From: Streptomyces sp. NBC_00557
GTDB taxonomy: Bacteria; Actinomycetota; Actinomycetes; Streptomycetales; Streptomycetaceae
NCBI RefSeq assembly: GCF_036345995.1
Contig: NZ_CP107796.1
Span: forward strand, 8,370,001 to 8,434,000
Direction: 5' to 3'
DNA: 64,000 bases
The position numbers and the translations under genes were made by a program. The notes beneath the pieces were generated by a model that saw only the letters and a program-made list of their open reading frames with translations, had not been told where the DNA came from and made no database searches. This document shows, piece after piece, positions 1-64,000 of this stretch (position 1 is the stretch's first letter; each line of letters begins with the position of its first letter).

Positions 1-1439
<1,439 letters not shown>

Positions 1440-1605
1440 GCGGCGAACATCGCGGGAGTGCGGTGCAGGTCGGTCAAAGCAGCTCAGGGAGCCGGAGGAC
1501 CGGGCGAACGGCCCTTCGAACAGGCCATTCGGCCCATGCCCGCATCCGGCTCGTCGGCGCAGCCTGGAGGTGTCGTAAGACAGCACCCGGCCCCTGGAGG
1601 ACGTC

Positions 1606-2307
1606 ATGAACGGCACTTCCCCCGTCGTGAACGACGTGATGACCCGCAGGGTCGTCGCCCTGCGGGCGGGGGCGGCGTTCAAGGACATCGTGCGGACCAT
1701 GCGGGAGTGGCACGTCAGCGCCCTTCCAGTCCTGGACGACGGCGGACGTGTCGTCGGCGTGGTCTCCGAGGCCGACCTGCTGCCCAAGGAAGCGTACAGC
1801 GAGGGCGGTCCGGGCCCATACGGACAGGAGCGGGGTCTCGCCGGCGTTCCCAAGGCGGATGCAGCCACCGCTGGAGACCTGATGACCACTCCCGTCATCA
1901 CGGTGGCGCCCGACACCACACTTGCCCGCGCTGCGCGCATCATGGCGCGCACCGGCGTCAAACGGCTGCCGGTCGTCGACCGCGCCGGGTTCCTGAAGGG
2001 CATTGTCAGCCGGTCCGACCTGCTCAAGATCTTCATGCGGGCCGACACGGACATCGCCGAGGACGTCCGGCGCGAGGTCGTCGCCCGCCTCTTCGGCGCA
2101 CACGCGGAACAGGTCCGGGTTCACGTCGACGACGGTGTGGTCACACTCACCGGCCGGATCCTCCGGACGGCCCTGATCCCGCTCGCCGTCCACCTCGCAC
2201 GGGCCGTGCCCGGTGTGGTGGACGTGCGCTGTGAGCTGCTCGGTCCGCCTTGCCGCCCAGACATCGGCACTTACCGTCCGGACGCGCAAAGGCCGGCCCC
2301 CGCCTGA
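1606..2307 (+). CDS. CBS domain pair with C-terminal BON domain
   Basis: This 233-residue cytosolic protein has two CBS motifs (VNDVMTRRVVAL near 10-70 and AGDLMTTPVITV near 90-145). A BON-like segment ends it (VRVHVDDGVVTLTGRI, near 165-215). CBS pairs bind adenine nucleotides and usually report energy status; BON domains bind membranes or ligands. The ATG at 1606 follows GGAGGACGTC, a good ribosome site. It resembles the protein encoded leftward at 3013-3666, so the locus holds two paralogues around one membrane-protein gene. The molecular role is unknown. Confidence 0.88.
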   Translation: MNGTSPVVNDVMTRRVVALRAGAAFKDIVRTMREWHVSALPVLDDGGRVVGVVSEADLLPKEAYSEGGPGPYGQERGLAGVPKADAATAGDLMTTPVITVAPDTTLARAARIMARTGVKRLPVVDRAGFLKGIVSRSDLLKIFMRADTDIAEDVRREVVARLFGAHAEQVRVHVDDGVVTLTGRILRTALIPLAVHLARAVPGVVDVRCELLGPPCRPDIGTYRPDAQRPAPA

Positions 2308-2354
2308 CGAAGAGGGTCCCGGACGACGGTTTCAGGCGACAGGCGGCGCGACCG

Positions 2355-2957
2355 ATGACGCGGACACCTCCCGCCAACGTGCCCCGCACATGGCTGTGGC
2401 GCTGGCGGCGCAACCCGGTCAGGCGGCACAGCGATGTCGTCGAGGCCTGGATCGTGTTGGTCAGCTGGGTGCTCGCCCTTCTTGGCGGACTCCTCGCGGG
2501 GGCGGTGTCGGCACAGGTGACTGACTCGGCGCTGGCCGCCCGGCGTGCTCAACTGCACGCGGTATCCGCCGTGCTCACCGACCGCGCTGCCCAGACACCG
2601 CCCGGCGGCGCGGGCGGCGACGCGGGCAGGGTGTGGGCCACCGTGCAGTGGACGAGCACGGACGGCTCGGTGCACACAGGCCTGGCGAAGATCTTCCCGG
2701 GTGCCCCTGCAGGAAGCAGGCTCACCGTGTGGGCCGACCGCACCGGCCGGATCGTCTCCGCGCCGGCCACCCGGACGGAGGCTACGGCACAGGCAGTCCT
2801 GACCGGTGCGCTTGTCGCTCCGCTGGCCGGGGCGACGGTCTGGGCAGGAGGCCGGCTGATGCGTGGTCGGCTTCTGCGGCGGCGCCTGGCCGAATGGGGC
2901 GAGGAATGGAGGCAGGTCGGTCCCGAGTGGCGCAACCTGAGCGGGGGCAAGGGCTGA
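2355..2957 (+). CDS. Rv1733c-like membrane protein
   Basis: About 200 residues. A basic N-terminus (RTWLWRWRRNPVRR) precedes a transmembrane helix (AWIVLVSWVLALLGGLLAG). A soluble extracytoplasmic part of about 110 residues follows, then a second helix (AVLTGALVAPLAGATVWAGG) and a basic tail. This layout is that of the mycobacterial dormancy antigen Rv1733c and its Streptomyces relatives, whose function is unknown. The start at 2355 is preferred because upstream codons overlap the CBS gene and the family begins just before the Arg/Trp-rich stretch. Confidence 0.8.
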   Translation: MTRTPPANVPRTWLWRWRRNPVRRHSDVVEAWIVLVSWVLALLGGLLAGAVSAQVTDSALAARRAQLHAVSAVLTDRAAQTPPGGAGGDAGRVWATVQWTSTDGSVHTGLAKIFPGAPAGSRLTVWADRTGRIVSAPATRTEATAQAVLTGALVAPLAGATVWAGGRLMRGRLLRRRLAEWGEEWRQVGPEWRNLSGGKG

Positions 2958-3012
2958 GCGCCTTCGCCGCATCCGCGCACAACGGCCGTCCCGGCTTCGT
3001 CTCAGCCGACGG

Positions 3013-3666
3013 TCATGCCGCGTCGGCAGCGGTGAGACGGCAGTCCACGCCCACGACACCCTCCACGCCCCGGACCAGACGCACAGCCAGCGGAATCCGA
3101 GCCGGGTCCGCGACACGTCCCGTGAGGGTCGCGACTCCGTCGGCGACCATGATGTGTACGGGCTCGACCGGGGCCGGGAAGAGGACGTCGACGATGTCAC
3201 GGCGGATCTCGTCGGCGAGATCGTTGTCCGGGCGAAGGAAGACCTTCAGCAGGTCGCCGCGGCTGACCACCCCTTCGAGGACGCCCTCGGAGCTCACCAC
3301 GGGCAGTCGTTTGACGTGCCGCAGAGCCATGATGCGGGCCGCCTCGGCGAGTGTCGCGTCCGCGCGGACGGTGACGGCCGGCGTGCTCATCAGCTCCTCG
3401 GCGCAGACCGCCCCGGCCTTGGCGAGGTCGGGCAGTCGGCGCAGCTGGGTGAACCTGTCCGGATCGCTGTCCCGGAACTCCTCCTTGGGCAGCAGATCGG
3501 CCTCGGAGACCACCCCGATCACCCGGCCGTCGCCCTCCAGCACCGGAAGGGCGCTGACCTGCCACTGTTCCATGCGCTCGACGATGTCCTTGAACAGCGC
3601 CTTGCGGCCCACCGCGACGGCGGCGCGTGTCATCACGTCGCCCACCCGGTGCGGGCTGCTGTCCAT
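3013..3666 (-). CDS. CBS domain pair with C-terminal BON domain (second copy)
   Basis: A CBS-CBS-BON protein similar to the one at 1606-2307. The first CBS starts at VGDVMTRAAVAVG, the second at AEELMSTPAVTV, and the BON part reads VHIMVADGVATLTGRV. The ATG at 3666 is chosen because GAGGAGGAGAGC lies just before it. The upstream in-frame ATG at 3687 would translate that ribosome site into a run of Glu. It runs toward the Rv1733c-like gene. Likely role: nucleotide-responsive sensor. Confidence 0.88.
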   Translation of the reverse strand: MDSSPHRVGDVMTRAAVAVGRKALFKDIVERMEQWQVSALPVLEGDGRVIGVVSEADLLPKEEFRDSDPDRFTQLRRLPDLAKAGAVCAEELMSTPAVTVRADATLAEAARIMALRHVKRLPVVSSEGVLEGVVSRGDLLKVFLRPDNDLADEIRRDIVDVLFPAPVEPVHIMVADGVATLTGRVADPARIPLAVRLVRGVEGVVGVDCRLTAADAA

Positions 3667-3709
3667 GCTCTCCTCCTCGAATTCCATGGCACGGCCGGTC
3701 GCCGGGCGG

Positions 3710-4168
3710 TCACGTCAGGCCTCCGCTGCCGTACGGGGCGTAGAGGTCGAGCAGCCGGACACGCGAGGCGTGCAGCCGCTGAGCGACCACGCGTCCCACC
3801 CACACCGCTACGGCCCGACCGAACTCGGCGTCGGCGGCGCACATCTTGCGCACCGCCTCGGCATCGAACTCCCAGGCCCGTACCGGGCTCATCGCCTCGG
3901 CCCCGAGGTGCCAGATGTGCGGCGGGAAGTGCCAGGACCAGCCCACCAGCTCGCCGTGTCCGAGCGTCTCGATGACGGCGGGGTGCCGTCCGGGGACGTG
4001 CAGGTCGAGGGCGACAGTGCCGGTGCGCACGATCCAGAAGCGGTCGGCCCGATGGCCTTCCTCGAACAGGCGGGCCCCGGCAGGGAAGGAGACCTCATGG
4101 GCGAGGCTCATCAGCCGTTCGCGGTGCACGGGCTCAAGAGCCGTGGTCATGGTGGTGGCGGAGGTCAT
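3710..4168 (-). CDS. cyclic nucleotide-binding-domain protein without DNA-binding domain
   Basis: About 152 residues forming a single Crp/Fnr-type sensory barrel (FPAGARLFEEGHRADRFWIV, then GTVALDL and LGHGELVGWSW). No helix-turn-helix follows, so it may act as a free-standing sensor rather than a transcription factor. The ATG at 4168 is preferred, with GGGAGC upstream; longer starts add low-complexity residues. It lies directly upstream of the leftward CBS-BON gene with a 43-bp gap and is probably co-transcribed with it. Confidence 0.78.
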   Translation of the reverse strand: MTSATTMTTALEPVHRERLMSLAHEVSFPAGARLFEEGHRADRFWIVRTGTVALDLHVPGRHPAVIETLGHGELVGWSWHFPPHIWHLGAEAMSPVRAWEFDAEAVRKMCAADAEFGRAVAVWVGRVVAQRLHASRVRLLDLYAPYGSGGLT

Positions 4169-4791
4169 CGCACCGGCTCCCTTCATAAGCTGCTGATCCC
4201 AGCGTGCGCTCGCTTGCGTACGCGCGCCACGGGCCGCCCGGACCTGGCTCGGGTCCTTTCGGCCCATGCCCTGGATCAGCTGCTCCCGCACGCTGGTCAT
4301 GGCGAGGCTGGACGGCAAGGGCCACCCGCTTCTCGCGTCCGGATCGCGCGGTGCACGGCTGCCGGCCGTTTCGCCGCCGGCAGCAGCGGAGCGATGGATT
4401 CTGACGGCCGTTGATCAGGGGCCCCGACATATTCACACCATCTGGCATCGGGCACACCTTGAAGACCGGCTCACAACGCTTCTGGAGTACCCGGTCCAAA
4501 TGAAGGGAGCATCCGCGTCTTTTGGTCACCTGGGCCCCACCCCGGTTTCTCGGCCTTCTAAGATGGCGTTGCGCGACTGTCCCGCCTTCCGACGATCGCA
4601 AACCGGCTGCTGCAGGCCTTCCTGATCGCCTGGCACGAGACCACCAGCGGCCCACTGTCTTTCGCCACGTACTCGCTGCTGCGCCATGAACTCTGGTCCT
4701 CTCCACCGCGCGACATGAGGCCGATCGGGTGACGATGGACATGTACTGACGTGACCACGCTGCTCCGAGAAGGAAGAAGGAGGCAGGTGCC
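4169..4791. other. intergenic stretch, no convincing gene
   Basis: About 620 bp between divergent genes. A stop-to-stop open stretch at 4562-4732 (+) reads like coding sequence (e.g. IANRLLQAFLIAWHETTSG) but has no usable start and no family I recognise; it may be a relic. Promoters for the leftward CNB gene and rightward HdeD gene must lie here, but I see no clear consensus. Confidence 0.5.
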
Positions 4792-5469
4792 ATGACATCT
4801 CCTTCCGAAACCCCCGGACCTCTTCCCCAACGCGGTTCCGAGCCGCAAGAGGGCCCCCTGACCGAAGGCATGGCTGCACTGGCGAACCTGGGCTGGCAGT
4901 TCCTGCTCACCATGGGCCTCGCCACCATCGCGCTGGGCGTCGTCGCACTGGTATGGCCCGGTGCGACGCTTCGCGTCGTCGGCGTGCTCTTCGGCGTCTA
5001 CCTGCTTGCCACCGGTGTCTTCCAACTCGCCGCGGCCTTCGGCACCCACGTCCCCCGGCATCTTCGCGTACTGCACTTCATCACCGGCGCGGCCTCCATC
5101 CTGCTGGGACTGATCTGCTTCAAGGGCACCCTCGAGTCGATCTTTCTGCTCGCTCTGTGGATCGGCTTCAGCTGGCTCATGCGGGGCACCCTGGAGACGG
5201 TTGCCGCGGCCTCCGACCAGACCATGCCGGGGCGCGGCTGGCACGTGGCCTTCGGCATCATCGGCACTATGGCCGGCATCGTGATGATCACCATGCCGTT
5301 CGCATCCATCGCGACGCTCACACTGGTGGTGGGCGTCATGGCCATGGTCCTGGGCCTGACCGAGGTGGTTCGCGCCGTCAGGACACGCGTCGAGATCGGC
5401 CATCTCGCTCCCGGCACGGCCGCCCAGCGGCGCCCTCTGTTCCACGCACGTGCGCACCCGCAGCACTGA
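4792..5469 (+). CDS. HdeD family (DUF308) membrane protein
   Basis: 225 residues. A short polar N-terminus is followed by about six hydrophobic helices, for example FLLTMGLATIALGVVALVWP, and GIIGTMAGIVMITMPF near the end. This is the repeated three-helix pattern of HdeD/DUF308 proteins, linked in E. coli to acid resistance; the function in actinobacteria is unproven. The ATG at 4792 follows AAGGAGGCAGGTGCC. It is monocistronic in the window. Confidence 0.85.
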   Translation: MTSPSETPGPLPQRGSEPQEGPLTEGMAALANLGWQFLLTMGLATIALGVVALVWPGATLRVVGVLFGVYLLATGVFQLAAAFGTHVPRHLRVLHFITGAASILLGLICFKGTLESIFLLALWIGFSWLMRGTLETVAAASDQTMPGRGWHVAFGIIGTMAGIVMITMPFASIATLTLVVGVMAMVLGLTEVVRAVRTRVEIGHLAPGTAAQRRPLFHARAHPQH

Positions 5470-5629
5470 TCGGCCGGTGGGGCGTTCTCGGGTATCGGCC
5501 CATCAGGGCCGTACTCACGTACCGCCCGAATCAGAGAAGTGGAGAAGTCGTCCACGATGTGACCACCACGGCGGCGGTATCGGAGCTGTGCGGATCAGGG
5601 ACCGAGCGCGCTGGTCCTCCGTGCTCCGG

Positions 5630-6026
5630 CTGCTGGCTCAAGGACCACTCAAAGAAGATCGACGTGGTCAGTGCCCCGGCGACGTAGACCAGAAGCATGG
5701 AGAAACGGCGCAGTCCCACCTGGAACTCGGTCTCCAGCTGGTGTCCGCTCAGGCCGGCGGCGATATTCCCGAACTCGGCCTCGGCGCCGGTGGCGACCAC
5801 GACACGAAAGCGCGATGATCACGGCGTCGCTGCGCTCCCCCATGAAGTACGGCACGAGCGCTGCGGCCAGCAGCAGGCCCGGAAGCGGGGACCGCAGCTG
5901 ATGCCACAGCACCAGCCACGCCCGGGCTCGGTGGGAGCGGACGGCGTTCGGGTCCCAGCTCTTCAGCCGTCGTGCTGCCTCCTCCGACGACAGGCCGTCT
6001 TCCGGCACCTGCAGATCACGGAGCAC
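5630..6026 (-). pseudogene. remnant of a Mg-type P-type ATPase
   Basis: Two pieces of one protein lie in different frames. From a GTG at 6026 the N-terminal cation-ATPase region reads GLSSEEAARRLKSWDPNAV and ends near VPYFMGERSDAVIIAL at about 5830. A second frame (about 5800-5633) reads VATGAEAEFGNIAAGLSGHQ and VYVAGALTTSIFF, the actuator/transmembrane part of MgtA-like pumps. Residues normally between these are missing, as are the phosphorylation and ATP-binding domains. This is a deleted, frameshifted relic. Confidence 0.8.
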
Positions 6027-6317
6027 CTGCGCGGTCGGCAGGGCGGCCGCCGAGACGGCACGCCCCCCCGGCCGTCGGCCTCGCCCCGACAGCGGTCACC
6101 ATCAGCGCCCACCGTCCGGGCGTGTGCCCTTCCGCACAGGGAAACGCACATAGCTGGATGAACGTCCGGCAGTGCTGAACCGACGGGAGGACGGGCGCGG
6201 GCACGGATCATCTGGCAGCAGCCTCACGATCCCACCCTCCACCCTTCGCCGGCACACCCTCATGGGCCTTCTGGCCCTGTCTCCGGGACCTGCTGGCCAC
6301 CGTGCGGCGTGTTCCGG

Positions 6318-7307
6318 TCAGTCGGTGTGGCGATGAGACCGCCCGACGAGTGAGGCACCCCGCTGGACGACGGCCCATCCCGGCGGTCGCCATCCGGTGG
6401 GCGCGACGCCCGGCCGATGGCGGGGGACCCATACCCGCAGCGTCCGGGGACTGATCCGGCACCGCACGGGAGTCCGCAGGGTGATGGATTCGCCGTCCAG
6501 CCCGACGGGGACGACCGGGGCGTCGGCGTGGATGACGACGTCGTCGGGTGTCGCCATCCGGGTCAGTCCGTGCGTCTGCCCGCTTCGCAGCCTGGCGGCC
6601 GTTTCGGCGGGCGTCTCCGCCCTGGCGGCCAGTACTCCCAGGAGCCCGGAGTCGAGCTGCGCACGCCTGTCGAGCCCGGCCGGGTCGTCGATCTGGTAGG
6701 GGTTGTTGCTCACCAGCACGGCATCCGGCCGTTCCACAGTGAGCAGCCCTGCGCGTACCACCAGCTCCGGACCCTGATGGCGGGCCAGGAATTCCGGGAG
6801 GATCCGTACCATTGTGCCGATCTTGTCCTCCCGGTAGGCCGGGTCCTGCACCAGGGCGGCGTACGCTCCGAACGACACGTTGTTGACGAATGCCCGCTCG
6901 CCTGCGTACCCCAGATCCACGCGCAGCTCGACGCCGTCAGTCAGGGCCTCCAGCGCGGCCGAAGGGTCGTCACGGTCCAGGCCGAGATCCATCGCGAAGT
7001 GATTGCGGGTACCCGCCGGAACGACCAAGAAAGGCAGGTCCCTCTCAGCGGCCACTTCGGCGACAAGTGCCTGGGTGCCGTCTCCGCCGGCCACTCCCAG
7101 CAGATCCGCACCGTCATCCACCGCGCGTCGGGCGACGGCCGCCACGTCCTGCGGCAGGGAATCATCGATCAGAAAAACCTGAGCCCCGAACGCCCGGGCC
7201 CGTTCCGCGACCCGGAATCGGCCCGCTTTCCCTCCGCCCGAACGCGGATTCACGATCAGGTAGGGCCGCTGCGCGCCGGTCGCAGGTGGCGACGCGTTCT
7301 CGGTCAC
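6318..7307 (-). CDS. diacylglycerol/sphingosine kinase-family lipid kinase
   Basis: About 329 residues. The catalytic domain shows YLIVNPRSGGGKAG near the N-terminus and the diagnostic GVAGGDGTQ loop, then VPAGTRNHFAMDLGLD. The second domain (VPVGLDGE, then ITLRTPVRCRI) is typical of DagK/YegS proteins, which phosphorylate lipid alcohols at the membrane. The GTG at 7307 overlaps the stop of the small membrane gene upstream (GTGA), indicating translational coupling. The substrate is unknown. Confidence 0.88.
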   Translation of the reverse strand: MTENASPPATGAQRPYLIVNPRSGGGKAGRFRVAERARAFGAQVFLIDDSLPQDVAAVARRAVDDGADLLGVAGGDGTQALVAEVAAERDLPFLVVPAGTRNHFAMDLGLDRDDPSAALEALTDGVELRVDLGYAGERAFVNNVSFGAYAALVQDPAYREDKIGTMVRILPEFLARHQGPELVVRAGLLTVERPDAVLVSNNPYQIDDPAGLDRRAQLDSGLLGVLAARAETPAETAARLRSGQTHGLTRMATPDDVVIHADAPVVPVGLDGESITLRTPVRCRISPRTLRVWVPRHRPGVAPTGWRPPGWAVVQRGASLVGRSHRHTD

Positions 7308-7450
7308 GGCACATGCCCGGAAGCCGCATACGTCAACCCGGCGCACATCACTGGCGACAGCAGGACTGCCACGATCACGCCCTCAGCCGGCAGGGCCGTC
7401 CCCCACCGGGCCGACGCTCCGGCGATCACACCTGCGGCCACCACAACCAT
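7304..7450 (-). CDS. 48-residue membrane protein coupled to the lipid kinase
   Basis: A two-helix hydrophobic peptide (MVVVAAGVIAGASARWG, then VIVAVLLSPVMCAGLTYAA). The ATG at 7450 has a strong ribosome site (GAAGGAGTGTC). Its stop overlaps the GTG start of the lipid kinase by four bases, so the two are probably made together. It may anchor or assist the kinase; that role is inferred only from position. Confidence 0.65.
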   Translation of the reverse strand: MVVVAAGVIAGASARWGTALPAEGVIVAVLLSPVMCAGLTYAASGHVP

Positions 7451-7712
7451 GACACTCCTTCGACAGGTGTGGCCTACGGCACCAGCTTGCCGCTCAGCCT
7501 GAGCACCCGCACCTGGGGTCGTATGTGGTCGACAGGCCATCGCCTTGAGGTTCATCAGGCCCTGGCACTCAGGCGGCACTGACTCCCAGGGGGTGTCCGG
7601 TTGGTTGCATTGGTGCACAACCCTGTCATGTGGCCGTCGGCCGATATCCGGGTGCGCTGGGAGGAGTGCCTTCGGTGCCCGGCGCAGCGACGTCATAAGG
7701 CTCAAATGACGC

Positions 7713-7893
7713 TTACGCCTGTGGCTTGGGGCCCTGGGTGACCTCGTACTCGACCCGTTCGCCCTCCTCCAGGCTGCTGTAGCCGGTTGCCAGAATCTCG
7801 GAGTAGTGGACGAAGAGATCAGGTCCGCTGTCCTGCTCGATGAAGCCCGAAACCCTTCTCGGCGTTGAACCACTTGACGGTGCCCTGTGCCAC
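7713..7893 (-). pseudogene. cold-shock protein gene with a +1 frameshift
   Basis: The GTG at 7893 has AGGAG upstream and starts AQGTVKWFNAEKGFG, the RNP1-containing start of CspA-type proteins. One extra G near 7846-7848 shifts the frame. The rest, FIEQDSGPDLFVHYSEILAT through EYEVTQGPKPQA, continues in the next frame to a TAA at 7713-7715. Apart from that base the gene looks normal (about 60 residues). It is either a recent pseudogene or a sequencing error. Confidence 0.82.
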
Positions 7894-9100
7894 GCCTTGC
7901 TCCTGCTGTGTCATACCGTGTCGGCGGCGCCATTGTCGTCTCACGCCTTTGTCAGGCGAGCGGCCGACGCGCCTGCTCTTCAGGACGGTTGCTCGGGGTC
8001 GTTCGTGAGCACGACGGACCGGATGACAGAGAACGGCAGGACTCCCGGCCAGCCCAGCAGCCGCACTCCAGCGGCCCCAGAGCCTGCCCGAACGTGCACT
8101 CCGGGGACCGCCGTCTCACACCAATTCTGACTGTCGTACGTCACGGCTCATCATCGTTGTGGCCAGGGAAGGGGGCTGCAGTGACACTCCGTGCTTCGCC
8201 CGGAGGAGTGGGCCCCGGGCGTCGTGGCCGAGGGCGGACGGGGCTGAGAAGCGCGTGTGCGCCGACGGCCGCCGACTATGGCGGTGTCGTGGGGGAGCGT
8301 GTGCTGAGGTCTCCGCCCGTACCGCCACCGGAGACGTTCGTTGTTCCTGGTGAGACGATGCGCCCGACTGAGCCGTGGCGGCGCCCAGGCACTGAGCGCC
8401 GACGGCGATGCCGTCGTCGCGGGACTCGACCAGGTCGTCGGAGTAGAGGACGAACACACTTCCTTCCACCGCGACGCGTCGGGTGGCATGGGGGAGGTGG
8501 TGGGCAGGACGTCGCAGACGTCGCAGGAGCGGGGGGACGAACTTCCGGTACGTACCGGGCACGCGGCGCGGGTAGGTCGCGAGAGGGTCGCCGAGCGGCG
8601 CTACCGCGTCGCGGCTCGACTCGCTGGGGTTCGCCGCGGCCCCGGTCCTGTTCTCCCGGAGTCCCGGGAGAGCGGTGGCACCGGGTCGGAGTTCCGCCGC
8701 AGAAGGGGTGCCTGTCGCGGTCCTCGCAGGACGGTTCGACGCTGGTGACAGGGCTCCTTGGAGCCGCGACGAGCAGGCGGTGGGAACGATGGAGCTGTCG
8801 CTGGTACGCGTTGCAGAAAAGCCCTGGGGTGATCTGCAGGCCGGGCACTGCCGGGACTCAGCGACATATTTGCGGCCTGCCTGACCACCGCACTCGGGGA
8901 GCATTCGACGCAAACACCGGTGTGGCCATCACATGGCGGCCAGAGGTCCGGGTCAGAGAGGATAGCCCGTCAGACCGAAACCAGAGGTTCCCTGCAGTCC
9001 GCGATCGTCCGTTTGCCGACAGCCGTATACGGGGCCCTGAGCAGGCACGGGCTCCGGGGGACGACGGCCATCCAGACGGCACCGACTCCCGGCGGGTCTC
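7894..9100. other. degenerate non-coding stretch
   Basis: About 1.2 kb between the cold-shock relic and the GAF phosphatase. Long open frames here are GC-rich shadows rich in Arg, Pro and Ser. Apart from the SpoIIE-like scrap at 8374-8496 I see no gene, RNA or clear regulatory element. Confidence 0.5.
8374..8496 (-). pseudogene. relic of a SpoIIE/PP2C phosphatase C-terminus
   Basis: A short leftward stretch reads EGSVFVLYSDDLVESRDDGI. This matches the conserved end of SpoIIE-type phosphatases (consensus like GxxLxLYTDGLVExRD). The usual TDGL is changed to SDDL, and no catalytic domain can be joined upstream in frame. The surrounding sequence has no sustained coding pattern. Confidence 0.6.
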
Positions 9101-9140
9101 GAGGCCGGTGGGACAGAACAGAGGCCAGTGGGACAGAACA
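9101..9140. repeat. 20-bp tandem duplication
   Basis: Positions 9101-9120 and 9121-9140 are the same 20 bases with one G/A difference at the seventh position. The duplication ends exactly where the first possible GTG start (9141) of the GAF phosphatase begins. Confidence 0.9.
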
Positions 9141-9161
9141 GTGGACGGACAGACGCCGGTG

Positions 9162-10040
9162 ATGCCACCTAAACAAAACCAGCCAGAACCGTCGGCGCAG
9201 CGTCTGCGTCTGGGCGTGGAGCTCGAGCTGATCGCCGACCAGCTCAGGACCCTGGCCCGCGCACAGGACCGGTTGCACGAGCTGTATGAAGCGGTCCTCG
9301 GCCGAGATGTGGATTTGGCCGTGGTGCTGCAGTTGATCGTGGACACTGCGATGGAGCTGGTCAATGCCCGCTACGGCGCGCTCGGCGTGCTCGATGAGAA
9401 CGGTGAATGTCTCGACCGGTTCATCCCCGTGGGCCTGACGGAACAGGAGCGGGCCGACCTGGCGGGGGTCGAGTTCCCGCACGGTCGCGGCCTGTTGGGC
9501 CGCTTGATCACCCACCCGGAACCGCTGCGGGTCACCGACATCTCCGCCCATCCCGCCTCGGCAGGCTTCCCGCCCGGCCACCCGCCGATGCGCACGCTGC
9601 TCGGTGCCGCGATCAGCACCCGCGGCAAGGTCTACGGGGATCTCTACGTAGCCGATCGCCGCGACGGACGGCCGTTCGACGCCCACGACGAAGCGCTCAT
9701 CATCGCACTCGCCGGCGCCGCCAGTCTGGCCATCGACGACACCCGCCTCTATGAACAGATCCGCCTTGATGCCGAACAATTCCAACAACTTCTTCTGCCG
9801 TGCTTGCCCGACCTGTGGCCGTTCGCCGCCGCCGCTGCCTACCGCCCCGCCACCACACCCGGCCACCTCGGCGGAGACTGGTACGACGCGCTCCTCGTCC
9901 CTGACCGGGCCTGCGCAGCTGTCATTGGTGACGTAGTCGGCCATGACCTTCATGCCGCTGCCGCCATGGCCCAGATCCGCAACATGCTGCGCGCGCTGCT
10001 CTACGACCAGCGCACTTCTCCCAGCGTCGTACGGCATTGA
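9162..10040 (+). pseudogene. GAF-SpoIIE phosphatase, truncated
   Basis: An N-terminal helix (LIADQLRTLARAQDRLHELY) leads into a GAF domain (HPASAGFPPGHPPMRTLLGA). The SpoIIE phosphatase domain follows (GGDWYDALLVPDRACAAVIG, then GDVVGHDLHAAAAMAQIRN). The frame stops at SPSVVRH, about 60-70 residues into a domain that normally has about 190, so the second metal-binding half is missing. Such proteins dephosphorylate anti-anti-sigma factors. The start is uncertain (GTG 9141 or ATG 9162; no good ribosome site). It is probably inactive. Confidence 0.78.
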
Positions 10041-10181
10041 CCTCTACCTCCGGATTCAAAACTACCGTTACTGAGATTCCGGAGTGATGTCGCGCGAATG
10101 CATGGGATCTGACCAGCTGTTTTTCTAACCGTTCGGCGATATAACGCAAAGATCGTCAGTAACTCCGCTCTGAGCGTCACG

Positions 10182-10772
10182 TTAGCTTTCCATCATGCGT
10201 TCGGGTGACGCACCATCGTGGACGGATGCGCGGGCGAAGGCTGCCATGTCCGGCAAAGCTGGCTGGTAGCCGTGTGAGGTGTCCACGATCAGGGTGGGGA
10301 CGTCCAAGGAGATCGGGACGAAGGAGTCGAGAGAGTGTCCTCCGGCAGCGATGGAGTCGAGCAGGTCTTGGTCGCCGTGGGCGGCCCGGTGGGCGTCTTC
10401 CTTGGCGCGCTGGATAATGCGGTCGTGAGCAATGTCGGCGTCGGTGGTGCAGCGGATGACGCGGAGATGTGCGAGGCCGGTGAGCGGCTCGAGGTTCGGC
10501 CGCCACAGCCGGTCCTGGAAAGCCGCTTCAGCGACCACCGTGACACCGGCCTTCAGGAGCACCTTCAGTACTCCGAAGAAGGCGTCCAGGGTCGGATAGT
10601 TGAGGGGATCGTCGCCGCCGCTCTGGTAGCCAGGATGGGACATGACCATGCCCTGTTTGATCTCGTCGCGGATGATCGCGGGGCATCCGAGGACACGGGC
10701 GAGCTCGTGGGCGAGCGTGGTCTTCCCTGTGCCGGGGCCGCCGCTCACGACGACCAGGGTCGGTGTGCTCAT
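10182..10772 (-). CDS. P-loop AAA/zeta-type kinase of unknown substrate
   Basis: 196 residues. A Walker A motif lies at the N-terminus (VVVSGGPGTGKTTLAHELAR), followed by IIRDEIKQGM and a Walker B-like VTVVAEAAFQ. The size and pattern fit small-molecule or nucleotide kinases of the AAA_33 group. The ATG at 10772 is the natural start. No antitoxin-like partner is adjacent. Downstream of its stop is about 140 bp of non-coding sequence, then the truncated phosphatase. Confidence 0.75.
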   Translation of the reverse strand: MSTPTLVVVSGGPGTGKTTLAHELARVLGCPAIIRDEIKQGMVMSHPGYQSGGDDPLNYPTLDAFFGVLKVLLKAGVTVVAEAAFQDRLWRPNLEPLTGLAHLRVIRCTTDADIAHDRIIQRAKEDAHRAAHGDQDLLDSIAAGGHSLDSFVPISLDVPTLIVDTSHGYQPALPDMAAFARASVHDGASPERMMES

Positions 10773-10902
10773 CGCGTCTTGGTCTCGTAAGTCGTCACAG
10801 CGGCCAGTATGTCGCCCACGAACCCGCTCCCGGAGCCTGTTTCCCGGGACCGACGCGCACTCACGCACGATGGATTGTGATTGACCGGCCCTGTCAGCCT
10901 TG

Positions 10903-11109
10903 GCGGCGTACCCGGTCCACGATCGCCGAGCAGAGCCGCGGGTCGGTGAAGGTCTGCTTCCACTCCGAGAACGGAGCGTTCGACGCGATGGCGATCGCCC
11001 GTCGTTCCTCGCGCTCGGTGAAGACCTGGAACAGCAGCTTCGCGCCGGTCTTGTCCAGGTCGAGATATCCGAACTCGTCCAGACAGAGCAGGTCAACGTG
11101 CCAGGAGGT
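10903..11109 (-). pseudogene. IstB (IS21 helper ATPase) fragment
   Basis: The frame reads VDLLCLDEFGYLDLDKTGAK, then LLFQVFTEREERRAIAIASN and TFTDPRLCSAIVDRV. This is the Walker B to sensor region of IstB. The Walker A half is absent and replaced by unrelated sequence, and the C-terminus stops early (VRRQG). No istA is nearby. A dead IS21-family remnant. Confidence 0.85.
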
Positions 11110-11184
11110 CTCCTGGTGGCGCAGGACGCCGTCGCTGTCGGTGTAGGGGGAGTGGGCGAGCAGGATGCGCTCCTCGTGCACGAG

Positions 11185-11449
11185 GTGACGGAAGTGTCCG
11201 ACAGGGAACCGCCGCGCCGACGTGTGCCCGGGCCCGCCAGGCCGCCGAGGCCGAGGAGCGCCGCCGCGCGGCGGCAGCCCGTGCCCGGCGCCCGTCCGGC
11301 CCGGCGCCCGAGCGGGGCCCGGCCGATGACCGCGCCCCCGCTCCGGCTCGGCAGCCCCCGGCCCCGGCTGCGGATGGTCAGCCTCACGCTCACCCTGGTC
11401 CTGATCGCCTTCACCGTACGGCTGCTGCAGGTGCAGGGCGTCGACGCGA
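11185..11449 (+). pseudogene. ftsI: 5' fragment of ftsI (penicillin-binding protein)
   Basis: Reading from GTG 11185 or 11194: SDREPPRRRVPGPARPPRPR, then LRLGSPRPRLRMVSLTLTLV and LLQVQGVDA. A proline/arginine-rich cytosolic tail runs into the single transmembrane anchor, as at the N-terminus of Streptomyces FtsI. The match stops after the anchor and no transpeptidase domain follows. A functional ftsI should exist in the dcw cluster elsewhere, so this is a displaced copy of its first about 85 codons. Confidence 0.7.
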
Positions 11450-11494
11450 CGGGGGCATGGCACGGACCACATCACGGTCCGCGATAATCGACGG

Positions 11495-11778
11495 TTACCG
11501 CGTTGCTGCGGCCAGGGCCGCGCGGACGGCGTCCTCGCCGACCGGCTGGCCCTTCTCGTTCGAGTACGGCCCGTACGGTGTTCCCCACACCGGCGTGCCC
11601 GTCGCCTGCCGCCAGCTGTCGGCCAGCGTTCCCGCGTCTACGACGCTGTAGCCGATGGAGTCGATGAATTCGGTCACCGCTGCCTTCGCCGGTGCGGAGT
11701 CTCCGGCGATCGGCAGGTAGGAGCGGTCGGCCGCCCCTGCCGGGCGGGCGAGTGACAGCAGGTGCTTGAAGCACCCAC
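11495..11778 (-). pseudogene. C-terminal fragment of an F420-dependent NADP reductase
   Basis: The frame reads FKHLLSLARPAGAADRSYLP, then AAVTEFIDSIGYSVVDAGTL and WGTPYGPYSNEKGQP, stopping at a TAA (11495-11497). This matches the last third of NADP:F420 oxidoreductase-like proteins. The NADP-binding Rossmann half is missing. Upstream the sequence switches at once to an unrelated rightward gene fragment. Confidence 0.75.
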
Positions 11779-12461
11779 CAGTGGCCCACGGGCGTCCTCC
11801 TCGCCCCGGAGCGCCGACACGCCCTGCTCGCCTGGGCGCGGCGCCGCAACACGTATGTCATCGAGCACGCCTATGACGCCGAGTTTCGCTACGACCGGGA
11901 ACCGGTCGGTGCTCTCCATGGCCTCGCGGCCGACCGGGTGGTCTCGATCGGCACCGTCAGCAAGTCCCTGGCTCCCGCCCTGCGCATCGGCTGGCTGCTG
12001 AGCCCCCGGCGCTCGTGGCGTCGCTCACCGAGGCGAAGCGGATCGCGGACCGGGGCACGGCCATCCTCGACCAGCTGGCCCTGGCCCGGCTGATCGAATC
12101 AGGCCGCTACGACCGCCACCTGCGCCGTATGCGCGCTCTGTACGCGGCCCGCTGCCGGACGCTGCGCGCTGACCTTGCCGAGCATGCCCCGCAGGTACGC
12201 TTCACCGGCCTCGCAGCCGGGTTCCGCGCCGTGGTACACCTCCCGGACGAGACGGACGAATCGTCGGTGATCGCCGAGGCGCGCGCCCGTCGCGTCGGCT
12301 TGTACGGGATGAGCGCGTGCCGTGCCTCAGGGAGTCCTGAACCGCCCCAACTCGTGCTGGGCCTCGGCGACGTGCCCGAGCGGGTGATCTCGGAGGGAAT
12401 CGCGGTGGTAGGTGACCTGCTCGGTAACGGCCAAAGACCGGCGAATGAGGCGAGCATCTGA
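11776..12461 (+). pseudogene. MocR-type aminotransferase fragment, frameshifted
   Basis: The first frame reads QWPTGVLLAPERRHALLAWA and ends with VVSIGTVSKSLAPALRIGWL, the PLP-lysine region of fold-type I aminotransferases in MocR regulators. A one-base loss near 12010 shifts the frame, and the C-terminal part continues (LVASLTEAKRIADRGTAILD to the stop at 12461). The GntR DNA-binding half and the start of the aminotransferase domain are gone. Confidence 0.8.
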
Positions 12462-12806
12462 CCGCCTTTCAACCCACCACGAAGAAGTGCGGTCGGCCCA
12501 GCCCGAGTCGGCCGGGGCGAGGTTGCAGGACTGGCCGGTGGTGTCGGTCTCGGTCAGCACGCCGGCCGTCCGGGCCGTCCTCACCGACGGCCTGGGTGAT
12601 GCGGTCGGCGGACGCCGCCGTGCTTCCAGATGGTTGTGCGGTCGGCCAATCACCCACGACGGTAGTTCTTTTCAGGCCAAACCCATACGCATGCGGCGGG
12701 ACTTGAATGTTCCCAGCCCGGCGCATCGAGCAGGCCGGTGCGGCGCCGTCGGGCACCGCACCGGCCGTCGTCATGACGGAGCACCGCGGGCAGACCGGGT
12801 GCCGGA
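12462..12806. other. intergenic stretch downstream of the biosynthetic operon
   Basis: About 345 bp between the MocR relic and the last gene of the leftward operon. Apart from the hairpin at 12733-12766 I see nothing supportable. A leftward frame here contains a Trp/Cys-rich run but has no start or known match. Confidence 0.5.
12733..12766 (-). terminator. hairpin terminator after the biosynthetic operon
   Basis: Perfect 11-bp arms (GGCCGGTGCGG at 12733-12743 and its complement at 12756-12766) enclose a 12-base loop, about 40 bp beyond the stop at 12807. There is no long T run, as is usual for Streptomyces terminators. Confidence 0.7.
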
Positions 12807-13325
12807 TCAGACCAGCTCGATGGCGCCGTTGGCCTGCGCTTCGGGCAGCGCCCTGTAGCAGTACGCGGCCCGGGCGGCCGAGACGAGCGGTGCGCCGAGC
12901 GAGCGGGACAGCAGGGCGCAGTGGCAGGCCGCCAGAACCTCGGCGCCGGTGATCCGGTGGTCGGCGCAGCGGGCGAAGAGCTGGCCGGCCGAGACCAGTT
13001 CGGCGTGGTTCAGATCGGCGATCTCCACGCTGTCGAGTCCATGGAACCTGCCGGCTGGGGAACTGGTGCCGGGCCGGTGCTCCTGGTCGCAGTTCTCGTC
13101 CCAGCAGGTGTGCATGCCGCAGGCGACGGTGAAGGCCACCGCCGGGGTGACGAGCCGCAGCGCCCCCTGTCGTACCGACTCGCGCAGGCGTGCTGCCCTG
13201 GGCGTGTGGGCCGTTGAGATGCGGTACAGCGCGAAGGGGTCGGCCACGGCGGTGCCGCCGCTGTGGAGCAGGGGGTCGTGGACGGCCGCGGTGGCGTCCT
13301 GCGGACGGGGTGTTCCGGTTTTCAA
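12807..13325 (-). CDS. unknown protein, last gene of the biosynthetic operon
   Basis: 172 residues; I do not recognise a family with confidence. The middle holds a His/Cys-rich stretch (CGMHTCWDENCDQEH). The C-terminal half (LNHAELVSAGQLFARC to LLSRSLGAPLVSAARAAYCY) has the rhythm of a PIN-like domain, but the acidic catalytic residues are not obvious. The start is probably TTG 13325, with GGAAGG upstream; an internal GTG is possible. It follows the B12 radical SAM gene after 64 bp on the same strand. Confidence 0.6.
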   Translation of the reverse strand: MKTGTPRPQDATAAVHDPLLHSGGTAVADPFALYRISTAHTPRAARLRESVRQGALRLVTPAVAFTVACGMHTCWDENCDQEHRPGTSSPAGRFHGLDSVEIADLNHAELVSAGQLFARCADHRITGAEVLAACHCALLSRSLGAPLVSAARAAYCYRALPEAQANGAIELV

Positions 13326-13389
13326 GGGGCCTTCCCGTGGGCTTGGGCGTGTTGGGCAAGAGAGGGACGCGCGGCGGGGGTGTGCCGCG

Positions 13390-15315
13390 TCAGCCCGGGT
13401 TCGCGATGAGCTGCGGGCTGTCCTGCGGCGCGCCGACGCTGCGTCCGACGAAGTGGGCCGTCTCCTCGTGGTTGGTGGAGCGGACGAGGTCGGCGAAGCC
13501 GTGCTTGAACAGCAGGCGCCGGCGGTGCTCGCCGGGCAGCTGGGCGTCGAGGGTCTGCCGCGCGCGGGCGGAGCGGCACAGTGCGGGCACGTCGAGCCGG
13601 TAGGTGCGGTCGACAGCCCAGTGGGTCTCGCGGTCCACTGTGATCAGGCGGGCGTCGGGCAGGCCGCGGCGCTCGGGGTCGGGCAACGGGCGGGTGTCGA
13701 GGTCGTAGCGGATCACCTCGTGCAGGACCCAGCGCCACTGCAGGGGCGCGGTGGGCTCGACGACGGTGTGCCACCACTGCTCGACGAGGGCGGCGAATTC
13801 GCTCGTGGAGAAGCAGTACTCCAGGGCGGGGGCCAGGGAGTCGGGGTCGGCGGTGGAGTTGCCGGCCGCCGTACGCAGCAGGTCGGCACCGGGGTGGTCG
13901 TACTGCCCCTCGATGAAGTCGGCGAGGGAGCGGATGACGGTCGACTGGCTCCAGCCGAGCACGGAGTCGAACACGGGCCACACGTTTCGCAGCACGAGAT
14001 TCTCCGCGAGCAGCCGGGCCCAGAACAGGAACCGCTGCATCTGGAGGTTCTGCTCCAGGGAGATGCCGCGGGCGGCCAGGACGTACTCGAAGTCGTCGTG
14101 CCGGCCCCGCACAGTGACGAATCCGTGCACCTCGCGGCGCTCGGAGAAGTCGGTGTTGGGCAGGAGCAGCAGCGGATAGGCGGCGATGCGGGAGACGTGT
14201 TTGGCGAGTGCGTCGTAGCCGCGCAGGAAGGATTCGGGGGTGTCGCCGGGGACACCCCAGATGAGTTCGGCGTAGCAGTCGAGGCCTTCGTCGGCGAGCC
14301 ATTCCGCGAGTTCCTGCCACTGGTTGATCTTCATGTTGCGCCGGTTCATCTGCTCCAGCACGTCGCCGTCGAGGCTCTGCAGCGCGAGGGTGAAGGAGCT
14401 GCGCAGGCCCTCCTGTCGCATCCGGCGGACGATGTCGCGGAAGACCTTGGACTTGTTCTTCGCCCAGGAGGTCTCCAGGGCTCTGGGGTAGCCGTACCGG
14501 GCGCGGACGTCGATGAAGTCCTCGACGAAGTCTGCGTCCTGCCGGAGCAGGCCGAAGTTGGCGTCACACAGGACGACGGTGTCGGCCTTGGCCCTGGCGA
14601 GCGCTTCCAGTTCGGCGCGCAGCCGTGCGCGGGAGAAGGAGCGGACCTTCTGGCCCACTGCGCCGCCCCAGTAGCAGAACGAGCAGTGGTAGGGGCAGCC
14701 GCGGTTGGTCTCCATCAGGGCGACGTCGTAGCGGAACGCGCCGTCGTCGTCGAGCAGCGGGATGGCGCCGGTCAGGATCGGTGACGGTATCCGGTCCAGG
14801 TCGTCGAGGCGGGGCTGCTCCTCGGTGGTGACGACGGTGCCGTCCTCGCCGCGGAAGGAGATGCCGCGCACCGCTGCGAACGGAGTGCCGTCCAGGACGG
14901 CCGTGAGCAGAGCGGAGAAGGTGATCTCGCCCTCGCCGTTGACGACGACGTCGACGGCGGTGTCGCGGGGCAGCACCCGCTCGGCCTGATGGGCCACGTG
15001 GTTGCCGCCGAAGACGACGACGGCTTCGGGGTTGACCTGCTTGACGGTTTCGGCGACGGCCGCGAACTGGCGGGCGTTCCAGCCGAGGACGGAGAAGCCG
15101 ATCACGTCGGGGACCCCGTCCTGGAGGACTTCGATGGCCATCTCCAGAGGGGTCAGGTTGCCGCGGAAGTTGAGGATGCGGACCTCGCAGCGCTCGGCGA
15201 GGTCGGGGTCGGCCCGCACGACGGCGGCGAGGTAGCCGGCAGCGAGCGGCATCGACTCCTTGGCCATGTGCCAGACGCCCTGCTGGACGAGGGTGACCTT
15301 GAGTGCCTTATCCAT
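13390..15315 (-). CDS. B12-binding radical SAM enzyme
   Basis: About 641 residues. The N-terminal 150 residues form a cobalamin-binding-type domain (KVTLVQQGVW, DVIGFSVLGW, VVVFGGNHVA). The radical SAM core has the cluster motif CPYHCSFC near residue 209, followed by the SAM-binding barrel. A long C-terminal extension of about 250 residues completes it. B12-radical SAM enzymes often methylate unactivated carbons or phosphorus, or rearrange rings. Its place behind two NRPS genes suggests tailoring of an amino acid or the carrier-bound peptide. The ATG at 15315 is used; GTG 15321 is also possible. Confidence 0.88.
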   Translation of the reverse strand: MDKALKVTLVQQGVWHMAKESMPLAAGYLAAVVRADPDLAERCEVRILNFRGNLTPLEMAIEVLQDGVPDVIGFSVLGWNARQFAAVAETVKQVNPEAVVVFGGNHVAHQAERVLPRDTAVDVVVNGEGEITFSALLTAVLDGTPFAAVRGISFRGEDGTVVTTEEQPRLDDLDRIPSPILTGAIPLLDDDGAFRYDVALMETNRGCPYHCSFCYWGGAVGQKVRSFSRARLRAELEALARAKADTVVLCDANFGLLRQDADFVEDFIDVRARYGYPRALETSWAKNKSKVFRDIVRRMRQEGLRSSFTLALQSLDGDVLEQMNRRNMKINQWQELAEWLADEGLDCYAELIWGVPGDTPESFLRGYDALAKHVSRIAAYPLLLLPNTDFSERREVHGFVTVRGRHDDFEYVLAARGISLEQNLQMQRFLFWARLLAENLVLRNVWPVFDSVLGWSQSTVIRSLADFIEGQYDHPGADLLRTAAGNSTADPDSLAPALEYCFSTSEFAALVEQWWHTVVEPTAPLQWRWVLHEVIRYDLDTRPLPDPERRGLPDARLITVDRETHWAVDRTYRLDVPALCRSARARQTLDAQLPGEHRRRLLFKHGFADLVRSTNHEETAHFVGRSVGAPQDSPQLIANPG

Positions 15316-15391
15316 GAGCACGCAACGTTTCGTAACGTCCCGATCCGGTCGGGAGGGGGGCGGACGTGGGGGGTTGAGGGGTGGCCGCGCG

Positions 15392-18300
15392 CTAGGAGGC
15401 GAGGTCGGGGATGCCGGGGCCGATCATGCGGACCTCCTCCGTGGTGCTGCTGCGCTGCGCGAGCCAGGTGCGGACGGGATCGGCGTTGGCGACCGCGTGG
15501 GTGCCGGACAGGAGGTCCAGGTGACCGCCGCTGGCGGGCTGGACGCCCACCTCTCCGGCGCACAGCGGACGCCACCCGTTGATCCAGGCGGGATCGCCGT
15601 CGCCGGCGGTCAGCAACAGCAGGTCGCAGCGGAGCGTGCCGCGCAGGGGCGCCTCGGCGTACCAGCGCGCGTAGCGGGCGACGGTGTCGGCGACGCGGTC
15701 CTTGCCGGTCTGGTGGACGTGCGCCGCCAGCCGCGGGTCCCCGAGGACTTCCTTGACCATCTGCGCCACGTCCTCGTCGGTGGCCGGGGTGCGATCCGAC
15801 GGGGGCGCCGAGTCGAGCAGGACCACGCCGTCGACGGCTTCGCCGCGGTCCTGCAGGGCCAGGGCGGTGGCGGCGGCCAGGACGCCCCCCGCGGAGTAGC
15901 CGACGAGGAAGCGGGGACCGCGGGCGCAGGTGGCGGTGATCAGGTCGGCGGCGGTGGCGGCCGGGTCGGCCGTGGCGGGGAAGTCGAAGCCGTAGGTGCG
16001 AAAGCCGAGGTGCTGGGCGAAGCCGGCCACCGTCCAGGCGTAGCCCGAGATGGGCGGGAAGCAGTAGACGGCCGCGCCGTTGCCGTCCGCCAGCAGCTTC
16101 AGCGGGCTGTCGGCCGCGGGCCGCTGGTCGATGAGCCGGGCCAGGGCGGCTGCCGTCTGGGCGCGGTAGACGTCGATGATGGACACGTCGCGGCGCAGGA
16201 CCTCGCGGACGCGGATGGCCAGCAGCGCGGCACCGAGGCTGTGGCCGCCCGCGACGAAGAAGTTCTCGTCGAGGGAGACGGTGTCGTCGGCCAGCACCTC
16301 GCGCCACAGCGGCAGCAGCGCGCGCTCGGTGTCGGTGCGCGGTGGGCGGGCGGCTGCCCTGCGGACCTGTTCGGGTGCGGGCAGGGCGTTGCGGTCGATC
16401 TTGCCGTTGGGGGTGCGGGGCCAGCCGTCCATGACGACGACGTCGGCGGGCACGGCCGCGGCGGGCAGGAACCTGCCGAGGGCGGCACGCAGGCTGAGGG
16501 TGTCGGGCTGCTCGCCGGGCTCGGGGATGACATAGCCGCACAGCCGCAGCTCGTCGGTGCCGGGTACGGGGCGGACGACGGCGGCGGCCTCGCGCACGCC
16601 GGGCAGCGCGCGCAGGCGCTGCTCGACCTCGCCGAGTTCGATGCGCTGGCCCAGGAGCTTCACCTGGGTGTCGGCCCGGCCGACGACGACGAGGTCGCCG
16701 TTGGGCAGGCGGCGGGCCAGGTCTCCGGTGCGGTAGAGGCGTTCGCCGGGCAGGGAGGGGGAGGCGGTGGTGAACTTCTCCGCGGTCAGGGCGGGATCGC
16801 CGAGGTAGCCCTTGGCCAGTCCGGCGCCGGCCAGGCACAGTTCGCCGACGACACCGGCCGGTTGTTCGGTCAGCCGGCTGTCGAGGACGTAGGCGCGGAC
16901 GTTGGGGATGGGCCGGCCGATGGGCACCGGTGAGGGGCCGCCGCCGGCCGACGACGGATCGATGAGGGTGGCGCAGGCGATGTCGGTGGCCTCGGTGGGT
17001 CCGTAGATGTTGAGCAGGGCGGCCCGGCAGGCACCCGACTCCAGCCAGGGCCGCAACCGGATCAGGTCGGGGGTCTCGCCGCCGAGTGCGAGGTGGCGCA
17101 GCGAGTGCAGGGCGCGGAAGCCGTCGGCGGCGGCGAGGTCGAGCAGCGGATAGACCGCGGAGGGGACACCGGGGTTGAGGACGGTGATCTCCTCGCGGGC
17201 GATGAGGTCCAGCAGGATCCGGGGGTCGTAGGCGGCGTCGGGGGCGAGGACGACGCGGGCGCCGGAGATCAGGGGCGCCAGGTAGTTCTTCACGGAGGCG
17301 TCGAAGCCGCAGGTGATGACCTGGAGCACGCGCGAGTCGGGGCCCATGGCGCAGGCCTGCCGGTACCACCACAGCAGGTTGACCAGGGAGCGCATGCCGA
17401 CCTCGACGCTCTTGGGGACGCCGGTGGAGCCGGAGGTCTGGATGACGTACGCGGTGGCGTCGGGGTGGTGCCGGTCGCCGGCCGGGGTGGCGGGCCGGCT
17501 GTCGAGGGCACGCCGGTCGTACTGGCGTTTGCTTGAGGTGGGGGCGGCGGTGCGTGGTGCCGTTTGGTCGACGTGCAGCAGGACGTCGTAGGCGTAGGTG
17601 GTCAGTTCCTCGTCGTGGAAGGCCATCGGCGTGACCTCGACGCGGGCGAGTTCGGGGAAGTGCCGGGGCAGGTCCTCGAAGAAGGCGGCCGGGATGAACA
17701 GGGCGTCGGCGGCGGACAGCGGGCGGCCGCCGTGCTCGGGCCGGTGCCGGGCGGCCACGGTGGCGAGGAATTCCTCGCGGCGTGCGGCGTCCCAGACATG
17801 CCCGAGATAGACGGCACCGCGGTCGCCGACCCGGCCGATGGCCTCGCCGAGCACGGTGCGCAGGTAGTTCAGGCCGCCGAAGCTCTGTACGACGCTGTTG
17901 AAGACGACGACGTCGAAGGGGCCGGCGGAGTCGGTGGGCAGTTCGTCGAGGTTGAGGGCGCCCAGCTCATGCAGGGAGACGTTGTCCAAGCCGAGCTCCC
18001 GCCGGGCGCGGTGGGCCCAGCGCAGCACGCCGGCCGAGGGGTCGATGCCGACGTACCGGCCCACGCGGGGGGCGAGTTCCTTGAGCGTGGTGCCGGTGCC
18101 GCAGCCGATCTCCAGCAGGGTGGCGTCCGCGGACAGGTAGGCGGAGATGTTGTCGGCGGTGGCGCGCACATACCGGTCGAGGGTCGCGTCGCTGATGCGG
18201 TCGCCGGTGTAGGGGCTGCGCCAGCCGTTGGCGGAGACGGGGTCGTCGGAGTTGTCGGCGACATAGTTCCACAGCTCCAGGCTCATCCGCGGGCCGGCGG

Positions 18301-18811
18301 GCTCCAGTTCGGCCAGGACGTCCAGGGAGTCGAGGCACAGGCCGCTGATGGTGGCGGGGCTGTTCCAGAACACGTTGTTGAAGGACGCGGTCAGGGAGCG
18401 TTCGGAAATCAGCACGCGGGGCGTGGTGTCCTGGACGAGGGCGTGCAGCCGGGCGTCGGGCAGTTCGGGATTGAGCGGGACGTAGGCGCCGCCGGCCTTG
18501 AGCACGGCGAGCAGGGCGACGACCAGCCGGTAGGAGCGGCGCAGCAGGACGGCGACGTGGACGCCGGGGCCGACGCCGTGATCGGCGAGGAATCCGGCGA
18601 GGCGGTCGACGTCGGCGGCCAGTTCGGCGTAGGTGCGGCGGGTGGCGCCGTCGACGACGGCCACCGCGTCGGGGGTGGCAGTGGCCTGCTCGGTGAACAG
18701 GTCGCCGACCGTGCGGTCGTGGGGGAAGGGGCGGGCGGTGGCGTTCGCGTCGCGGGCGGCGACGGCGGCCTCGTCGTCGCCCTCCCACAGGGCGGCGTCG
18801 GACAGTTTCAC
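15392..18811 (-). CDS. NRPS module: adenylation interrupted by methyltransferase, carrier, thioesterase
   Basis: 1,139 residues. The adenylation domain begins normally (A1/A2 region near 85-140, LAVLKAGGAYVPL). A SAM methyltransferase is then embedded at about 175-415 (LLEIGCGTGTTLKEL). Adenylation resumes with A3 (YVIQTSGSTGVPKS near 455) and A5 (NIYGPTEATD). A carrier domain (FFVAGGHSLG, Ser near 858) and a type I thioesterase (FLVGYSAGGV, Ser near 973; GGHLDLLSG near the end) follow. There is no condensation domain. The GTG start overlaps the upstream NRPS stop (GTGA). Its order marks it as the terminal, product-releasing module. A methyltransferase between A2 and A3 is the rarer insertion type, associated with side-chain O/S-methylation. 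Confidence 0.92.
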   Translation of the reverse strand: MKLSDAALWEGDDEAAVAARDANATARPFPHDRTVGDLFTEQATATPDAVAVVDGATRRTYAELAADVDRLAGFLADHGVGPGVHVAVLLRRSYRLVVALLAVLKAGGAYVPLNPELPDARLHALVQDTTPRVLISERSLTASFNNVFWNSPATISGLCLDSLDVLAELEPAGPRMSLELWNYVADNSDDPVSANGWRSPYTGDRISDATLDRYVRATADNISAYLSADATLLEIGCGTGTTLKELAPRVGRYVGIDPSAGVLRWAHRARRELGLDNVSLHELGALNLDELPTDSAGPFDVVVFNSVVQSFGGLNYLRTVLGEAIGRVGDRGAVYLGHVWDAARREEFLATVAARHRPEHGGRPLSAADALFIPAAFFEDLPRHFPELARVEVTPMAFHDEELTTYAYDVLLHVDQTAPRTAAPTSSKRQYDRRALDSRPATPAGDRHHPDATAYVIQTSGSTGVPKSVEVGMRSLVNLLWWYRQACAMGPDSRVLQVITCGFDASVKNYLAPLISGARVVLAPDAAYDPRILLDLIAREEITVLNPGVPSAVYPLLDLAAADGFRALHSLRHLALGGETPDLIRLRPWLESGACRAALLNIYGPTEATDIACATLIDPSSAGGGPSPVPIGRPIPNVRAYVLDSRLTEQPAGVVGELCLAGAGLAKGYLGDPALTAEKFTTASPSLPGERLYRTGDLARRLPNGDLVVVGRADTQVKLLGQRIELGEVEQRLRALPGVREAAAVVRPVPGTDELRLCGYVIPEPGEQPDTLSLRAALGRFLPAAAVPADVVVMDGWPRTPNGKIDRNALPAPEQVRRAAARPPRTDTERALLPLWREVLADDTVSLDENFFVAGGHSLGAALLAIRVREVLRRDVSIIDVYRAQTAAALARLIDQRPAADSPLKLLADGNGAAVYCFPPISGYAWTVAGFAQHLGFRTYGFDFPATADPAATAADLITATCARGPRFLVGYSAGGVLAAATALALQDRGEAVDGVVLLDSAPPSDRTPATDEDVAQMVKEVLGDPRLAAHVHQTGKDRVADTVARYARWYAEAPLRGTLRCDLLLLTAGDGDPAWINGWRPLCAGEVGVQPASGGHLDLLSGTHAVANADPVRTWLAQRSSTTEEVRMIGPGIPDLAS

Positions 18812-21800
18812 GCGGGGACCTCCATCGTGACGGCTCGGGCCAGCCGCTCCAGTGCGGCCAGGTAGCGGTCGACCGTGGCGGGCCGGAACAGCCGGCCGTC
18901 GTACTCGAATGCGACCCGGAACTCGTCGGCGGTGTCGTAGACGTACAGCGTCAGGTCGAACTTGGCGGTGTCCAGGGGGACGTCGACCAGCCGCGACTGG
19001 TCGAGGAACAGTCCGTCGGCCTTGCCGTCGCTGCTGTCGCCGGGCGGTGGGCCGGCCGGCGCGGGGCCGAAGACGTCGGCGAAGTTCTGGTAGGCGAACA
19101 TGACGTTGGCCAGCGGCTGGGTGCCCGCCGTGCGCCGGGGGTTGAGGTCCTTGACGACCACGTCGATGGGGCAGTCCTGCTGTTCCAGCGCGGCGGTGAG
19201 GGCCGCGGACGCCTGGTCGGCGAATGCGTCGAAGTCCATGTCAGGACGCGGGAAGAGACGGATGGGCAGCACGTTGACGAAGAAGCCGACGAGGTGTTCC
19301 AGGTCGGGGTGAATCCGGGCGGCGCTGCCCATGCCGATGCAGATGTCCTGCAGCGACGTCAGCCGGTGCAGCAGCCAGCCGAACAGGGCGAGGAAAACGG
19401 CGGCGGGGGTGCGCTCGGAGCGGGCGGCGAGTGCGCGCAGCCGGGCGGACAGCTCCTTGTCCAGGACGCCGGCGCGGGTGCCGCCCCGGAAGGCCTCGTC
19501 GGTGTCCAGGTGGCCGTCGGCCGGCAGGGGCAGGTGTGGGGCGACCCCGCCGAGCCGCGCGCGCCAGGCCGGGGCCCGGGCGGCGATGTCGCGGGACCGG
19601 TCCCACACGGCGAAGTCGCGGTAGCGCACCGGGAGTTCGGGCAGCTCGGCGGGCTGTCCGCGGCGGGCCGCCCGATAGGCCTCGTTCAGCTCGCGGGAGA
19701 GCACGACGATGGACCAGCCGTCGCAGACGATGTGGTGCGCGGTGAGCACGAGCCAGCACCGCCGCGGTGCCAGCCGGACGACGACGACGCGGGCGAGGGG
19801 CGCCGCGGCGAGGTCGAACGGCGTGGCCGCCTCCGCTCTGACGATCTCCTCGGCGGCCTGGACGGGATCGGGGGCGTCGCTGACGTCGACGGTGCGCAGC
19901 GGAAGGGCGATGCGGTCGTGCACGATCTGGCGGGGCTCGCCGTCGCGCACGGTGAAGCAGGTACGCAGGCTGTCGTGCCGGCCGGCGACCATGGCGAGCG
20001 CCTCCTGAAGCGCCGCACGGTCCAGGTCGCCCTGGTCCATCACTACGGGCACGTTGTACGCGAGGGAGCCGCCGAGCTGGTGGAGGGTCCACAGACGCTG
20101 CTGTGCGTACGACAGCGGGTAGTCCTCGGCATCCTGGGCGCGCGGCAGATGGGCCCCGGGTCCGGTGCCGACGCTGGGTGCGAGGTCCGCGAGGGCGCGG
20201 GCCAGGGCACGGGGCGTGGGGTGGTCGTGGACGGTGCGCAGGGGCACGGTGACGCCCCAGCGGGCGGCGATGCGGTTGGTCAGCCGCATGGCCTTCAGGC
20301 TGTGCCCGCCCACGGCGAAGAAGTCCTCATCGGGGTCGAGGCCGGGGCGGCCGAGGACGGCGCCGAAAAGGGCGGCCAGCTCGGCCTCGTCCACGGCGCC
20401 CGGGGCGGTGCGAGCGTCGGGGTCGCAGGGCGGGGCTTCTGCGGCGCCGGCCGCCGCGCGGGCCTGCTCGGCGAGGGCGGCGCGGTCGACCTTGCCGTTG
20501 GGGGTGTGCGGCAGCGCGGTGCGGCGCAGGAAACGGGACGGCACCATCCACGGCGGCAGGTGGGAGCGGGCGTGGCGGCGCAGGGCCTCCTCGTCCACGC
20601 CGCCGGCGGCCGTGTAGAAGGCGACGAGGTCGCGGTCGCCGAATCCGTCGGGCACCGCTACGACGGCGGCCTCGGTGACGCCCGGGCAGGAGACCAGCAC
20701 GTTGCCGATCTCCCCCGGCTCCACGCGGTGACCGCGCACCTTCACCTGGTCGTCGACGCGGCCCAGGAACTCCAGCTGCCCGGTCTCCGACAGGCGGCCC
20801 AGATCGCCGGTGCGGTACAGCCGGGGGCCGGCCGGGCCGTCGGTGACGAACCGGGCCCCGCCCTCCTGCTCGGGGTGGAGGTAGCCACGGGCCAGGCCGG
20901 TGCCGCCGATGCAGATCTCGCCGGACCGGCCCGGCGGCAGGACGCGCAGCTGGTCGTCCCTGACGTCGACGGCGACGCCCGGCAGCGGAGTCCCGAGGCC
21001 GAGCGTGGTGCCGTCCAAGGGGGTGTCGCGGTCGACGCGCAGGCAGGTGGCGTCGACGGTGGTCTCGGTGGGCCCGTACATGCTCCACACGGTCAGCGAA
21101 CCGCCGGCGGGCCCGTCCAGCAGCCGCCGTACCACGGCGCTGGGCACGGCCTGGCCGCCGGTGACGATGTGCCGCAGGGCCGAGGGGGCGCCACGGCCGA
21201 GGCCGGCGTCGACGAGAGCCGCCAGAAAGGGGGCGACGACGTTGATCAGACCCACGCGGTGGCGGCGGACGAGCTCCAGGAAGCGGTGCGGATCGCGCCG
21301 GTCGTGCTCGTCGAGGACGACCAGCGTTCCGCCGTTGACGAGGCAGGACAGGGTCTGCTGCAGGGCGGCGTCGAAGACGAAGGGCGCCGACAGGGCCTCG
21401 ACGGTGCGCCCGCCCAGGGGCGCGTACAACAGGGGCTGCAGGCCGGTGACGAGCCCGGCCAGGCTGCCGTGCTCGATCAGGACGCCCTTGGGGGTGCCGG
21501 TGGAGCCGGACGTGTACAGCAGCGCGGCGAGGTCGCCGGGCCCGGGGTCGGGCTCGACGCCGGGGCCCGGGAGGTCGGGCTGGTCCGGGGCGAGCACGGT
21601 CGGCTCGCCCGCCCCGCCGTCGCCGAGCCCGGGGACCGCGCGGCGCCCTGCCTCGTCGGCGACGACGAGACGGCAGCCGCTGTCGGCGAGCAGGAGCCGG
21701 AGGCGTTCGGGCGGGTACTCAGTGGTCAGCGGCAGGAAAGCGGCCCCGGCCGACAGCACGCCGAGCAGGCTGGAGACCGTCCACTCCGAGCGTGCGGTGA

Positions 21801-22041
21801 GCACCGCGACGGGCTCCTCGGGGCGTGCGCCCGCGCGGCGCAGCGCGCGGGCGAGCCGGTCGGCGCGGGCGTGCAGTTCGGCGTGCGTGACGCGGTGGGT
21901 GCGTCCGTCGCGCTCACAGAGCACGGCCGGTGCGTCGGGCGTGCGGCGGGCCTGCGCGCGGGCGAGCGCGAGGCACGTGCGCGCTACGGCATCGGACGGG
22001 ACGGGGTCGGTGGCGGGTGCGGTGCCGGCGGAGGTGTTCAT
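18808..22041 (-). CDS. NRPS module: adenylation, carrier, condensation
   Basis: 1,077 residues. The adenylation domain (about 25-525) shows A3 LLYTSGSTGTPKGV and A5 SMYGPTETT. The carrier domain shows DFFAVGGHSLKAM (Ser near 581). The C-terminal condensation domain (about 640-1075) shows HHIVCDGWS, a complete HHxxxDG. Because the condensation domain is last, it should join this module's amino acid to the one loaded on the following A(MT)A-T-TE protein. Together they give a two-residue assembly line. The start overlaps the carbamoyltransferase stop (ATGA). By eye the specificity residues match no code I know. Confidence 0.92.
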   Translation of the reverse strand: MNTSAGTAPATDPVPSDAVARTCLALARAQARRTPDAPAVLCERDGRTHRVTHAELHARADRLARALRRAGARPEEPVAVLTARSEWTVSSLLGVLSAGAAFLPLTTEYPPERLRLLLADSGCRLVVADEAGRRAVPGLGDGGAGEPTVLAPDQPDLPGPGVEPDPGPGDLAALLYTSGSTGTPKGVLIEHGSLAGLVTGLQPLLYAPLGGRTVEALSAPFVFDAALQQTLSCLVNGGTLVVLDEHDRRDPHRFLELVRRHRVGLINVVAPFLAALVDAGLGRGAPSALRHIVTGGQAVPSAVVRRLLDGPAGGSLTVWSMYGPTETTVDATCLRVDRDTPLDGTTLGLGTPLPGVAVDVRDDQLRVLPPGRSGEICIGGTGLARGYLHPEQEGGARFVTDGPAGPRLYRTGDLGRLSETGQLEFLGRVDDQVKVRGHRVEPGEIGNVLVSCPGVTEAAVVAVPDGFGDRDLVAFYTAAGGVDEEALRRHARSHLPPWMVPSRFLRRTALPHTPNGKVDRAALAEQARAAAGAAEAPPCDPDARTAPGAVDEAELAALFGAVLGRPGLDPDEDFFAVGGHSLKAMRLTNRIAARWGVTVPLRTVHDHPTPRALARALADLAPSVGTGPGAHLPRAQDAEDYPLSYAQQRLWTLHQLGGSLAYNVPVVMDQGDLDRAALQEALAMVAGRHDSLRTCFTVRDGEPRQIVHDRIALPLRTVDVSDAPDPVQAAEEIVRAEAATPFDLAAAPLARVVVVRLAPRRCWLVLTAHHIVCDGWSIVVLSRELNEAYRAARRGQPAELPELPVRYRDFAVWDRSRDIAARAPAWRARLGGVAPHLPLPADGHLDTDEAFRGGTRAGVLDKELSARLRALAARSERTPAAVFLALFGWLLHRLTSLQDICIGMGSAARIHPDLEHLVGFFVNVLPIRLFPRPDMDFDAFADQASAALTAALEQQDCPIDVVVKDLNPRRTAGTQPLANVMFAYQNFADVFGPAPAGPPPGDSSDGKADGLFLDQSRLVDVPLDTAKFDLTLYVYDTADEFRVAFEYDGRLFRPATVDRYLAALERLARAVTMEVPA

Positions 22042-23606
22042 GCGGTCTTCCGGGTGACGAACGTGTCCTTCACGACGTAGCCGTCCAGGCCGTGCTGCTC
22101 GCCGTAGGCGATGAGGTCGCTGGTGCGGTTGATGAAGCCGCGGCCGGAGAAGTTGAGGGAGGTGTTGCACAGCACGCTGTAGCCGGTCAGCTCGCCGAAC
22201 GCGGTGAGCAGCCGCGCGATCCGGGGGTTCTGCTCGGGCGTGACGGTCTGCACGCGGGCGCTGCCGTCGACGTGCGTGACCGCCTGGAGCGCATCGGTGC
22301 GCACGTCGCTGAAGTAGAGCATGTGCGGGTCGGGCACCCCGCCGGAGAACCAGCGGTGGGCCTCGCTCTCCAGGCAGATCGGCGCGATGGGACGGTAGCT
22401 CTCACGCTGCTTGACGGCGTTGAGCCTCGTGTGGGTCCCCTTGCTGAAGGGCGCGGCGAGGATGGACCGGTTGCCCAGGGCGCGCGGGCCCATCTCGTAG
22501 CGGCCCTGGGCCCAGCCGATGATGTTGCCCTGCTCCAGGAACCGGGCGACCTCGGCGTAGTCGAGGGGACGGAGGTCGTAGCGAGCCGGGTCGAAGGCGG
22601 CGTCCTCGACGAACTCCTCTCCCGCGTACACGTCCCAGCTGACGCGGGCGGACCCGGTGTAGTGCAGCTGGGCGTCGATGGCGGTGCCGAGGGCGGAGCC
22701 ACTGTCGTTGGGGCACGGCGGCACGAAGACATGGGAGAACAGCCCGCAGTCGGCCCAGCGCCGGTTCCATTCGCAGTTCAGTCCGCACCCGCCGGAAATG
22801 AGCAGCGGCAGCCCCTCGGTCAAATGCTCGGCGGCGTAGTCGTGGAAGCGGGCGAAGATGGCATCGGACAGCTTCGCCGCAAGGTTCTTGTACTCCTGCG
22901 TCTGCACGCCGATGTTGTGGTACGGGGACCAGGCCACCTCGCTCTTGGGCAGGTTGAGCAGGATGCCCTCCTGGTCCAGGAGGTACTCGATGAGTTTCTT
23001 CTCCTCCGGCAGCACGGCGCCGCGTTCGGCGAACCCGGTCAGCGCCATCTGCTTGCCGGCGTCCTGGAAGCGGAAGTGCCCGGGCAGGTCGGGGAACTTG
23101 GGGTCGGCGAGTGCGAAGAGGTAGGCGTACTTGTTGCCCGGATCCGTCAGGACGTGCTTGAGGTGGGTGACGTGCCCGGACTCGTCGATGCGGTAGAAGG
23201 AGCCGATGTTGCCCTCCCACACCAGGCAGTAGCAGGGCCCGCCGTCCTGCCAGGGATCCAGGCCGTAGGCGGTCATGATGTGGGAGCGCTCGTGCGTGGA
23301 GGAGAAGATACGTGTCGGCCGCCCGAGGAAGGTGCCGGGCTCGTCGGACACCGAGCCGGGCCCGACACCGAAGTAGCCCGTGCGCGAGGGCGGTTCGACG
23401 GAGTGCCAGCCCTTGACCCAGCCGCCGACGGCCACCGCGTCCGGGTGGCGGTCCAGCCGCTCGGCGGCGCGCAGCAGCAGGTCGGCGGTGAGCCGGTCGT
23501 AGCGGGGATAGGAGTCCTTCTCGGCCTCCAGCGAGAACAGCAGCTCGCCGTCCTCCAGCGCGACGACCGCGCCGTCATGACCTTCCTTGAACGACAGGAT
23601 CAACAT
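22038..23606 (-). CDS. carbamoyltransferase (NodU/CmcH/TobZ family)
   Basis: 522 residues. The N-terminal Kae1/ASKHA domain begins LILSFKEGHDGAV and contains the metal-ligand region STHERSHIM. The C-terminal YrdC-like half contains GRYEMGPRALGNRSILA and later SVLCNTSLNFSGRGF. These enzymes make carbamoyl-adenylate from carbamoyl phosphate and ATP and transfer the carbamoyl group, normally to a hydroxyl of a natural product. Here it predicts a carbamate on the peptide or a precursor. The ATG at 23606 follows GAAGGAG. Confidence 0.92.
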   Translation of the reverse strand: MLILSFKEGHDGAVVALEDGELLFSLEAEKDSYPRYDRLTADLLLRAAERLDRHPDAVAVGGWVKGWHSVEPPSRTGYFGVGPGSVSDEPGTFLGRPTRIFSSTHERSHIMTAYGLDPWQDGGPCYCLVWEGNIGSFYRIDESGHVTHLKHVLTDPGNKYAYLFALADPKFPDLPGHFRFQDAGKQMALTGFAERGAVLPEEKKLIEYLLDQEGILLNLPKSEVAWSPYHNIGVQTQEYKNLAAKLSDAIFARFHDYAAEHLTEGLPLLISGGCGLNCEWNRRWADCGLFSHVFVPPCPNDSGSALGTAIDAQLHYTGSARVSWDVYAGEEFVEDAAFDPARYDLRPLDYAEVARFLEQGNIIGWAQGRYEMGPRALGNRSILAAPFSKGTHTRLNAVKQRESYRPIAPICLESEAHRWFSGGVPDPHMLYFSDVRTDALQAVTHVDGSARVQTVTPEQNPRIARLLTAFGELTGYSVLCNTSLNFSGRGFINRTSDLIAYGEQHGLDGYVVKDTFVTRKTA

Positions 23607-23688
23607 GGTGCGTTCAACTCCTTCAGGGCGTGCCGGGAGGGGATCGGTGGCAGGGCGGGGGGAGGGGTGTGGTGGCGGACCGGGGCGG

Positions 23689-24939
23689 TCAGGACGTGAT
23701 CCGCAGGGCGGGGCCGCGCCCGGTCAGGTCGGGCAGCCGGTCGCCCTGCCGCTCGGCGGACGCGAACGCACGGTGCGTCTCGCCGTCGCAGTGCAGCCGC
23801 ACCCAGTCCACGTCCTGCAGCGGGCCGATGCGGAACCGGGGCTCGTCGGGACGGCCGAGGTCGCGCGGTTCGACGGGGTCGAGCCGGGTGGCCTCGCCGT
23901 CGACGTACAGGTGCGGCGGAGCGCTGTCCGCTGCCGGGCCGGGGCCGCGGGCCGGCAGCGGTGCGGGCCGCACCTGCAGTTCGTGCGCGTCGCCGACGGC
24001 CAGCAGGCGCTGCGACGCCCAGGCCCGGCGGCCGAGCACCACCAGGACGCGGTAGCCGCGCACGTCGCACAGCTCGCCGGAGCCGAAGCCGCCGACCTGC
24101 GCGGTGCCGGACCCGCAGTCGAGGGCTTCCAGGATGCGCAGCGCCCCGGCGGTGAAGCGCCAGCGGCCGACGGCGCCCGGGCACGGGTCGCCGGTCCAGG
24201 CGGGCCGTCCGGCCGGGCCCGCGGCGTCGGCCCACAGATCGACCTCCGCGACGGAGCCGCGGAATCCGCGGCGCAGGTCGAACTCGCCCAGTCGGCCGGC
24301 GCCGCCCTGGTACTGGCCGACGACGAGCGTGCCACCGGTCGGCAGGCGCACGCCCGCGGCGACATTGCGGCGGGCGACCGGTTCGGTGAGCGCGGGCAGC
24401 GGCGACCCGGCCGCCTCGGCGGTCACGCGCGCCGGGCCGTCGTCCTGGTAGAGCCGGGCCTCGCCGGTGGCGGAGTCCCAGCTGACGGCGATCCGCTGCC
24501 ATTGCGCGTAGTCGAGGAACCGGCCGAAGGACACCTGATGGTCCGCCAGGTCCAGGGTCAGCCCGCCGTCACGCTGCTCGCGCAGCGCCAGCACGGTGCC
24601 CCGGCCGGGTGCCGCGTAGCTGAACAGCGTGGTCTCGGCGTCGCCGCGCAGCGGGCACACGTCCAGCACGAGTGTGAAGGCGCGGGAGGGGAAGGCGGTG
24701 AGATGCTCCGCCATCACCCACTGCCGCGGCTTGCTGGTGCGGAACGGGAGCGCGCCGACCGGGTCCAGCAGCAGCCCGTACCGACCGCGCGCCGACCGGT
24801 GCTCGACGACGGGGACCACCGCGGTGTGCGGGCGCAGCCGTACGGCGGCGGACAGGCCGGCGCCGTCACCGAGCGCGAGGTCGGCCAGTTCGGTCACGTC
24901 CGCTGATGCCCAGGTGAGCGCGCCTGGTGCCGGGCTCAC
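23689..24939 (-). CDS. LamG/concanavalin-like protein of unknown role
   Basis: 416 residues with no signal peptide. The central part has the beta-sandwich pattern of LamG/pentraxin-like domains (FTLVLDVCPLRGDAETTLFS, WQRIAVSWDSATGEARLYQD, FRGSVAEVDLWAD). The C-terminal part is Gly/Pro-rich with a second set of strands. No enzymatic motif is visible. The GTG start overlaps the stop of the YqcI/YcgG gene (GTGA), so the two are translationally coupled. Such lectin-like domains are unusual in NRPS clusters. The product should be cytosolic. Confidence 0.75.
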   Translation of the reverse strand: MSPAPGALTWASADVTELADLALGDGAGLSAAVRLRPHTAVVPVVEHRSARGRYGLLLDPVGALPFRTSKPRQWVMAEHLTAFPSRAFTLVLDVCPLRGDAETTLFSYAAPGRGTVLALREQRDGGLTLDLADHQVSFGRFLDYAQWQRIAVSWDSATGEARLYQDDGPARVTAEAAGSPLPALTEPVARRNVAAGVRLPTGGTLVVGQYQGGAGRLGEFDLRRGFRGSVAEVDLWADAAGPAGRPAWTGDPCPGAVGRWRFTAGALRILEALDCGSGTAQVGGFGSGELCDVRGYRVLVVLGRRAWASQRLLAVGDAHELQVRPAPLPARGPGPAADSAPPHLYVDGEATRLDPVEPRDLGRPDEPRFRIGPLQDVDWVRLHCDGETHRAFASAERQGDRLPDLTGRGPALRITS

Positions 24940-25643
24940 GGGAACACCGCCGGGGTCTCCCACCAGCGCACCTCGGGGTCGCCCGCCCCTAGCGGCCTGA
25001 CGATGCGCCACGCTTCGTAGGGGTTGGAGCTGATGTGCGGGTCGTAGCCGCGGTCGTGGCCGGCGTAGGCGTCGCGGATGCGTTGGCGCACGGCGGGCGG
25101 CAGTACGGTCTCGCCGGGGCGCAGCACCCGGCCGAAGGAGTGCCGGGGCTGGAGCAGGATGTAGGTGGACTGCGAGCCGAAGGCGTAGCGGGAGTGGGCC
25201 GGCGGATAGCACGGCGCGAAGGTGTTGACGAAGATCGGCTCGGCGCCGAAGGAGAAGCACCAGGAGACGGTCTCGATCTCGGCGTCGAGCGGGTGCTCGC
25301 CCGCCGGGTCGTGGTCGCTGAGGTGGCGCAGCACCGCGTGGGTGCTGCGGGCCAGCGACGGCACGTCGGCGCCGAACCGGCGGTCGGCCAGCTCGATGAC
25401 GAAGCCGTCGAGCCGGTCGGTCCGGGCCCGGTCGAGGAAGTCGCACAGCACGGGCAGGGTCGCCGCCAGGTTCTCCTCCGCCGTCAGCGCGGGGTCGTAG
25501 GCGGGCCCTCCCCACAGCCGGGACGACGGGGCGTAGATGCAGTGGGTGCCGTTGCGGATGGGCGCGAAGCGCTCCAGGCAGGGAGCACGGTCGGGGGGTG
25601 GCTGGCTCGTGGCGGCGCCCGTAGGACGCGTCATCGAGGTCAT
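24936..25643 (-). CDS. YqcI/YcgG family protein, possible haem-dependent N-hydroxylase
   Basis: 235 residues. It shows the family pattern CIYAPSSRLWGGPAYDP near the N-terminus. In the core it shows VSWCFSFGAEPIFVNTFAPC, PPAHSRYAFGSQSTYILLQP and DPHISSNPYEAWRIV. Several family members (DcsA in D-cycloserine, GntA in guanitoxin, AglA in argolaphos) are haem enzymes that N-hydroxylate arginine-type guanidines. That suggests a hydroxyguanidine building block here, by inference. The ATG at 25643 follows GAGGAACGACCG. It lies between the deaminase and the LamG-like gene. Confidence 0.8.
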   Translation of the reverse strand: MTSMTRPTGAATSQPPPDRAPCLERFAPIRNGTHCIYAPSSRLWGGPAYDPALTAEENLAATLPVLCDFLDRARTDRLDGFVIELADRRFGADVPSLARSTHAVLRHLSDHDPAGEHPLDAEIETVSWCFSFGAEPIFVNTFAPCYPPAHSRYAFGSQSTYILLQPRHSFGRVLRPGETVLPPAVRQRIRDAYAGHDRGYDPHISSNPYEAWRIVRPLGAGDPEVRWWETPAVFP

Positions 25644-25675
25644 CGGTCGTTCCTCGGTTCGGTGGGACGGGGCGG

Positions 25676-26281
25676 TCAGGCTCGCGCGATCCGCTCGTTC
25701 AGCCGCGTCTCGGTCGCGGCGAAGACGTCCGCAGCGATGCGGCGCAGGACAGGAGCGCAGGCGGAAGGGGCGAAGGTCTGCCCAGGGGTGCGGGCGGCGG
25801 CGAGCCGCCGCCAGTACGGCGGCAGGCCGTCCATGCGGGTGAGCATGCCGCCGTCCGGGTCGGGTGCGAGGTAACGAACCGTACGGACACCGGAGTTGAG
25901 AAGCCGGACGGTGCACATCGGGCAGCACTCCAGCGAGGTGTACATGAGGGTGCCGCGCCCCGCCTCCGGCTCGGGGAACCGGTCCTCGAACGCGTCCAGC
26001 GCCTCTGCCTCCGCGTGGGCCGCAGTGTTCCTGCGCGGCCGCAGCAGCCGGTTGCGGCCCTCGGCGACGATGCGGCCGTTGCGGACGAGGACGGCGCCGA
26101 CGCCGTAGTTGCCCTCGTTCACCGACACCAGCCCCAGGACGCATGCCAGCCAGGCGTACGGGTCCTCGGGGCCGGACAGGCCCTCGGCGCCGGTGAGCCG
26201 CTCGGCCAGGGCCGCCACCTGGTCGTCCGCCGGCCGCAGGTCATCGAGCAGCGTGCGGCCGCGCTTCCATGCTTCGTCCAC
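25676..26281 (-). CDS. cytidine/deoxycytidylate-deaminase-fold protein
   Basis: 201 residues. The zinc site is complete: HAE near 89-91 (AAHAEAEALD) and CPMC near 120-123 (SLECCPMCTVRLL). The Pro usually preceding the first Cys is replaced by Cys. The N-terminal 60 residues are extra relative to small deaminases. The fold hydrolytically deaminates amidine-type C-N bonds in bases or guanidines. In this operon it may act on a small precursor rather than a nucleotide. It sits 9 bp after the oxygenase gene's partner region and 32 bp before the YqcI/YcgG start. Confidence 0.85.
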   Translation of the reverse strand: MDEAWKRGRTLLDDLRPADDQVAALAERLTGAEGLSGPEDPYAWLACVLGLVSVNEGNYGVGAVLVRNGRIVAEGRNRLLRPRRNTAAHAEAEALDAFEDRFPEPEAGRGTLMYTSLECCPMCTVRLLNSGVRTVRYLAPDPDGGMLTRMDGLPPYWRRLAAARTPGQTFAPSACAPVLRRIAADVFAATETRLNERIARA

Positions 26282-26290
26282 GGGATCTCC

Positions 26291-27220
26291 CTAGTCGTTG
26301 GCGCCCACGGCCGCGCGGCGGGCGCGGGCGGCGTTCAGGATGAAGTTGCCGCACCGCTCGCCCGGGGCGCCGTCGTCGTTCATCGGGTGCAGCGTCCGGT
26401 TGAATCCGGGATTGACGAAGGCGGCGACGGAATACCGGTCGCTGTGGCGGGGGACGGGCACCTGGTGCCGCAGCGCCCGGTAGTGTCCGCCGCTCCACCA
26501 GGCGAGCAGGTCTCCGACGAGGACGGTGACCCGGTCGCCGCCGCCGGGGACGTCGGCCCACCGGCCGGCCCACTCCGCCTGGAGGCCGCCGTCATCCTCC
26601 TGCAGCACGATGCCCAGCGCGCCGAAGTCGGTGTGCGGCGCGTGCCCGAACTCCTCGTCGGGGCCGACGTGTTCGGGGTCGACGGCCGGGTAACGGTGCA
26701 GCCGCATCGACGCGTACGGCTCGTCGAGCTGCGCGCGCAGGGCCGCGGCGTCCAGACCGAGGCCGAGGGCGAGCGGCACGCTCACCTTCCGGCACAGCTC
26801 CAGGACCTCGTCGAAGAGCCGCTCGACCACGGGCCGGAAGCCGGGAAGGTCGGGCCACTGGTTGGGGCCGTGCAGCGGGGTGCCGGCGAGCACCAGCGGG
26901 TGGTCGGGTCCCAGGTCGCGTCCCACCTGGAACGCCTCCTTGACGTCGGGCGCGCGCCCGGAGCTGGTCTCCGAGCGGTACGCGGTCCAGCCGCGGTTGT
27001 TGCGGTCGCCGGCCACAGCCCTGCGCCGGTGCTCGGGCAGCGTGAAGAACCGTCTGGCCTGGGTGAACGCCTGGGCGGTGGTGGCCGGGGCGCAGCCGGT
27101 GGCGACGAACCCGCCGACGCGGGCGCAGGCGTCGGCGACTGCCGCCACGAGCGCGGGGTCGGTGGGGTCGGTGTCCAGGGCCGCGCAGTCCACCACCGGA
27201 AGCCCCGTGGAGGCGCTCAC
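26291..27220 (-). CDS. isopenicillin-N-synthase-like Fe(II)/2-oxoglutarate oxygenase
   Basis: 309 residues. The N-terminal DIOX_N part (LPVVDCAALD, NNRGWTAYRSETSSGRAPDV) is followed by the catalytic barrel. Iron ligands are H196-x-D198 (HAPHTDFGALGI) and H252 (YRALRHQV). The oxoglutarate-binding motif is RYS near 262-264. Expected chemistry is hydroxylation, desaturation or ring closure of an amino acid or dipeptide. The GTG start overlaps the upstream radical SAM stop (GTGA), so it is coupled to it. Confidence 0.9.
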   Translation of the reverse strand: MSASTGLPVVDCAALDTDPTDPALVAAVADACARVGGFVATGCAPATTAQAFTQARRFFTLPEHRRRAVAGDRNNRGWTAYRSETSSGRAPDVKEAFQVGRDLGPDHPLVLAGTPLHGPNQWPDLPGFRPVVERLFDEVLELCRKVSVPLALGLGLDAAALRAQLDEPYASMRLHRYPAVDPEHVGPDEEFGHAPHTDFGALGIVLQEDDGGLQAEWAGRWADVPGGGDRVTVLVGDLLAWWSGGHYRALRHQVPVPRHSDRYSVAAFVNPGFNRTLHPMNDDGAPGERCGNFILNAARARRAAVGAND

Positions 27221-28266
27221 TTGCCCTCCAGCGCGAGCGCGGGGCCGTCGGCCTCGGCCAGGGGCAGCAGGTGGTGGCGGGAGCCGACCGAGCCGTCGCC
27301 GTTCATCACGATGCCCTGCTTGATGAGCTGACGGCTGAAGTCCTCCCTGGCCCGGTAGGTCTTGTCCTCGTCCGACAGGCCTTCCGAGGTCAGGCCGAGG
27401 TAGACGGCGATGCCCTGGGCGCGTTTGCGCTCGGCGAGGGCGATGATGTCCGACAGCCGCGGCGGCAGGTAGTCCTGGACCTGCTCGGCGCGGCGGGCCC
27501 ACTGGGTGCCGCGGGCGACGTACATGGGGTTGAGGCGGATGGTCAGCGGGATGCCGCGCGTGGCGCAGTGCTCGTGCAGGTAGTCGATGGAGGCCTCGGC
27601 CTCGGCCCACGCCTCCTCGTCGGTCATCACCGGGTCCGGCTTGAACAGGACGTAGGCGGTCAGCTCACAGCCGGCCCGGCCCACCGTGTCCAGGCCGCGC
27701 AGGAACGTCTCCAGTGGCTCGCGCTTGCCGAGCACCCGCTCGCGCAGGTCCTCGTCGAGGGTCTCGAAACCGGTGAGGATGTCGAGTTGCTTGCCGCTGT
27801 TGTCCGCGATCTCCCGGAGCCGCTCCTCGCGCAGGAACTCCAGGCGGGTCTCCAGCACGATCTTGCGTACGCGGGGGAGTTTGCGGACGGCGGCGGTGAT
27901 CTGGGTGAGCGCCGCGGCGGGGAAGGTGGTCTCGTCGAAGACGGAGCCCTCGTTGGCGATGGTGACGCGCTCCAGGACGCCGAGCGCGTGCTTGTCCTCC
28001 TCCAGGACGTACCGGAACTGGGCGAGGACCTCCTCCTCCGGAATCCACTCGCGCGACGACTTGAACGGCAGAGCGCAGAACTTGCACTGGTAGCGGCAGC
28101 GCTTGGTGTTGAACAGGATCGCCAGATCCTGTTCGCCGAGGAAATTCCGGTGCAGGAAGAAGTGGGGGCGGTCGGCGGCCGGCGCGGACTCGCCCATGGC
28201 CTTGGGCGGGCCGAAGCTGCGGTAGAGCCCGCCGAGGAATTCATCGAGCGCAGGGGACGTGGACAT
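27217..28266 (-). CDS. radical SAM enzyme (Elp3-like core, no SPASM extension)
   Basis: 349 residues. The cluster motif is CRYQCKFC at 57-64 (FNTKRCRYQCKFCALPFKS), followed by the glycine-rich and barrel strands (VLERVTIANEGSVFDE, LDILTGFETLDEDLRERVLG). The C-terminus lacks extra cysteines. The layout resembles the small TIGR01210-type radical SAM group, which has no fixed substrate. The ATG at 28266 follows AAAGGGAGAACC. It is the second gene of the operon, coupled to the oxygenase. Confidence 0.85.
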   Translation of the reverse strand: MSTSPALDEFLGGLYRSFGPPKAMGESAPAADRPHFFLHRNFLGEQDLAILFNTKRCRYQCKFCALPFKSSREWIPEEEVLAQFRYVLEEDKHALGVLERVTIANEGSVFDETTFPAAALTQITAAVRKLPRVRKIVLETRLEFLREERLREIADNSGKQLDILTGFETLDEDLRERVLGKREPLETFLRGLDTVGRAGCELTAYVLFKPDPVMTDEEAWAEAEASIDYLHEHCATRGIPLTIRLNPMYVARGTQWARRAEQVQDYLPPRLSDIIALAERKRAQGIAVYLGLTSEGLSDEDKTYRAREDFSRQLIKQGIVMNGDGSVGSRHHLLPLAEADGPALALEGK

Positions 28267-28339
28267 GGTTCTCCCTTTCTGTGAATACCGGTGCTTTTCG
28301 TTTCCGCGCCGTGCCGCGGAGGGGGGTGCGGCGCGGCCG

Positions 28340-29605
28340 TCAGCCAGACACGAGGACGCGGTCGGCGTCAGGTGCGGGGTCCGCGGGGCACAGAAGGCGG
28401 CGGGGCCAGCTGCGGCTCACGGCCGTGAGCACGGCAAGCGCCACGACCATGCAGCAGGTCAGCACGGCCCACGGCAGCCAGGTGGACAGCGTCAGCAGGA
28501 CGACGAGCAGGGGTGCCGCGGCGTCCGCCACGCCGAAGGAGTACTGCGACACAGCCAGGTAACCGCTGCGGTGCGGCTCGGGCGCCACCGCGGCCACCAG
28601 ACCGTTGCTCACCGGCCCCTGCACCAGGAAGGCGAGGCCGAACAGGCCGGTGACGGCGAAGAGATAGGGAACCACCGAGGCGGTGGCCATGAGAACGGCG
28701 GCGCCCATGGCCGCGGCCCAGACGGCGAGCAGTGCGGCGACGGTCTGGAGCACGCGCACCCGGTTGATGCGGGCGAGCGCGCGGACCGCGGCCGGGCGGC
28801 ACACGGTGAGGAGCGCCGTGGCGCCGCCCGTCAGCGCGCCAGGCAGCCATGCCGGCGCACCCAGGTGGCCGACCACGAAGGCGGGCAGCAGCGTACTGGT
28901 GGCGGGGATGGGCAGCACCAGCAGGGTGTTCGCCGCGGTGAGCCCGAGAAAGGGCCGGTCGGCGAGGACGCGGGCGAGTGCGGTACCGGTGCCCTCGGCG
29001 TTGCCCGGGACGGGCTCGGGGGCGCGGACGAACAGCAGGACGAGCAGCGCGGACAGTGCGAAGGTCAGCCCGTCGCCGCCCACCGCCAGCCGGTACGAGG
29101 ACGGGTCACCGCCGATGAACAAGGCGCCCGACAGCAGGCCCCCCAGGGCGGTGCCGCCGGACTGCATGGTGGCCGCCCAGGCGAAGTACCCGTCCCGGGA
29201 GCCGCTCGGCGCAAGGTCCGCGAGCATGCCGTACACCGACGCGAAGAACACGCGCTGCCCGGTGACGGCGCACAGGACCACGGCGAAGACGGACAGCGGG
29301 CCGCCGGCGCACAGATAGGCGGTCATGGCGACCGCCTGCAGTAACAGGCCGGCGACGACGAGGCGGCGCGGGCCGACCCGCCCGATCCACACGCTCACCA
29401 GCGCCGGTAACGCCAGCGTCAGGCAGGTGGCGATGGTCAGGACCGTGCCGGTCACGGCCTCGGACAGACCGAGGACGCGCATCGGGTAGAGCACGGAAAC
29501 GGGGAGGAAAAGCCCCGTCCCCACGGCGTCGACTCCCATGACCGCGCAAGCTGTGCGCGCCGGTCGTACGGCCGACCGAGGGCGTGCCATTGGGTGGATG
29601 GACAA
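28340..29605 (-). CDS. MFS transporter, probable exporter of the cluster product
   Basis: 421 residues with about 12 hydrophobic helices. A characteristic loop after helix 2 (LVSVWIGRVGPRRLVVAG) matches the MFS signature GxLxDRxGRR loosely. It is the first gene of the leftward operon, 73 bp before the radical SAM gene, and is the only visible export or self-protection candidate. A TTG start at 29605 is proposed because AGGAG lies about six bases upstream; the ATG at 29590 is an alternative. Confidence 0.85.
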   Translation of the reverse strand: MSIHPMARPRSAVRPARTACAVMGVDAVGTGLFLPVSVLYPMRVLGLSEAVTGTVLTIATCLTLALPALVSVWIGRVGPRRLVVAGLLLQAVAMTAYLCAGGPLSVFAVVLCAVTGQRVFFASVYGMLADLAPSGSRDGYFAWAATMQSGGTALGGLLSGALFIGGDPSSYRLAVGGDGLTFALSALLVLLFVRAPEPVPGNAEGTGTALARVLADRPFLGLTAANTLLVLPIPATSTLLPAFVVGHLGAPAWLPGALTGGATALLTVCRPAAVRALARINRVRVLQTVAALLAVWAAAMGAAVLMATASVVPYLFAVTGLFGLAFLVQGPVSNGLVAAVAPEPHRSGYLAVSQYSFGVADAAAPLLVVLLTLSTWLPWAVLTCCMVVALAVLTAVSRSWPRRLLCPADPAPDADRVLVSG

Positions 29606-29747
29606 ATCGTCTCCTGCGGCAGAACAATTCCACCGTCATTTGAGGTCTTCATTTGCCGACGACAATGGAATCGGCATCATCGAGAACTGTTCCGCGCCGG
29701 CTTGCGTGATGGGAATTCAACGCAAGTAGGACATCGTTGTCCACAGT

Positions 29748-29753
29748 TGTCAA
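29748..29753 (-). promoter_or_regulatory. candidate -35 element upstream of the biosynthetic operon
   Basis: On the minus strand TTGACA is followed 17-19 bases later by weak -10-like sequences, about 145 bp before the MFS start. It overlaps a direct repeat of GACAAC with a 10-bp period that could be an activator site. The -10 match is poor. Confidence 0.35.
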
Positions 29754-29946
29754 TGCGTGTCAGGAGAAGGGACTGAGGAAGTCCCCAAAAATCGCAGGGA
29801 ATTGACCGGAAACGATTCTTGTGGCCGGCCGAATGGCAACGGTCGCCGGTCTCTCCACGGAATGATGCGGGATGCCGGGCCGGAGGACTGCCGGGAGGGG
29901 GATGGCGAGGTGGGAGGTCCGCACTAAGCCATACGGGGAAGACGAC

Positions 29947-30054
29947 ATGACAATCTCCAGGAGCCGTACAGGGTTTGTGGGGGGAAGTGAAGCGGCGGTC
30001 TCGGGAGCGCTTGCTGCATTCAAACTGCCATCTCAGTCTGCCGTCAACAAGTGA
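29947..30054 (+). CDS. possible 35-residue peptide
   Basis: ATG with GGGGAAGACGAC upstream, encoding a peptide that starts MTISRSRTGFVGGSEAAVSG and ends in NK. It is divergent from the biosynthetic operon. No maturation enzyme of RiPP type is adjacent, and no family is recognised. It could be a chance frame. Confidence 0.3.
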   Translation: MTISRSRTGFVGGSEAAVSGALAAFKLPSQSAVNK

Positions 30055-30521
30055 AGCTGAAACTAGGTGAGTTTCCAGTTGGACGCGCACATGCCCGAAT
30101 CACACCAGCCATCCACATTCAACTTTTGACGCGATCTCGACCCTGATCGGCGTTTACGGCTTCACCTCATGGCGCATTCGGTCCAAACCTGGCCGTTCAT
30201 GGTCCTCGGCGTAGATCGACACAGCACGACCATCGGTCAGGGGTCGCTGCGCGAACCGGCCCCCGAATTGCAGCCTGCTTTTCGGTCACCGTGGTCGAGG
30301 CCCTTGGCGAAGCGTTGACGGCCCAGTGCATGCCGCACTTCGGGCCCGGAGTCGAGCGTCGGAGACTCCCCGTTCCGGACATCACCCTCGAAAGCGATTG
30401 AGTTCCCTCGGCCTCGGCGTGCCGGAAGTGGCCCTGCCGTCCGCCTCGTTACGTGTCTGATTTAGACTGTGCCCTATGTGGTGAGGCGGACGTTGACCCG
30501 GTATGGGGCAGGGAACGTGGA

Positions 30522-30625
30522 GTGCCGGACGGGCTGTGGGACATTGCGAAGCCGCTGATCCCGGAGCAATGAACACGGCCGCAGGGCGGCGGAATCTTCT
30601 CGATGGATGAGGTCACGTTGGTGAA
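30522..30625 (+). pseudogene. IS5-family transposase N-terminal remnant
   Basis: From GTG 30522 the frame reads PDGLWDIAKPLIPEQ, a TGA, then TRPQGGGI in the same frame. This is the start of IS5-group transposases (LW.IA.PLIP...RPQGGG). It ends within about 100 bp. Confidence 0.7.
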
Positions 30626-30740
30626 GTGAACCGTCACCTCACCTCCCCGCACTTCCTCGCACTGGCGGGCACCGTCGTGCTGTGGGCGTCGGCCTTCCCC
30701 GCGATCCGCGTCGGCGTGGACGGACTCGGCCTAGCTGTGC
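30626..30740 (+). pseudogene. EamA/DMT transporter 5' fragment
   Basis: From GTG 30626: LALAGTVVLWASAFPAIRVG, then VDGLGLA. This is the first helix of an EamA-family exporter. Homology stops at about 30738, where the sequence switches to the 3' flank of the WYL regulator gene. Confidence 0.7.
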
Positions 30741-30766
30741 CATCTCATGACATTGCTTCCTCGCTG

Positions 30767-31756
30767 TCAGGCTCGGCGGGCATAGGACGTGAGGCGACCG
30801 GCGAGCGCGATGACGAGCTCGCGGAGTTCATCGGGGCGCTCGATGACGAACGGCCGGTCGAGTGCCGCGAGTACCGGAGGCAACCAGTCGAGCCGCTCCG
30901 CCCGCAGTTCGACGCGCAGCCAGCGCTCGGTCGCACGGTCCTCGCCGGCCGCGGGCTCATGCTCCTCCAGGCTCGCGACGCTCGCGGGAAAGTGGGCGCG
31001 GATCTGCTCAACCGTCCCGTGGATCCGCAAGGTCACCTCATGCCGGTACCCGGCCGTGGCGAATCCTGACAACACGCGCTGCGCAGGAGCGGGACCCACT
31101 GGCGCTTCGAATGAGCCGGGCAGGGTCCGCGCGTCTGCGATGCGATCGAGCCGGAAGGTTCGGTCCTCGCCGACCTGGGCGTCCTTGCCCGTGACGTACC
31201 ACCGGCCCGTATGGGCGACGATCCCGTACGCGTGCAGTGTGCGTTCGCTGGGCCGTCCGTCACGGTCGGTGTAGCGGATCGAGACCGGTCGGCGGTGGCG
31301 CACCGCATCGGCGATGGTGAGCAGGAGCCCGGCGTCCGGGGTGTCGAACTCGCCGGGCTGTTCCGTGAAGGCGAGAGCTTCCAGGAGTGTGTCGAGCCGA
31401 CGGGCGATGTGCTTGGGCAGCACCCGCCGGATCTTCGCCGACGCCGTCTCGTTTGCCGTGCGCTCCGTCGTCGTCAGCCCTGCCCGGCGGCCAGCGATCA
31501 GGCCGAGCAGAACGGCCAGCGCCTCGTCGCCGCTGAGCATGAGCGGAGGCAAGCGGTACCCGGGGGCGATCCGGTATCCGCCGTAGCGGCCGCGCACCGA
31601 CTCCACGGGCACGTCCAGGTCGATCAGCTGGTCCACATACCGCCGCACGGTGCGCCCTTCGACGCCGAGCCGGTCGGCGAGCTCGGCCACCGTCCGGGTG
31701 CCGCCCGACTGCAGCAGCTCCAGGAGTGTCAGCACGCGGCCGGTGGGTCGAGACAT
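30767..31756 (-). CDS. WYL-domain transcriptional regulator (YafY type)
   Basis: About 329 residues. The N-terminal winged helix reads VLTLLELLQSGGTRTVAELA and VEGRTVRRYVDQL. The WYL core reads RRPVSIRYTDRDGRPSERTL and AHTGRWYVTGKD, followed by a C-terminal WCX extension. It is divergent from the VOC gene (start-to-start about 95 bp) and probably regulates that gene and itself. The ATG at 31756 is preferred over GTG 31762. Confidence 0.9.
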   Translation of the reverse strand: MSRPTGRVLTLLELLQSGGTRTVAELADRLGVEGRTVRRYVDQLIDLDVPVESVRGRYGGYRIAPGYRLPPLMLSGDEALAVLLGLIAGRRAGLTTTERTANETASAKIRRVLPKHIARRLDTLLEALAFTEQPGEFDTPDAGLLLTIADAVRHRRPVSIRYTDRDGRPSERTLHAYGIVAHTGRWYVTGKDAQVGEDRTFRLDRIADARTLPGSFEAPVGPAPAQRVLSGFATAGYRHEVTLRIHGTVEQIRAHFPASVASLEEHEPAAGEDRATERWLRVELRAERLDWLPPVLAALDRPFVIERPDELRELVIALAGRLTSYARRA

Positions 31757-31849
31757 GTGCACAACCTAGCCTGAATACAGGACCGATTCTGTCCTCTATT
31801 TCTCCTAGCCTGCGACGTACACGCCTCCAGCGCAGCCAAGGAGATTCCC

Positions 31850-32248
31850 ATGGACTTCGTCTCGATCCGCATCATCACCAGCGACGTAGCGTGCCTCGTC
31901 GAGTTCTACGAGCGAGCCACAGGGGCGCGGGCGACGTGGGCCAACGAAGACTTCGCCGAACTCAAGACCGCGGGCGCCACCCTCGTGATCGGCAGCACCC
32001 GCACCGTCCCGCTGTTCGCCCCGGGCTCCGCCCGCCCGGCGGACAACCACAGCGTGATCACCGAGTTCCTCGTCGACGACGTGGACCGCGTGTACAACAA
32101 CCTGACCGGCTTCGTCACCGACTTCGTCACCAAGCCCACCACGATGCCCTGGGGCAACCGGTCGCTGCTGTTCCGCGACCCCGACGGCAACCTCGTCAAC
32201 TTCTTCACCCCCGTCACCCCGGCGGCCATCGAAAAGTTCGCACGCTGA
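31850..32248 (+). CDS. VOC (glyoxalase/bleomycin-resistance fold) protein
   Basis: 132 residues with the paired beta-alpha-beta-beta-beta units of the VOC fold: DFVSIRIITSDVACLVEFYE at the start and SLLFRDPDGNLVNFFTP at the end. Members bind metals and act as dioxygenases, isomerases or drug-binding proteins. The ATG at 31850 follows AAGGAG. Divergent WYL regulator suggests small-molecule-responsive control. Confidence 0.85.
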   Translation: MDFVSIRIITSDVACLVEFYERATGARATWANEDFAELKTAGATLVIGSTRTVPLFAPGSARPADNHSVITEFLVDDVDRVYNNLTGFVTDFVTKPTTMPWGNRSLLFRDPDGNLVNFFTPVTPAAIEKFAR

Positions 32249-32400
32249 CGCCACGCACAGCCGCTCACGGGGGAGCCCCGAGCCCCCCAGGGCTCCCGGT
32301 GAACGCGGCCGCCGAGTCCAGGAACGCCACCAGCAGGGGACATCGCAACGCACCGCTGACCCCCGCAGGACGACTGTGCTCGTGCCTGCGGGGTGACGCC

Positions 32401-32660
32401 GGACGTCCGATCGGATACACGTACCTGCATTCGGCGCTCGACGATCACTCCCGGCTCGCCTACACCGAGGCCCTGGACGATGAGAAGGCCGTCACCGCGG
32501 TCGCCTTCTGGCACCGGGCCGTTGCCTTCTTCGCCGCCCACGGCATCACACCAATCCGCCGCTGCCTCACCGACAACGGCGCGTGTACCCGTCTACGGGA
32601 AGGCGTCCTGCGGGTACTGCGCGCTCCCGCGACGCAGCGCAGGCATCATCACGGGGCGTC
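32401..32660 (+). pseudogene. IS481-type transposase fragment
   Basis: The frame reads IGYTYLHSALDDHSRLAYTE, then ITPIRRCLTDNGA, the first two catalytic Asp regions of an integrase-core transposase. After DNGAC the frame breaks. Both the N-terminal helix-turn-helix and the rest of the catalytic core are missing. Confidence 0.8.
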
Positions 32661-32667
32661 CGGCCGG

Positions 32668-33468
32668 TTACAGGTCAAGCGCCTGGACCGTCCGGCCGGG
32701 TTGCGGGCCCAGGAGGGCGGCCAGGCGCGGGCTGAGGTCGCGGCAGGCGCCGAGCAGCGGGGCCAGTACCCGGGGGAAGTCTGCTTCGGCCAGCCGGGTC
32801 GACGGCCCGGCTACCGTGATCGCGCCGAGCGCGGTCAGCGCGTTGCGCTGGGAATCATCGCCCGCGCTGTGCTGGGTGTCGGCCCGGTGGACCAGCAGCG
32901 GCGCGGAGATGCCGTTGATGCCGGGGTGGTTCTCGCCGAAGGACGTGTCGTAGCCGCGTTCGCGGATCGCCGCCAGCTGCGCGGCGGTGATGCCTGCAAG
33001 GTCCATGGCCGCCCGTTCCGACTCGGTCAGGTAGGCGAGGATGATCCGGCCGCTGGAGCCGACGGCCAGCGGCGAACGCTCGCCGAGCACGCCCTCCGGG
33101 TCGAGGACCGGCCCGGACGGTGCGGCCACGCCGAGCACCAGGACGCGCATGTCGCCGCTGCGCAGGTGCAGGACGACGGCCTCACCGGTGAGATGGGCCA
33201 GACGGCTGACGACCGGCTGGACGGCGCGCAGCAGGGCCGGCCGAGGCCCGATCAGAGTAGCCAGCGCGATCGAACGGCCAGCCACCCGGTAGCCGGTGCG
33301 GCCCAGGTGATCGAGGTATCCGGCCCGCTCAAGTTCCCGCAGGATGCGGAAGGTCTGGGATTCGGACAGGCCGACGCGGCCGGCGATCGCTCGCAGCGGT
33401 GCGGGCTGACGCATCCCGGCGAGTGTCTCCAGTACCTGGAGTCCGCGCAGCGCAGTACTCACAGCCAC
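32668..33468 (-). CDS. IclR family transcriptional regulator
   Basis: About 266 residues. The N-terminal winged helix (ALRGLQVLETLAGMRQPAPL, RVGLSESQTFRILRELERAG) is followed by an IclR effector domain (GSSGRIILAYLTESERAAM, ITVAGPSTRL). The start is GTG 33468 or 33462. It is divergent from the MmgE/PrpD-lyase-hydratase operon with a palindrome between them, so it is very likely the local, substrate-responsive regulator of that operon. Confidence 0.9.
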   Translation of the reverse strand: MAVSTALRGLQVLETLAGMRQPAPLRAIAGRVGLSESQTFRILRELERAGYLDHLGRTGYRVAGRSIALATLIGPRPALLRAVQPVVSRLAHLTGEAVVLHLRSGDMRVLVLGVAAPSGPVLDPEGVLGERSPLAVGSSGRIILAYLTESERAAMDLAGITAAQLAAIRERGYDTSFGENHPGINGISAPLLVHRADTQHSAGDDSQRNALTALGAITVAGPSTRLAEADFPRVLAPLLGACRDLSPRLAALLGPQPGRTVQALDL

Positions 33469-33471
33469 ATG

Positions 33472-33488
33472 CTTGCACAATATGCAAG
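33472..33488. promoter_or_regulatory. 17-bp palindrome, candidate IclR operator
   Basis: CTTGCA and TGCAAG are separated by CAATA, a perfect inverted repeat a few bases before the IclR start and about 45 bp before the first operon gene. Size and position fit IclR-family operators. Confidence 0.65.
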
Positions 33489-33529
33489 TTAAGTGGTGAC
33501 GGCTGCCCCGGCCATGTGCCAATGAGCCC

Positions 33530-34945
33530 ATGAGCGCACCCTCGGACCCCCACGGCGTCACCGGCCGCCTCGCCACCTGGATCCACGACCTGAGCTGGGA
33601 CGACGTTCCGACGCACGTCCGCGACCGCGCAGCCCACCTGCTGCTCGACGGGCTCGGCTGCGCCCTCGTCGGCGCGCAGCTGCCCTGGTCACGGATCGCG
33701 ACCGAAGCGGTGCTCGGCATCGAGGGCCGGGGCGGCGCCGTGGTCATCGGCACCGGCCGGACCACCACCCCGGCCGGCGCCGCGCTGCTCAACAGCGCCT
33801 ACATCCAGGGCTTCGAGCTCGACGACTTCCACCCCCTCGCGCCCCTGCACAGCGCCTCACTCATGATCCCGTCGCTGCTGGCCACGCGCAGCCACCTCGG
33901 ACGGGACGTCAGCGGCCGCGAACTGCTCCTGGCCGCGATCGTCGGGTTCGAGGTCGGTCCGCGGGTCGGGTACGCGATCGGCGGCACCGGGATGCTGTTG
34001 CGCGGCTGGCACTCCGGCCCTGTCTTCGGCACTGCCGCAGCCGCCGCGGCCTGCGCGAAGCTGCGCGGCCTGGACCCCGCCGTCATCGAGGACGCGCTCG
34101 GTTTCGCCGCGACGCAGTCCGCAGGGCTCATGTCGGCGCAGTACGAGGCGATGGGCAAGCGCATGCAGCACGGGTTCGCCGCGCGCAACGGGTTCTACTC
34201 CGCGGCGCTCGCGGCCGCCGGATACACCGGCATCGACCAGGTCTTCGAGCGTGAATACGGCGGCTACGTCGCCGTGTACGGCGAGGGCCATCCGACAGAC
34301 ACCGAGGCGATCGTCCGCGGTCTGGGGGAGAGCTGGGAGACGACCATGGCGATGGTGAAGTCCTGGGCCGTCATGGGCGGACTGCATGGCGCGGTCCAGG
34401 CCTCCCAGGCCCTGCGTGCCAGGCTCGCCGGACGAGCGATCGAGCGCATAGACATCCGCGTCGGCGACGTCGTCTACCGCCACGGCTGGTGGCGGCCGAC
34501 CCGCCCGCTGGAGGCGATCGGCGGCCAGATGAACATCGGCTGTTCCACCGCCGTCACACTCCTGGACGGTACCGCGCTCCCGGAGCAGTTCACCGCCGCC
34601 CGGCTCGACGCCGGCGATGTCTGGCACCTGCTCGACCGCACGCACGTGACCCTCGACCGGTCGATCGACGCACTGCCGCTGAATGAGCGCTTCCAGACCC
34701 ACATCACGCTCACCTTCACCGACGGCACGACCGACAGCGAATCCGTGATCTCCCCGCACGGCAACCCGTCCGACCCGGTCACCGACGATGAAGTCGTCGC
34801 CAAGTTCCACGCACTGACCGAGCGCGTCATGGACGCGGGCCGCGCCGCCGCGATCGTCGAGGCGGTGCGCGGCCTGCCGGACGCGCCCTCGGTCGCCTCG
34901 CTGGTCGACCTGCTGGCCGGGCCGGTCGGAAGGGCACTGGACTGA
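33530..34945 (+). CDS. MmgE/PrpD family protein (first copy)
   Basis: 471 residues of normal family length. The all-helical domain reads VTGRLATWIHDLSWDDVPTH, LLLDGLGCALVGAQLPWSR and FELDDFHPLAPLHSASLMIP. The smaller alpha/beta lid domain follows (IERIDIRVGDVVYRHG). The family includes 2-methylcitrate dehydratase, cis-aconitate decarboxylase and itaconate-type isomerases. It is first in a rightward operon and overlaps the second copy by one base. The exact substrate is unknown. Confidence 0.88.
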   Translation: MSAPSDPHGVTGRLATWIHDLSWDDVPTHVRDRAAHLLLDGLGCALVGAQLPWSRIATEAVLGIEGRGGAVVIGTGRTTTPAGAALLNSAYIQGFELDDFHPLAPLHSASLMIPSLLATRSHLGRDVSGRELLLAAIVGFEVGPRVGYAIGGTGMLLRGWHSGPVFGTAAAAAACAKLRGLDPAVIEDALGFAATQSAGLMSAQYEAMGKRMQHGFAARNGFYSAALAAAGYTGIDQVFEREYGGYVAVYGEGHPTDTEAIVRGLGESWETTMAMVKSWAVMGGLHGAVQASQALRARLAGRAIERIDIRVGDVVYRHGWWRPTRPLEAIGGQMNIGCSTAVTLLDGTALPEQFTAARLDAGDVWHLLDRTHVTLDRSIDALPLNERFQTHITLTFTDGTTDSESVISPHGNPSDPVTDDEVVAKFHALTERVMDAGRAAAIVEAVRGLPDAPSVASLVDLLAGPVGRALD

Positions 34946-36078
34946 TGGCGGGCCAGACGCGCGCCCTGGCCGCGTTCGTCGCCGGTACCGCGTTGGAGTC
35001 GCTTCCCGACGAGGTCCGGGGGCGCCTGATGCAGTGCCTGCTCGACTTCGTCGGGGTCGCGGGGGCCGGTTCGGTGCTGGCGGAGTCGAGCGCTGCGATC
35101 CGACGTGCGGTCCGTGATCTGGCGGCGGGCGGCGACTGCACGGTCGTCGGCGACGTCGGAGCCTGGCCGGCGCCCTACGCGGCGCTGCTCAACGAGACGT
35201 TCGCCCCCAGCCTCGACTTCGACGACACGCGCATCGCCAGTGGACTGCACCCGGGTGCGGCCGTCATCCCGGCCGCCCTTGCGGTGGCGGAGCGCGTCGA
35301 GGCTTGCGGGGCCGAGCTGCTGGCGGCGTTGGCTCTCGGATACGAGGTCTGCTGCCGGGTGGGAGCCGCTCTCGGGCACGGCGCGTACCATCGCGGGTTC
35401 CATCCGACCGCGATCGCCGGACTGTTCGGCGGGACCGCCGCCGCAGGCAGACTGCTTGGACTTGACGGTGGACGGATCGAGGACGCGTTCGGGTTGGCCG
35501 GGTCGATGGCGGCCGGGTCCATGCAGTATCTGGTCAACGGCGCGGAGAACAAGCGGCTGCACGCGGGGCTCGCGGCGCACGACGCCGTGCTCGCGGCGAC
35601 GTTCGCGGCGTCGGGTGTCCGGGGTGCGGCCGATGCGATCGAGGGCGAACTCGGGCTGCTGCACGGCCACAGCCACGAGCCGCGTGCCGAGGCGCTGACC
35701 GCCGGACTCGGATCCGACTGGCTGATGGCGGGGACGGGGATCAAGCCGTATCCGTCATGCCGCCTGACGCACGGCGCCGTGGACGCGGCCCTTGTCGCGC
35801 GGCGGGAGTTGCGTGGCGCGCCGAACCCCGGCGCGAGGGTGCGGCTCGCCATCTCCCCTGCGGCGGCGACGACCCGCGCAAGCGCGCGCCGCAGAACTCG
35901 GTCCGGCGAGCCCGGCACGGGCCTTTCCTGGCAACTCGTCCGCACCACATACGAGGGCCTCACCGACCACCGCCTGCCCGACCGCGTCGCCGACGCGATC
36001 GCCGGCCTCGCCTCCGTCCCGTCGGTCCGCACCCTGCTGCGCGACCTCCGCACCCCGCTCATCCAGGAGCAGCCATGA
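34945..36078 (+). CDS. MmgE/PrpD family protein (second copy, shortened)
   Basis: 377 residues. The helical domain is well conserved (LLNETFAPSLDFDDTRIASG, LHPGAAVIPAALAVAERVE, MQYLVNGAENKRLHAGLAAH). The lid domain is short. Between about 35860 and 35925 the reading looks shifted (the used frame is Arg/Ala/Ser-rich, while another gives RKRAPQNSV, which fits the family better). Coding character then resumes (LSWQLVRTTYEGLTDHRLPD). Compensating frameshifts and a deletion of roughly 60 residues are likely. It may be inactive or a helper subunit. Its stop overlaps the lyase start (ATGA). Confidence 0.75.
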   Translation: MAGQTRALAAFVAGTALESLPDEVRGRLMQCLLDFVGVAGAGSVLAESSAAIRRAVRDLAAGGDCTVVGDVGAWPAPYAALLNETFAPSLDFDDTRIASGLHPGAAVIPAALAVAERVEACGAELLAALALGYEVCCRVGAALGHGAYHRGFHPTAIAGLFGGTAAAGRLLGLDGGRIEDAFGLAGSMAAGSMQYLVNGAENKRLHAGLAAHDAVLAATFAASGVRGAADAIEGELGLLHGHSHEPRAEALTAGLGSDWLMAGTGIKPYPSCRLTHGAVDAALVARRELRGAPNPGARVRLAISPAAATTRASARRRTRSGEPGTGLSWQLVRTTYEGLTDHRLPDRVADAIAGLASVPSVRTLLRDLRTPLIQEQP

Positions 36079-36959
36079 CCACACCAGCCCGCGCACGCCT
36101 GCGCCGACTGCTCGACAGCAAGCAGCTCATCGTCGCCCCCGGCGTCTTCGACGGCATCACCGCCCACTTGACCCGACGCACCGGTCACACCGCCGCATAC
36201 CTGACCGGCGCCGGCGTCGCGGCCAGCGGCTTCGGGCTGCCCGACATCGGCCTGGTCACCCAGACCGAGATGGCCGAGCGAGCCCGGACGATGGTGCGCG
36301 TACTCGGCGACGTGCCACTGCTCGCCGACGCCGACACCGGCTATGGAGCCCCGATCAACGTCGTGCGGACGGTCCGCGAGTACCAGGACGCCGGTGTCGC
36401 CGCGATCCAGCTGGAGGACCAGGTGTTCCCCAAGCGCTGCGGCCACCTGCCCGGCAAAGAACTGGTCAGCGCCGACGACTTCGCCCGCACGCTGAACGCC
36501 GCACTCGAAGCCCGCACCGACGACAGGATGCTGGTCATCGCCCGCACCGACGCCCGCGGTCCGCTCGGGCTGGACGAAGCGATCGCGCGCGCCAACCGCT
36601 ACGCCGCCGAGGGCGCGGACATCCTGTTCGTCGAGGCACCGCACAGTGCCGAAGAGGTTGAGCGGATCGCCGCGGAAGTGAACGCCCCGCTGCTGCTCAA
36701 CCTGGTCATCGGTGGCCTCACGCCCGAGCAGTCCGCCGAGCGGCTCCAGCGGCTCGGCTTCGCCGTCGCGATCCATCCCTCAGCCGCCCTCGCGCACAGC
36801 GCGCTCGGCGCGTTGACCGCGATGTGCCGGCTGCGCGGCATCGAGGCTGACGAGTTCCTGCCCACGAAGCCCGACGAGTTCTTCAACCTCGTCGGCATGG
36901 CCGAATGGTTCGAGATCGGCCAGCGGCATCAGCCCGCTACGGAAAGAACGGGTGCTTGA
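36075..36959 (+). CDS. isocitrate lyase/PEP mutase superfamily lyase (methylisocitrate-lyase-like)
   Basis: 294 residues. It shows LIVAPGVFDGITAHL, the Mg-binding DADTGYGAP and the catalytic loop KRCGHLPGK, with EDQ just before. These are hallmarks of enzymes that cleave 2-hydroxy-dicarboxylates to pyruvate plus a second acid. With LeuCD-like hydratase genes next door, a substrate such as a methyl- or dimethyl-malate is plausible. The ATG at 36075 overlaps the previous stop. Confidence 0.9.
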   Translation: MTTPARARLRRLLDSKQLIVAPGVFDGITAHLTRRTGHTAAYLTGAGVAASGFGLPDIGLVTQTEMAERARTMVRVLGDVPLLADADTGYGAPINVVRTVREYQDAGVAAIQLEDQVFPKRCGHLPGKELVSADDFARTLNAALEARTDDRMLVIARTDARGPLGLDEAIARANRYAAEGADILFVEAPHSAEEVERIAAEVNAPLLLNLVIGGLTPEQSAERLQRLGFAVAIHPSAALAHSALGALTAMCRLRGIEADEFLPTKPDEFFNLVGMAEWFEIGQRHQPATERTGA

Positions 36960-36960
36960 G

Positions 36961-38211
36961 ATGGGCATGACCATGATCGAGCGGATCCTCGCTCGCAAGG
37001 CCGGTCTCGCGTCCGTCACGGCCGGCGACACCGTGACCGTGGACGTCGACATGACGGTCCTGATCGACCTGCAATTCGCCACCGGCTGGCTGCAGCCGCT
37101 TAGGATCGCCGACCCCGGCAAGGTCGCGATCGTCATGGACCACGCGGTCCCGGCACCGACGGTCAAGGACGCTGCCGGCGGCCCGCAGGCCCGGAAGTTC
37201 GCCGCCGAGTTCGGCGTCGAACGGTTCTACGACGTCGGACGGCACGGCATCTGCCACCAGGTGATCGCCGAGAACGGTCTGGCCCGACCCGGGCAGATCC
37301 TGGCCTGCACCGACAGCCACACCTGCGCCGGCGGTGCGTACAACTGCGCCGCACGCGGCCTCGGCCCGGCCGAGGTCTACTCGATCCTGTGCACGGGCCG
37401 CACCTGGTTCCAGGTCAGCCCCACGATCCGCTACCAACTGGTGGGGGAGTTGCCTGCAGGCGTCAGCGGTAAGGATGTGTTCCTGCATATCGCGAACGCC
37501 TTCGGCGACGCCACGAACCACAACCTGGAGTACGGCGGTCCCGGCCTGGCCTCGATCCCGCTGCACGACCGGCGGACGATCGCCACTCAGGGCGCGGAGG
37601 TCTCGGCGGACTTCTCGACGTTCGCCTACGACGACGTGCTCGCCGCGCACTTCCAGGCGCTCGGTGTCACCGGCTGCGAGCCGGCGCACGCCGACCCTGA
37701 CGCGGTCTACGCCGACGTGCGCGAGGTCGACCTGTCCGGCCTGGTGCCGTACGTGGCCCGGCCGGGAACGGTCTCCCGTAACGGCCTGCCGGTCACCGGC
37801 ATCGAATCCCGCAGGATCGACCAGGCGTTCATCGGCTCGTGCGCCAACGGCCAGCTCGACGACCTGCGCATCGCCGCCGACGTGCTGCGCGGCAAGCAGG
37901 TGGCGCCCGGCGTCAGGCTGATCGTCACCCCGGCCAGCCAGCAGGTCTACCGCGACGCGATGCGCCTGGGCTATCTACAGGACATCGCCGACGCCGGAGC
38001 CGTCGTCACCAACGCCACCTGCGGCGCCTGCTTCGGATACCACATGGGCCTGCTCGGACCTGGCGAGGTGTGCATCACCTCGTCCACCCGCAACTTCACC
38101 GGCCGGATGGGATCCACCGAGGCCGAGATCTACATGGCGTCCCCGGCTACTGTCGCGGCCTCCGCGATCGCCGGCCGCATCACCGACGCCCGACAGGAGG
38201 CATCCCGATGA
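36961..38211 (+). CDS. aconitase-family hydratase, large subunit (LeuC-like)
   Basis: About 416 residues. It shows [20 protein letters not shown] and the Fe-S ligands in [14 protein letters not shown] and [14 protein letters not shown] (three Cys for a [4Fe-4S] cluster). [12 protein letters not shown] is the usual signature. It is slightly shorter than housekeeping LeuC and forms a pair with the small-subunit gene that overlaps its end. In related operons such pairs hydrate substituted maleates. The start may also be GTG 36952 or ATG 36967. Confidence 0.9.
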
Positions 38212-38801
38212 CCGCATCGAACTCGGCGCCGTCCCAGGCCAGGAGGCTGTGGGTGACCGGACGCGTCTGGGTGTTCGGGCACGGCCTGACCACCGACGAC
38301 ATGTACCCGCCGGACGCGATGAAACTCGACATCCCCGAGGCCGCCAAGCAGGTCTTCCACGCCGTCCGCCCCGGCTGGACGAGCGAGGTCCAGCCGGGCG
38401 ACGTCGTCGTGGCCGGACGCAACTTCGGCCTCGGCTCCTCCCGCCCGGTCGCGGCGCTGTTCCGGCAACTCGGCGTGGCCGCGCTGATAGCCGAAGAGTT
38501 CAACTCCCTGTTCTTCCGCAACGCCGTCAACGCCGGCCTGCCGGCGATGACGGTCCCCGACGCGACGGCGGTCTTCCGCGACGGCGACACCGCCACGCTC
38601 GACCTGGCAGCCGGAACCTGGGCGAACCAGGCCACGAACGACTCCGGCACCGTGCCGAAGCTGCCCGACCTCGTCCTGGACATCATCGCCGATGGCGGCG
38701 TGCTGCCGCGGCTCGCTCGCCAGGGCTACCTGCCCGCAGAGCTGGCCGACTTCCTCGCCTCGCCCGCCGTGGCGGCGGCCGGCCAGGGCAGCGGCGCATG
38801 A
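38208..38801 (+). CDS. aconitase-family hydratase, small subunit (LeuD-like)
   Basis: 197 residues. The swivel-domain pattern includes [33 protein letters not shown] and [20 protein letters not shown], where GLGSSR is the substrate-binding loop. The ATG at 38208 has AGGAGG seven bases upstream and overlaps the large-subunit stop (ATGA). The two subunits should form one hydratase. Confidence 0.92.
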
Positions 38802-39499
38802 GCGGGCTGGCGCGGGGGATCGTGCGCATCCCCACCCGCGGCGACGGCGACAACTGCTTCCTGATCGAGGAGGACGACGGCCTCACGCTGGTCGACGTCG
38901 GTTGGAAGAACGCCCCCACCGTCATCCGGCAGGCCGTGGAGGCGGCGGGCCGAACGCTGACCGACATCAGCCGGATCGTGATCACCCACGCCCATCCCGA
39001 CCACGTCCGAGGCCTGGCCGAACTGGTCGCCCGAACCGGCGGTGCCGACGTGTTCATCCACGAGCTGGAAGAGCGGTGGCTCACCGCCGGCCGGGTCCCG
39101 CGCCACGGCAGGTCCGGGGCGCTCGGCCGGGCGATCGACCACCTGCCGCTGCTGCACTGGCAGCCGGTCGCGGCCACCCGAACGGTGACCGGCGGCGAAT
39201 CCATCGGCTCGCTGCGCGTCATCCACACCCCCGGGCACAGCCCCGGCCACATCGTGCTGCTCCACGAACCGACCCGGACACTGCTCGTCGGCGACGCCGT
39301 GTTCCACCGCAGCGGACTGGCCCTCGGTCCGGCGGCGCTGGCCGCCGACCCCGCCGCCCGACCCGCGAGCCTGCTGCGCATGCCCCGCGACGTGCACGCC
39401 GTCGGATTCGCTCACGGACAACCGCTCAGCGGTGAACGGATCTCCGCTTTCCACGACTTCCACCAGGCGATTGCGGCAGGCGAGGCGAGACACGCATGA
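38798..39499 (+). CDS. metallo-beta-lactamase-fold hydrolase
   Basis: 233 residues. It shows the zinc motif [10 protein letters not shown], then [24 protein letters not shown] and the last ligand in [11 protein letters not shown]. The compact size and lack of extra domains suggest a hydrolase for a thioester, lactone or similar small ester. It closes the operon, overlapping the LeuD-like stop (ATGA), so it probably acts on an intermediate or product of that pathway. Confidence 0.88.
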
Positions 39500-39558
39500 C
39501 GGACCTCTGTCGGCGGTCGCGCATTTCGGCTCTGTCGGCGATCTTGTGAGGCGGTAAA

Positions 39559-39775
39559 TGGCCGCCTACGGCGAGCTTGTCATGGCCGCCGTCAGACGGT
39601 GTGGGACAGCGAGCCGTGCCTGCCCGTGGCCCAGCCCTCCGACCCGGGCCGGGTGGGCCGGCACGGTTGGGAGATCGTGATAGCGGTCTGCCGCAGTTTC
39701 GAGATGCACCGGGAGCCGGTGGGCAAGCCGATCGTGGCCGCCGTGGCGCTGGCCGACGACCGGTCGGGGACGAGG
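39559..39775 (+). pseudogene. relic of a HATPase (anti-sigma type) C-terminus
   Basis: The frame from 39599 reads VWDSEPCLPVAQPSDPGRVG, then HGWEIVIAVCRSFEMHREPV and GKPIVAAVALADD. This matches the end of Streptomyces ATP-binding anti-sigma-type proteins. A preceding bit (ELVMAAVRR) lies one frame off. The N-terminal half is missing. Confidence 0.65.
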
Positions 39776-40157
39776 CCAGTGACCAGGTCTGCTGATCACG
39801 CCGCCCGGCCCGACTCGCTGCTGTTGCTCGCATCGACGATCTCGCGCCAGGGTGTTTCTCCGACCCGCCGCCGCGGGGGTCCGCAAGCCGGGGTCGGCAG
39901 CACCGGCTCGGTTGAAGAACACTGGGCGTCCGTTGTGTCCAAGGGGGCAGCGGCGACGGCGCTTGGAAGATCCTTGACAAGCGATGAGAGGCCCGCCGAC
40001 GGGGGGAGCGGGCCGCTCACCAATCGCAATCATGTACTGGTGATCAGGTCGCGAGTGCACTCGACGTAGCTCGGTTGGGCAACGATGTGCTCGGTTGGCT
40101 TGTCGCTGGGGCGACGAGCGGCAGGCGACCCCGGCCGACGCCATCGGGCGATCACAC
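39776..40157. other. intergenic stretch, nothing recognised
   Basis: About 380 bp between a relic and a small leftward gene. Open frames on either strand have mixed codon bias. No RNA gene, repeat or promoter consensus was seen. Confidence 0.5.
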
Positions 40158-40394
40158 TTAGCCGGAGGAGGGCCGGCTGGTCACCAGCCAGGATCGCGCC
40201 GGCTCTGCCATGCGCGTGGTGTCCACCGTGAGGTGGAGACGTGTTCCGCCGTCGGCGCCTGCTGGGTAGCTGCGCTGTTCGGTGGCGTCGAAGCAACGGC
40301 GGAGGACCTCCGCGACATGGCGAGCCGCCTCCGGGGTCGCGGCGATGATACGGACCTGCGCGTGTCCGGGCGGTGGCAGTTCCGGTGACTTCAT
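40158..40394 (-). CDS. small conserved-looking protein of unknown function
   Basis: 78 residues starting MKSPELPPPGHAQVRIIAAT and containing AARHVAEVLRRCFDATEQRS. Codon use is gene-like and GAGGGCACC precedes the ATG at 40394. The start overlaps the stop of the small membrane gene by four bases. I do not recognise a domain. The beta-alpha-beta pattern resembles a small ferredoxin-like fold. Confidence 0.6.
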   Translation of the reverse strand: MKSPELPPPGHAQVRIIAATPEAARHVAEVLRRCFDATEQRSYPAGADGGTRLHLTVDTTRMAEPARSWLVTSRPSSG

Positions 40395-40612
40395 GGTGCC
40401 CTCTTGGTCCTCACGGAGTGTGGCGCCGCCAGGGGGCCCACTCGAGGCGGCCGCCCCGGGCTCTTCCGGTTTCGCCGACCGATTCCCGGTAGGGCGTCGC
40501 TGTAGTGGAAGCCACCGATCCTTTCGGCATGCTGAGCGTTGAGCCGGTGGATCACGAACATTCCCGCGCTGATCACGACGATGAGCACGGCGATCATGAC
40601 GACTGTCTCCAC
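40391..40612 (-). CDS. small single-pass membrane protein
   Basis: 73 residues. An N-terminal helix (VVMIAVLIVVISAGMFVIH) is followed by a basic cytosolic-type tail with GGFHYSDALPGIGRRN. The GTG at 40612 has a strong site (GAGGTGAGGAC). It lies 4 bp downstream of the DUF5994 gene and overlaps the 78-residue gene, so the three form one leftward operon. Function unknown. Confidence 0.65.
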   Translation of the reverse strand: METVVMIAVLIVVISAGMFVIHRLNAQHAERIGGFHYSDALPGIGRRNRKSPGRPPRVGPLAAPHSVRTKRAP

Positions 40613-40616
40613 GTCC

Positions 40617-41165
40617 TCACCTCCTCGGGTCGGAACTCAAGAGCCCAGCCTCCGAAGCGGCTCCGCCGTCGGTCTCCCATTCCTCTTCCCGGCTCCGGAC
40701 CTCTGCCGCGTTGCGGCTCATGGCCTCGTCGGCCATCAGACCGCTGGCGGTGCAGAGGCTTCCCGGAACGGCTGCTGACGCCATCAGCCGGGCGGCGGCG
40801 GTCGGCTCCGTCTCCGGTGGGATCACCAGCAGGTCCAGGCGGCCCACCGTGTAGGAGAGGAGGATCAGTTTGTTCGGGTCCTGTTCGGCGGCGAACCAGC
40901 CGACGTGCACGATGTGCCCGGTGACAGGCACCTTGTGCGGGATGACGGGCCAGTGGGCCGGGTTCACGATGACGCGGGTGATCCGGCCCCAGCGCGCATC
41001 CAGCGCGTCCGTCAGGCCGGGGATCTCCCGGAGGAGATCGCGGGAGCGGGGCCACCAGGCACCGTCCAGGAGACCTGGAGCCGAGGCCGGCGGGGTCAGG
41101 GACAGCCGGGCTGGCGCTGAGGACAGCCGCTCTTCGGTGATCGCATGGTCGATGGTCGCAGTCAT
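40617..41165 (-). CDS. DUF5994 family protein
   Basis: 182 residues. It shows the family core LLDGAWWPRSRDLLREIPGL, WGRITRVIVNPAHWPVIP, HIVHVGWFAAEQDPNKLILL and DLLVIPPETEPTAAARLMA. The family is widespread in Streptomyces and its function is unknown. The last 40 residues are acidic and variable. First gene of a three-gene leftward operon. Confidence 0.85.
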   Translation of the reverse strand: MTATIDHAITEERLSSAPARLSLTPPASAPGLLDGAWWPRSRDLLREIPGLTDALDARWGRITRVIVNPAHWPVIPHKVPVTGHIVHVGWFAAEQDPNKLILLSYTVGRLDLLVIPPETEPTAAARLMASAAVPGSLCTASGLMADEAMSRNAAEVRSREEEWETDGGAASEAGLLSSDPRR

Positions 41166-41369
41166 GACGCGGACCTGTCCCCGGGGCTGGTCTTCGACGT
41201 CCCGGTGTTGTTGCTCGCCAGGAACGACACCGACATGGCGGCCGGTGTGCGAAGTACTCCCGGTGCTTTCACTCTACGCCGTTGCGAGGCCCCCAGACGT
41301 GTACGTGACCAGGCATTTTCCCGAGAGGGCGCTGTCCGGAGCCGCTGGTGAGCGGCGCCGGCGCGGCCC

Positions 41370-41528
41370 GTGCGGACCGGCACCGTCATCCAGATCGAAC
41401 AGATCCCGGCCGACACCAGCAGTCATAATGACGTCTGGAGGTACGGCGCCCGTAGTGTCCTCCCGCTGGGAGGCACCGGTTTCAAGGCGGTCGAGGCCGT
41501 GCCGCCGGTGGGGGTGGATGTCCGGTAG
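41370..41528 (+). CDS. possible 52-residue protein
   Basis: GTG 41370 follows an in-frame stop. The frame has strong G/C third-position bias and reads VRTGTVIQIEQIPADTSSHN and VLPLGGTGFKAVEAVPPVGV before a TAG. I do not recognise it. It lies 43 bp before the CorA-like gene and could be an upstream small gene or a relic tail. Confidence 0.4.
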   Translation: MRTGTVIQIEQIPADTSSHNDVWRYGARSVLPLGGTGFKAVEAVPPVGVDVR

Positions 41529-41571
41529 CGATGCCCGCTTTTGTTCCATTGGTGCCGTTAGGGTGCGCGAC

Positions 41572-42546
41572 ATGGCCCGTACTCGGCTGTACCGCGACGG
41601 CATCCTGGTCGAGGAGGACTTCCCGGTTCGGGACATCTCCCGGCACCTGGCGGATCCGTCCTCGACCGTGTGGCTGAACCTGCGTCGGCCGACCCGCGCC
41701 GAGTTCACGGAGGTCGGCGAGGAACTCGGTCTCCACGAGCTTGCTCTTGAGGACGCGCTGCACGAGGGACAGCGGGCGAAACTCGACAGCTACCGCACCC
41801 ACCACTTCCTCAGCGTCTACGCTGTCGCCGTCGACCCGGACGACGCCGCACTGACGATGAGGGAGCTCGCGGTCATCCTCACGCCGCAGGCGCTGATCAC
41901 CGTCTGCAAGGACGCCGAGTTCGCCCTCGACGAGGTGGTCGCCCGCTGGGACCGTACCCCGGCTCTCGCGGCACACGGGGTCGCCTTCCTGTTGCACGGA
42001 CTGCTCGACCATGTCGTCGACGGGCACTTCGCCGCGGTGCAGCAGCTCGAGGAGCGTATCGAGGAACTGGACGATCTGCTCTTCGCCGAAAGCAGTCGGC
42101 AGATCCAGACCGTTCAGCGCCGTTCCTACGCCCTGCGGAAATCACTGGTTCGGCTTCGTCGCGTCGTGCTGCCCATGCGGGAGGTCGTCAACGCCCTCAT
42201 GCGCCCCGACCTCAAGGTCGTCGACGGCCCCCTGCTGCCGTACTACCGCGATGTGTACGACCACGTGCTGCGTGTCAGTGAGTGGACGGAGTCACTGCGC
42301 GACCTGGTGGCCTCGGTGATGGAGGCCAACCTGTCGGTGCAGGCCAACGCGATGAACCTGGTCATGAAGAAGGTGACGAGTTGGGCCGCGATCATCGCCG
42401 TGCCCACGGCCATCACCGGCTTCTACGGCCAGAACCTCCCCTACCCGGGCTTCGGACACCAGTGGGGGTTCATCGTCTCCAGCGCCGTTATCGCCGTTGC
42501 CTCTCTCATGCTGTATTTCGCTTTCAAACACTGGGACTGGCTCTGA
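41572..42546 (+). CDS. CorA-family metal ion transporter with GQN in place of GMN
   Basis: 324 residues. The N-terminal alpha/beta domain reads VWLNLRRPTRAEFTEVGEEL and LEDALHEGQRAKLDSYRTHH. A long helical stalk (VQQLEERIEELDDLLFAESS) leads to two C-terminal transmembrane helices. The pore-loop signature, usually YGMN, reads FYGQNLPYPGFG here. A basic/aromatic tail (FKHWDWL) ends it. CorA proteins carry Mg, Co or other divalent ions. The Met-to-Gln change may alter selectivity. The ATG at 41572 is chosen by alignment; the ribosome site is weak. Confidence 0.88.
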   Translation: MARTRLYRDGILVEEDFPVRDISRHLADPSSTVWLNLRRPTRAEFTEVGEELGLHELALEDALHEGQRAKLDSYRTHHFLSVYAVAVDPDDAALTMRELAVILTPQALITVCKDAEFALDEVVARWDRTPALAAHGVAFLLHGLLDHVVDGHFAAVQQLEERIEELDDLLFAESSRQIQTVQRRSYALRKSLVRLRRVVLPMREVVNALMRPDLKVVDGPLLPYYRDVYDHVLRVSEWTESLRDLVASVMEANLSVQANAMNLVMKKVTSWAAIIAVPTAITGFYGQNLPYPGFGHQWGFIVSSAVIAVASLMLYFAFKHWDWL

Positions 42547-42593
42547 CCGCACACGCTCCTGCGCGCTCGTCGGCAGATGAGCCATCACCAGGG

Positions 42594-42641
42594 AGCGTCT
42601 GCGTCCACAACGCCGGCCGCTCCCAGATGGCCGCCGCCTAC
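42594..42641 (+). pseudogene. arsenate reductase N-terminal scrap
   Basis: The frame reads SVCVHNAGRSQMAAAY, the catalytic Cys loop of low-molecular-weight-phosphatase-type arsenate reductases. Homology ends after 16 codons. Confidence 0.55.
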
Positions 42642-42999
42642 CGTGTGCCGTGGAAGGAGCCCTCGGAGCGCGACCCCGGTATCCGAAGCGGCTCTGAGGC
42701 GGTCAGCTCAGGGAATCCGATAAGGCGGTCGCGATCACCTTGGATCACGCAGGCGGGGCGAGAGGTGAGGCAGCGTTGCGGACCTTGGCCGTTGCGGCAT
42801 CCTGTCCCGTGAGCGCGGCGTTCCCCAGGGCGAGCAGGTTGAGGGCGGTGGCGTAGGTGTGGAGCCGGGGGGCTTCCAGGAACCGGCAGTGCCCTTGCCT
42901 CGGTGCGGCAAGTGGTCAATGGTCTACGGCAGACCCTGTCCACAACGGCCGGTATCGCACGGTCACCGTGGCGCTGTTGCGGCTCGGCGGCGTACGGGC

Positions 43000-43385
43000 C
43001 GTGCGGGACATGCCGGGCGTGGACTGGGAGGCCGTCCGGGGTCTGCCCAAGGGCGCGGTGTCGCCGCTGCGCGAGTACGCGGCCCTGGCCCTCACCCGGG
43101 CCACGGTGGTGACGGGCTTCGCGCAAGCCCTGGCCGACCGGCACGGTACGACGGTGTGGGCCTGGAACTCCCCGTACTCCGGGGGCTGGGGAGTGGACTG
43201 GGAGCGTGTCGACAGGGGCCCACGAAGGCGGAGGTCCTCAAGGAGCCGTGCGCCGACCCGGCCGCCGCCGCGTACGCCGGCGAGATCGTCCTGTGCCCGG
43301 AGTGGGGCAAGGTGACCCGCGCCGCGCGCGAGCTGCTGGTGCTGGACGCCGCGGTCATCCTCGACACTGAGACCACCAGCCTGGT
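43000..43385 (+). pseudogene. frameshifted relic ending in an exonuclease-like motif
   Basis: One frame reads LREYAALALTRATVVTGFAQ and GTTVWAWNSPYSGGWGVDWE. Near 43215 the sense passes to another frame, ADPAAAAYAGEIVLCPEWGK, ending ARELLVLDAAVILDTETTSL. The last motif is the start of a DEDD 3'-5' exonuclease domain. The sequence then switches to an oppositely oriented gene fragment. The parent family is otherwise unknown to me. Confidence 0.45.
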
Positions 43386-43845
43386 TCTCGGTGTGATGCG
43401 CGTCGTCCAGGCTCTCTTCGCGCTTTTTCCAGCCACGCAGCGCCTCAACGAACTCCCGGGCACCGGCACCGTGCCAGTTCGCGTCAGACTGCTGGATATT
43501 CCAGCACAGCTCGGCACTGGTCCACCCCATGGAGTCCAGCTCGTACAGCAGCTCGACGATGCCGTCTTCGTTGAACGGGCTGACCGCGGCGTCGAGACCA
43601 ACGTCGCTGCCACTGCCGAACGCCCAGTCGACGTCGGGCAGCTCCTGCACGAAGACGAACTCCCCGAACCCGCCCCCGGACGTGACGTACGGCAGCGGTT
43701 GCAGGTCGGCGTCGAGCAGCCGCACCTCGGCACCTGGCAGGCCTGTCGCTGGCCGGCGACGCCGCCGGGGCTTCGGGACGTGACCACCGTCGAAGGCACG
43801 GTGGTTGTCCTGAACATAGCGATCGCGGTGCAACAGGCACGACAA
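43386..43845 (-). pseudogene. fragment of an unidentified gene
   Basis: The leftward frame reads GAEVRLLDADLQPLPYVTSG, FGEFVFVQELPDVDWAFGSG and VELLYELDSMGWTSAELCWN with good codon bias. It loses coding character where it meets the exonuclease relic at about 43385. There is no clear start. No family recognised. Confidence 0.45.
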
Positions 43846-43928
43846 GTTGCCCCGAGCCCTTGACCCAGTTGGTTTCGTTACGCAACTCTGGTGTTCAGAC
43901 CCCTTAATGGCGAGGAGGCTGGCTCACG

Positions 43929-44435
43929 GTGGAGTGGACTGGTGCGCGGTACGCGGACAAACCGACGGTGGAGGTGCGGACGTGGGTCGCCGCCTCGCCT
44001 GAGCGAGTGTGGAAGCTGGTCTCGGACGTTGAGCTGATGCCGGACCTCAGTGATGAGCTCCAGTCGATCGAGTGGCTGGACGGAGCCGCACGGCCCGCCG
44101 TCGGGGCCAGGTTCGTGGGGCGCAGCAAGCATGACGCGCTCGGTGAGTGGGCGACCACCTCCACCGTGGTCGAATGCGTCCCGGAGCGGGTGTTCGCGTG
44201 GGCAGTGGAGGACCCGGAGCATCCCACGGCCGTGTGGCGCTTCGTGCTGGAACCCCGGCACGGCGGCACCGAACTGACGGAGTGGATGCAGATGGGGCCG
44301 GCGCGATCCGGCTTGTCCTTCGCCATCGACCGCATGCCGGAGAAGGAACAGAAGATCGTGTTCGTGCGGATGCGGGAGTTCGAGCGCAACATGACGGCCA
44401 CACTGGAGCGGATCAAGAAGCTGGCGGAGTCGTGA
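43929..44435 (+). CDS. SRPBCC (polyketide cyclase-like) protein
   Basis: 168 residues with the START-like pattern VEVRTWVAASPERVWKLVSD, then a long beta region (GARFVGRSKHDALGEWATTS) and a C-terminal helix (EFERNMTATLERIKKL). The fold binds hydrophobic ligands; function unknown. The GTG at 43929 starts the frame. Its stop overlaps the next ATG (TGATG), so it is coupled to the flavin monooxygenase gene. Confidence 0.85.
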   Translation: MEWTGARYADKPTVEVRTWVAASPERVWKLVSDVELMPDLSDELQSIEWLDGAARPAVGARFVGRSKHDALGEWATTSTVVECVPERVFAWAVEDPEHPTAVWRFVLEPRHGGTELTEWMQMGPARSGLSFAIDRMPEKEQKIVFVRMREFERNMTATLERIKKLAES

Positions 44436-45493
44436 TGCGGACCGCCACGACGATCGAGGCGTCCGGCTTCGACTCCTGGTCCCAGCAGGCCGACTTCGTC
44501 ACCGAGGCAGAGAAGCTGGGGCTCGACATCTGTTGGGTGGCCGAGGCGTGGGGTTCCGATGCCCCCTCCGCGCTGGGCTTCTACGCGGCGCGAACCGAGC
44601 GGATGCTGCTGGGGTCCGCCGTCATGCAGGTCGGCACCCGTACGCCGGTCGCGCTCGCCCAGACGGCCATCACTCTGTCCAACCTCTCCGGAGGGCGGTT
44701 CGTCCTCGGTCTGGGCGCTTCCGGTCCGCAGGTGATGGAGGGCCTGCACGGAGTGCCCTTCGCCCGCCCGCTGGCACGCGTTCGCGAGACGGTGGAGATC
44801 GTGCGGCAGGTGGTCGCGGGCGGCAAGGTCTTCTACTCCGGCAGTGAGTTCCGGATTCCCCTGCCCGGTGGTGACGCGGTGCCGATGCGCCTGTCCATGC
44901 GCGCCGAGCACCGGGTCCCGATCTACCTGGCCGCCCTGTCGCCGGCCATGCTCCGTCTGACCGGACAGGTCGCGGACGGCTGGCTCGGCACCAGCTTCGT
45001 ACCGGAAGGGTCCGCCGAGGCCTACTTCGCCCACCTGGACCAGGGCCTGGCACGAGCCGGGCGTACCCGCGCGGACCTGGACGTCTGCCAGGGTGCCGAG
45101 GTCTCGTTCGCGCCGGACGAGGAGACGCTGAGCGCCATGGTCGCCAGCCGTAAGAAGGAACTCGCCTTCAGTCTCGGCGGGATGGGTTCCGCGTCGACCA
45201 ACTTCTACAATCAGGCCTACAGCCGTCAGGGCTGGGCGGAGGTGGCCGCGCAGGTGCGGGAACGCTGGCAGGCCGGCGACCGCGACGGCGCGGCCGGCCT
45301 CGTCACCAACGAGATGGTGCTGGCCACCACGCTCATCGGCACGGAGGACATGGTGCGGCAACGGCTGCGGGTGTGGCGCGACGCGGGCGTGAACACCGTC
45401 CGTCTCTATCCGGCAGGGGACACCATGGAGGCCAGACTGGCCACGCTGGGAAGGGCCATTGAGCTGGTCCACGAGGCGGGTGGCGGGGCATGA
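44435..45493 (+). CDS. LLM-class flavin-dependent oxidoreductase (luciferase/F420 fold)
   Basis: 352 residues. It shows TEAEKLGLDICWVAEAWGSD, TERMLLGSAVMQVGTRTPVA, GGRFVLGLGASGPQVMEGLH and IYLAALSPAMLRLTGQVADG. These fit the bacterial-luciferase-like barrel that uses FMNH2 or F420. Substrate unknown. It is the middle gene of a three-gene operon, with overlapping starts on both sides. Confidence 0.9.
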   Translation: MRTATTIEASGFDSWSQQADFVTEAEKLGLDICWVAEAWGSDAPSALGFYAARTERMLLGSAVMQVGTRTPVALAQTAITLSNLSGGRFVLGLGASGPQVMEGLHGVPFARPLARVRETVEIVRQVVAGGKVFYSGSEFRIPLPGGDAVPMRLSMRAEHRVPIYLAALSPAMLRLTGQVADGWLGTSFVPEGSAEAYFAHLDQGLARAGRTRADLDVCQGAEVSFAPDEETLSAMVASRKKELAFSLGGMGSASTNFYNQAYSRQGWAEVAAQVRERWQAGDRDGAAGLVTNEMVLATTLIGTEDMVRQRLRVWRDAGVNTVRLYPAGDTMEARLATLGRAIELVHEAGGGA

Positions 45494-45996
45494 GCCCTGC
45501 GCGTCCCTCGTTCGCGAACTGGCCTTGCTCCATCGCGCGCACCGTGGATGTACTCGGCGACCCATGGAGCATCCTGATCCTGCGGGAGGCGTTCTACGGA
45601 TTCCGTCGATTCGACGAGTTCCAACAGGAGTTGCGCATGGCACGCAACACTCTCGCCGACCGGCTGCGCCGGTTGGTGCAGGAGGGACTCATGGAGAGGC
45701 GGCTCTACGAGAGCGAGCCGCCGCGTCACGAGTACCTGCTGACGGAGAAGGGCCGGGACTTCGTCCCTGTGCTCGCCGCGATGGCACGCTGGGGCGACCG
45801 ATGGCTTGCCGGGGAGGAGGGCGCCCCGGTCACCTTCCACCACGACGCCTGCGACCACGATGCCCACGCGGAGGTGGTCTGCTCCGCCTGCGGTGAGCCG
45901 ATGCGGTCGGAGGACCTCTCCACGCGGATGGGCGCGGGCTATCCAGAGCGGCTCAGGAAGCGGCCGGACGTCCAGCGCCGCTTTGCGCGCTCCTGA
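45490..45996 (+). CDS. HxlR family transcriptional regulator with Cys-rich tail
   Basis: 168 residues. The winged helix reads CSIARTVDVLGDPWSILILR, MARNTLADRLRRLVQEGLME and RHEYLLTEKGRDFVPVLAAM. The C-terminal part adds FHHDACDHDAHAEVVCSACG, a His/Cys set that may bind zinc or sense thiol-reactive signals. HxlR proteins respond to aldehydes, quinones or redox stress. The ATG overlaps the oxidoreductase stop. It probably controls this operon. Confidence 0.88.
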   Translation: MSPARPSFANWPCSIARTVDVLGDPWSILILREAFYGFRRFDEFQQELRMARNTLADRLRRLVQEGLMERRLYESEPPRHEYLLTEKGRDFVPVLAAMARWGDRWLAGEEGAPVTFHHDACDHDAHAEVVCSACGEPMRSEDLSTRMGAGYPERLRKRPDVQRRFARS

Positions 45997-46493
45997 CCGG
46001 CCCCGGCAGCTGACGGGTATTCGAATGAGCACGGCGGCGGCCGGGCTCACGTTATACGGCGACTGACCGCCCGAGCACGAAGGCTCGCAACGGTCTCGTA
46101 CTACGACTGCTCCGACGTCTGCGCGAGCGCCACCGGCACTGCAACTGTGGCGTAGCTGGTCCGGTTGCTTATCGATGTTGGTTGCGGCCTGTTGTTGCTC
46201 AGTTGTGTTGAGCGGCGTATTCGGTCTGTGGTGAAAGTCTGCCAGGGCTCGTGGGAGGCGGGTGGTGTGTGGGCTGAGCTGTCTGTTTGTGTTGCTCAGT
46301 GATGCTGGGTGCGGTGGCGTTTTTGCGCAGTGTGGTTGGCGCGTCGGTAGGTACAGGGGGGCTGGGCGGGGGTGCCGGGAGTGGCCGTGTGTGCCCGTGG
46401 CGCTGGACAGACGGCTGCTGACCCGCCAAGCGATCGCCTTTTGTTCCTGCTGCCTATCGCCTTGCGGTGCCGGTGGAGGATGGCCGGCCGGGG
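45997..46493. other. intergenic stretch downstream of HxlR operon
   Basis: About 500 bp with lower GC toward the right. A leftward frame (46199-46429) starts like actinobacterial TniQ proteins (RHGHTRPLP) but becomes Thr/Pro/Gln-rich and stops. If real, it is a scrap of the transposition locus whose TniB relic follows. Nothing else seen. Confidence 0.4.
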
Positions 46494-47275
46494 TTATCTG
46501 CTGGTTGGCCGGGTGCGGCGGCGGGTGGGATTTCGGGGCCGGTGGTGTTCCTCGGCGAGGTGGTCCAGCGTGATGCTGTCCAGGAGTGGTTTGGTGATGC
46601 GTTCGCTGCCGTCGCAGATGGCTTCGATAGCCGCTTGGCGGATGAGGCGGGAGAGGCTGCCGATCCGTCCGGCGGTTCGTTCGTGCAGGTAGGCGGCCTG
46701 TTTCGGCAGGCTGCCGTGTCGATGAGCGTGCAGGTCGAGGGCTTGCTCGAGGGCGGTGATCAGGTCGCGGAATGGTTCGTGGCCGCCGGCGCGGGCGGGC
46801 AGTGCTGCGCAGTCGATGAGGGAGGCGCGACCGGCCAGCTGGGCCCCGCGCACGCCGCTGAACACGGGGCTGGCGGTGACGTCGACGCCCGCGTAGACGA
46901 ACGTGGCGGGGATGCGTTCGGTGAGGTCTCTGAGCCAGTCGGCGGCCTCGGCACCGCTGGTAGTGCGGGGGTTGAGCCGGTGGATCTCGTAGATCAGCTT
47001 GATTCCGGCTGTGGTGCAGGTGTGGCAGACGGCACCGGTGATCTGCGGTGGTCATGCGCGTGGTGACGGGAATGCCGAGGTAGCGGGCGAACTCCTGGGC
47101 CAGGGTCTTGGCGGTGGCGCCGGGCGGTACCAGCACGTAGGCGACGGGGACGCCGGTATCGCCGGGTTGGGTGCGGCGGGTCTGGGCCAGTTGGCAGGCG
47201 CGGCCGACTTCGAGCAGGGCGGTGGTCTCGCCGGTGGTGGCGGGGCCTGTGAGTGGGTGGTGTGGTGGCGGTGGT
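46494..47275 (-). pseudogene. TniB-like transposition ATPase, degenerate
   Basis: The frame starts near 47275 with TGPATTGETTALLEVGRA, a Walker A in which the catalytic Lys is Glu. It continues VAYVLVPPGATAKTLAQEFA, then breaks by a frameshift near 47053. The new frame gives IKLIYEIHRLNPRTTSGAEA, ERIPATFVYAGVDV and GRIGSLSRLIRQAAIEAICD to the stop. The N-terminus is missing. This is the AAA+ regulator of Tn7/Tn5053-like or Mu-like transposons. No intact transposase partner is visible. Confidence 0.8.
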
Positions 47276-47507
47276 TGGGCGTCAGAGGGTGTTTACGCAG
47301 TTCAGGCCCTGTATGCGGCTCTCGTTCCTGTCTTTGTTTGAGGGCTTTCACCCGGTGGGCCGCGTATGGCCTTCTGTCTGACGAGGTATCGGCCACCCGT
47401 CTCGTTCGCTTCTGTGTCTGGAAGTCCGTCTAAGTCGAAGATGCCCAGGAATCGCCTGACGGGCAGCAGAACCTGGCCTTCCGGCTCGCCCGTGATCACG
47501 CTACGCC

Positions 47508-47860
47508 GTGAGCGAGCGCAAGCCGTGCCCCAGCGGACCTGTCCGATGCCTGATGGGCCCTGATCGAGCCGACTTTGACGGCCTGGAGAAAGACCCGGCT
47601 CGACCGCAGACCGACCGGCCAGCCGGCCAAGGTCGGTTTACGGGACGTCTTCAAGGCGATCCTCTATGTGAACAGCACGGGAATCCCCTGGAAAAACCTG
47701 CCGCACGACTTCCCGAACCACGGCACCGTCTATGCCTACTACGCCGCATGGCGGGACGAAGGAATCTTCGCCCACCTCAACAGCGCGTCCGTCGTCAGAA
47801 CCAAGTGGCGCGTCATCAATTGCGGCGGCCTGAGGAGACGAGCTCCAGGACGATAAATGC
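47508..47860 (+). pseudogene. IS5-family transposase remnant
   Basis: GTG 47508 begins SERKPCPS. An extra G then shifts the frame, an in-frame TGA follows at the usual SDAxWALIEP position, and the sequence continues as ALIEPTLTAWRKTRLDRRPT, LRDVFKAILYVNSTGIPWKN and HGTVYAYYAAWRDEGIFAHL. It diverges near 47785. The DDE catalytic part is absent. Confidence 0.82.
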
Positions 47861-48614
47861 ACCGTGCACGAAGATCTATCGGCTTGAAGGGAGGCGCGAC
47901 CGGTTCCTCCGGTCCGCGAGCGCGAAAGGACGAAACCGACACGAAATCGGAGACGGATTCCTCTATTCCTGGTTGCCCCCCACACCGATCCGCGGTTCGC
48001 CGCTGCCGTCGCTACGCGCCGACTCCCTCGGCAAAGGCCCTCGGCCAACTCGCCGCGAGCGGTGGGGAGATCGCCGTAGCTCCGAGATCGCCCGCGAGCC
48101 CGGAGCCACCACAGGCTGACGCCGCCACGGCGTCGCTCACGCAGCACCTGTTGGATGCGCCACACCGACCAGTGGCGATCAAGTCAAACTCGCCGTCGGC
48201 GTCCTGAATCCCCTCCGGGGCGCCGACTCCAATTCCCGCTGGTGGCATCCGTGTTACGGCGACAGAGCCCGACCGGCCGGCACCGATCGAATCACGCCAC
48301 CGCATGGGATGACGACCGTGGTTCCAGGCTTGCGACCCACCGTCAACTTACGACAGGATCCCGGACGTCCGCTTCCGGCTGAATGGGGCCACCGCCCTGC
48401 CGCGGTGCACGCACCACCGGGTTTGCCTCGGGCATACACACCGGGGTGCCGGCTCGGTGACGCCCTGACCGACATCGTCGCCGGCGGCGGGCGCGGCGGT
48501 GTATGAGGCACGTGGCTGGAGATCCCGGCTGTGGCCGGACCCGCCACACGGGGAACCGGGGCGCGCATATCCGGGGATGAGGCACACCGACGTGCCGCCA
48601 TCTGACGACCACAG
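47861..48614. other. non-coding stretch, nothing recognised
   Basis: About 750 bp between the IS5 remnant and the globin operon. Open frames on both strands lack consistent codon bias and show no known motifs. The promoter of the globin operon should be near the right end; no clear consensus was found. Confidence 0.5.
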
Positions 48615-48629
48615 ATGAGAAAGGCCCAA

Positions 48630-49082
48630 GTGACAGACATGACGCTGGACGAAGCCGCCGCGACGCACGCGAAGGAGCCGGCCGCCGACCAGCCGGGAAG
48701 CCCCGTGTTCTACCAGCAGATCGGCGGCGCGCAGGCCGTCAGAAAGGTCGTCGACGATCTCTATCTCCACGCGTTGAAGGACGAGCAACTGTCCCCGTAC
48801 TTCGACGGCGTCGACCTGCCCACGCTCAAACGCCACATGGTGCTGCTGCTGACCAAGGTCCTCGGCGGGCCGGACAACTACGCCGGGCGAGGTCTGGCCG
48901 AGGCGCACCAGGGCCTGGACATCACCAGGGAACACTACGAGCGGGTGGGCCACGTCCTGCTCGGGGTGCTCTGGGAGAACCGCGTCGGGGTGGACGTGCT
49001 GATGCACGTCTCCGGCGTGCTGACCGCGGTCAAGGAGCAGATCGTCCGAGAGCCCGGCGACGAGCTGGTGCGGAGAGCCTGA
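48630..49082 (+). CDS. truncated haemoglobin (group I-like)
   Basis: About 150 residues. It shows SPVFYQQIGGAQAVRKVVDD, LSPYFDGVDLPTLKRHMVLL, GRGLAEAHQGLDITREHYER and VLLGVLWENRVGVDVLMH. The short 2/2 globin layout and the conserved Phe/His pattern fit TrHb proteins that bind O2 or NO. GTG 48630 with GAAAGG upstream is preferred; ATG 48615 is also open. It lies 4 bp before the flavohaemoglobin gene, suggesting one NO/O2 detoxification operon. Confidence 0.9.
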   Translation: MTDMTLDEAAATHAKEPAADQPGSPVFYQQIGGAQAVRKVVDDLYLHALKDEQLSPYFDGVDLPTLKRHMVLLLTKVLGGPDNYAGRGLAEAHQGLDITREHYERVGHVLLGVLWENRVGVDVLMHVSGVLTAVKEQIVREPGDELVRRA

Positions 49083-49086
49083 CATT

Positions 49087-50262
49087 GTGGTTGACGCTCG
49101 CCGTTTGCAGGAGAGCTGGAACGTGGTCGCCGGTTACGGCGACCAGGTGCCGCTGTTCTTCTACTCGACGCTGTTCTTCACCCATCCCGAGACCCGGGAC
49201 ATGTTCCCGATCGGCATGGCAGGTCAGCGCGACAAGCTGTTCGGGGCGCTGGGCACCATCGTGTCCGGCGTCGACCAGGTGGACGACCTGGTGCCGTTCC
49301 TGCAGCAACTCGGCCGGGACCACCGCAAGTTCGGCGTCCAGGCCGACCATTACCCCGCGGTGGGGTCCGCCCTGCTGGGGACGCTGGCGCACTTCCTCGG
49401 CCCGCAGTGGACGGACCAACTGGCCGCCGACTGGCAGGCGGCGTACGAGTTGGTCGCCAAGGTCATGCGCCAGGCCGCCGAGGAGGCCGCCAACAGCAGC
49501 CCGCCCTGGTGGGACGCCGAGGTGATCGGGCACGAACGGCGAACGCTGGACGTGGCCGTGCTCACCGTCAAGCCCAACTACCGCCTGGACTACCTGCCCG
49601 GCCAGAGCGTGGCGGTCGAGACCCACCTGCGTCCCGGGCTGTGGCGCTACTACAGTCCGGCCAACGCCCCCCGCCCGGACGGCACCCTCGACCTCCACGT
49701 CCGAATGGTGCCGGGCGGGCCGGTCTCCTCGGCGCTGGTGCACGGCGTCCAGATCGGGGACGTGCTGAGGTTCGGCGCCCCAGTCGGCAACCGGCTGACG
49801 CTGGACCCGGACGGCGACCGGCCGCTGCTGCTGCTCGCCGGCGGCACCGGGCTGGCGCCGCTGAAGGCCCTCGCCGAGCAGGTCGCCGGGCAGCGGGCCG
49901 GGCGACCGGAACGCCGGGTGACACTCGTCGTCGGCGCACACACTGACCACGACCTGTACGACTGGCCGGCGCTGGAGGCCCTCGCCAAGGCCAACCACCG
50001 CTGGCTGAACGTGATCCCGGCCGTCTCCGAGGTCTCCCTGCGGCCCCAGGAGAAGGGCACCGCGGTGGAGGTGGCGCTGCGCCTCGGCCCGTTCACCGAC
50101 CACGAGGTGTACGTCTGCGGCTCGGACACCATGGTGCGCGAATCGGTGCAGCGCCTCGCGCAGACCGGTACGCCCGTCGAGCGCATCCGGTTCGAGTCGT
50201 TCACCGGCCTGGGCGGCGAGCAGTACGGCGTCGCGTCTCACGGGGAGGACATGGAGTCATGA
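49087..50262 (+). CDS. flavohaemoglobin-like NO dioxygenase
   Basis: 391 residues. The N-terminal globin domain (about 1-135) shows FFYSTLFFTHPETRDMFPIG and DHRKFGVQADHYPAVGSALL. A ferredoxin-reductase part follows with the FAD motif LWRYYSPANAP (near 180-190) and the NAD-binding LLLLAGGTGLAPLKALAEQV. The C-terminal CGSDTMVRESVQRL is typical. It should convert NO to nitrate with O2 and NAD(P)H. GTG 49087 starts it. Its stop overlaps the DivIVA-like start (ATGA). Confidence 0.92.
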   Translation: MVDARRLQESWNVVAGYGDQVPLFFYSTLFFTHPETRDMFPIGMAGQRDKLFGALGTIVSGVDQVDDLVPFLQQLGRDHRKFGVQADHYPAVGSALLGTLAHFLGPQWTDQLAADWQAAYELVAKVMRQAAEEAANSSPPWWDAEVIGHERRTLDVAVLTVKPNYRLDYLPGQSVAVETHLRPGLWRYYSPANAPRPDGTLDLHVRMVPGGPVSSALVHGVQIGDVLRFGAPVGNRLTLDPDGDRPLLLLAGGTGLAPLKALAEQVAGQRAGRPERRVTLVVGAHTDHDLYDWPALEALAKANHRWLNVIPAVSEVSLRPQEKGTAVEVALRLGPFTDHEVYVCGSDTMVRESVQRLAQTGTPVERIRFESFTGLGGEQYGVASHGEDMES

Positions 50263-51005
50263 GCACGCCCTACAACCAACCCCAGCGTCGGCTGACGCCC
50301 GAACAGATCCGCACCAAGCAGTTCACCCGCACCCCGATCGGCCGGCGCGGCCTCAGCGAGGAGGAGGTCGGGCGCTTCATGCTGAGGGTCGCCGACGAGT
50401 TGACGGCGCTCCATCAGGACCTGGCCGGGCTGTGGGCCGAGAACGACCGCCTGCGCAACTTCTACCGCGAGCGCGGCGAGCGGGCGGAGGGCCAGGCCGG
50501 TCAGACCGGCATGACCGGACCTCAGCGGCAGCCGACCGTGGAGGCCGTCAACCTGCTCTCCCGCGCCCAGCAGCAGGCGGACTCGCTGATCGCCCAGGCC
50601 CGTGAATACGCCCGGCAAGTCGCCGACCAGGCCCGTAGGCAGTACCACGACGTGCTGCGCGAGGCGCAGCGCCGGGCCCAGGAGGAGGCGGAGCGCGCCG
50701 TACTCGAGTACCGCGCCCGCTCCGGCACCCACTACACCGCCGAGTTCGAGGAACTGGAGCGCCGCCTGGCGTGGGCGCGTGCCTTCCTCGACGCCATCCA
50801 GTCCGTGGAGTCACAACTCAAGACCGCCCGCGAGGCTTTGGCGTACGAAGTGGAGAAGCTCGCCGACGCCGGCAGGCCCACGCGCCCGGCCACCGGGCCG
50901 GGCCACCGGCTGCCCGGGCAGATCCCCGGCGAAACCGTGGACCTTCCGCAAAGCCCGGGCACGAGCGGTCCGAATGGCGCGAGCACCTGGACCACCACGG
51001 GATGA
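50259..51005 (+). CDS. DivIVA-domain coiled-coil protein
   Basis: 248 residues. A short DivIVA-like N-terminus (TPEQIRTKQFTRTPIGRRGL, SEEEVGRFMLRVADELTALH) is followed by a long charged coiled coil (about 100-210; EAQRRAQEEAERAVLEYRAR). A Pro/Gly-rich tail ends it. DivIVA proteins mark curved membrane and cell poles in actinomycetes. Start-stop overlap with the flavohaemoglobin gene means the two are co-translated, an unexpected pairing. Confidence 0.82.
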   Translation: MSTPYNQPQRRLTPEQIRTKQFTRTPIGRRGLSEEEVGRFMLRVADELTALHQDLAGLWAENDRLRNFYRERGERAEGQAGQTGMTGPQRQPTVEAVNLLSRAQQQADSLIAQAREYARQVADQARRQYHDVLREAQRRAQEEAERAVLEYRARSGTHYTAEFEELERRLAWARAFLDAIQSVESQLKTAREALAYEVEKLADAGRPTRPATGPGHRLPGQIPGETVDLPQSPGTSGPNGASTWTTTG

Positions 51006-51112
51006 GGAGCCGGCCGTCCGGGTGTCGCCGGCACGCCCGACGGCCGGGCACGGCCCGCGTGCCCGGGGACGGCCCAACGGAGCGGCCGCGGTCGTTCACG
51101 ACGCGCACACTG

Positions 51113-51143
51113 CAGCCCCGACGGAACATGTCCGCCGGGGCTG
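51113..51143. terminator. bidirectional hairpin terminator
   Basis: Thirteen-base arms (one G/T mismatch) around a five-base loop, between the convergent DivIVA-like and FG-GAP genes. It should stop transcription from both sides. Confidence 0.75.
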
Positions 51144-51171
51144 TTGCCCGGAAGAGGACCCGTGAGGCGAG

Positions 51172-52659
51172 TCAGCGGGCGAAGCCGTTCCCGAACTCGG
51201 CGTCCGTGACGGGAGCGCCGAGCGTGGCGGGCCCGAAGGCGACCGAGCCGGAGGCGGTCGGGCCGGTGCTGGTGGAGCGGAAACCCCAGACGGCGCCGTC
51301 GGAGGTGTCCTCGCCGGGGGCGCCGACGTACAGCTCGGCGCGGCCGTCGTGGTTGGCGTCGACCAGCGCGGTGCGGCTGCCGAAGACGTCGTTCCGCTCG
51401 GCGGTGCCGGGCACGCCCGTGGTGTTCTGGTTGAAGGACACCGCGCCGCTGCCGGTGAGGCCGGACGCGCCGCCGCGCAGCACGGCCACGGCACCCGCCG
51501 AGGCTACCGAGCCCACGTCCTCACCCGGGGAGCCGACTGCGACGTCGGCGTAACCGTCGCCATTGGCGTCCGCGACGGAGATGCCCAGGCCGAAGTCGTC
51601 GCCGTACTCGGACACTCCGGGCACACCCGCCGTGTTCTGGTTGACCGACGTCGTACGGGAGGTGTCGGGCCCGTTCGCCGAGCCGTACACCACGCCGACC
51701 TGGCCGCCGAGGAGCGCCGGGTCGGTGGAGTCCTCACCGTGGCTGTCGAAGGGGCGGCCGATGACGAGGTCGGCGTATCCGTCCTTGTTCACGTCACCGA
51801 TGCCGAGGCTTGAGCCGCCGGGCACGTTGGTGCCGTCGGCCTGCTTCAGGATGACCGGTGCGCTCAGGCCCTGCCCGGTGCCGTGGAGGTAGGCGACGCG
51901 GTAGGCGACGCCCGGCGTCTCCTCGTCGTTGCTGTGGATGAGCGCGACGAGGTCGGTGATGCCGTCGTGGTCGACGTCCCCGGCGGCGACGTCGTCGGTG
52001 CTGTAGCCGATGTCGGGGTCGGTGCCGAGGTCGAAGGCGAGGCCCGTGGACCCCGCTGCGCCGGCGGTGCGGGTGAACGGGCCGGTCAGCAGGCGCTCGT
52101 CCGTGGCCACGTCGAGGTGACCGTCGCCGTTGAAGTCGCCGACGGCGGGGTGCCGGGGTTGGACCTGGTTGGACATGTCGCCGGCCGCCACGACCCTGCC
52201 GCCGGACAGTCCCGTCTTCCCGCCCCAGACGACGGTCAAGGTGCCCGCGTTCTGCACGGACCCGACGTCCTCGCCGCTCGCGCCGACGACCAGGTCCGTG
52301 TACCCGTCGCCGTCCAGGTCGCCGACGGCCAGGCCCCAGCCGAACCAGTCGTCGGTCTCGGCGACGCCGGGTATGCCGGCCGTGTCCTGGCTGATGGTCT
52401 GCCGGTGCCCGGTGTCCAGCCCCGTCGCGGAACCGTACACGACGCTCACGTACCCCGCACGGCTGTGCCCGCCGATCATGCCCCACGGGGCGGCGACGGC
52501 GAGGTCCGCGTACCCGTCGCCGTTGAAGTCGGCACGCATGCTCTGCGCACCGGATACCTGCGTGCCGGCCGCGTGCGCGCTCACCGGGCCGACGACGGCT
52601 CCGACGACGGCCACGGCGGCCGTGAGCCCGAGACGGGAACGAAACGTGCGCTTGCTCAT
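51172..52659 (-). CDS. secreted FG-GAP repeat beta-propeller protein
   Basis: About 495 residues. The N-terminus is a signal peptide (SKRTFRSRLGLTAAVAVVGA, cleavage near SAHAAG). About seven FG-GAP repeats follow, each with a calcium loop of the DxNxDGxxD type (DFNGDGYADLAVAAP, DLDGDGYTDLVVG, DVNKDGYADLVIG, DANHDGRAELYVG). The integrin-alpha-like propeller should be extracellular and calcium-stabilised. The ligand is unknown. The ATG at 52659 is chosen because it begins the signal peptide. Confidence 0.92.
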   Translation of the reverse strand: MSKRTFRSRLGLTAAVAVVGAVVGPVSAHAAGTQVSGAQSMRADFNGDGYADLAVAAPWGMIGGHSRAGYVSVVYGSATGLDTGHRQTISQDTAGIPGVAETDDWFGWGLAVGDLDGDGYTDLVVGASGEDVGSVQNAGTLTVVWGGKTGLSGGRVVAAGDMSNQVQPRHPAVGDFNGDGHLDVATDERLLTGPFTRTAGAAGSTGLAFDLGTDPDIGYSTDDVAAGDVDHDGITDLVALIHSNDEETPGVAYRVAYLHGTGQGLSAPVILKQADGTNVPGGSSLGIGDVNKDGYADLVIGRPFDSHGEDSTDPALLGGQVGVVYGSANGPDTSRTTSVNQNTAGVPGVSEYGDDFGLGISVADANGDGYADVAVGSPGEDVGSVASAGAVAVLRGGASGLTGSGAVSFNQNTTGVPGTAERNDVFGSRTALVDANHDGRAELYVGAPGEDTSDGAVWGFRSTSTGPTASGSVAFGPATLGAPVTDAEFGNGFAR

Positions 52660-52805
52660 GTGGTGTCCAACCCCTGCGATGGAAGAGCCCTGGCCCGACG
52701 GAGGAGCCAAGATCCTCACGCCGTCGCCAGTACGACTCCCCAGGTGGCGGCAGGGTTGTCCTGAAGACGGCGGTAGTTCCCAGATCCACTTTCGCAACAG
52801 ACCCT

Positions 52806-53765
52806 AGCTTGATCTTCAACGGCCGGCGTCGAATGGTGCCTCGAACTTGATCACTCGGTTCGGAAACCGCCGTACACCAAAGCGGCCTTCGTCTGAACAT
52901 GTGCTCCGACCAAGGAACACACATGTCCAGCACGAAGGCCGTGAGGATGAGTCTGCTGCATCGCGATGCCCGACAAGAGGCATGGGCGGAACTGTCATGC
53001 TTCCGGGGCGAGTTCTACTCCTGTCTCACTGCTCGTTCGGATGCGTTGTTCGAGCTGGCTGACGCCGTGCTGTGCGGCGACGGACCGGTGAGGTCACCGG
53101 CTGAGCTGTCGCTGGTCGGCGAACACCCCCGTGGTCATGGCGGGCTCTACGCGGCCCTCGCCCGTGGCAGGGTCGATACCGGCCGGCTGCAGCGGGATCT
53201 GGCCGCGGTGCCGCTGCCGCGGGCTGTCGACGGCCGGCTGGTCCTGGCCATCGACATCACGTGCTGGCTACGCCCCGATGCTCACACCTCATCCCAGCGG
53301 ATCCTGTGTCACGCCTATGGCCGGGGCAAAGACCAGCACATCCCCGTCCCTGGCTGGCCGTACTCGATCATCTGCGCGCTCGAGCCGGGGCGCAGTTCCT
53401 GGACCGCGCCTTGGACGCGCTTCGCCTGGCCCCCGGAGACGACAACGCCACCGTCAGACCCCGGCAGCTGCGTGACCTGCTCCACCGACTGATTGCCGCC
53501 GGGCAGTGGCAGGAGGGCGACCCCGACGTTCTCGTCATGGCGGACGCCGGATACGACGACTTCCGGCACATCCGCCCACAGGCCGCCTGCCCGGCCAGAG
53601 CACCGAAACCCACCCGCCCGGCCCCGGGCGACCAGCGGGCCGAAAAAACACCCGTCCTGCACCCCGCCACGACGTACACACACCCAAGAAAACACAGCCA
53701 GCAAAACGACAAAACAAGAGGTCAACTACCGCAAAGCCCCGCCGCACAGGTTAAAGATCAAGCTA
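52806..53765 (+). mobile_element. IS element A (DDE transposase), decayed
   Basis: The ends carry a 16-bp inverted repeat with one mismatch (TAGCTTGATCTTCAAC at left; complement of TAGCTTGATCTTTAAC at right, 53750-53765). The flanks read CTAG and CTAA, an imperfect candidate target duplication. The single transposase gene is frameshifted and internally deleted. Element B begins immediately at its right end. Confidence 0.75.
52923..53754 (+). pseudogene. transposase of IS element A
   Basis: From ATG 52923 the frame gives MSLLHRDARQEAWAELSCFR and ITCWLRPDAHTSSQRILCHA, then YGRGKDQHIPVPGWPYSIIC. A base lost near 53400 moves the sense to another frame (LRLAPGDDNATVRPRQLRDL, VLVMADAGYDDFRHIRP). 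That frame jumps directly from the second catalytic region to the C-terminus. A further shift leads to the tail RPAPRHDVHTPKKTQ. About 150 residues are missing. Confidence 0.8.
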
Positions 53766-53766
53766 A

Positions 53767-54779
53767 CGAGTTGGTGCGTGATAGCGGGTGAGGTGTGTTC
53801 GGCCTGCTCTCGGCCGTTTTCAGGTCATGGCGGTGCGGTCGGAGACGAGGCCGGCGATGGCTCGGTAGGTGTCGGGCAGGCGATCGCGACGGTGGGTCCA
53901 GCGCATGAGTTGTTTCCAGCGTTTGTGGTCGGCGAGGGCGTGCTCGACGGTGATGCGGTCGGATGAGTGGCTGTGCCGATCGCGTTCCCACTGTTCGACC
54001 CTGCCGGGCAGTGCTCCGGGGCGTGGCTTTCTGGGCGGGGTGAGTGCTCGGCCGGGATGTCGCGGCTCAGGCCCAGTAGCCGTCGTCGAGCAGCACTTCC
54101 ACCAGGTCGAAGTGCTGGAAGCAGCCGGTGATGCCAGCGGCGCGAACTGCGGTCGCATCGTGCATCCGCCCTGGCCGCAGGCCGTCGGCCCACAGGGTGC
54201 GACCCTGATGGTCAGCGATGACAGTGGCTTTCATCGTGTTCTGCTTCTTCTTGCCCGACACGAATGCCCGCCTGCCACCCGGGCCGGCGGCCGGCCGTCG
54301 CACCTGCACCTCGGTGGCGTCCAACCTCAACTCGACACCCGCGGCCTGGGCGTAGGCGAACACGTCCTGCAGCGTTCGAAGCCGCAGGCCAAGCCTGTCG
54401 GGAACAGCAAAACCCCGCTCCGCCAGTAACCGACGCATCTCACCGACGGCCCGGGTGACAGTCGAGCGGTCGACGTTGAACAACACACCCAAGGCCGCGT
54501 GAGGCAGGTCGTGCCGCAGGTGAAGCAGCGTGACGACCAACCGGTCCACGTACACCAGCCGATAGCGGGCACCGGCACCCTGCGCGCGTCTCCTCACACC
54601 GCCTCGTTGCGGGAAACGCCGCCCCTCCACCGCGGCTACCCACGGACGGGCCAACTCCTCAACCAACGACGCAAGATGCGCCATCGAGACGCCCGTGAAC
54701 ACGGGATGCGCCAACACCGCCCGATCGACCGTGCCCGTCACCACGAAAGCATGCCCACCCGCTATCACGCACCAACTCG
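53767..54779 (-). mobile_element. IS element B (IS5-group), 1,013 bp, complete ends
   Basis: Perfect 24-bp terminal inverted repeats (53767-53790 and 54756-54779) are flanked by TAA on both sides (53764-53766 and 54780-54782). A 3-bp TNA duplication is typical of IS5-group elements. It landed exactly at the right end of element A. Its transposase carries two one-base deletions, so it is probably immobile on its own. Confidence 0.88.
53820..54702 (-). pseudogene. transposase of IS element B (DDE_Tnp_4 type)
   Basis: From GTG 54702: FTGVSMAHLASLVEELARPW, VDRLVVTLLHLRHDLPHAAL, VDRSTVTRAVGEMRRLLAER, ELRLDATEVQVRRPAAGPGG and NTMKATVIADHQGRTLWADG. The frame stops after LVEVLLDDGYWA (one base lost). 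A second lost base shortly after restores RALTPPRKPRPGALPGRVEQ and ITVEHALADHKRWKQLMRWT to the end. All catalytic regions are present but split over three frames. Confidence 0.85.
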
Positions 54780-55134
54780 TAAGAGCACAGACGCCATTGG
54801 TGAGCAGGTCCGCGTCGGACACAACGAGGCGACGTGGCGAAGACCGACGCCAAGACCCGCACCCAGGACAGCCCAGCAAAGCGTCAGGCCGCCGCCCAAG
54901 GTTGGGGAGCTGAAGGAGCAGGTCGCGTTCAGGGCCGGTCTGTTGGAGGAACAGGCCGCCCATGCCCCTTTCCTTTCCTCGTGCAGGAGAAGGTGCTGAT
55001 CCCGGTGTTGCTCTGTACGACACGCAAGCAATCAGCGATCCTGCTGTGGATGACTGCGCTGTCTCCACAGGTGCTGCGTCAGGCCCTGCGCGCCGCAGCA
55101 GCCTCCTACTCGGCCGGCGAGCTGGCGTACCTAG

Positions 55135-55157
55135 TACTCCAGCGGTAGATCGTGATC
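55135..55157 (+). repeat. left 23-bp terminal inverted repeat of the IS701 element
   Basis: Starts TACTCCAGCGG and ends CGTGATC. It is an exact reverse complement of 58078-58100 and is preceded by CTAG. Confidence 0.95.
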
Positions 55158-55272
55158 TTGACGACCGGACGGCTTGCCGGCGGTGGTCGCTCGTCGCGAA
55201 TCAGCTGTGGGTAGGACCGGGGCCGAGGGTGGGGTCAACGAGACGGGCAGCAGTCCGGGGATCGGGCGGCGC

Positions 55273-56118
55273 TCAGTCCATGTCGGATCCGGTCTTCCAG
55301 GCGAGACGGAGCTGCTCTGCGGCATCGGTGGCTTGGCGAAGGCCCGCCTGGTAGGCCGGTTCCCAGGCCGTCCGGTCATTCAGGTTCGAGCCGAATGCGC
55401 GTATTGATGCCGGATCGGGCTCGATGGTCACCACTGTGTGCGCCCCTGCGGCCGCCAGTTCCTGGTGGAGGTCGTGGGGAAACAGGTGCGCCTGCGGGTC
55501 GATGACGACGAGCGTGCGGGCTCCGGCCGCGAGTCCGGCGTTGGTCGCCGATCGCATGGAGCCGTCCATGTATCGGCGGCCGTTGATGGTGATCGGTGGG
55601 TAGATGCCCGGGAAGGCCGTGCTTGCCGCCACGGCGCAGGGCAGCGGTGCGCCACTGGCACGGTCGAAGACCTCCTGCTCGCCGGTCTCGGCGTCCAACG
55701 CGGTGATGAGCAGCTTCCGGTGCGGCCATTGGTCTGCGCCGGCCATGGCGCGCATCCGGGCGATATGTGCCTGCTCGGGGCCGGTCTCGGCGGCGAGCGC
55801 GATCTGGCCCACTCGGCGCCGAGCCTCGTCCGGGTTTGAGGCGGCACCGCCGAGCACCGCGAACGCCTCGCCCAGCCGGTGCCCGTCCACCTGGGGAGGG
55901 GTGGCGTCGGCCGTGCGCACAGGGGTGGCGAGCCGGACGGGGTCCTGACCGGTGGCCAACACTGCACCGATGATCGCGCCAGTCGACGTGCCGACGATCA
56001 GATCGGCCTCGCTGAGATCTACTCCGCCGCGGCACAGTCCGCAGGCCAGTCCGGCCATCCAGGCCGCACCAACGGGGCCTCCGGCGCCCAGCGCGAGTGC
56101 CCGGTCGAGTGTGTACAT
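55273..56118 (-). CDS. patatin-like phospholipase carried by the IS701 element
   Basis: 281 residues. The oxyanion loop is LALGAGGPVGAAW near the N-terminus. The nucleophile elbow is LIVGTSTGAIIGA (Ser in GTSTG). The catalytic Asp is in YMDGSMRSATNAG. The Ser-Asp dyad of patatin lipases is thus complete. It should hydrolyse phospholipid or lipid esters in the cytosol, as there is no signal peptide. The ATG at 56118 follows AAGGGGAC. It is divergent from the TetR gene (83 bp apart), which probably controls it. Confidence 0.9.
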   Translation of the reverse strand: MYTLDRALALGAGGPVGAAWMAGLACGLCRGGVDLSEADLIVGTSTGAIIGAVLATGQDPVRLATPVRTADATPPQVDGHRLGEAFAVLGGAASNPDEARRRVGQIALAAETGPEQAHIARMRAMAGADQWPHRKLLITALDAETGEQEVFDRASGAPLPCAVAASTAFPGIYPPITINGRRYMDGSMRSATNAGLAAGARTLVVIDPQAHLFPHDLHQELAAAGAHTVVTIEPDPASIRAFGSNLNDRTAWEPAYQAGLRQATDAAEQLRLAWKTGSDMD

Positions 56119-56201
56119 GACTGTCCCCTTCCCATTATTGAAACAGTCGTACCATATACTGATGCAGGCTCAGGTCCGCAGTACCGAGAGGATGATCCAC
56201 C

Positions 56202-56762
56202 GTGGGGCGACCCCCAGATCCCGCCCGACGGGAGGCCACGCTGGCGCGCGCGACCGACTACGTACTGGCACACGGCCTGGCGGGGTTGAGCCTGCGGCCG
56301 CTGGCCGCAGCTCTCGATACCAGCCCGCGGATGCTGCTCTACGACTTCGGCAGCAAGCAGGAGTTGGTATCTGCAGTCCTTGCCGAGGCCCGCCGCCGCG
56401 GTGCGACACGGTTGGCAGAGAACCTCCCGGCGCAGGCAGCCTCTGCGGAGGAACACCTGCGCGGCATCTGGGCCTGGATCAGCGCACCTGAGCGAGCCCC
56501 GTACGTCCGGCTGATCTTCGAGGTGCACGCCGACGGCCTGGCCCACCCCGAGAACTACCCGGACCAGGCCGAGGCGATCACGAACTGGTTCGACACCCTC
56601 GGCGCTACGATCCGCGACATCGCCACCGGCCCCGACGACACCGTTACTCCCACGCTGGTCATGGCCGTCATCCGGGGCCTCCTGTTCGACCTCACGACCA
56701 CCGGCGACCGCCGTCGCACCGACCGCGCCCTGGACCGCTTCTGCGAACTCCTCCGGCATTGA
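56202..56762 (+). CDS. TetR family regulator carried by the IS701 element
   Basis: 186 residues. The helix-turn-helix reads ARATDYVLAHGLAGLSLRPL, AALDTSPRMLLYDFGSKQEL. The C-terminal ligand domain is typical (APYVRLIFEVHADGLAHPEN). The GTG at 56202 starts it. Its TGA directly abuts the transposase ATG, so regulator and transposase share a transcript. The 83-bp gap to patatin contains GTACCATATAC (56150-56160), a possible operator. Confidence 0.88.
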   Translation: MGRPPDPARREATLARATDYVLAHGLAGLSLRPLAAALDTSPRMLLYDFGSKQELVSAVLAEARRRGATRLAENLPAQAASAEEHLRGIWAWISAPERAPYVRLIFEVHADGLAHPENYPDQAEAITNWFDTLGATIRDIATGPDDTVTPTLVMAVIRGLLFDLTTTGDRRRTDRALDRFCELLRH

Positions 56763-58079
56763 ATGAAGACAAACGATCACACGGTGACCGCAGGTCACAC
56801 CACAGGCCCTGCCCGCTGGCAGGAGGCATTCGAGACCCTCATGGACCGGATCGCGGGCCGGTTCACGAGAGTCGAACCCCGCCGACGGACAAGGCGGTTG
56901 GTGCTCGGCCTGCTCTCGGATCTGCCCCGCAAGAACTGCTGGACCATCGCCGAGTGGGCCGGGGACGCCACCCCGGACGGCATGCAACACCTGCTGAACC
57001 GGGCCAAGTGGGACGCCGACGCCGTCCGCGACGACCTGCGCGACTACGTGGCCGAGCACCTGCACGACGACCAGGCGGTACTCGTGGTCGACGAGACCGG
57101 CGACGTGAAGAAGGGCAGCCACACGGTTGGCGTCCAGCGCCAGTACACCGGCACAGCAGGGAGAATCGAAAACTCCCAAATCGCCGTCTACCTGGTCTAC
57201 GCAGGCCGACGCGGACATGCCGCAGTGGACCGGGAGCTGTACATCCCGCGCTCGTGGACCGACCAGCCTGACCGCTCCCAGGCGGCCGGGCTCTCCCCGG
57301 ACACCGCGTTTGCGACCAAACCCGAACTGGCGGTCCGCATGATCACCCGGTTCCTGGATGCCGGCCACCACGCCTCCTGGGTCGCCGGCGACGAGGTCTA
57401 CGGCGGCAACCCGAAACTGCGTGCCGCCCTGGAGGCGCGCGGTACCGGTTACGTGCTCGCGGTAGCACGCAACCACGAAATCACCACCCAGGCCGGGAAG
57501 TCCCGCGCGGATGCCCTGGCCAAGAAGATTCCCAAGCGGGCGTGGCAGAAGCTGTCGGCCGGCGCCGGAGCCAAGGGGCAACGCTTCTACGACTGGGCCT
57601 ACATCGACCTACCCAGCACTGCCCCCGGCCACCGCCACCTGCTGATCCGCCGAAACCGCACCACCGGCGAACTCGCCTACTACCACTGCTACTCGCCTAA
57701 ACCAGTGCCACTGGCGACCCTGGTCCGGGTCGCTGGATCGAGGTGGCGAGTGGAGGAGACGTTCCAGTCCGGAAAGGGCCTGGCCGGACTGGACCAGCAC
57801 CAGGTCCGCCGATACGCGTCCTGGTCTCGCTGGGTAACCCTCGCGATGCTCGCCCATGCCTTCCTCGCCGTCGTCCGTGCCGACGAACACACCCGCCAGC
57901 CCGCCCGGGACAAGCTGATCCCGCTCACCTGCAACGAAATCGCCCGTTTGTTCATCACCCTCGTTGCCCAGCGCGTCCACGACACGGCCCACCGGCTCCG
58001 CTGGTCCCACTGGAGACGCCGCCACCAGGCCCGATCCCAAGCGAGCCTCTACCAACGCCAAGCTGCAGCCCCAACATGA
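56763..58079 (+). CDS. IS701 family transposase, intact
   Basis: 438 residues. It shows LLSDLPRKNCWTIAEWAGDA, the first catalytic Asp in AVLVVDETGDVKKGSHTVGV, the second in HASWVAGDEVYGGNPKLRAA, and RWRVEETFQSGKGLAGLDQH with the catalytic Glu. The C-terminal helical region and stop are complete, with no frameshift. It is the only transposase in the window that looks fully functional. It is preceded immediately by the TetR gene. Confidence 0.93.
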   Translation: MKTNDHTVTAGHTTGPARWQEAFETLMDRIAGRFTRVEPRRRTRRLVLGLLSDLPRKNCWTIAEWAGDATPDGMQHLLNRAKWDADAVRDDLRDYVAEHLHDDQAVLVVDETGDVKKGSHTVGVQRQYTGTAGRIENSQIAVYLVYAGRRGHAAVDRELYIPRSWTDQPDRSQAAGLSPDTAFATKPELAVRMITRFLDAGHHASWVAGDEVYGGNPKLRAALEARGTGYVLAVARNHEITTQAGKSRADALAKKIPKRAWQKLSAGAGAKGQRFYDWAYIDLPSTAPGHRHLLIRRNRTTGELAYYHCYSPKPVPLATLVRVAGSRWRVEETFQSGKGLAGLDQHQVRRYASWSRWVTLAMLAHAFLAVVRADEHTRQPARDKLIPLTCNEIARLFITLVAQRVHDTAHRLRWSHWRRRHQARSQASLYQRQAAAPT

Positions 58080-58100
58080 TCACGATCTACCGCTGGAGTA
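58078..58100 (-). repeat. right 23-bp terminal inverted repeat of the IS701 element
   Basis: Starts GATCACG and ends CCGCTGGAGTA. It is an exact reverse complement of 55135-55157 and is followed by CTAG. It overlaps the last codon of the transposase (stop at 58077-58079). Confidence 0.95.
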
Positions 58101-58685
58101 CTAGCTCTGACCAGCAAACCGGAACACGCTATTCGCGACCGTCTTGCCTGGACGCTGCACACGCAGCTTCCGCAGTGCATTGTCGCCCGCGAGTGGCGCT
58201 GCGGGAACGGCTGGGTCGATCTTGCTGTGCTCGATGGTGCCGGAACCACACCCCTGACTCTGGTTGAGGCCAAGTCGGCCTACACCTTTGACTTCGCATC
58301 TCCCCAGCAGGCCAGTGCCCAGAACTATCGTGCCCGCATCTGCAAGGATCTCGCCCGCCTCGCCGACGTTCTCAAGAGCTGTCCGGCCTCGGCTGCCTAC
58401 GCATTGCTGCTGCTGACTCATCCCTCGGCGGTACCTAGCCCCCGTGCTGGAGCGGTCAAGTACACCGAGGGCATACGCCGCGGCTTGCGCGCACGCTCCC
58501 CGGACACGCTCCTGGAGACCTCGGATGAAGCTGTCCACGCACTGTTCGATGGATTGGCCCCTCATACGAGTGGAGTCCTGCCTGGCGGGGAGGCCTTCGG
58601 AGTCGGCGTCGTGATCCGTTACCACCTTCTCGGTCCTGTCATGGGTGTCTGACGAATGGGCGGGACGCAATGGGGCAGCCCAGGG

Positions 58686-58870
58686 CACCCGGAGCTCGCC
58701 GATCATGTTGCCGGCCGCGCTCGGCCAGGCGGCGGTCGACGCCGGCCACCGGGTCTACTTCACCACCGCCACGGATCAAGCGGCCATGAGGCCGCGCTGG
58801 AGGGCCGCTGGAAGACCTGGATGCGTTCCTTCGCAGGTCCCAGGCTTTTTACCCATGCCAACGGCAGCCT
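58686..58870 (+). pseudogene. IstB (IS21 helper) fragment
   Basis: One frame reads LPAALGQAAVDAGHRVYFTT and ATDQAA. After a one-base shift near 58790 it continues EAALEGRWKTWMRSFAGPRL. This matches the middle of IstB-type ATPases (ALGQAAVDAGHRVYFTTA). The Walker A and C-terminal parts are absent. Confidence 0.72.
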
Positions 58871-59058
58871 CGACGACATCAGGAGGCGTCATCGCGGTCC
58901 TGTGGTGAGAGGTGGGGGCTCGGTAAAACCTTGACGAGTTTTCAAGTCCTGGGAGTGGGGACAGCGGTAACTGGGAGAGGCGGCATTCGACCGTTCGTGA
59001 GTGAGGGCTGTACCCGGTTCGGCGGGGCAGGCGAGGACACGAAAGACGAGGGGCAGCG

Positions 59059-61152
59059 GTGGATGCGACATCGATGACGCTGCGAGGGCTGTTCGGGCCG
59101 GATCAGCGTCTTGTCGTACCGGTCTTCCAGAGGCCGTACGTCTGGACTGAGGACAGGAATTGGCGTCCGCTGTGGGAGGACGTCACTGCCCTGGTCCGTC
59201 GGAGGCTGGCAGGTGGAGAGGTCCATCCGCACTTCCTCGGCGCCGTAGTGCTGGACCAGATGCCGACCCCCACGGGGTCGATGCCTGCCCGGCAGGTCAT
59301 CGACGGCCAGCAACGACTGACGACGCTGCAGGTCCTCCTCGCTGCGGTCCGCGACGTGGCAAGGGAACTCGACGTCCAGGACAGGTACGTGCGGGCACTC
59401 GCCAAGCTCACCGCCAACGACGATGACATGACGGACGACCCGCACGCGGTCTACAAGGTGTGGCCCACCAACATCGACCAGGCACCCTTCTCTGCGGTCG
59501 TGGATGGTCGGCTGCAGCGGGCCGTCGACGTCGCCGCCCCCGCTGCTGCGGGCGCCTCGGCGATCGTCCAGGCGTACTGGTTCTTCCGCGACCGCACCAT
59601 CGAGTGGGCGCAGGAGTTGATGTACGAGAGCACAGTGGACGAGAGCTTCGACGCCTTGGTGCGCGTGTTGCGGGACAAGTTCGAACTGGTCGTTATCGAT
59701 CTCAAGCCCGAGGACAACGCCCAGGTCATCTTCGAAGCGCTCAACGACCGCGGCACCCCGCTGCAGGCCTCCGACCTGGTCAAGAACCTTGTCTTCCAAA
59801 AGGCGGAGGAACAGGGACTCCCGGTGGAAAAGCTCTACCGGGACGTGTGGGCGCAGTTGGAGACGTCTGACTGGCGCAAGGAGATACGTCAGGGAAGGCT
59901 GAAGCGCCCCCGGCTGGACGTCTTCCTCACGCAGTACCTGACCTGCGAACTCGCCGAGGAAGTACTGGCTCCCGAGCTCTTCTTGACCTTCCGCAGGTAC
60001 ATCGCGGACTCCGAGGTAGCCCTGGTCGACTTGATGCGGCGCATGGTGGACCGGGCAGGTGCCTACCGGCAGCTGACGGCCGAGGAACAGCCGGCCACCC
60101 CGGAGGGTCGATGCCTGCGCACCGTGGGCATCCTGGATGCAAACACCGTTCTGCCCGTGCTGCTGTGGCTGGTCACCCGCTTCGACGAGGACGACCGGAG
60201 CGGCGCGATGATGGCCCTGGACTCCTACCTGATGCGCCGCACGGTCTGCCGTCTGACGACGAAGAACTACAACCGGCTCTTCCTGGAACTGCTCAAGGAG
60301 CTGAAAGCAAAGGACGATCCGGCGGTGGTGACCGACTTCCTGCTCCGGCAGGACGCCGACTCCGGATTCTGGCCCCGCGATCACGACATCCGCTACGTCT
60401 TCCGCTCGCATCCGTTGTACAAGCATCTCACCCGCGCCCGGTTGCGGCTGCTGCTGGCCGAGCTGGAGGCCACACTGTACTCGGGCAAAACCGAGCGAAT
60501 CGTCCACGACAGGGAACTGACGATCGAGCACCTGCTTCCCCAGTCCTGGGAGGAACACTGGCCGCTTCCCGATAGCGGAGACCGCGGCAGCGTCGAGGCT
60601 CATCAACGCAGGCAGGTACTCGTCCATACCCTGGGGAACCTGACCCTGCTCACCCACAAGCTCAACCCAGCGGTCTCCAACGGCCCCTGGGAACGCAAGC
60701 GATCCGAAATCCTCCTGCACAGCGCGCTGTCCTTGAACCGTTCCTTGCCCGCGCAGTGGGACGAAGAGGCCATCCTGGCCCGGGCGGACCATCTCACAGA
60801 GGCGTTCTGCCGGCGCTGGCAGCGCCCGGAGGGAGGCGCACCCGCCCTCCCGGTCGCAGACCTCCCGGCCCCAGGGCTGGAGACACAGAACAGCACCCCC
60901 GCCGACAGACCGGCGACGGTAAAGGTGCCCAAAGCCCGCCGTGACGTCGCCCGTCACATACGCGAGGCTTTCGCGGGCCTCCCGGCCGGAAGCGTCCTGA
61001 CGGTCGCGCAGATCGTGGCAGCCCGTACCAGCCAGTACGAGGCCCGCCAGATCAGCGCCGGCGCGGTGGCCGCCAGACTCCGCACCGACAACGTACCTGG
61101 CATCCGAGCCGTCCCCGGCTCCAGCCCGCTGTCCGCCCGCAAGATCACCTGA
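59059..61152 (+). CDS. DUF262/DUF1524 defence nuclease (GmrSD type IV restriction-like)
   Basis: 697 residues. The N-terminal DUF262 part has FQRPYVWT near 23 and the NTPase/ParB-like motif RQVIDGQQRLTTLQVLL near 79-95. It also shows LVVIDLKPEDNAQVIFEALN and DRGTPLQASDLVKNL. The C-terminal DUF1524 HNH-like part has LTIEHLLPQSWEEHW near 487 and TLGNLTLLTHKLNP near 530. A short tail module (RRDVARHIREAFAGLPAGS) follows. GmrSD enzymes cut modified phage DNA with an NTP requirement. The GTG at 59059 follows GAGGGGCAGCG. It sits downstream of the split PD-(D/E)XK-like gene. Confidence 0.9.
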   Translation: MDATSMTLRGLFGPDQRLVVPVFQRPYVWTEDRNWRPLWEDVTALVRRRLAGGEVHPHFLGAVVLDQMPTPTGSMPARQVIDGQQRLTTLQVLLAAVRDVARELDVQDRYVRALAKLTANDDDMTDDPHAVYKVWPTNIDQAPFSAVVDGRLQRAVDVAAPAAAGASAIVQAYWFFRDRTIEWAQELMYESTVDESFDALVRVLRDKFELVVIDLKPEDNAQVIFEALNDRGTPLQASDLVKNLVFQKAEEQGLPVEKLYRDVWAQLETSDWRKEIRQGRLKRPRLDVFLTQYLTCELAEEVLAPELFLTFRRYIADSEVALVDLMRRMVDRAGAYRQLTAEEQPATPEGRCLRTVGILDANTVLPVLLWLVTRFDEDDRSGAMMALDSYLMRRTVCRLTTKNYNRLFLELLKELKAKDDPAVVTDFLLRQDADSGFWPRDHDIRYVFRSHPLYKHLTRARLRLLLAELEATLYSGKTERIVHDRELTIEHLLPQSWEEHWPLPDSGDRGSVEAHQRRQVLVHTLGNLTLLTHKLNPAVSNGPWERKRSEILLHSALSLNRSLPAQWDEEAILARADHLTEAFCRRWQRPEGGAPALPVADLPAPGLETQNSTPADRPATVKVPKARRDVARHIREAFAGLPAGSVLTVAQIVAARTSQYEARQISAGAVAARLRTDNVPGIRAVPGSSPLSARKIT

Positions 61153-61349
61153 CCCAACCATCGCTGCCGGGCCCGCACCTGGGACCCCGTCGACCTACGC
61201 GTCCCCGAATGGCCCTACCTGCAAGTTCACCGCATCCCACAGTCGCGTGCTCGGGGTCAGGGCGGCATGGCGAGGATCCTCCTCGGTGAGGATGCCGCCG
61301 CCGGGGATTTCGGCGCCCCAAGGCTCGCGTGGCTGGCCGTAGACCACCC

Positions 61350-61453
61350 CGGTTGGTGACCTGCCGGCCTTCCGCGCGTGGCCGCCCTGTGACAGCCCGC
61401 GGTATCAGCGGAGTGAGTAACTCCCAGCCCTGGTCTGTGAGTTCATTACTCAC
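61350..61453 (-). pseudogene. IS5-type transposase N-terminal fragment
   Basis: From GTG 61453: SNELTDQGWELLTPLIPRAV, TGRPRAEGRQVTN. This is the start of an IS5-group transposase. The frame then shifts and an unrelated open stretch (VVYGQPREPWGAEIPGGG) runs on to about 61197. Confidence 0.72.
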
Positions 61454-61480
61454 TGCAGGTCCGCGTCAGACGCGCGCCAG

Positions 61481-61510
61481 CGGGGAGCATCGGGGAGCAG
61501 CGGGGAGCAG
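61481..61510. repeat. three tandem 10-bp repeats
   Basis: CGGGGAGCAT followed by two copies of CGGGGAGCAG, next to the IS5 fragment. Probably replication slippage. Confidence 0.9.
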
Positions 61511-61816
61511 GGGGCCAGCAACCGCGCAGCCAAGCGGCCAGTGCACACTGAGAGAACAACGTTGAAACAGGGGGCAGAGAGACGGAACTACTGTGGATGC
61601 TGATGCCGTGCAAGATGACGAGTCGACCCCCGTCAGCGGCATCCACCGCAGCTGGAGCGGGTCGCCGAACCGGTCTCGACGCCGCTGTCTTCAGCATCCA
61701 CCGTCCTGCCGGGAAAGTTGCGTGCACTAGAGGGAGAACGCTCATCGCCCGAGCCCTCCCGGGCTGTCTCCAGCACGCGTATCCTGCCCACTGAGGCATC
61801 ACCATCCGGGGGGATC

Positions 61817-62221
61817 GTGTCCTACGCATTCGGGTCCAAGCCCGCGCCCAAACGCTGTGTCGTGTGCCGGCAGCCGGTGGGTAGAAAGAAGCTCGTCTTC
61901 ACCACGAGTGGACATCCAGTGCACCGCGCGTGCCGGTCGACTGCGGATCATTCGTCGACACGCTCGGTGGCTCCGCCCGGTCTCGCGCGGGCGCCGAAAG
62001 ACATCAGCCGCGCCGAACTTCTCAGGAGAATCGAAGCGCTACGGAAACGCGACGCGAAGATGAAGCCGGATGCCAAGAAGGTGCGGCTCGCCGACCGCGC
62101 CAAGCCGACGACGGCGCAACACAGCGACAAGCGGCCGGTCCCCCCGCCCCAGCCGTACTACGGCGTGGAGATGAAGTTCATCGACGGCCGGTGGGTACAG
62201 ATGCACCCTGACTCCGAATAG
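61817..62221 (+). CDS. small Cys/His (zinc-ribbon-like) protein of unknown function
   Basis: 134 residues from GTG 61817 with GGGGGGATC upstream. The N-terminal part has KRCVVCRQPVGRKKLVFTT and HPVHRACR, a C-x2-C...H-x2-H...C set that could bind zinc. A basic, low-complexity middle (KMKPDAKKVRLADRAKP) leads to a conserved-looking tail (YYGVEMKFIDGRWVQMHPDS). Codon bias supports coding. I do not recognise the family. An upstream GTG at 61718 would add 33 unconvincing residues. Confidence 0.6.
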   Translation: MSYAFGSKPAPKRCVVCRQPVGRKKLVFTTSGHPVHRACRSTADHSSTRSVAPPGLARAPKDISRAELLRRIEALRKRDAKMKPDAKKVRLADRAKPTTAQHSDKRPVPPPQPYYGVEMKFIDGRWVQMHPDSE

Positions 62222-62406
62222 TGGCCGCTCGCTGCACCGCATAGGCGAACAGACCGAACTGCCAACTGGCGCGGGCGCGCGAGTCCTGCGCGGGAGCCGC
62301 GGCGACCGGCGCCTGCAGGAAATGGGCGTTCCCGACTGACCACGGCCGCCAGGCCGCCGGCCTCGACCGGCACGGCCGTGGAGCCTCATGCGGCTGAGGC
62401 GCGTCA

Positions 62407-62857
62407 TCACTCCGGCTCGGGCGGCCGTGCGATGTGGTGCGGATGGCTGTGCGTTCGGCGGTTTTCTTCCAGCCCCGCCTCCAGCAGGCGGTCGCGGCCC
62501 AGCGCGAGATCCTTCACGGCGTTCGCCTCCAACTCCTGGAAGGGCCGGTAGTAAGTGGCGTCGTAGGCCTCGACGATCTGGAACGTCCAGTGCCCCGGAA
62601 TGACGTTTTGGGCCAGGATCTGCGTGTGGACCGTTTCCGCCCACTCGGGGTGGCCCGCCTCGTGCAGGAGTTCCACCGCGCGGTCCGGCTGGAAGTCGGC
62701 GGTACCGGTCAACTGGTGGAAGTCGTACAGGCGGCCTCTGGCCCGCTCGGTGGTCTCCAGCGCCTTGGACAGCGCGCCGAGCGCCTGGACCGTGGCGTCG
62801 CTCAGGCCGTCGAGGGCGGCGGTGCCGGCCGTCGGGACCGTCCAGCGGCTCGATCAT
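62407..62857 (-). CDS. small unknown protein, possible 5' frameshift
   Basis: The main frame gives GLSDATVQALGALSKALETT, ARGRLYDFHQLTGTADFQPD, NVIPGHWTFQIVEAYDATYY and NAVKDLALGRDRLLEAGLEE to the stop at 62407. The pattern is like a Streptomyces helical protein family of unknown function. The only good start, ATG 62857 with GGGGGGGATCC upstream, is one frame off, so a frameshift near 62830 is likely. Otherwise a TTG at 62712 would give 101 residues. Confidence 0.6.
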
Positions 62858-63276
62858 GGATCCCCCCCCACGGCGCAGGCCGTAACCACGGGTGCGAATG
62901 ATCGCGTGATTGCTGGTCCAGGGCCATCGCACGGAAGGGCGAGGGCCCGGGACCAGGTGCTGGGCTTCCCGGCCCTCGTGAGGTTCGCGCATCCACGGGG
63001 GCCGGATGTTCATGGCGCGATACCGGATTCAACGACGCCCGGTCGCGTAGGTCACCACTGGGCGCCTCGGTTTCACGCCGTGACAGACGGCGGCTGGCGG
63101 CGTCTCCGCCGACATCGTCGGCCGCCATGGACGCGTCCTGGCCCAGGCCGCCACGGACGCCCTGCCGACGGGGGCGGCTTGATCCGCATCAGCATCGTCG
63201 CTGCTCGCGCCCGCGGCCGTGCCACGAGCGAGCGCCTCTGCTCGATATATATCGGAGGACGGTATATTCTGCTTGC
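62858..63276. other. intergenic region with candidate PadR operator
   Basis: About 420 bp with no convincing gene. Just before the PadR start, 63244-63268 contains GATATATATC and GGTATATTC, AT-rich and partly palindromic in otherwise GC-rich DNA. That is typical of PadR operators overlapping the promoter. Confidence 0.5.
63244..63268 (+). promoter_or_regulatory. AT-rich palindromic site upstream of padR-type gene
   Basis: A perfect 10-bp palindrome (GATATATATC) lies ten bases before a second TATATT-containing half-site, immediately upstream of the regulator's ATG. It is a likely autoregulatory operator and -10 region. Confidence 0.5.
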
Positions 63277-63669
63277 ATGGTATCGAAGGGCATGACCCGA
63301 CCGGCGTTCTTCGTCCTCACGGCGCTCGCCGACCAGCCGCGGCACGGCTACGGCATCCTGCGGGAGGTCGAGGAACTGTCCGACGGGGAGATGCAGTTGA
63401 GGGTCGGCACCCTGTACGGGGTACTGGACCGGCTCACCGCCGACGGACTGATCGTGCTGGACCGGGAGGAGGTGCAGCAGGGCCGTCTGCGGCGCTACTA
63501 CCGGCTGACCGACGAGGGCGTGGCGGCCCTGGACGCGGAGGCGGAGCGCATGGCCGCCGGCGCCGGAGCCGCCAAGCGGCGCATCGCCCAGGGCCGCCGG
63601 GCCGCCGCCTCGGCCGACACCGTGCCCGAACCCCCCACGGCACCTGGACTCGCGGGAGGCTTCGCATGA
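63277..63669 (+). CDS. PadR family transcriptional regulator
   Basis: 130 residues. The winged helix reads MTRPAFFVLTALADQPRHGY, LRVGTLYGVLDRLTADGLIV and GRLRRYYRLTDEGVAALDAE. A short helical and Pro/Ala-rich tail follows. The ATG at 63277 begins the conserved MVSKGMTRPAFF. It lies directly behind the AT-rich site and overlaps the following gene (ATGA). PadR proteins with such partners usually control a membrane protein or ABC exporter. Confidence 0.92.
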   Translation: MVSKGMTRPAFFVLTALADQPRHGYGILREVEELSDGEMQLRVGTLYGVLDRLTADGLIVLDREEVQQGRLRRYYRLTDEGVAALDAEAERMAAGAGAAKRRIAQGRRAAASADTVPEPPTAPGLAGGFA

Positions 63670-64000
63670 CCACGCTGCTGGAATCCCGCTACCGGATCGT
63701 CCTGCGCCTGCTTCCTGCCTACTACCGGCGCGAACGGGAGGAGGAGATGGTCGAGACGTACCTGTGGGACGTCGACCGCGACACGCAGGACCAGAGCCGG
63801 CCGACCCTGGGCGAGGTGGCGAGCATCGCCGCGCTCGCCGTGCGCAGCCGCCTGGGAGCGCCCGGGGCGCCGCGCCGCTACGTCCTCCTCGGCTCGACCA
63901 CCCGGCTCTTCGCGCTGTTCGCCGTGCTGATCCAGGCGGCCGCCGCGGTCGTCGACATGGTCATTGAGGTGACCTGGGCCACCAGTCGGGGCGGCCCGGG
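63666..64000 (+). CDS. membrane protein downstream of PadR regulator (3' partial)
   Basis: At least 111 residues are visible before the window ends. The N-terminus (LESRYRIVLRLLPAYYRRER, EEEMVETYLWDVDRD) is the permease-prefix-like segment often encoded after PadR regulators. A transmembrane helix begins at LFALFAVLIQAAAAVVDMVI. The ATG overlaps the PadR stop, so the two are translationally coupled. Confidence 0.75.
   Translation, partial: MTTLLESRYRIVLRLLPAYYRREREEEMVETYLWDVDRDTQDQSRPTLGEVASIAALAVRSRLGAPGAPRRYVLLGSTTRLFALFAVLIQAAAAVVDMVIEVTWATSRGGP

Follow-up and report, generated by a model that had tools for sequence, protein, structure and literature searches.

What product does a two-module NRPS make when it is accompanied by a carbamoyltransferase, a candidate heme N-oxygenase and two different radical SAM enzymes? 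A locus of Streptomyces sp. NBC_00557 (NZ_CP107796.1) raises this question; it lies in a window of 64,000 nucleotides, the whole stretch of DNA that was analysed. All the enzymes named in the initial annotation were found, on the minus strand, and its family assignments for the carbamoyltransferase, YqcI/YcgG protein, CDA-fold deaminase, both radical SAM enzymes and MFS exporter were upheld. The block and its ten genes, in gene order from 29605 down, are as follows.

13390-29605, minus strand: block of ten co-directional genes, intergenic gaps of at most 82 bp
28340-29605, minus strand: MFS exporter, first gene of the block (Pfam MFS_1, 81 bits)
27217-28266, minus strand: rSAM1, radical SAM enzyme related to archaeosine synthase RaSEA; core gene (Pfam Radical_SAM, 41.5 bits)
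26291-27220, minus strand: IPNS-like Fe(II)/2OG oxygenase; optional (DIOX_N and 2OG-FeII_Oxy over cut-off)
25676-26281, minus strand: CDA-fold zinc deaminase; core gene (PF00383, 50 bits)
24936-25643, minus strand: YqcI/YcgG heme N-oxygenase candidate; optional (PF08892, 42.3 bits against a cut-off of 27)
23689-24939, minus strand: pentraxin/LamG-fold protein (Pfam Pentaxin PF00354, 37.4 bits, cut-off 25)
22038-23606, minus strand: NodU/TobZ-type carbamoyltransferase; core gene (Carbam_trans_N 69 bits, Carbam_trans_C 190 bits)
18808-22041, minus strand: A-T-C NRPS, module 1; core gene (Pfam AMP-binding, PP-binding, Condensation)
15392-18811, minus strand: A(MT)A-T-TE NRPS, module 2; core gene (Pfam, PDB alignment)
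13390-15321, minus strand: KedN5-family cobalamin radical SAM C-methyltransferase; optional (NF033712, 957 bits, cut-off 700)

From this spacing we infer the co-transcription of one operon-like block, in agreement with the single operon proposed earlier. The 2OG oxygenase gene overlaps that of rSAM1 by 4 bp, the pentraxin-fold gene overlaps YqcI by 4 bp if the GTG at 24939 is its start, and the gap between the MFS exporter and rSAM1 is 73 bp. Boundaries of the IPNS-like, YqcI and deaminase genes were set by the third-position GC frame plot, start codons (predicted throughout the block) and Pfam boundaries. On these grounds the long versions of the first two reading frames were dropped, which corrects an IPNS-like gene formerly drawn up to 27610 and a YqcI gene formerly drawn from 26144. 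The left edge was moved from 12807 to 13390, leaving the open reading frame at 12807-13325 as an orphan that is probably outside the cluster; it has no Pfam family and no relative at E 1e-5 in 60 other genomes, and in Saccharopolyspora spinosa and Actinokineospora tblastn and gene calls showed no counterpart behind this cluster. The promoter scan gave a single promoter-like site, which is on the plus strand and is therefore not this operon's. A single weak terminator-like site was observed upstream of the block (minus strand, 30578-30590), against 4.2 expected.

Five of the genes, those for rSAM1, the deaminase, the carbamoyltransferase and both NRPSs, were found in all nine clusters read, that is, in this genome and eight others from Actinomycetota, Acidobacteriota, Cyanobacteriota and Pseudomonadota. 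Frankia is one of the actinomycete hosts; the others include a cyanobacterium, an acidobacterium, Azospirillum and a leaf-nodule Paraburkholderia. Several of the named producers are plant- or alga-associated. Given this recurrence in eight other genomes and four phyla, the gene set is therefore more than chance. Distance matrices of the core genes correlate at r = 0.956-0.993, a figure that was obtained without a control and partly reflects species divergence. The enzymes outside the core are optional across the clusters. Pieces of MFS homologues, for example, lie directly upstream of the rSAM1 gene in Parafrankia and S. milbemycinicus, and no tblastn match was listed at the other seven cluster loci. 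Only the query genome was positive when a single-protein query was run at E 1e-30 against 100 relatives, and the same was true of profile searches at E 1e-60 in the phyla of Streptomyces (396 genomes), Azospirillum (398), the cyanobacterium (339) and the acidobacterium (347), with the query genome counted in each total.

The A, T, C and TE domains of the NRPSs have intact catalytic motifs, which bears out the proposal of two modules with TE release. Module 1 retains HHxxxDG and the carrier Ser, and in module 2 the SAM motif, carrier Ser and TE motif GYSAG are intact in all nine clusters. Pfam and PDB alignment place the methyltransferase of module 2 between A-domain motifs a2 and a3, with A-domain matches at residues 29-137 and again from 413 and methyltransferase matches at about 228-327; module 2 thus contains an interrupted A domain of the a2-a3 type. 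This insertion is shared with TioN (thiocoraline) and MarQ (maremycin), whose methyltransferases are reported as S-methylating in the available text of PMC11355689; unlike TioN and MarQ, module 2 is an A(MT)A-T-TE protein and belongs to a dipeptide line of two modules. The best 120 of 307 homologues of the methyltransferase region carry generic names. This domain is likely to methylate the second residue on its side chain, and the module 2 pocket code differs from the Cys code.

Both A domains have pocket codes that hardly vary across the clusters. The A1 code DAQNVGMVDK was observed in six of the nine and is at most two residues away in the remaining three, and A2 carries Lys at position 239 in all eight sequences examined. 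Compared with reference codes, which predict unusual substrates poorly, A1 agrees with the Gln code at six of nine positions and with the Thr code at five of nine. Neither A1 nor A2 resembles the usual Arg codes. The Arg, Ser and Met building blocks put forward in the initial annotation are therefore doubtful, as A1 is Gln-like and A2 has its invariant Lys239.

The carbamoyltransferase has a HERSH motif in 9/9 clusters and both Carbam_trans domains score over cut-off, which assigns it to the NodU/TobZ superfamily; against the NodU nodulation protein model it scores 258 bits, below the cut-off of 1000. Both Pfam domains and the HxxxH motif are common to NodU, TobZ, NovN and GdmN, but unlike these enzymes the cluster protein (522 aa) matches the N-terminal domain profile over its later part only, and its gene overlaps an NRPS gene. 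In every one of the nine clusters, the carbamoyltransferase stop is overlapped by an in-frame start of the A-T-C NRPS. The overlap is 4 bp in seven clusters, 1 bp in P. calva and 14 or 41 bp in the cyanobacterium; the overlapping start in the acidobacterium is TTG with later starts possible, and later in-frame starts also occur in Azospirillum, P. calva, S. spinosa and Actinokineospora. The arrangement links carbamoylation with module 1 and suggests, rather than proves, joint action at the start.

Our preferred reading, held tentatively and at somewhat under an even chance, is that the ten-gene block makes and exports a small dipeptide that likely starts with an O-carbamoyl hydroxy-amino acid. 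The carbamoyltransferase would likely carbamoylate the hydroxyl of a Ser, Thr or homoserine-type amino acid, giving a glutamine isostere, and the A-T-C protein would activate this unit. Such a residue resembles glutamine and is in line with the Gln-like code of A1. The second residue would be activated by the A(MT)A-T-TE protein, which would also methylate its side chain, as the a2-a3 position of the insert suggests; the C domain would bring in the first residue and the TE would release the dipeptide. The predicted order then has rSAM1 and the deaminase prepare or remodel one building block, the former probably at a C-N bond and the latter probably at an amidine-type C=N. As optional steps in this strain, YqcI may N-hydroxylate together with its pentraxin-fold partner, the 2OG oxygenase may hydroxylate or desaturate, and the B12 radical SAM enzyme may add a methyl group at carbon, before the MFS protein exports the product. 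The carbamoyl-dipeptide idea does not account for what rSAM1 and the deaminase do.

Carbamoylation after assembly is unlikely but is the alternative that survives best. Here module 1 would load either plain Gln or a Thr-like residue and the released peptide would be decorated, as NodU/TobZ-type enzymes act on sugars and macrolactams. The A1 code fits Gln and Thr about equally, and the best PDB relatives of the carbamoyltransferase (NovN-type, GdmN and TobZ) are late-acting tailoring enzymes. The overlap of the carbamoyltransferase and module 1 genes in all nine clusters argues against this order. Heinamides contain O-carbamoyl-homoserine as an NRP residue, which they and the laxaphycins would have in common with the predicted product, yet the A domains for both homoserines seem specific for Hse and the carbamoyl group is considered a later addition, a precedent against loading the carbamoylated residue (available text of PMC8471579). 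These peptides are also far larger, with masses near 1,400-1,500, and no carbamoyltransferase is assignable to their cluster in that text.

A dipeptide containing arginine, with its guanidine N-hydroxylated by YqcI and altered by the deaminase and radical SAM enzymes and with carbamoylation late, is quite unlikely. YqcI/YcgG enzymes hydroxylate guanidine N-H, and the six characterised members hydroxylate arginine derivatives, according to the available text of PMC12866846. The cluster protein belongs to the same Pfam family as AglA, GntA, DcsA, ChmN, Mhr24 and AmbT, and the Cys of its T-x-C-x-Y motif, kept in seven of seven homologues from the clusters, is a candidate heme ligand that may correspond to the axial heme Cys44 of AglA; no PDB chain matched it at E 0.001. 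Against an arginine substrate are both pocket codes and Lys239 of A2. Furthermore, the clusters and genomes of Frankia and Parafrankia have no YqcI match at 1e-5 and both pocket codes are kept there, so that N-hydroxylation of a guanidine can be no more than optional. YqcI implies a guanidine and the NRPS codes show no source for one; the oxidised guanidine proposed earlier is possible through YqcI but doubtful in view of the pocket codes and the Frankia clusters.

The setting of YqcI also differs from those known: it is an NRPS cluster, and no arginase, SznF or phosphonate family is represented among its ten genes. A graminine/chalkophomycin-type diazeniumdiolate would call for an SznF-like enzyme and all ten genes match other families; a D-cycloserine-type (DcsA) pathway likewise lacks its arginase family among the ten, DcsB being arginase-like. 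Unlike the six characterised enzymes, YqcI is paired with the pentraxin-fold protein in all seven clusters that have it, and the two genes always occur together (7/9 clusters). This partner, described earlier as lectin-like, is better taken as a pentraxin/LamG-fold protein from Pfam and the fold search: its model has medium confidence (pLDDT 67) and the top PDB fold matches are pentraxins and laminin G domains. It is probably cytosolic, no signal peptide being seen by eye.

A nucleobase-peptide hybrid, in which rSAM1 and the deaminase act on a base such as a salvaged 7-deazaguanine or guanine unit, is very improbable, as the conserved core has no base-making or base-attaching gene and rSAM1 falls short of RaSEA and matches queuine lyase weakly, although both relatives act on 7-deazaguanine substrates (the latter to judge by its name) and the best PDB relatives of the deaminase are tRNA adenosine, guanine and other nucleobase deaminases. 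The RaSEA score of rSAM1 is 101.2 bits over residues 46-283 against the TIGR01210 cut-off of 212.15, and its filing as RaSEA was dropped; queuine lyase 6p78 is its sole PDB sequence relative at E 0.001 (30 bits). Its CxxxCxxC motif is present in eight of nine cluster homologues, with an ambiguous residue at the third Cys in Parafrankia. The model (pLDDT 90) resembles assorted radical SAM enzymes of other functions in its 50 best PDB fold matches, among which queuine lyase is absent. RaSEA and queuine lyase thus share the radical SAM core with rSAM1, and RaSEA a partial profile match, but rSAM1 sits in NRPS clusters with no ArcS-like gene among the ten. The deaminase keeps HAE...ECCPMC invariant in eight of eight aligned sequences and the zinc pattern in 9/9; with PF00383 over cut-off it has the CDA fold, but as tRNA adenosine deaminase TadA it scores 38.9, below the cut-off of 150.

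The remaining tailoring enzymes are optional. The 2OG oxygenase has the expected fold and Fe triad, with HTD...H and RxS in three of three aligned homologues. Its best PDB matches are an ethylene/succinate-forming enzyme (143.8 bits) and a probable iron/ascorbate oxidoreductase (132.0), and isopenicillin N synthase (at best 60.8 bits) is not the closest solved relative. The last gene has the B12-binding and radical SAM domains of the KedN5 subfamily in addition to its profile match, yet such enzymes are confined to three of nine clusters, the homologues in S. spinosa and Actinokineospora being 77% identical and in the same place. In Azospirillum this slot is occupied by another kind of B12 radical SAM enzyme, and in two further clusters by a 2OG oxygenase. 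No paper naming KedN5 was among the literature matches listed.

The papers searched (outside MIBiG) likewise turned up no described cluster with this gene set, in keeping with the initial annotation, and the leaf nodule and calva literature held nothing on it among the matches listed; the predicted product appears uncharacterised. Ambocidin was dropped as unrelated, the literature matches concerning mostly calcium-dependent and similar antibiotics in their available text. AMB, saxitoxin, streptothricin, bleomycin and phaseolotoxin/mangotoxin were set aside because their domain or gene sets differ. Overall, the earlier interpretation is partly supported.

A broader proposal, which we regard as rather doubtful, is a new small-peptide family in at least four phyla. 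In it, a RaSEA-type radical SAM enzyme and a CDA-fold deaminase of nucleobase or tRNA origin would remodel an amidine or guanidine amino acid, an O-carbamoyl starter would be read as a glutamine mimic, and a heme N-oxygenase would work with a cytosolic pentraxin-fold partner. That partnership, if true, would to our knowledge be the first for either fold, and the heme N-oxygenase here has a constant gene neighbour. For a RaSEA-type radical SAM enzyme the cluster offers a likely role outside tRNA, and it gives a natural reason for loading an amino acid that is carbamoylated. With a five-gene core and nearly fixed A-domain codes, the substrates are directly testable. The cluster is rare in each of the four phyla sampled and its core is shared, and the product is therefore likely to be useful to very different bacteria.

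Ten consecutive genes were found on the minus strand of the window, running from 29605 to 13390 with spacings of -4 to +82 bp. With the start codons as chosen, 4-bp overlaps occur at four of the nine junctions of this block. The gene calls come from a mechanical ORF list corrected by third-position GC frame plot, start codons and Pfam boundaries, where two gene starts were shortened and the frame plot agrees with the resulting calls of the block (GC of the window, 70.0%). The genes are arranged in the following order:

29605, minus strand, start of the block: MFS protein
27217-28266, minus strand: rSAM1, a RaSEA-like radical SAM protein
minus strand: 2OG oxygenase
minus strand: CDA-fold deaminase
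minus strand: YqcI/YcgG protein
minus strand: pentraxin-fold protein
minus strand: carbamoyltransferase
minus strand: A-T-C NRPS protein
minus strand: A(MT)A-T-TE NRPS protein
13390, minus strand, end of the block: B12 radical SAM protein

The initial annotation had listed the same gene set but drew the left edge wrongly, at 12807. Behind the cluster lies a 172-aa ORF (12807-13325, minus strand) that matched no Pfam family and had no relative among the 60 further genomes searched. The source genome (9.02 Mb) comprises two contigs. We noticed that the second contig, which may be a metabolite-rich plasmid, holds 10 of the genome's 13 condensation-domain matches at positions 0.04-0.32 Mb, the other three being on the chromosome.

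The recurrence of the cluster was followed through rSAM1, whose nearest named relative is a protein of Streptomyces sp. LZ34 (90%). A profile scan of about 85,000 prokaryote species, one genome each, gave 12 loci, and both NRPS genes, the carbamoyltransferase and the deaminase were observed beside rSAM1 in eight of them. Four of these are from actinomycetes (S. spinosa, Frankia QA3, Parafrankia colletiae and Actinokineospora auranticolor) and the others are from an Acidobacteriaceae MAG, the cyanobacterium Waterburya, Azospirillum doebereinerae and Candidatus Paraburkholderia calva. Longer flanking stretches were read for six of the eight. The five-gene core is therefore present in all nine clusters, window included. 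At the S. milbemycinicus locus (L018:9400-11008) we found only rSAM1 and two non-contiguous exporter pieces, which looks like a remnant from which most of the cluster has apparently been lost. The remaining three loci hold a radical SAM relative and gave no match to other window genes within the stretch fetched. In Yinghuangia sp. ASG 101, proteins matching rSAM1, the pentraxin-fold protein and the methyltransferase region all come from a contig of identical length, which makes a tenth cluster likely in this strain. In four phyla, sampled with 396, 398, 339 and 347 genomes, rSAM1 was found at E 1e-60 in the query genome alone, so the cluster is rare, which fits its lack of study.

No described cluster combining a carbamoyltransferase, a nonribosomal peptide synthetase, a radical SAM enzyme and a cytidine deaminase was found in the open-access literature, which also gave no match for N-hydroxyarginine with a carbamoyltransferase in a nonribosomal biosynthetic gene cluster. 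Among the 15 best-ranked of 52 literature matches for YcgG, carbamoyltransferase and nonribosomal peptide gene cluster, none treated all of these together. Because these searches were confined to open-access literature, a described relative may exist in subscription journals or MIBiG, both outside their scope. The initial reading as an uncharacterised two-module NRPS cluster is right in kind, whereas its choice of arginine as a building block was too specific.

Among the five core proteins, the correlation of pairwise distances is r = 0.956 to 0.993 (A-T-C without the cyanobacterium), and in pairs with YqcI or the pentraxin-fold protein it is 0.854 to 0.966; these values carry no control for shared species history and say only that nothing contradicts joint inheritance. 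The stop codon of the carbamoyltransferase gene is overlapped by an in-frame A-T-C start codon in all nine clusters. The overlap measures 4 bp in seven of them, 1 bp in P. calva, and either 14 or 41 bp in the cyanobacterium. Translation could also begin at a later in-frame codon in five of the nine (such codons were listed for the eight clusters outside the window). All catalytic motifs that are readable are intact; these cover the radical SAM, deaminase, carbamoyltransferase, methyltransferase, carrier, condensation and thioesterase domains. In Parafrankia, some residues encoded by the radical SAM gene are ambiguous, among them the third cluster cysteine. The A-T-C motif readings cover eight of the nine clusters, since the cyanobacterial gene is split over two fetched loci.

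The pocket code of A1, the A domain of the A-T-C protein, is DAQNVGMVDK in six of the nine clusters, with the variants DAQNVGMTDK in the cyanobacterium, DVQNVGMVDK in Azospirillum and DVQNVGMIDK in P. calva. The code of A2, the A domain of the A(MT)A-T-TE protein, was read in the eight clusters other than the cyanobacterial one and begins DAKNAG in the seven that are fully readable and DAK in the partial S. spinosa code. Positions 330-331 are sensitive to gap placement in these readings. Compared with reference codes for known substrates, A1 comes nearest to Gln (six of nine positions), then to Thr and Glu (five of nine), and A2 is near none, the best being a Glu code (four of nine). An O-carbamoyl Ser/Thr-type residue is shaped like glutamine. 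Given this shape and the overlap of the carbamoyltransferase gene with the module 1 gene, we infer from the sequences that the first residue would be carbamoylated. O-carbamoyl-homoserine occurs in heinamides, whose A domains look specific for Hse, with carbamoylation described as a probable later step (PMC8471579).

A methyltransferase is inserted between a2 and a3 of A2, the same position as in TioN and MarQ, where the a2-a3 domain is described as an S-methylase, with cysteine as the TioN substrate (PMC11355689). The O-methylating domain of KtzH is placed between a8 and a9 by the same source (PMC11355689).

The RaSEA profile matches residues 46-283 of rSAM1 with a score below cut-off, and queuine lyase is its sole sequence relative in the PDB. 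RaSEA is described as converting preQ0-lysine in tRNA to archaeosine (PMC11298593), and rSAM1 probably acts at a C-N bond. The deaminase retains an intact zinc site and only a remote likeness to tRNA adenosine and guanine deaminases; it would hydrolyse an amidine-type C=N. Which substrate these two enzymes might share is the weakest part of the cluster picture. In two Ktedonobacterial MAGs (L020:4739-8637 and L021:7630-11526), a 53% identical rSAM1 relative is flanked by a ThiF-family protein on one side and a 4HBT-type thioesterase on the other (assigned by Pfam for L020 and by eye for L021); these loci may belong to a second specialised pathway with a radical SAM enzyme of the rSAM1 type. 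By eye, the radical SAM protein of P0119 seems to carry a similar piece as a C-terminal fusion, where Pfam reports Radical_SAM only. In a planctomycete MAG (L019:7861-11002), a different CDA-fold deaminase lies upstream of the rSAM1 relative at a distance of two genes, and there is no NRPS match.

Heme-dependent hydroxylation of guanidine N-H is the activity described for the YqcI/YcgG family (PMC12866846), with ChmN as a further example (PMC11177257). The window protein scores above the family cut-off and a cysteine is kept in all seven homologues. YqcI and the pentraxin gene occur in seven of the nine clusters and are adjacent in every one, which suggests that the pentraxin-fold protein is a partner of YqcI. 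Its fold was assigned by Pfam and a medium-confidence model (pLDDT 67), with no signal peptide seen by eye. No genome-wide YqcI match was found at E 1e-5 in Frankia, Parafrankia or S. milbemycinicus.

Other genes around the core are also variable. The IPNS-like oxygenase occurs in three of the nine clusters (window, S. spinosa and Azospirillum). Behind the A(MT)A-T-TE gene, the clusters of the window, S. spinosa and Actinokineospora carry a KedN5-type enzyme, that of Azospirillum a different B12 radical SAM enzyme, and those of the acidobacterium and cyanobacterium a PF13759-type 2OG oxygenase. In Frankia the next called gene encodes an unannotated 729-aa protein with no B12 radical SAM match, and in Parafrankia and P. 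calva the contig ends there. Three clusters, from the cyanobacterium, Azospirillum and P. calva, come with a protein that by eye resembles nucleotidyltransferases (in Pfam, below cut-off for Azospirillum and no match for the cyanobacterium). ATP-grasp-like proteins accompany the acidobacterial and cyanobacterial clusters. Further proteins encoded in the cyanobacterial region (L015:14391-16361 and L030:14682-15299) are one with a formyltransferase fold, one with a weak likeness to RimK-like ATP-grasp proteins and a 2OG oxygenase of the TIGR02466 type. This hints that the cyanobacterium makes an acylated or extended relative of the product. Since a variable gene set surrounds a constant core, we read the core as scaffold-making and the remaining genes as decorating.
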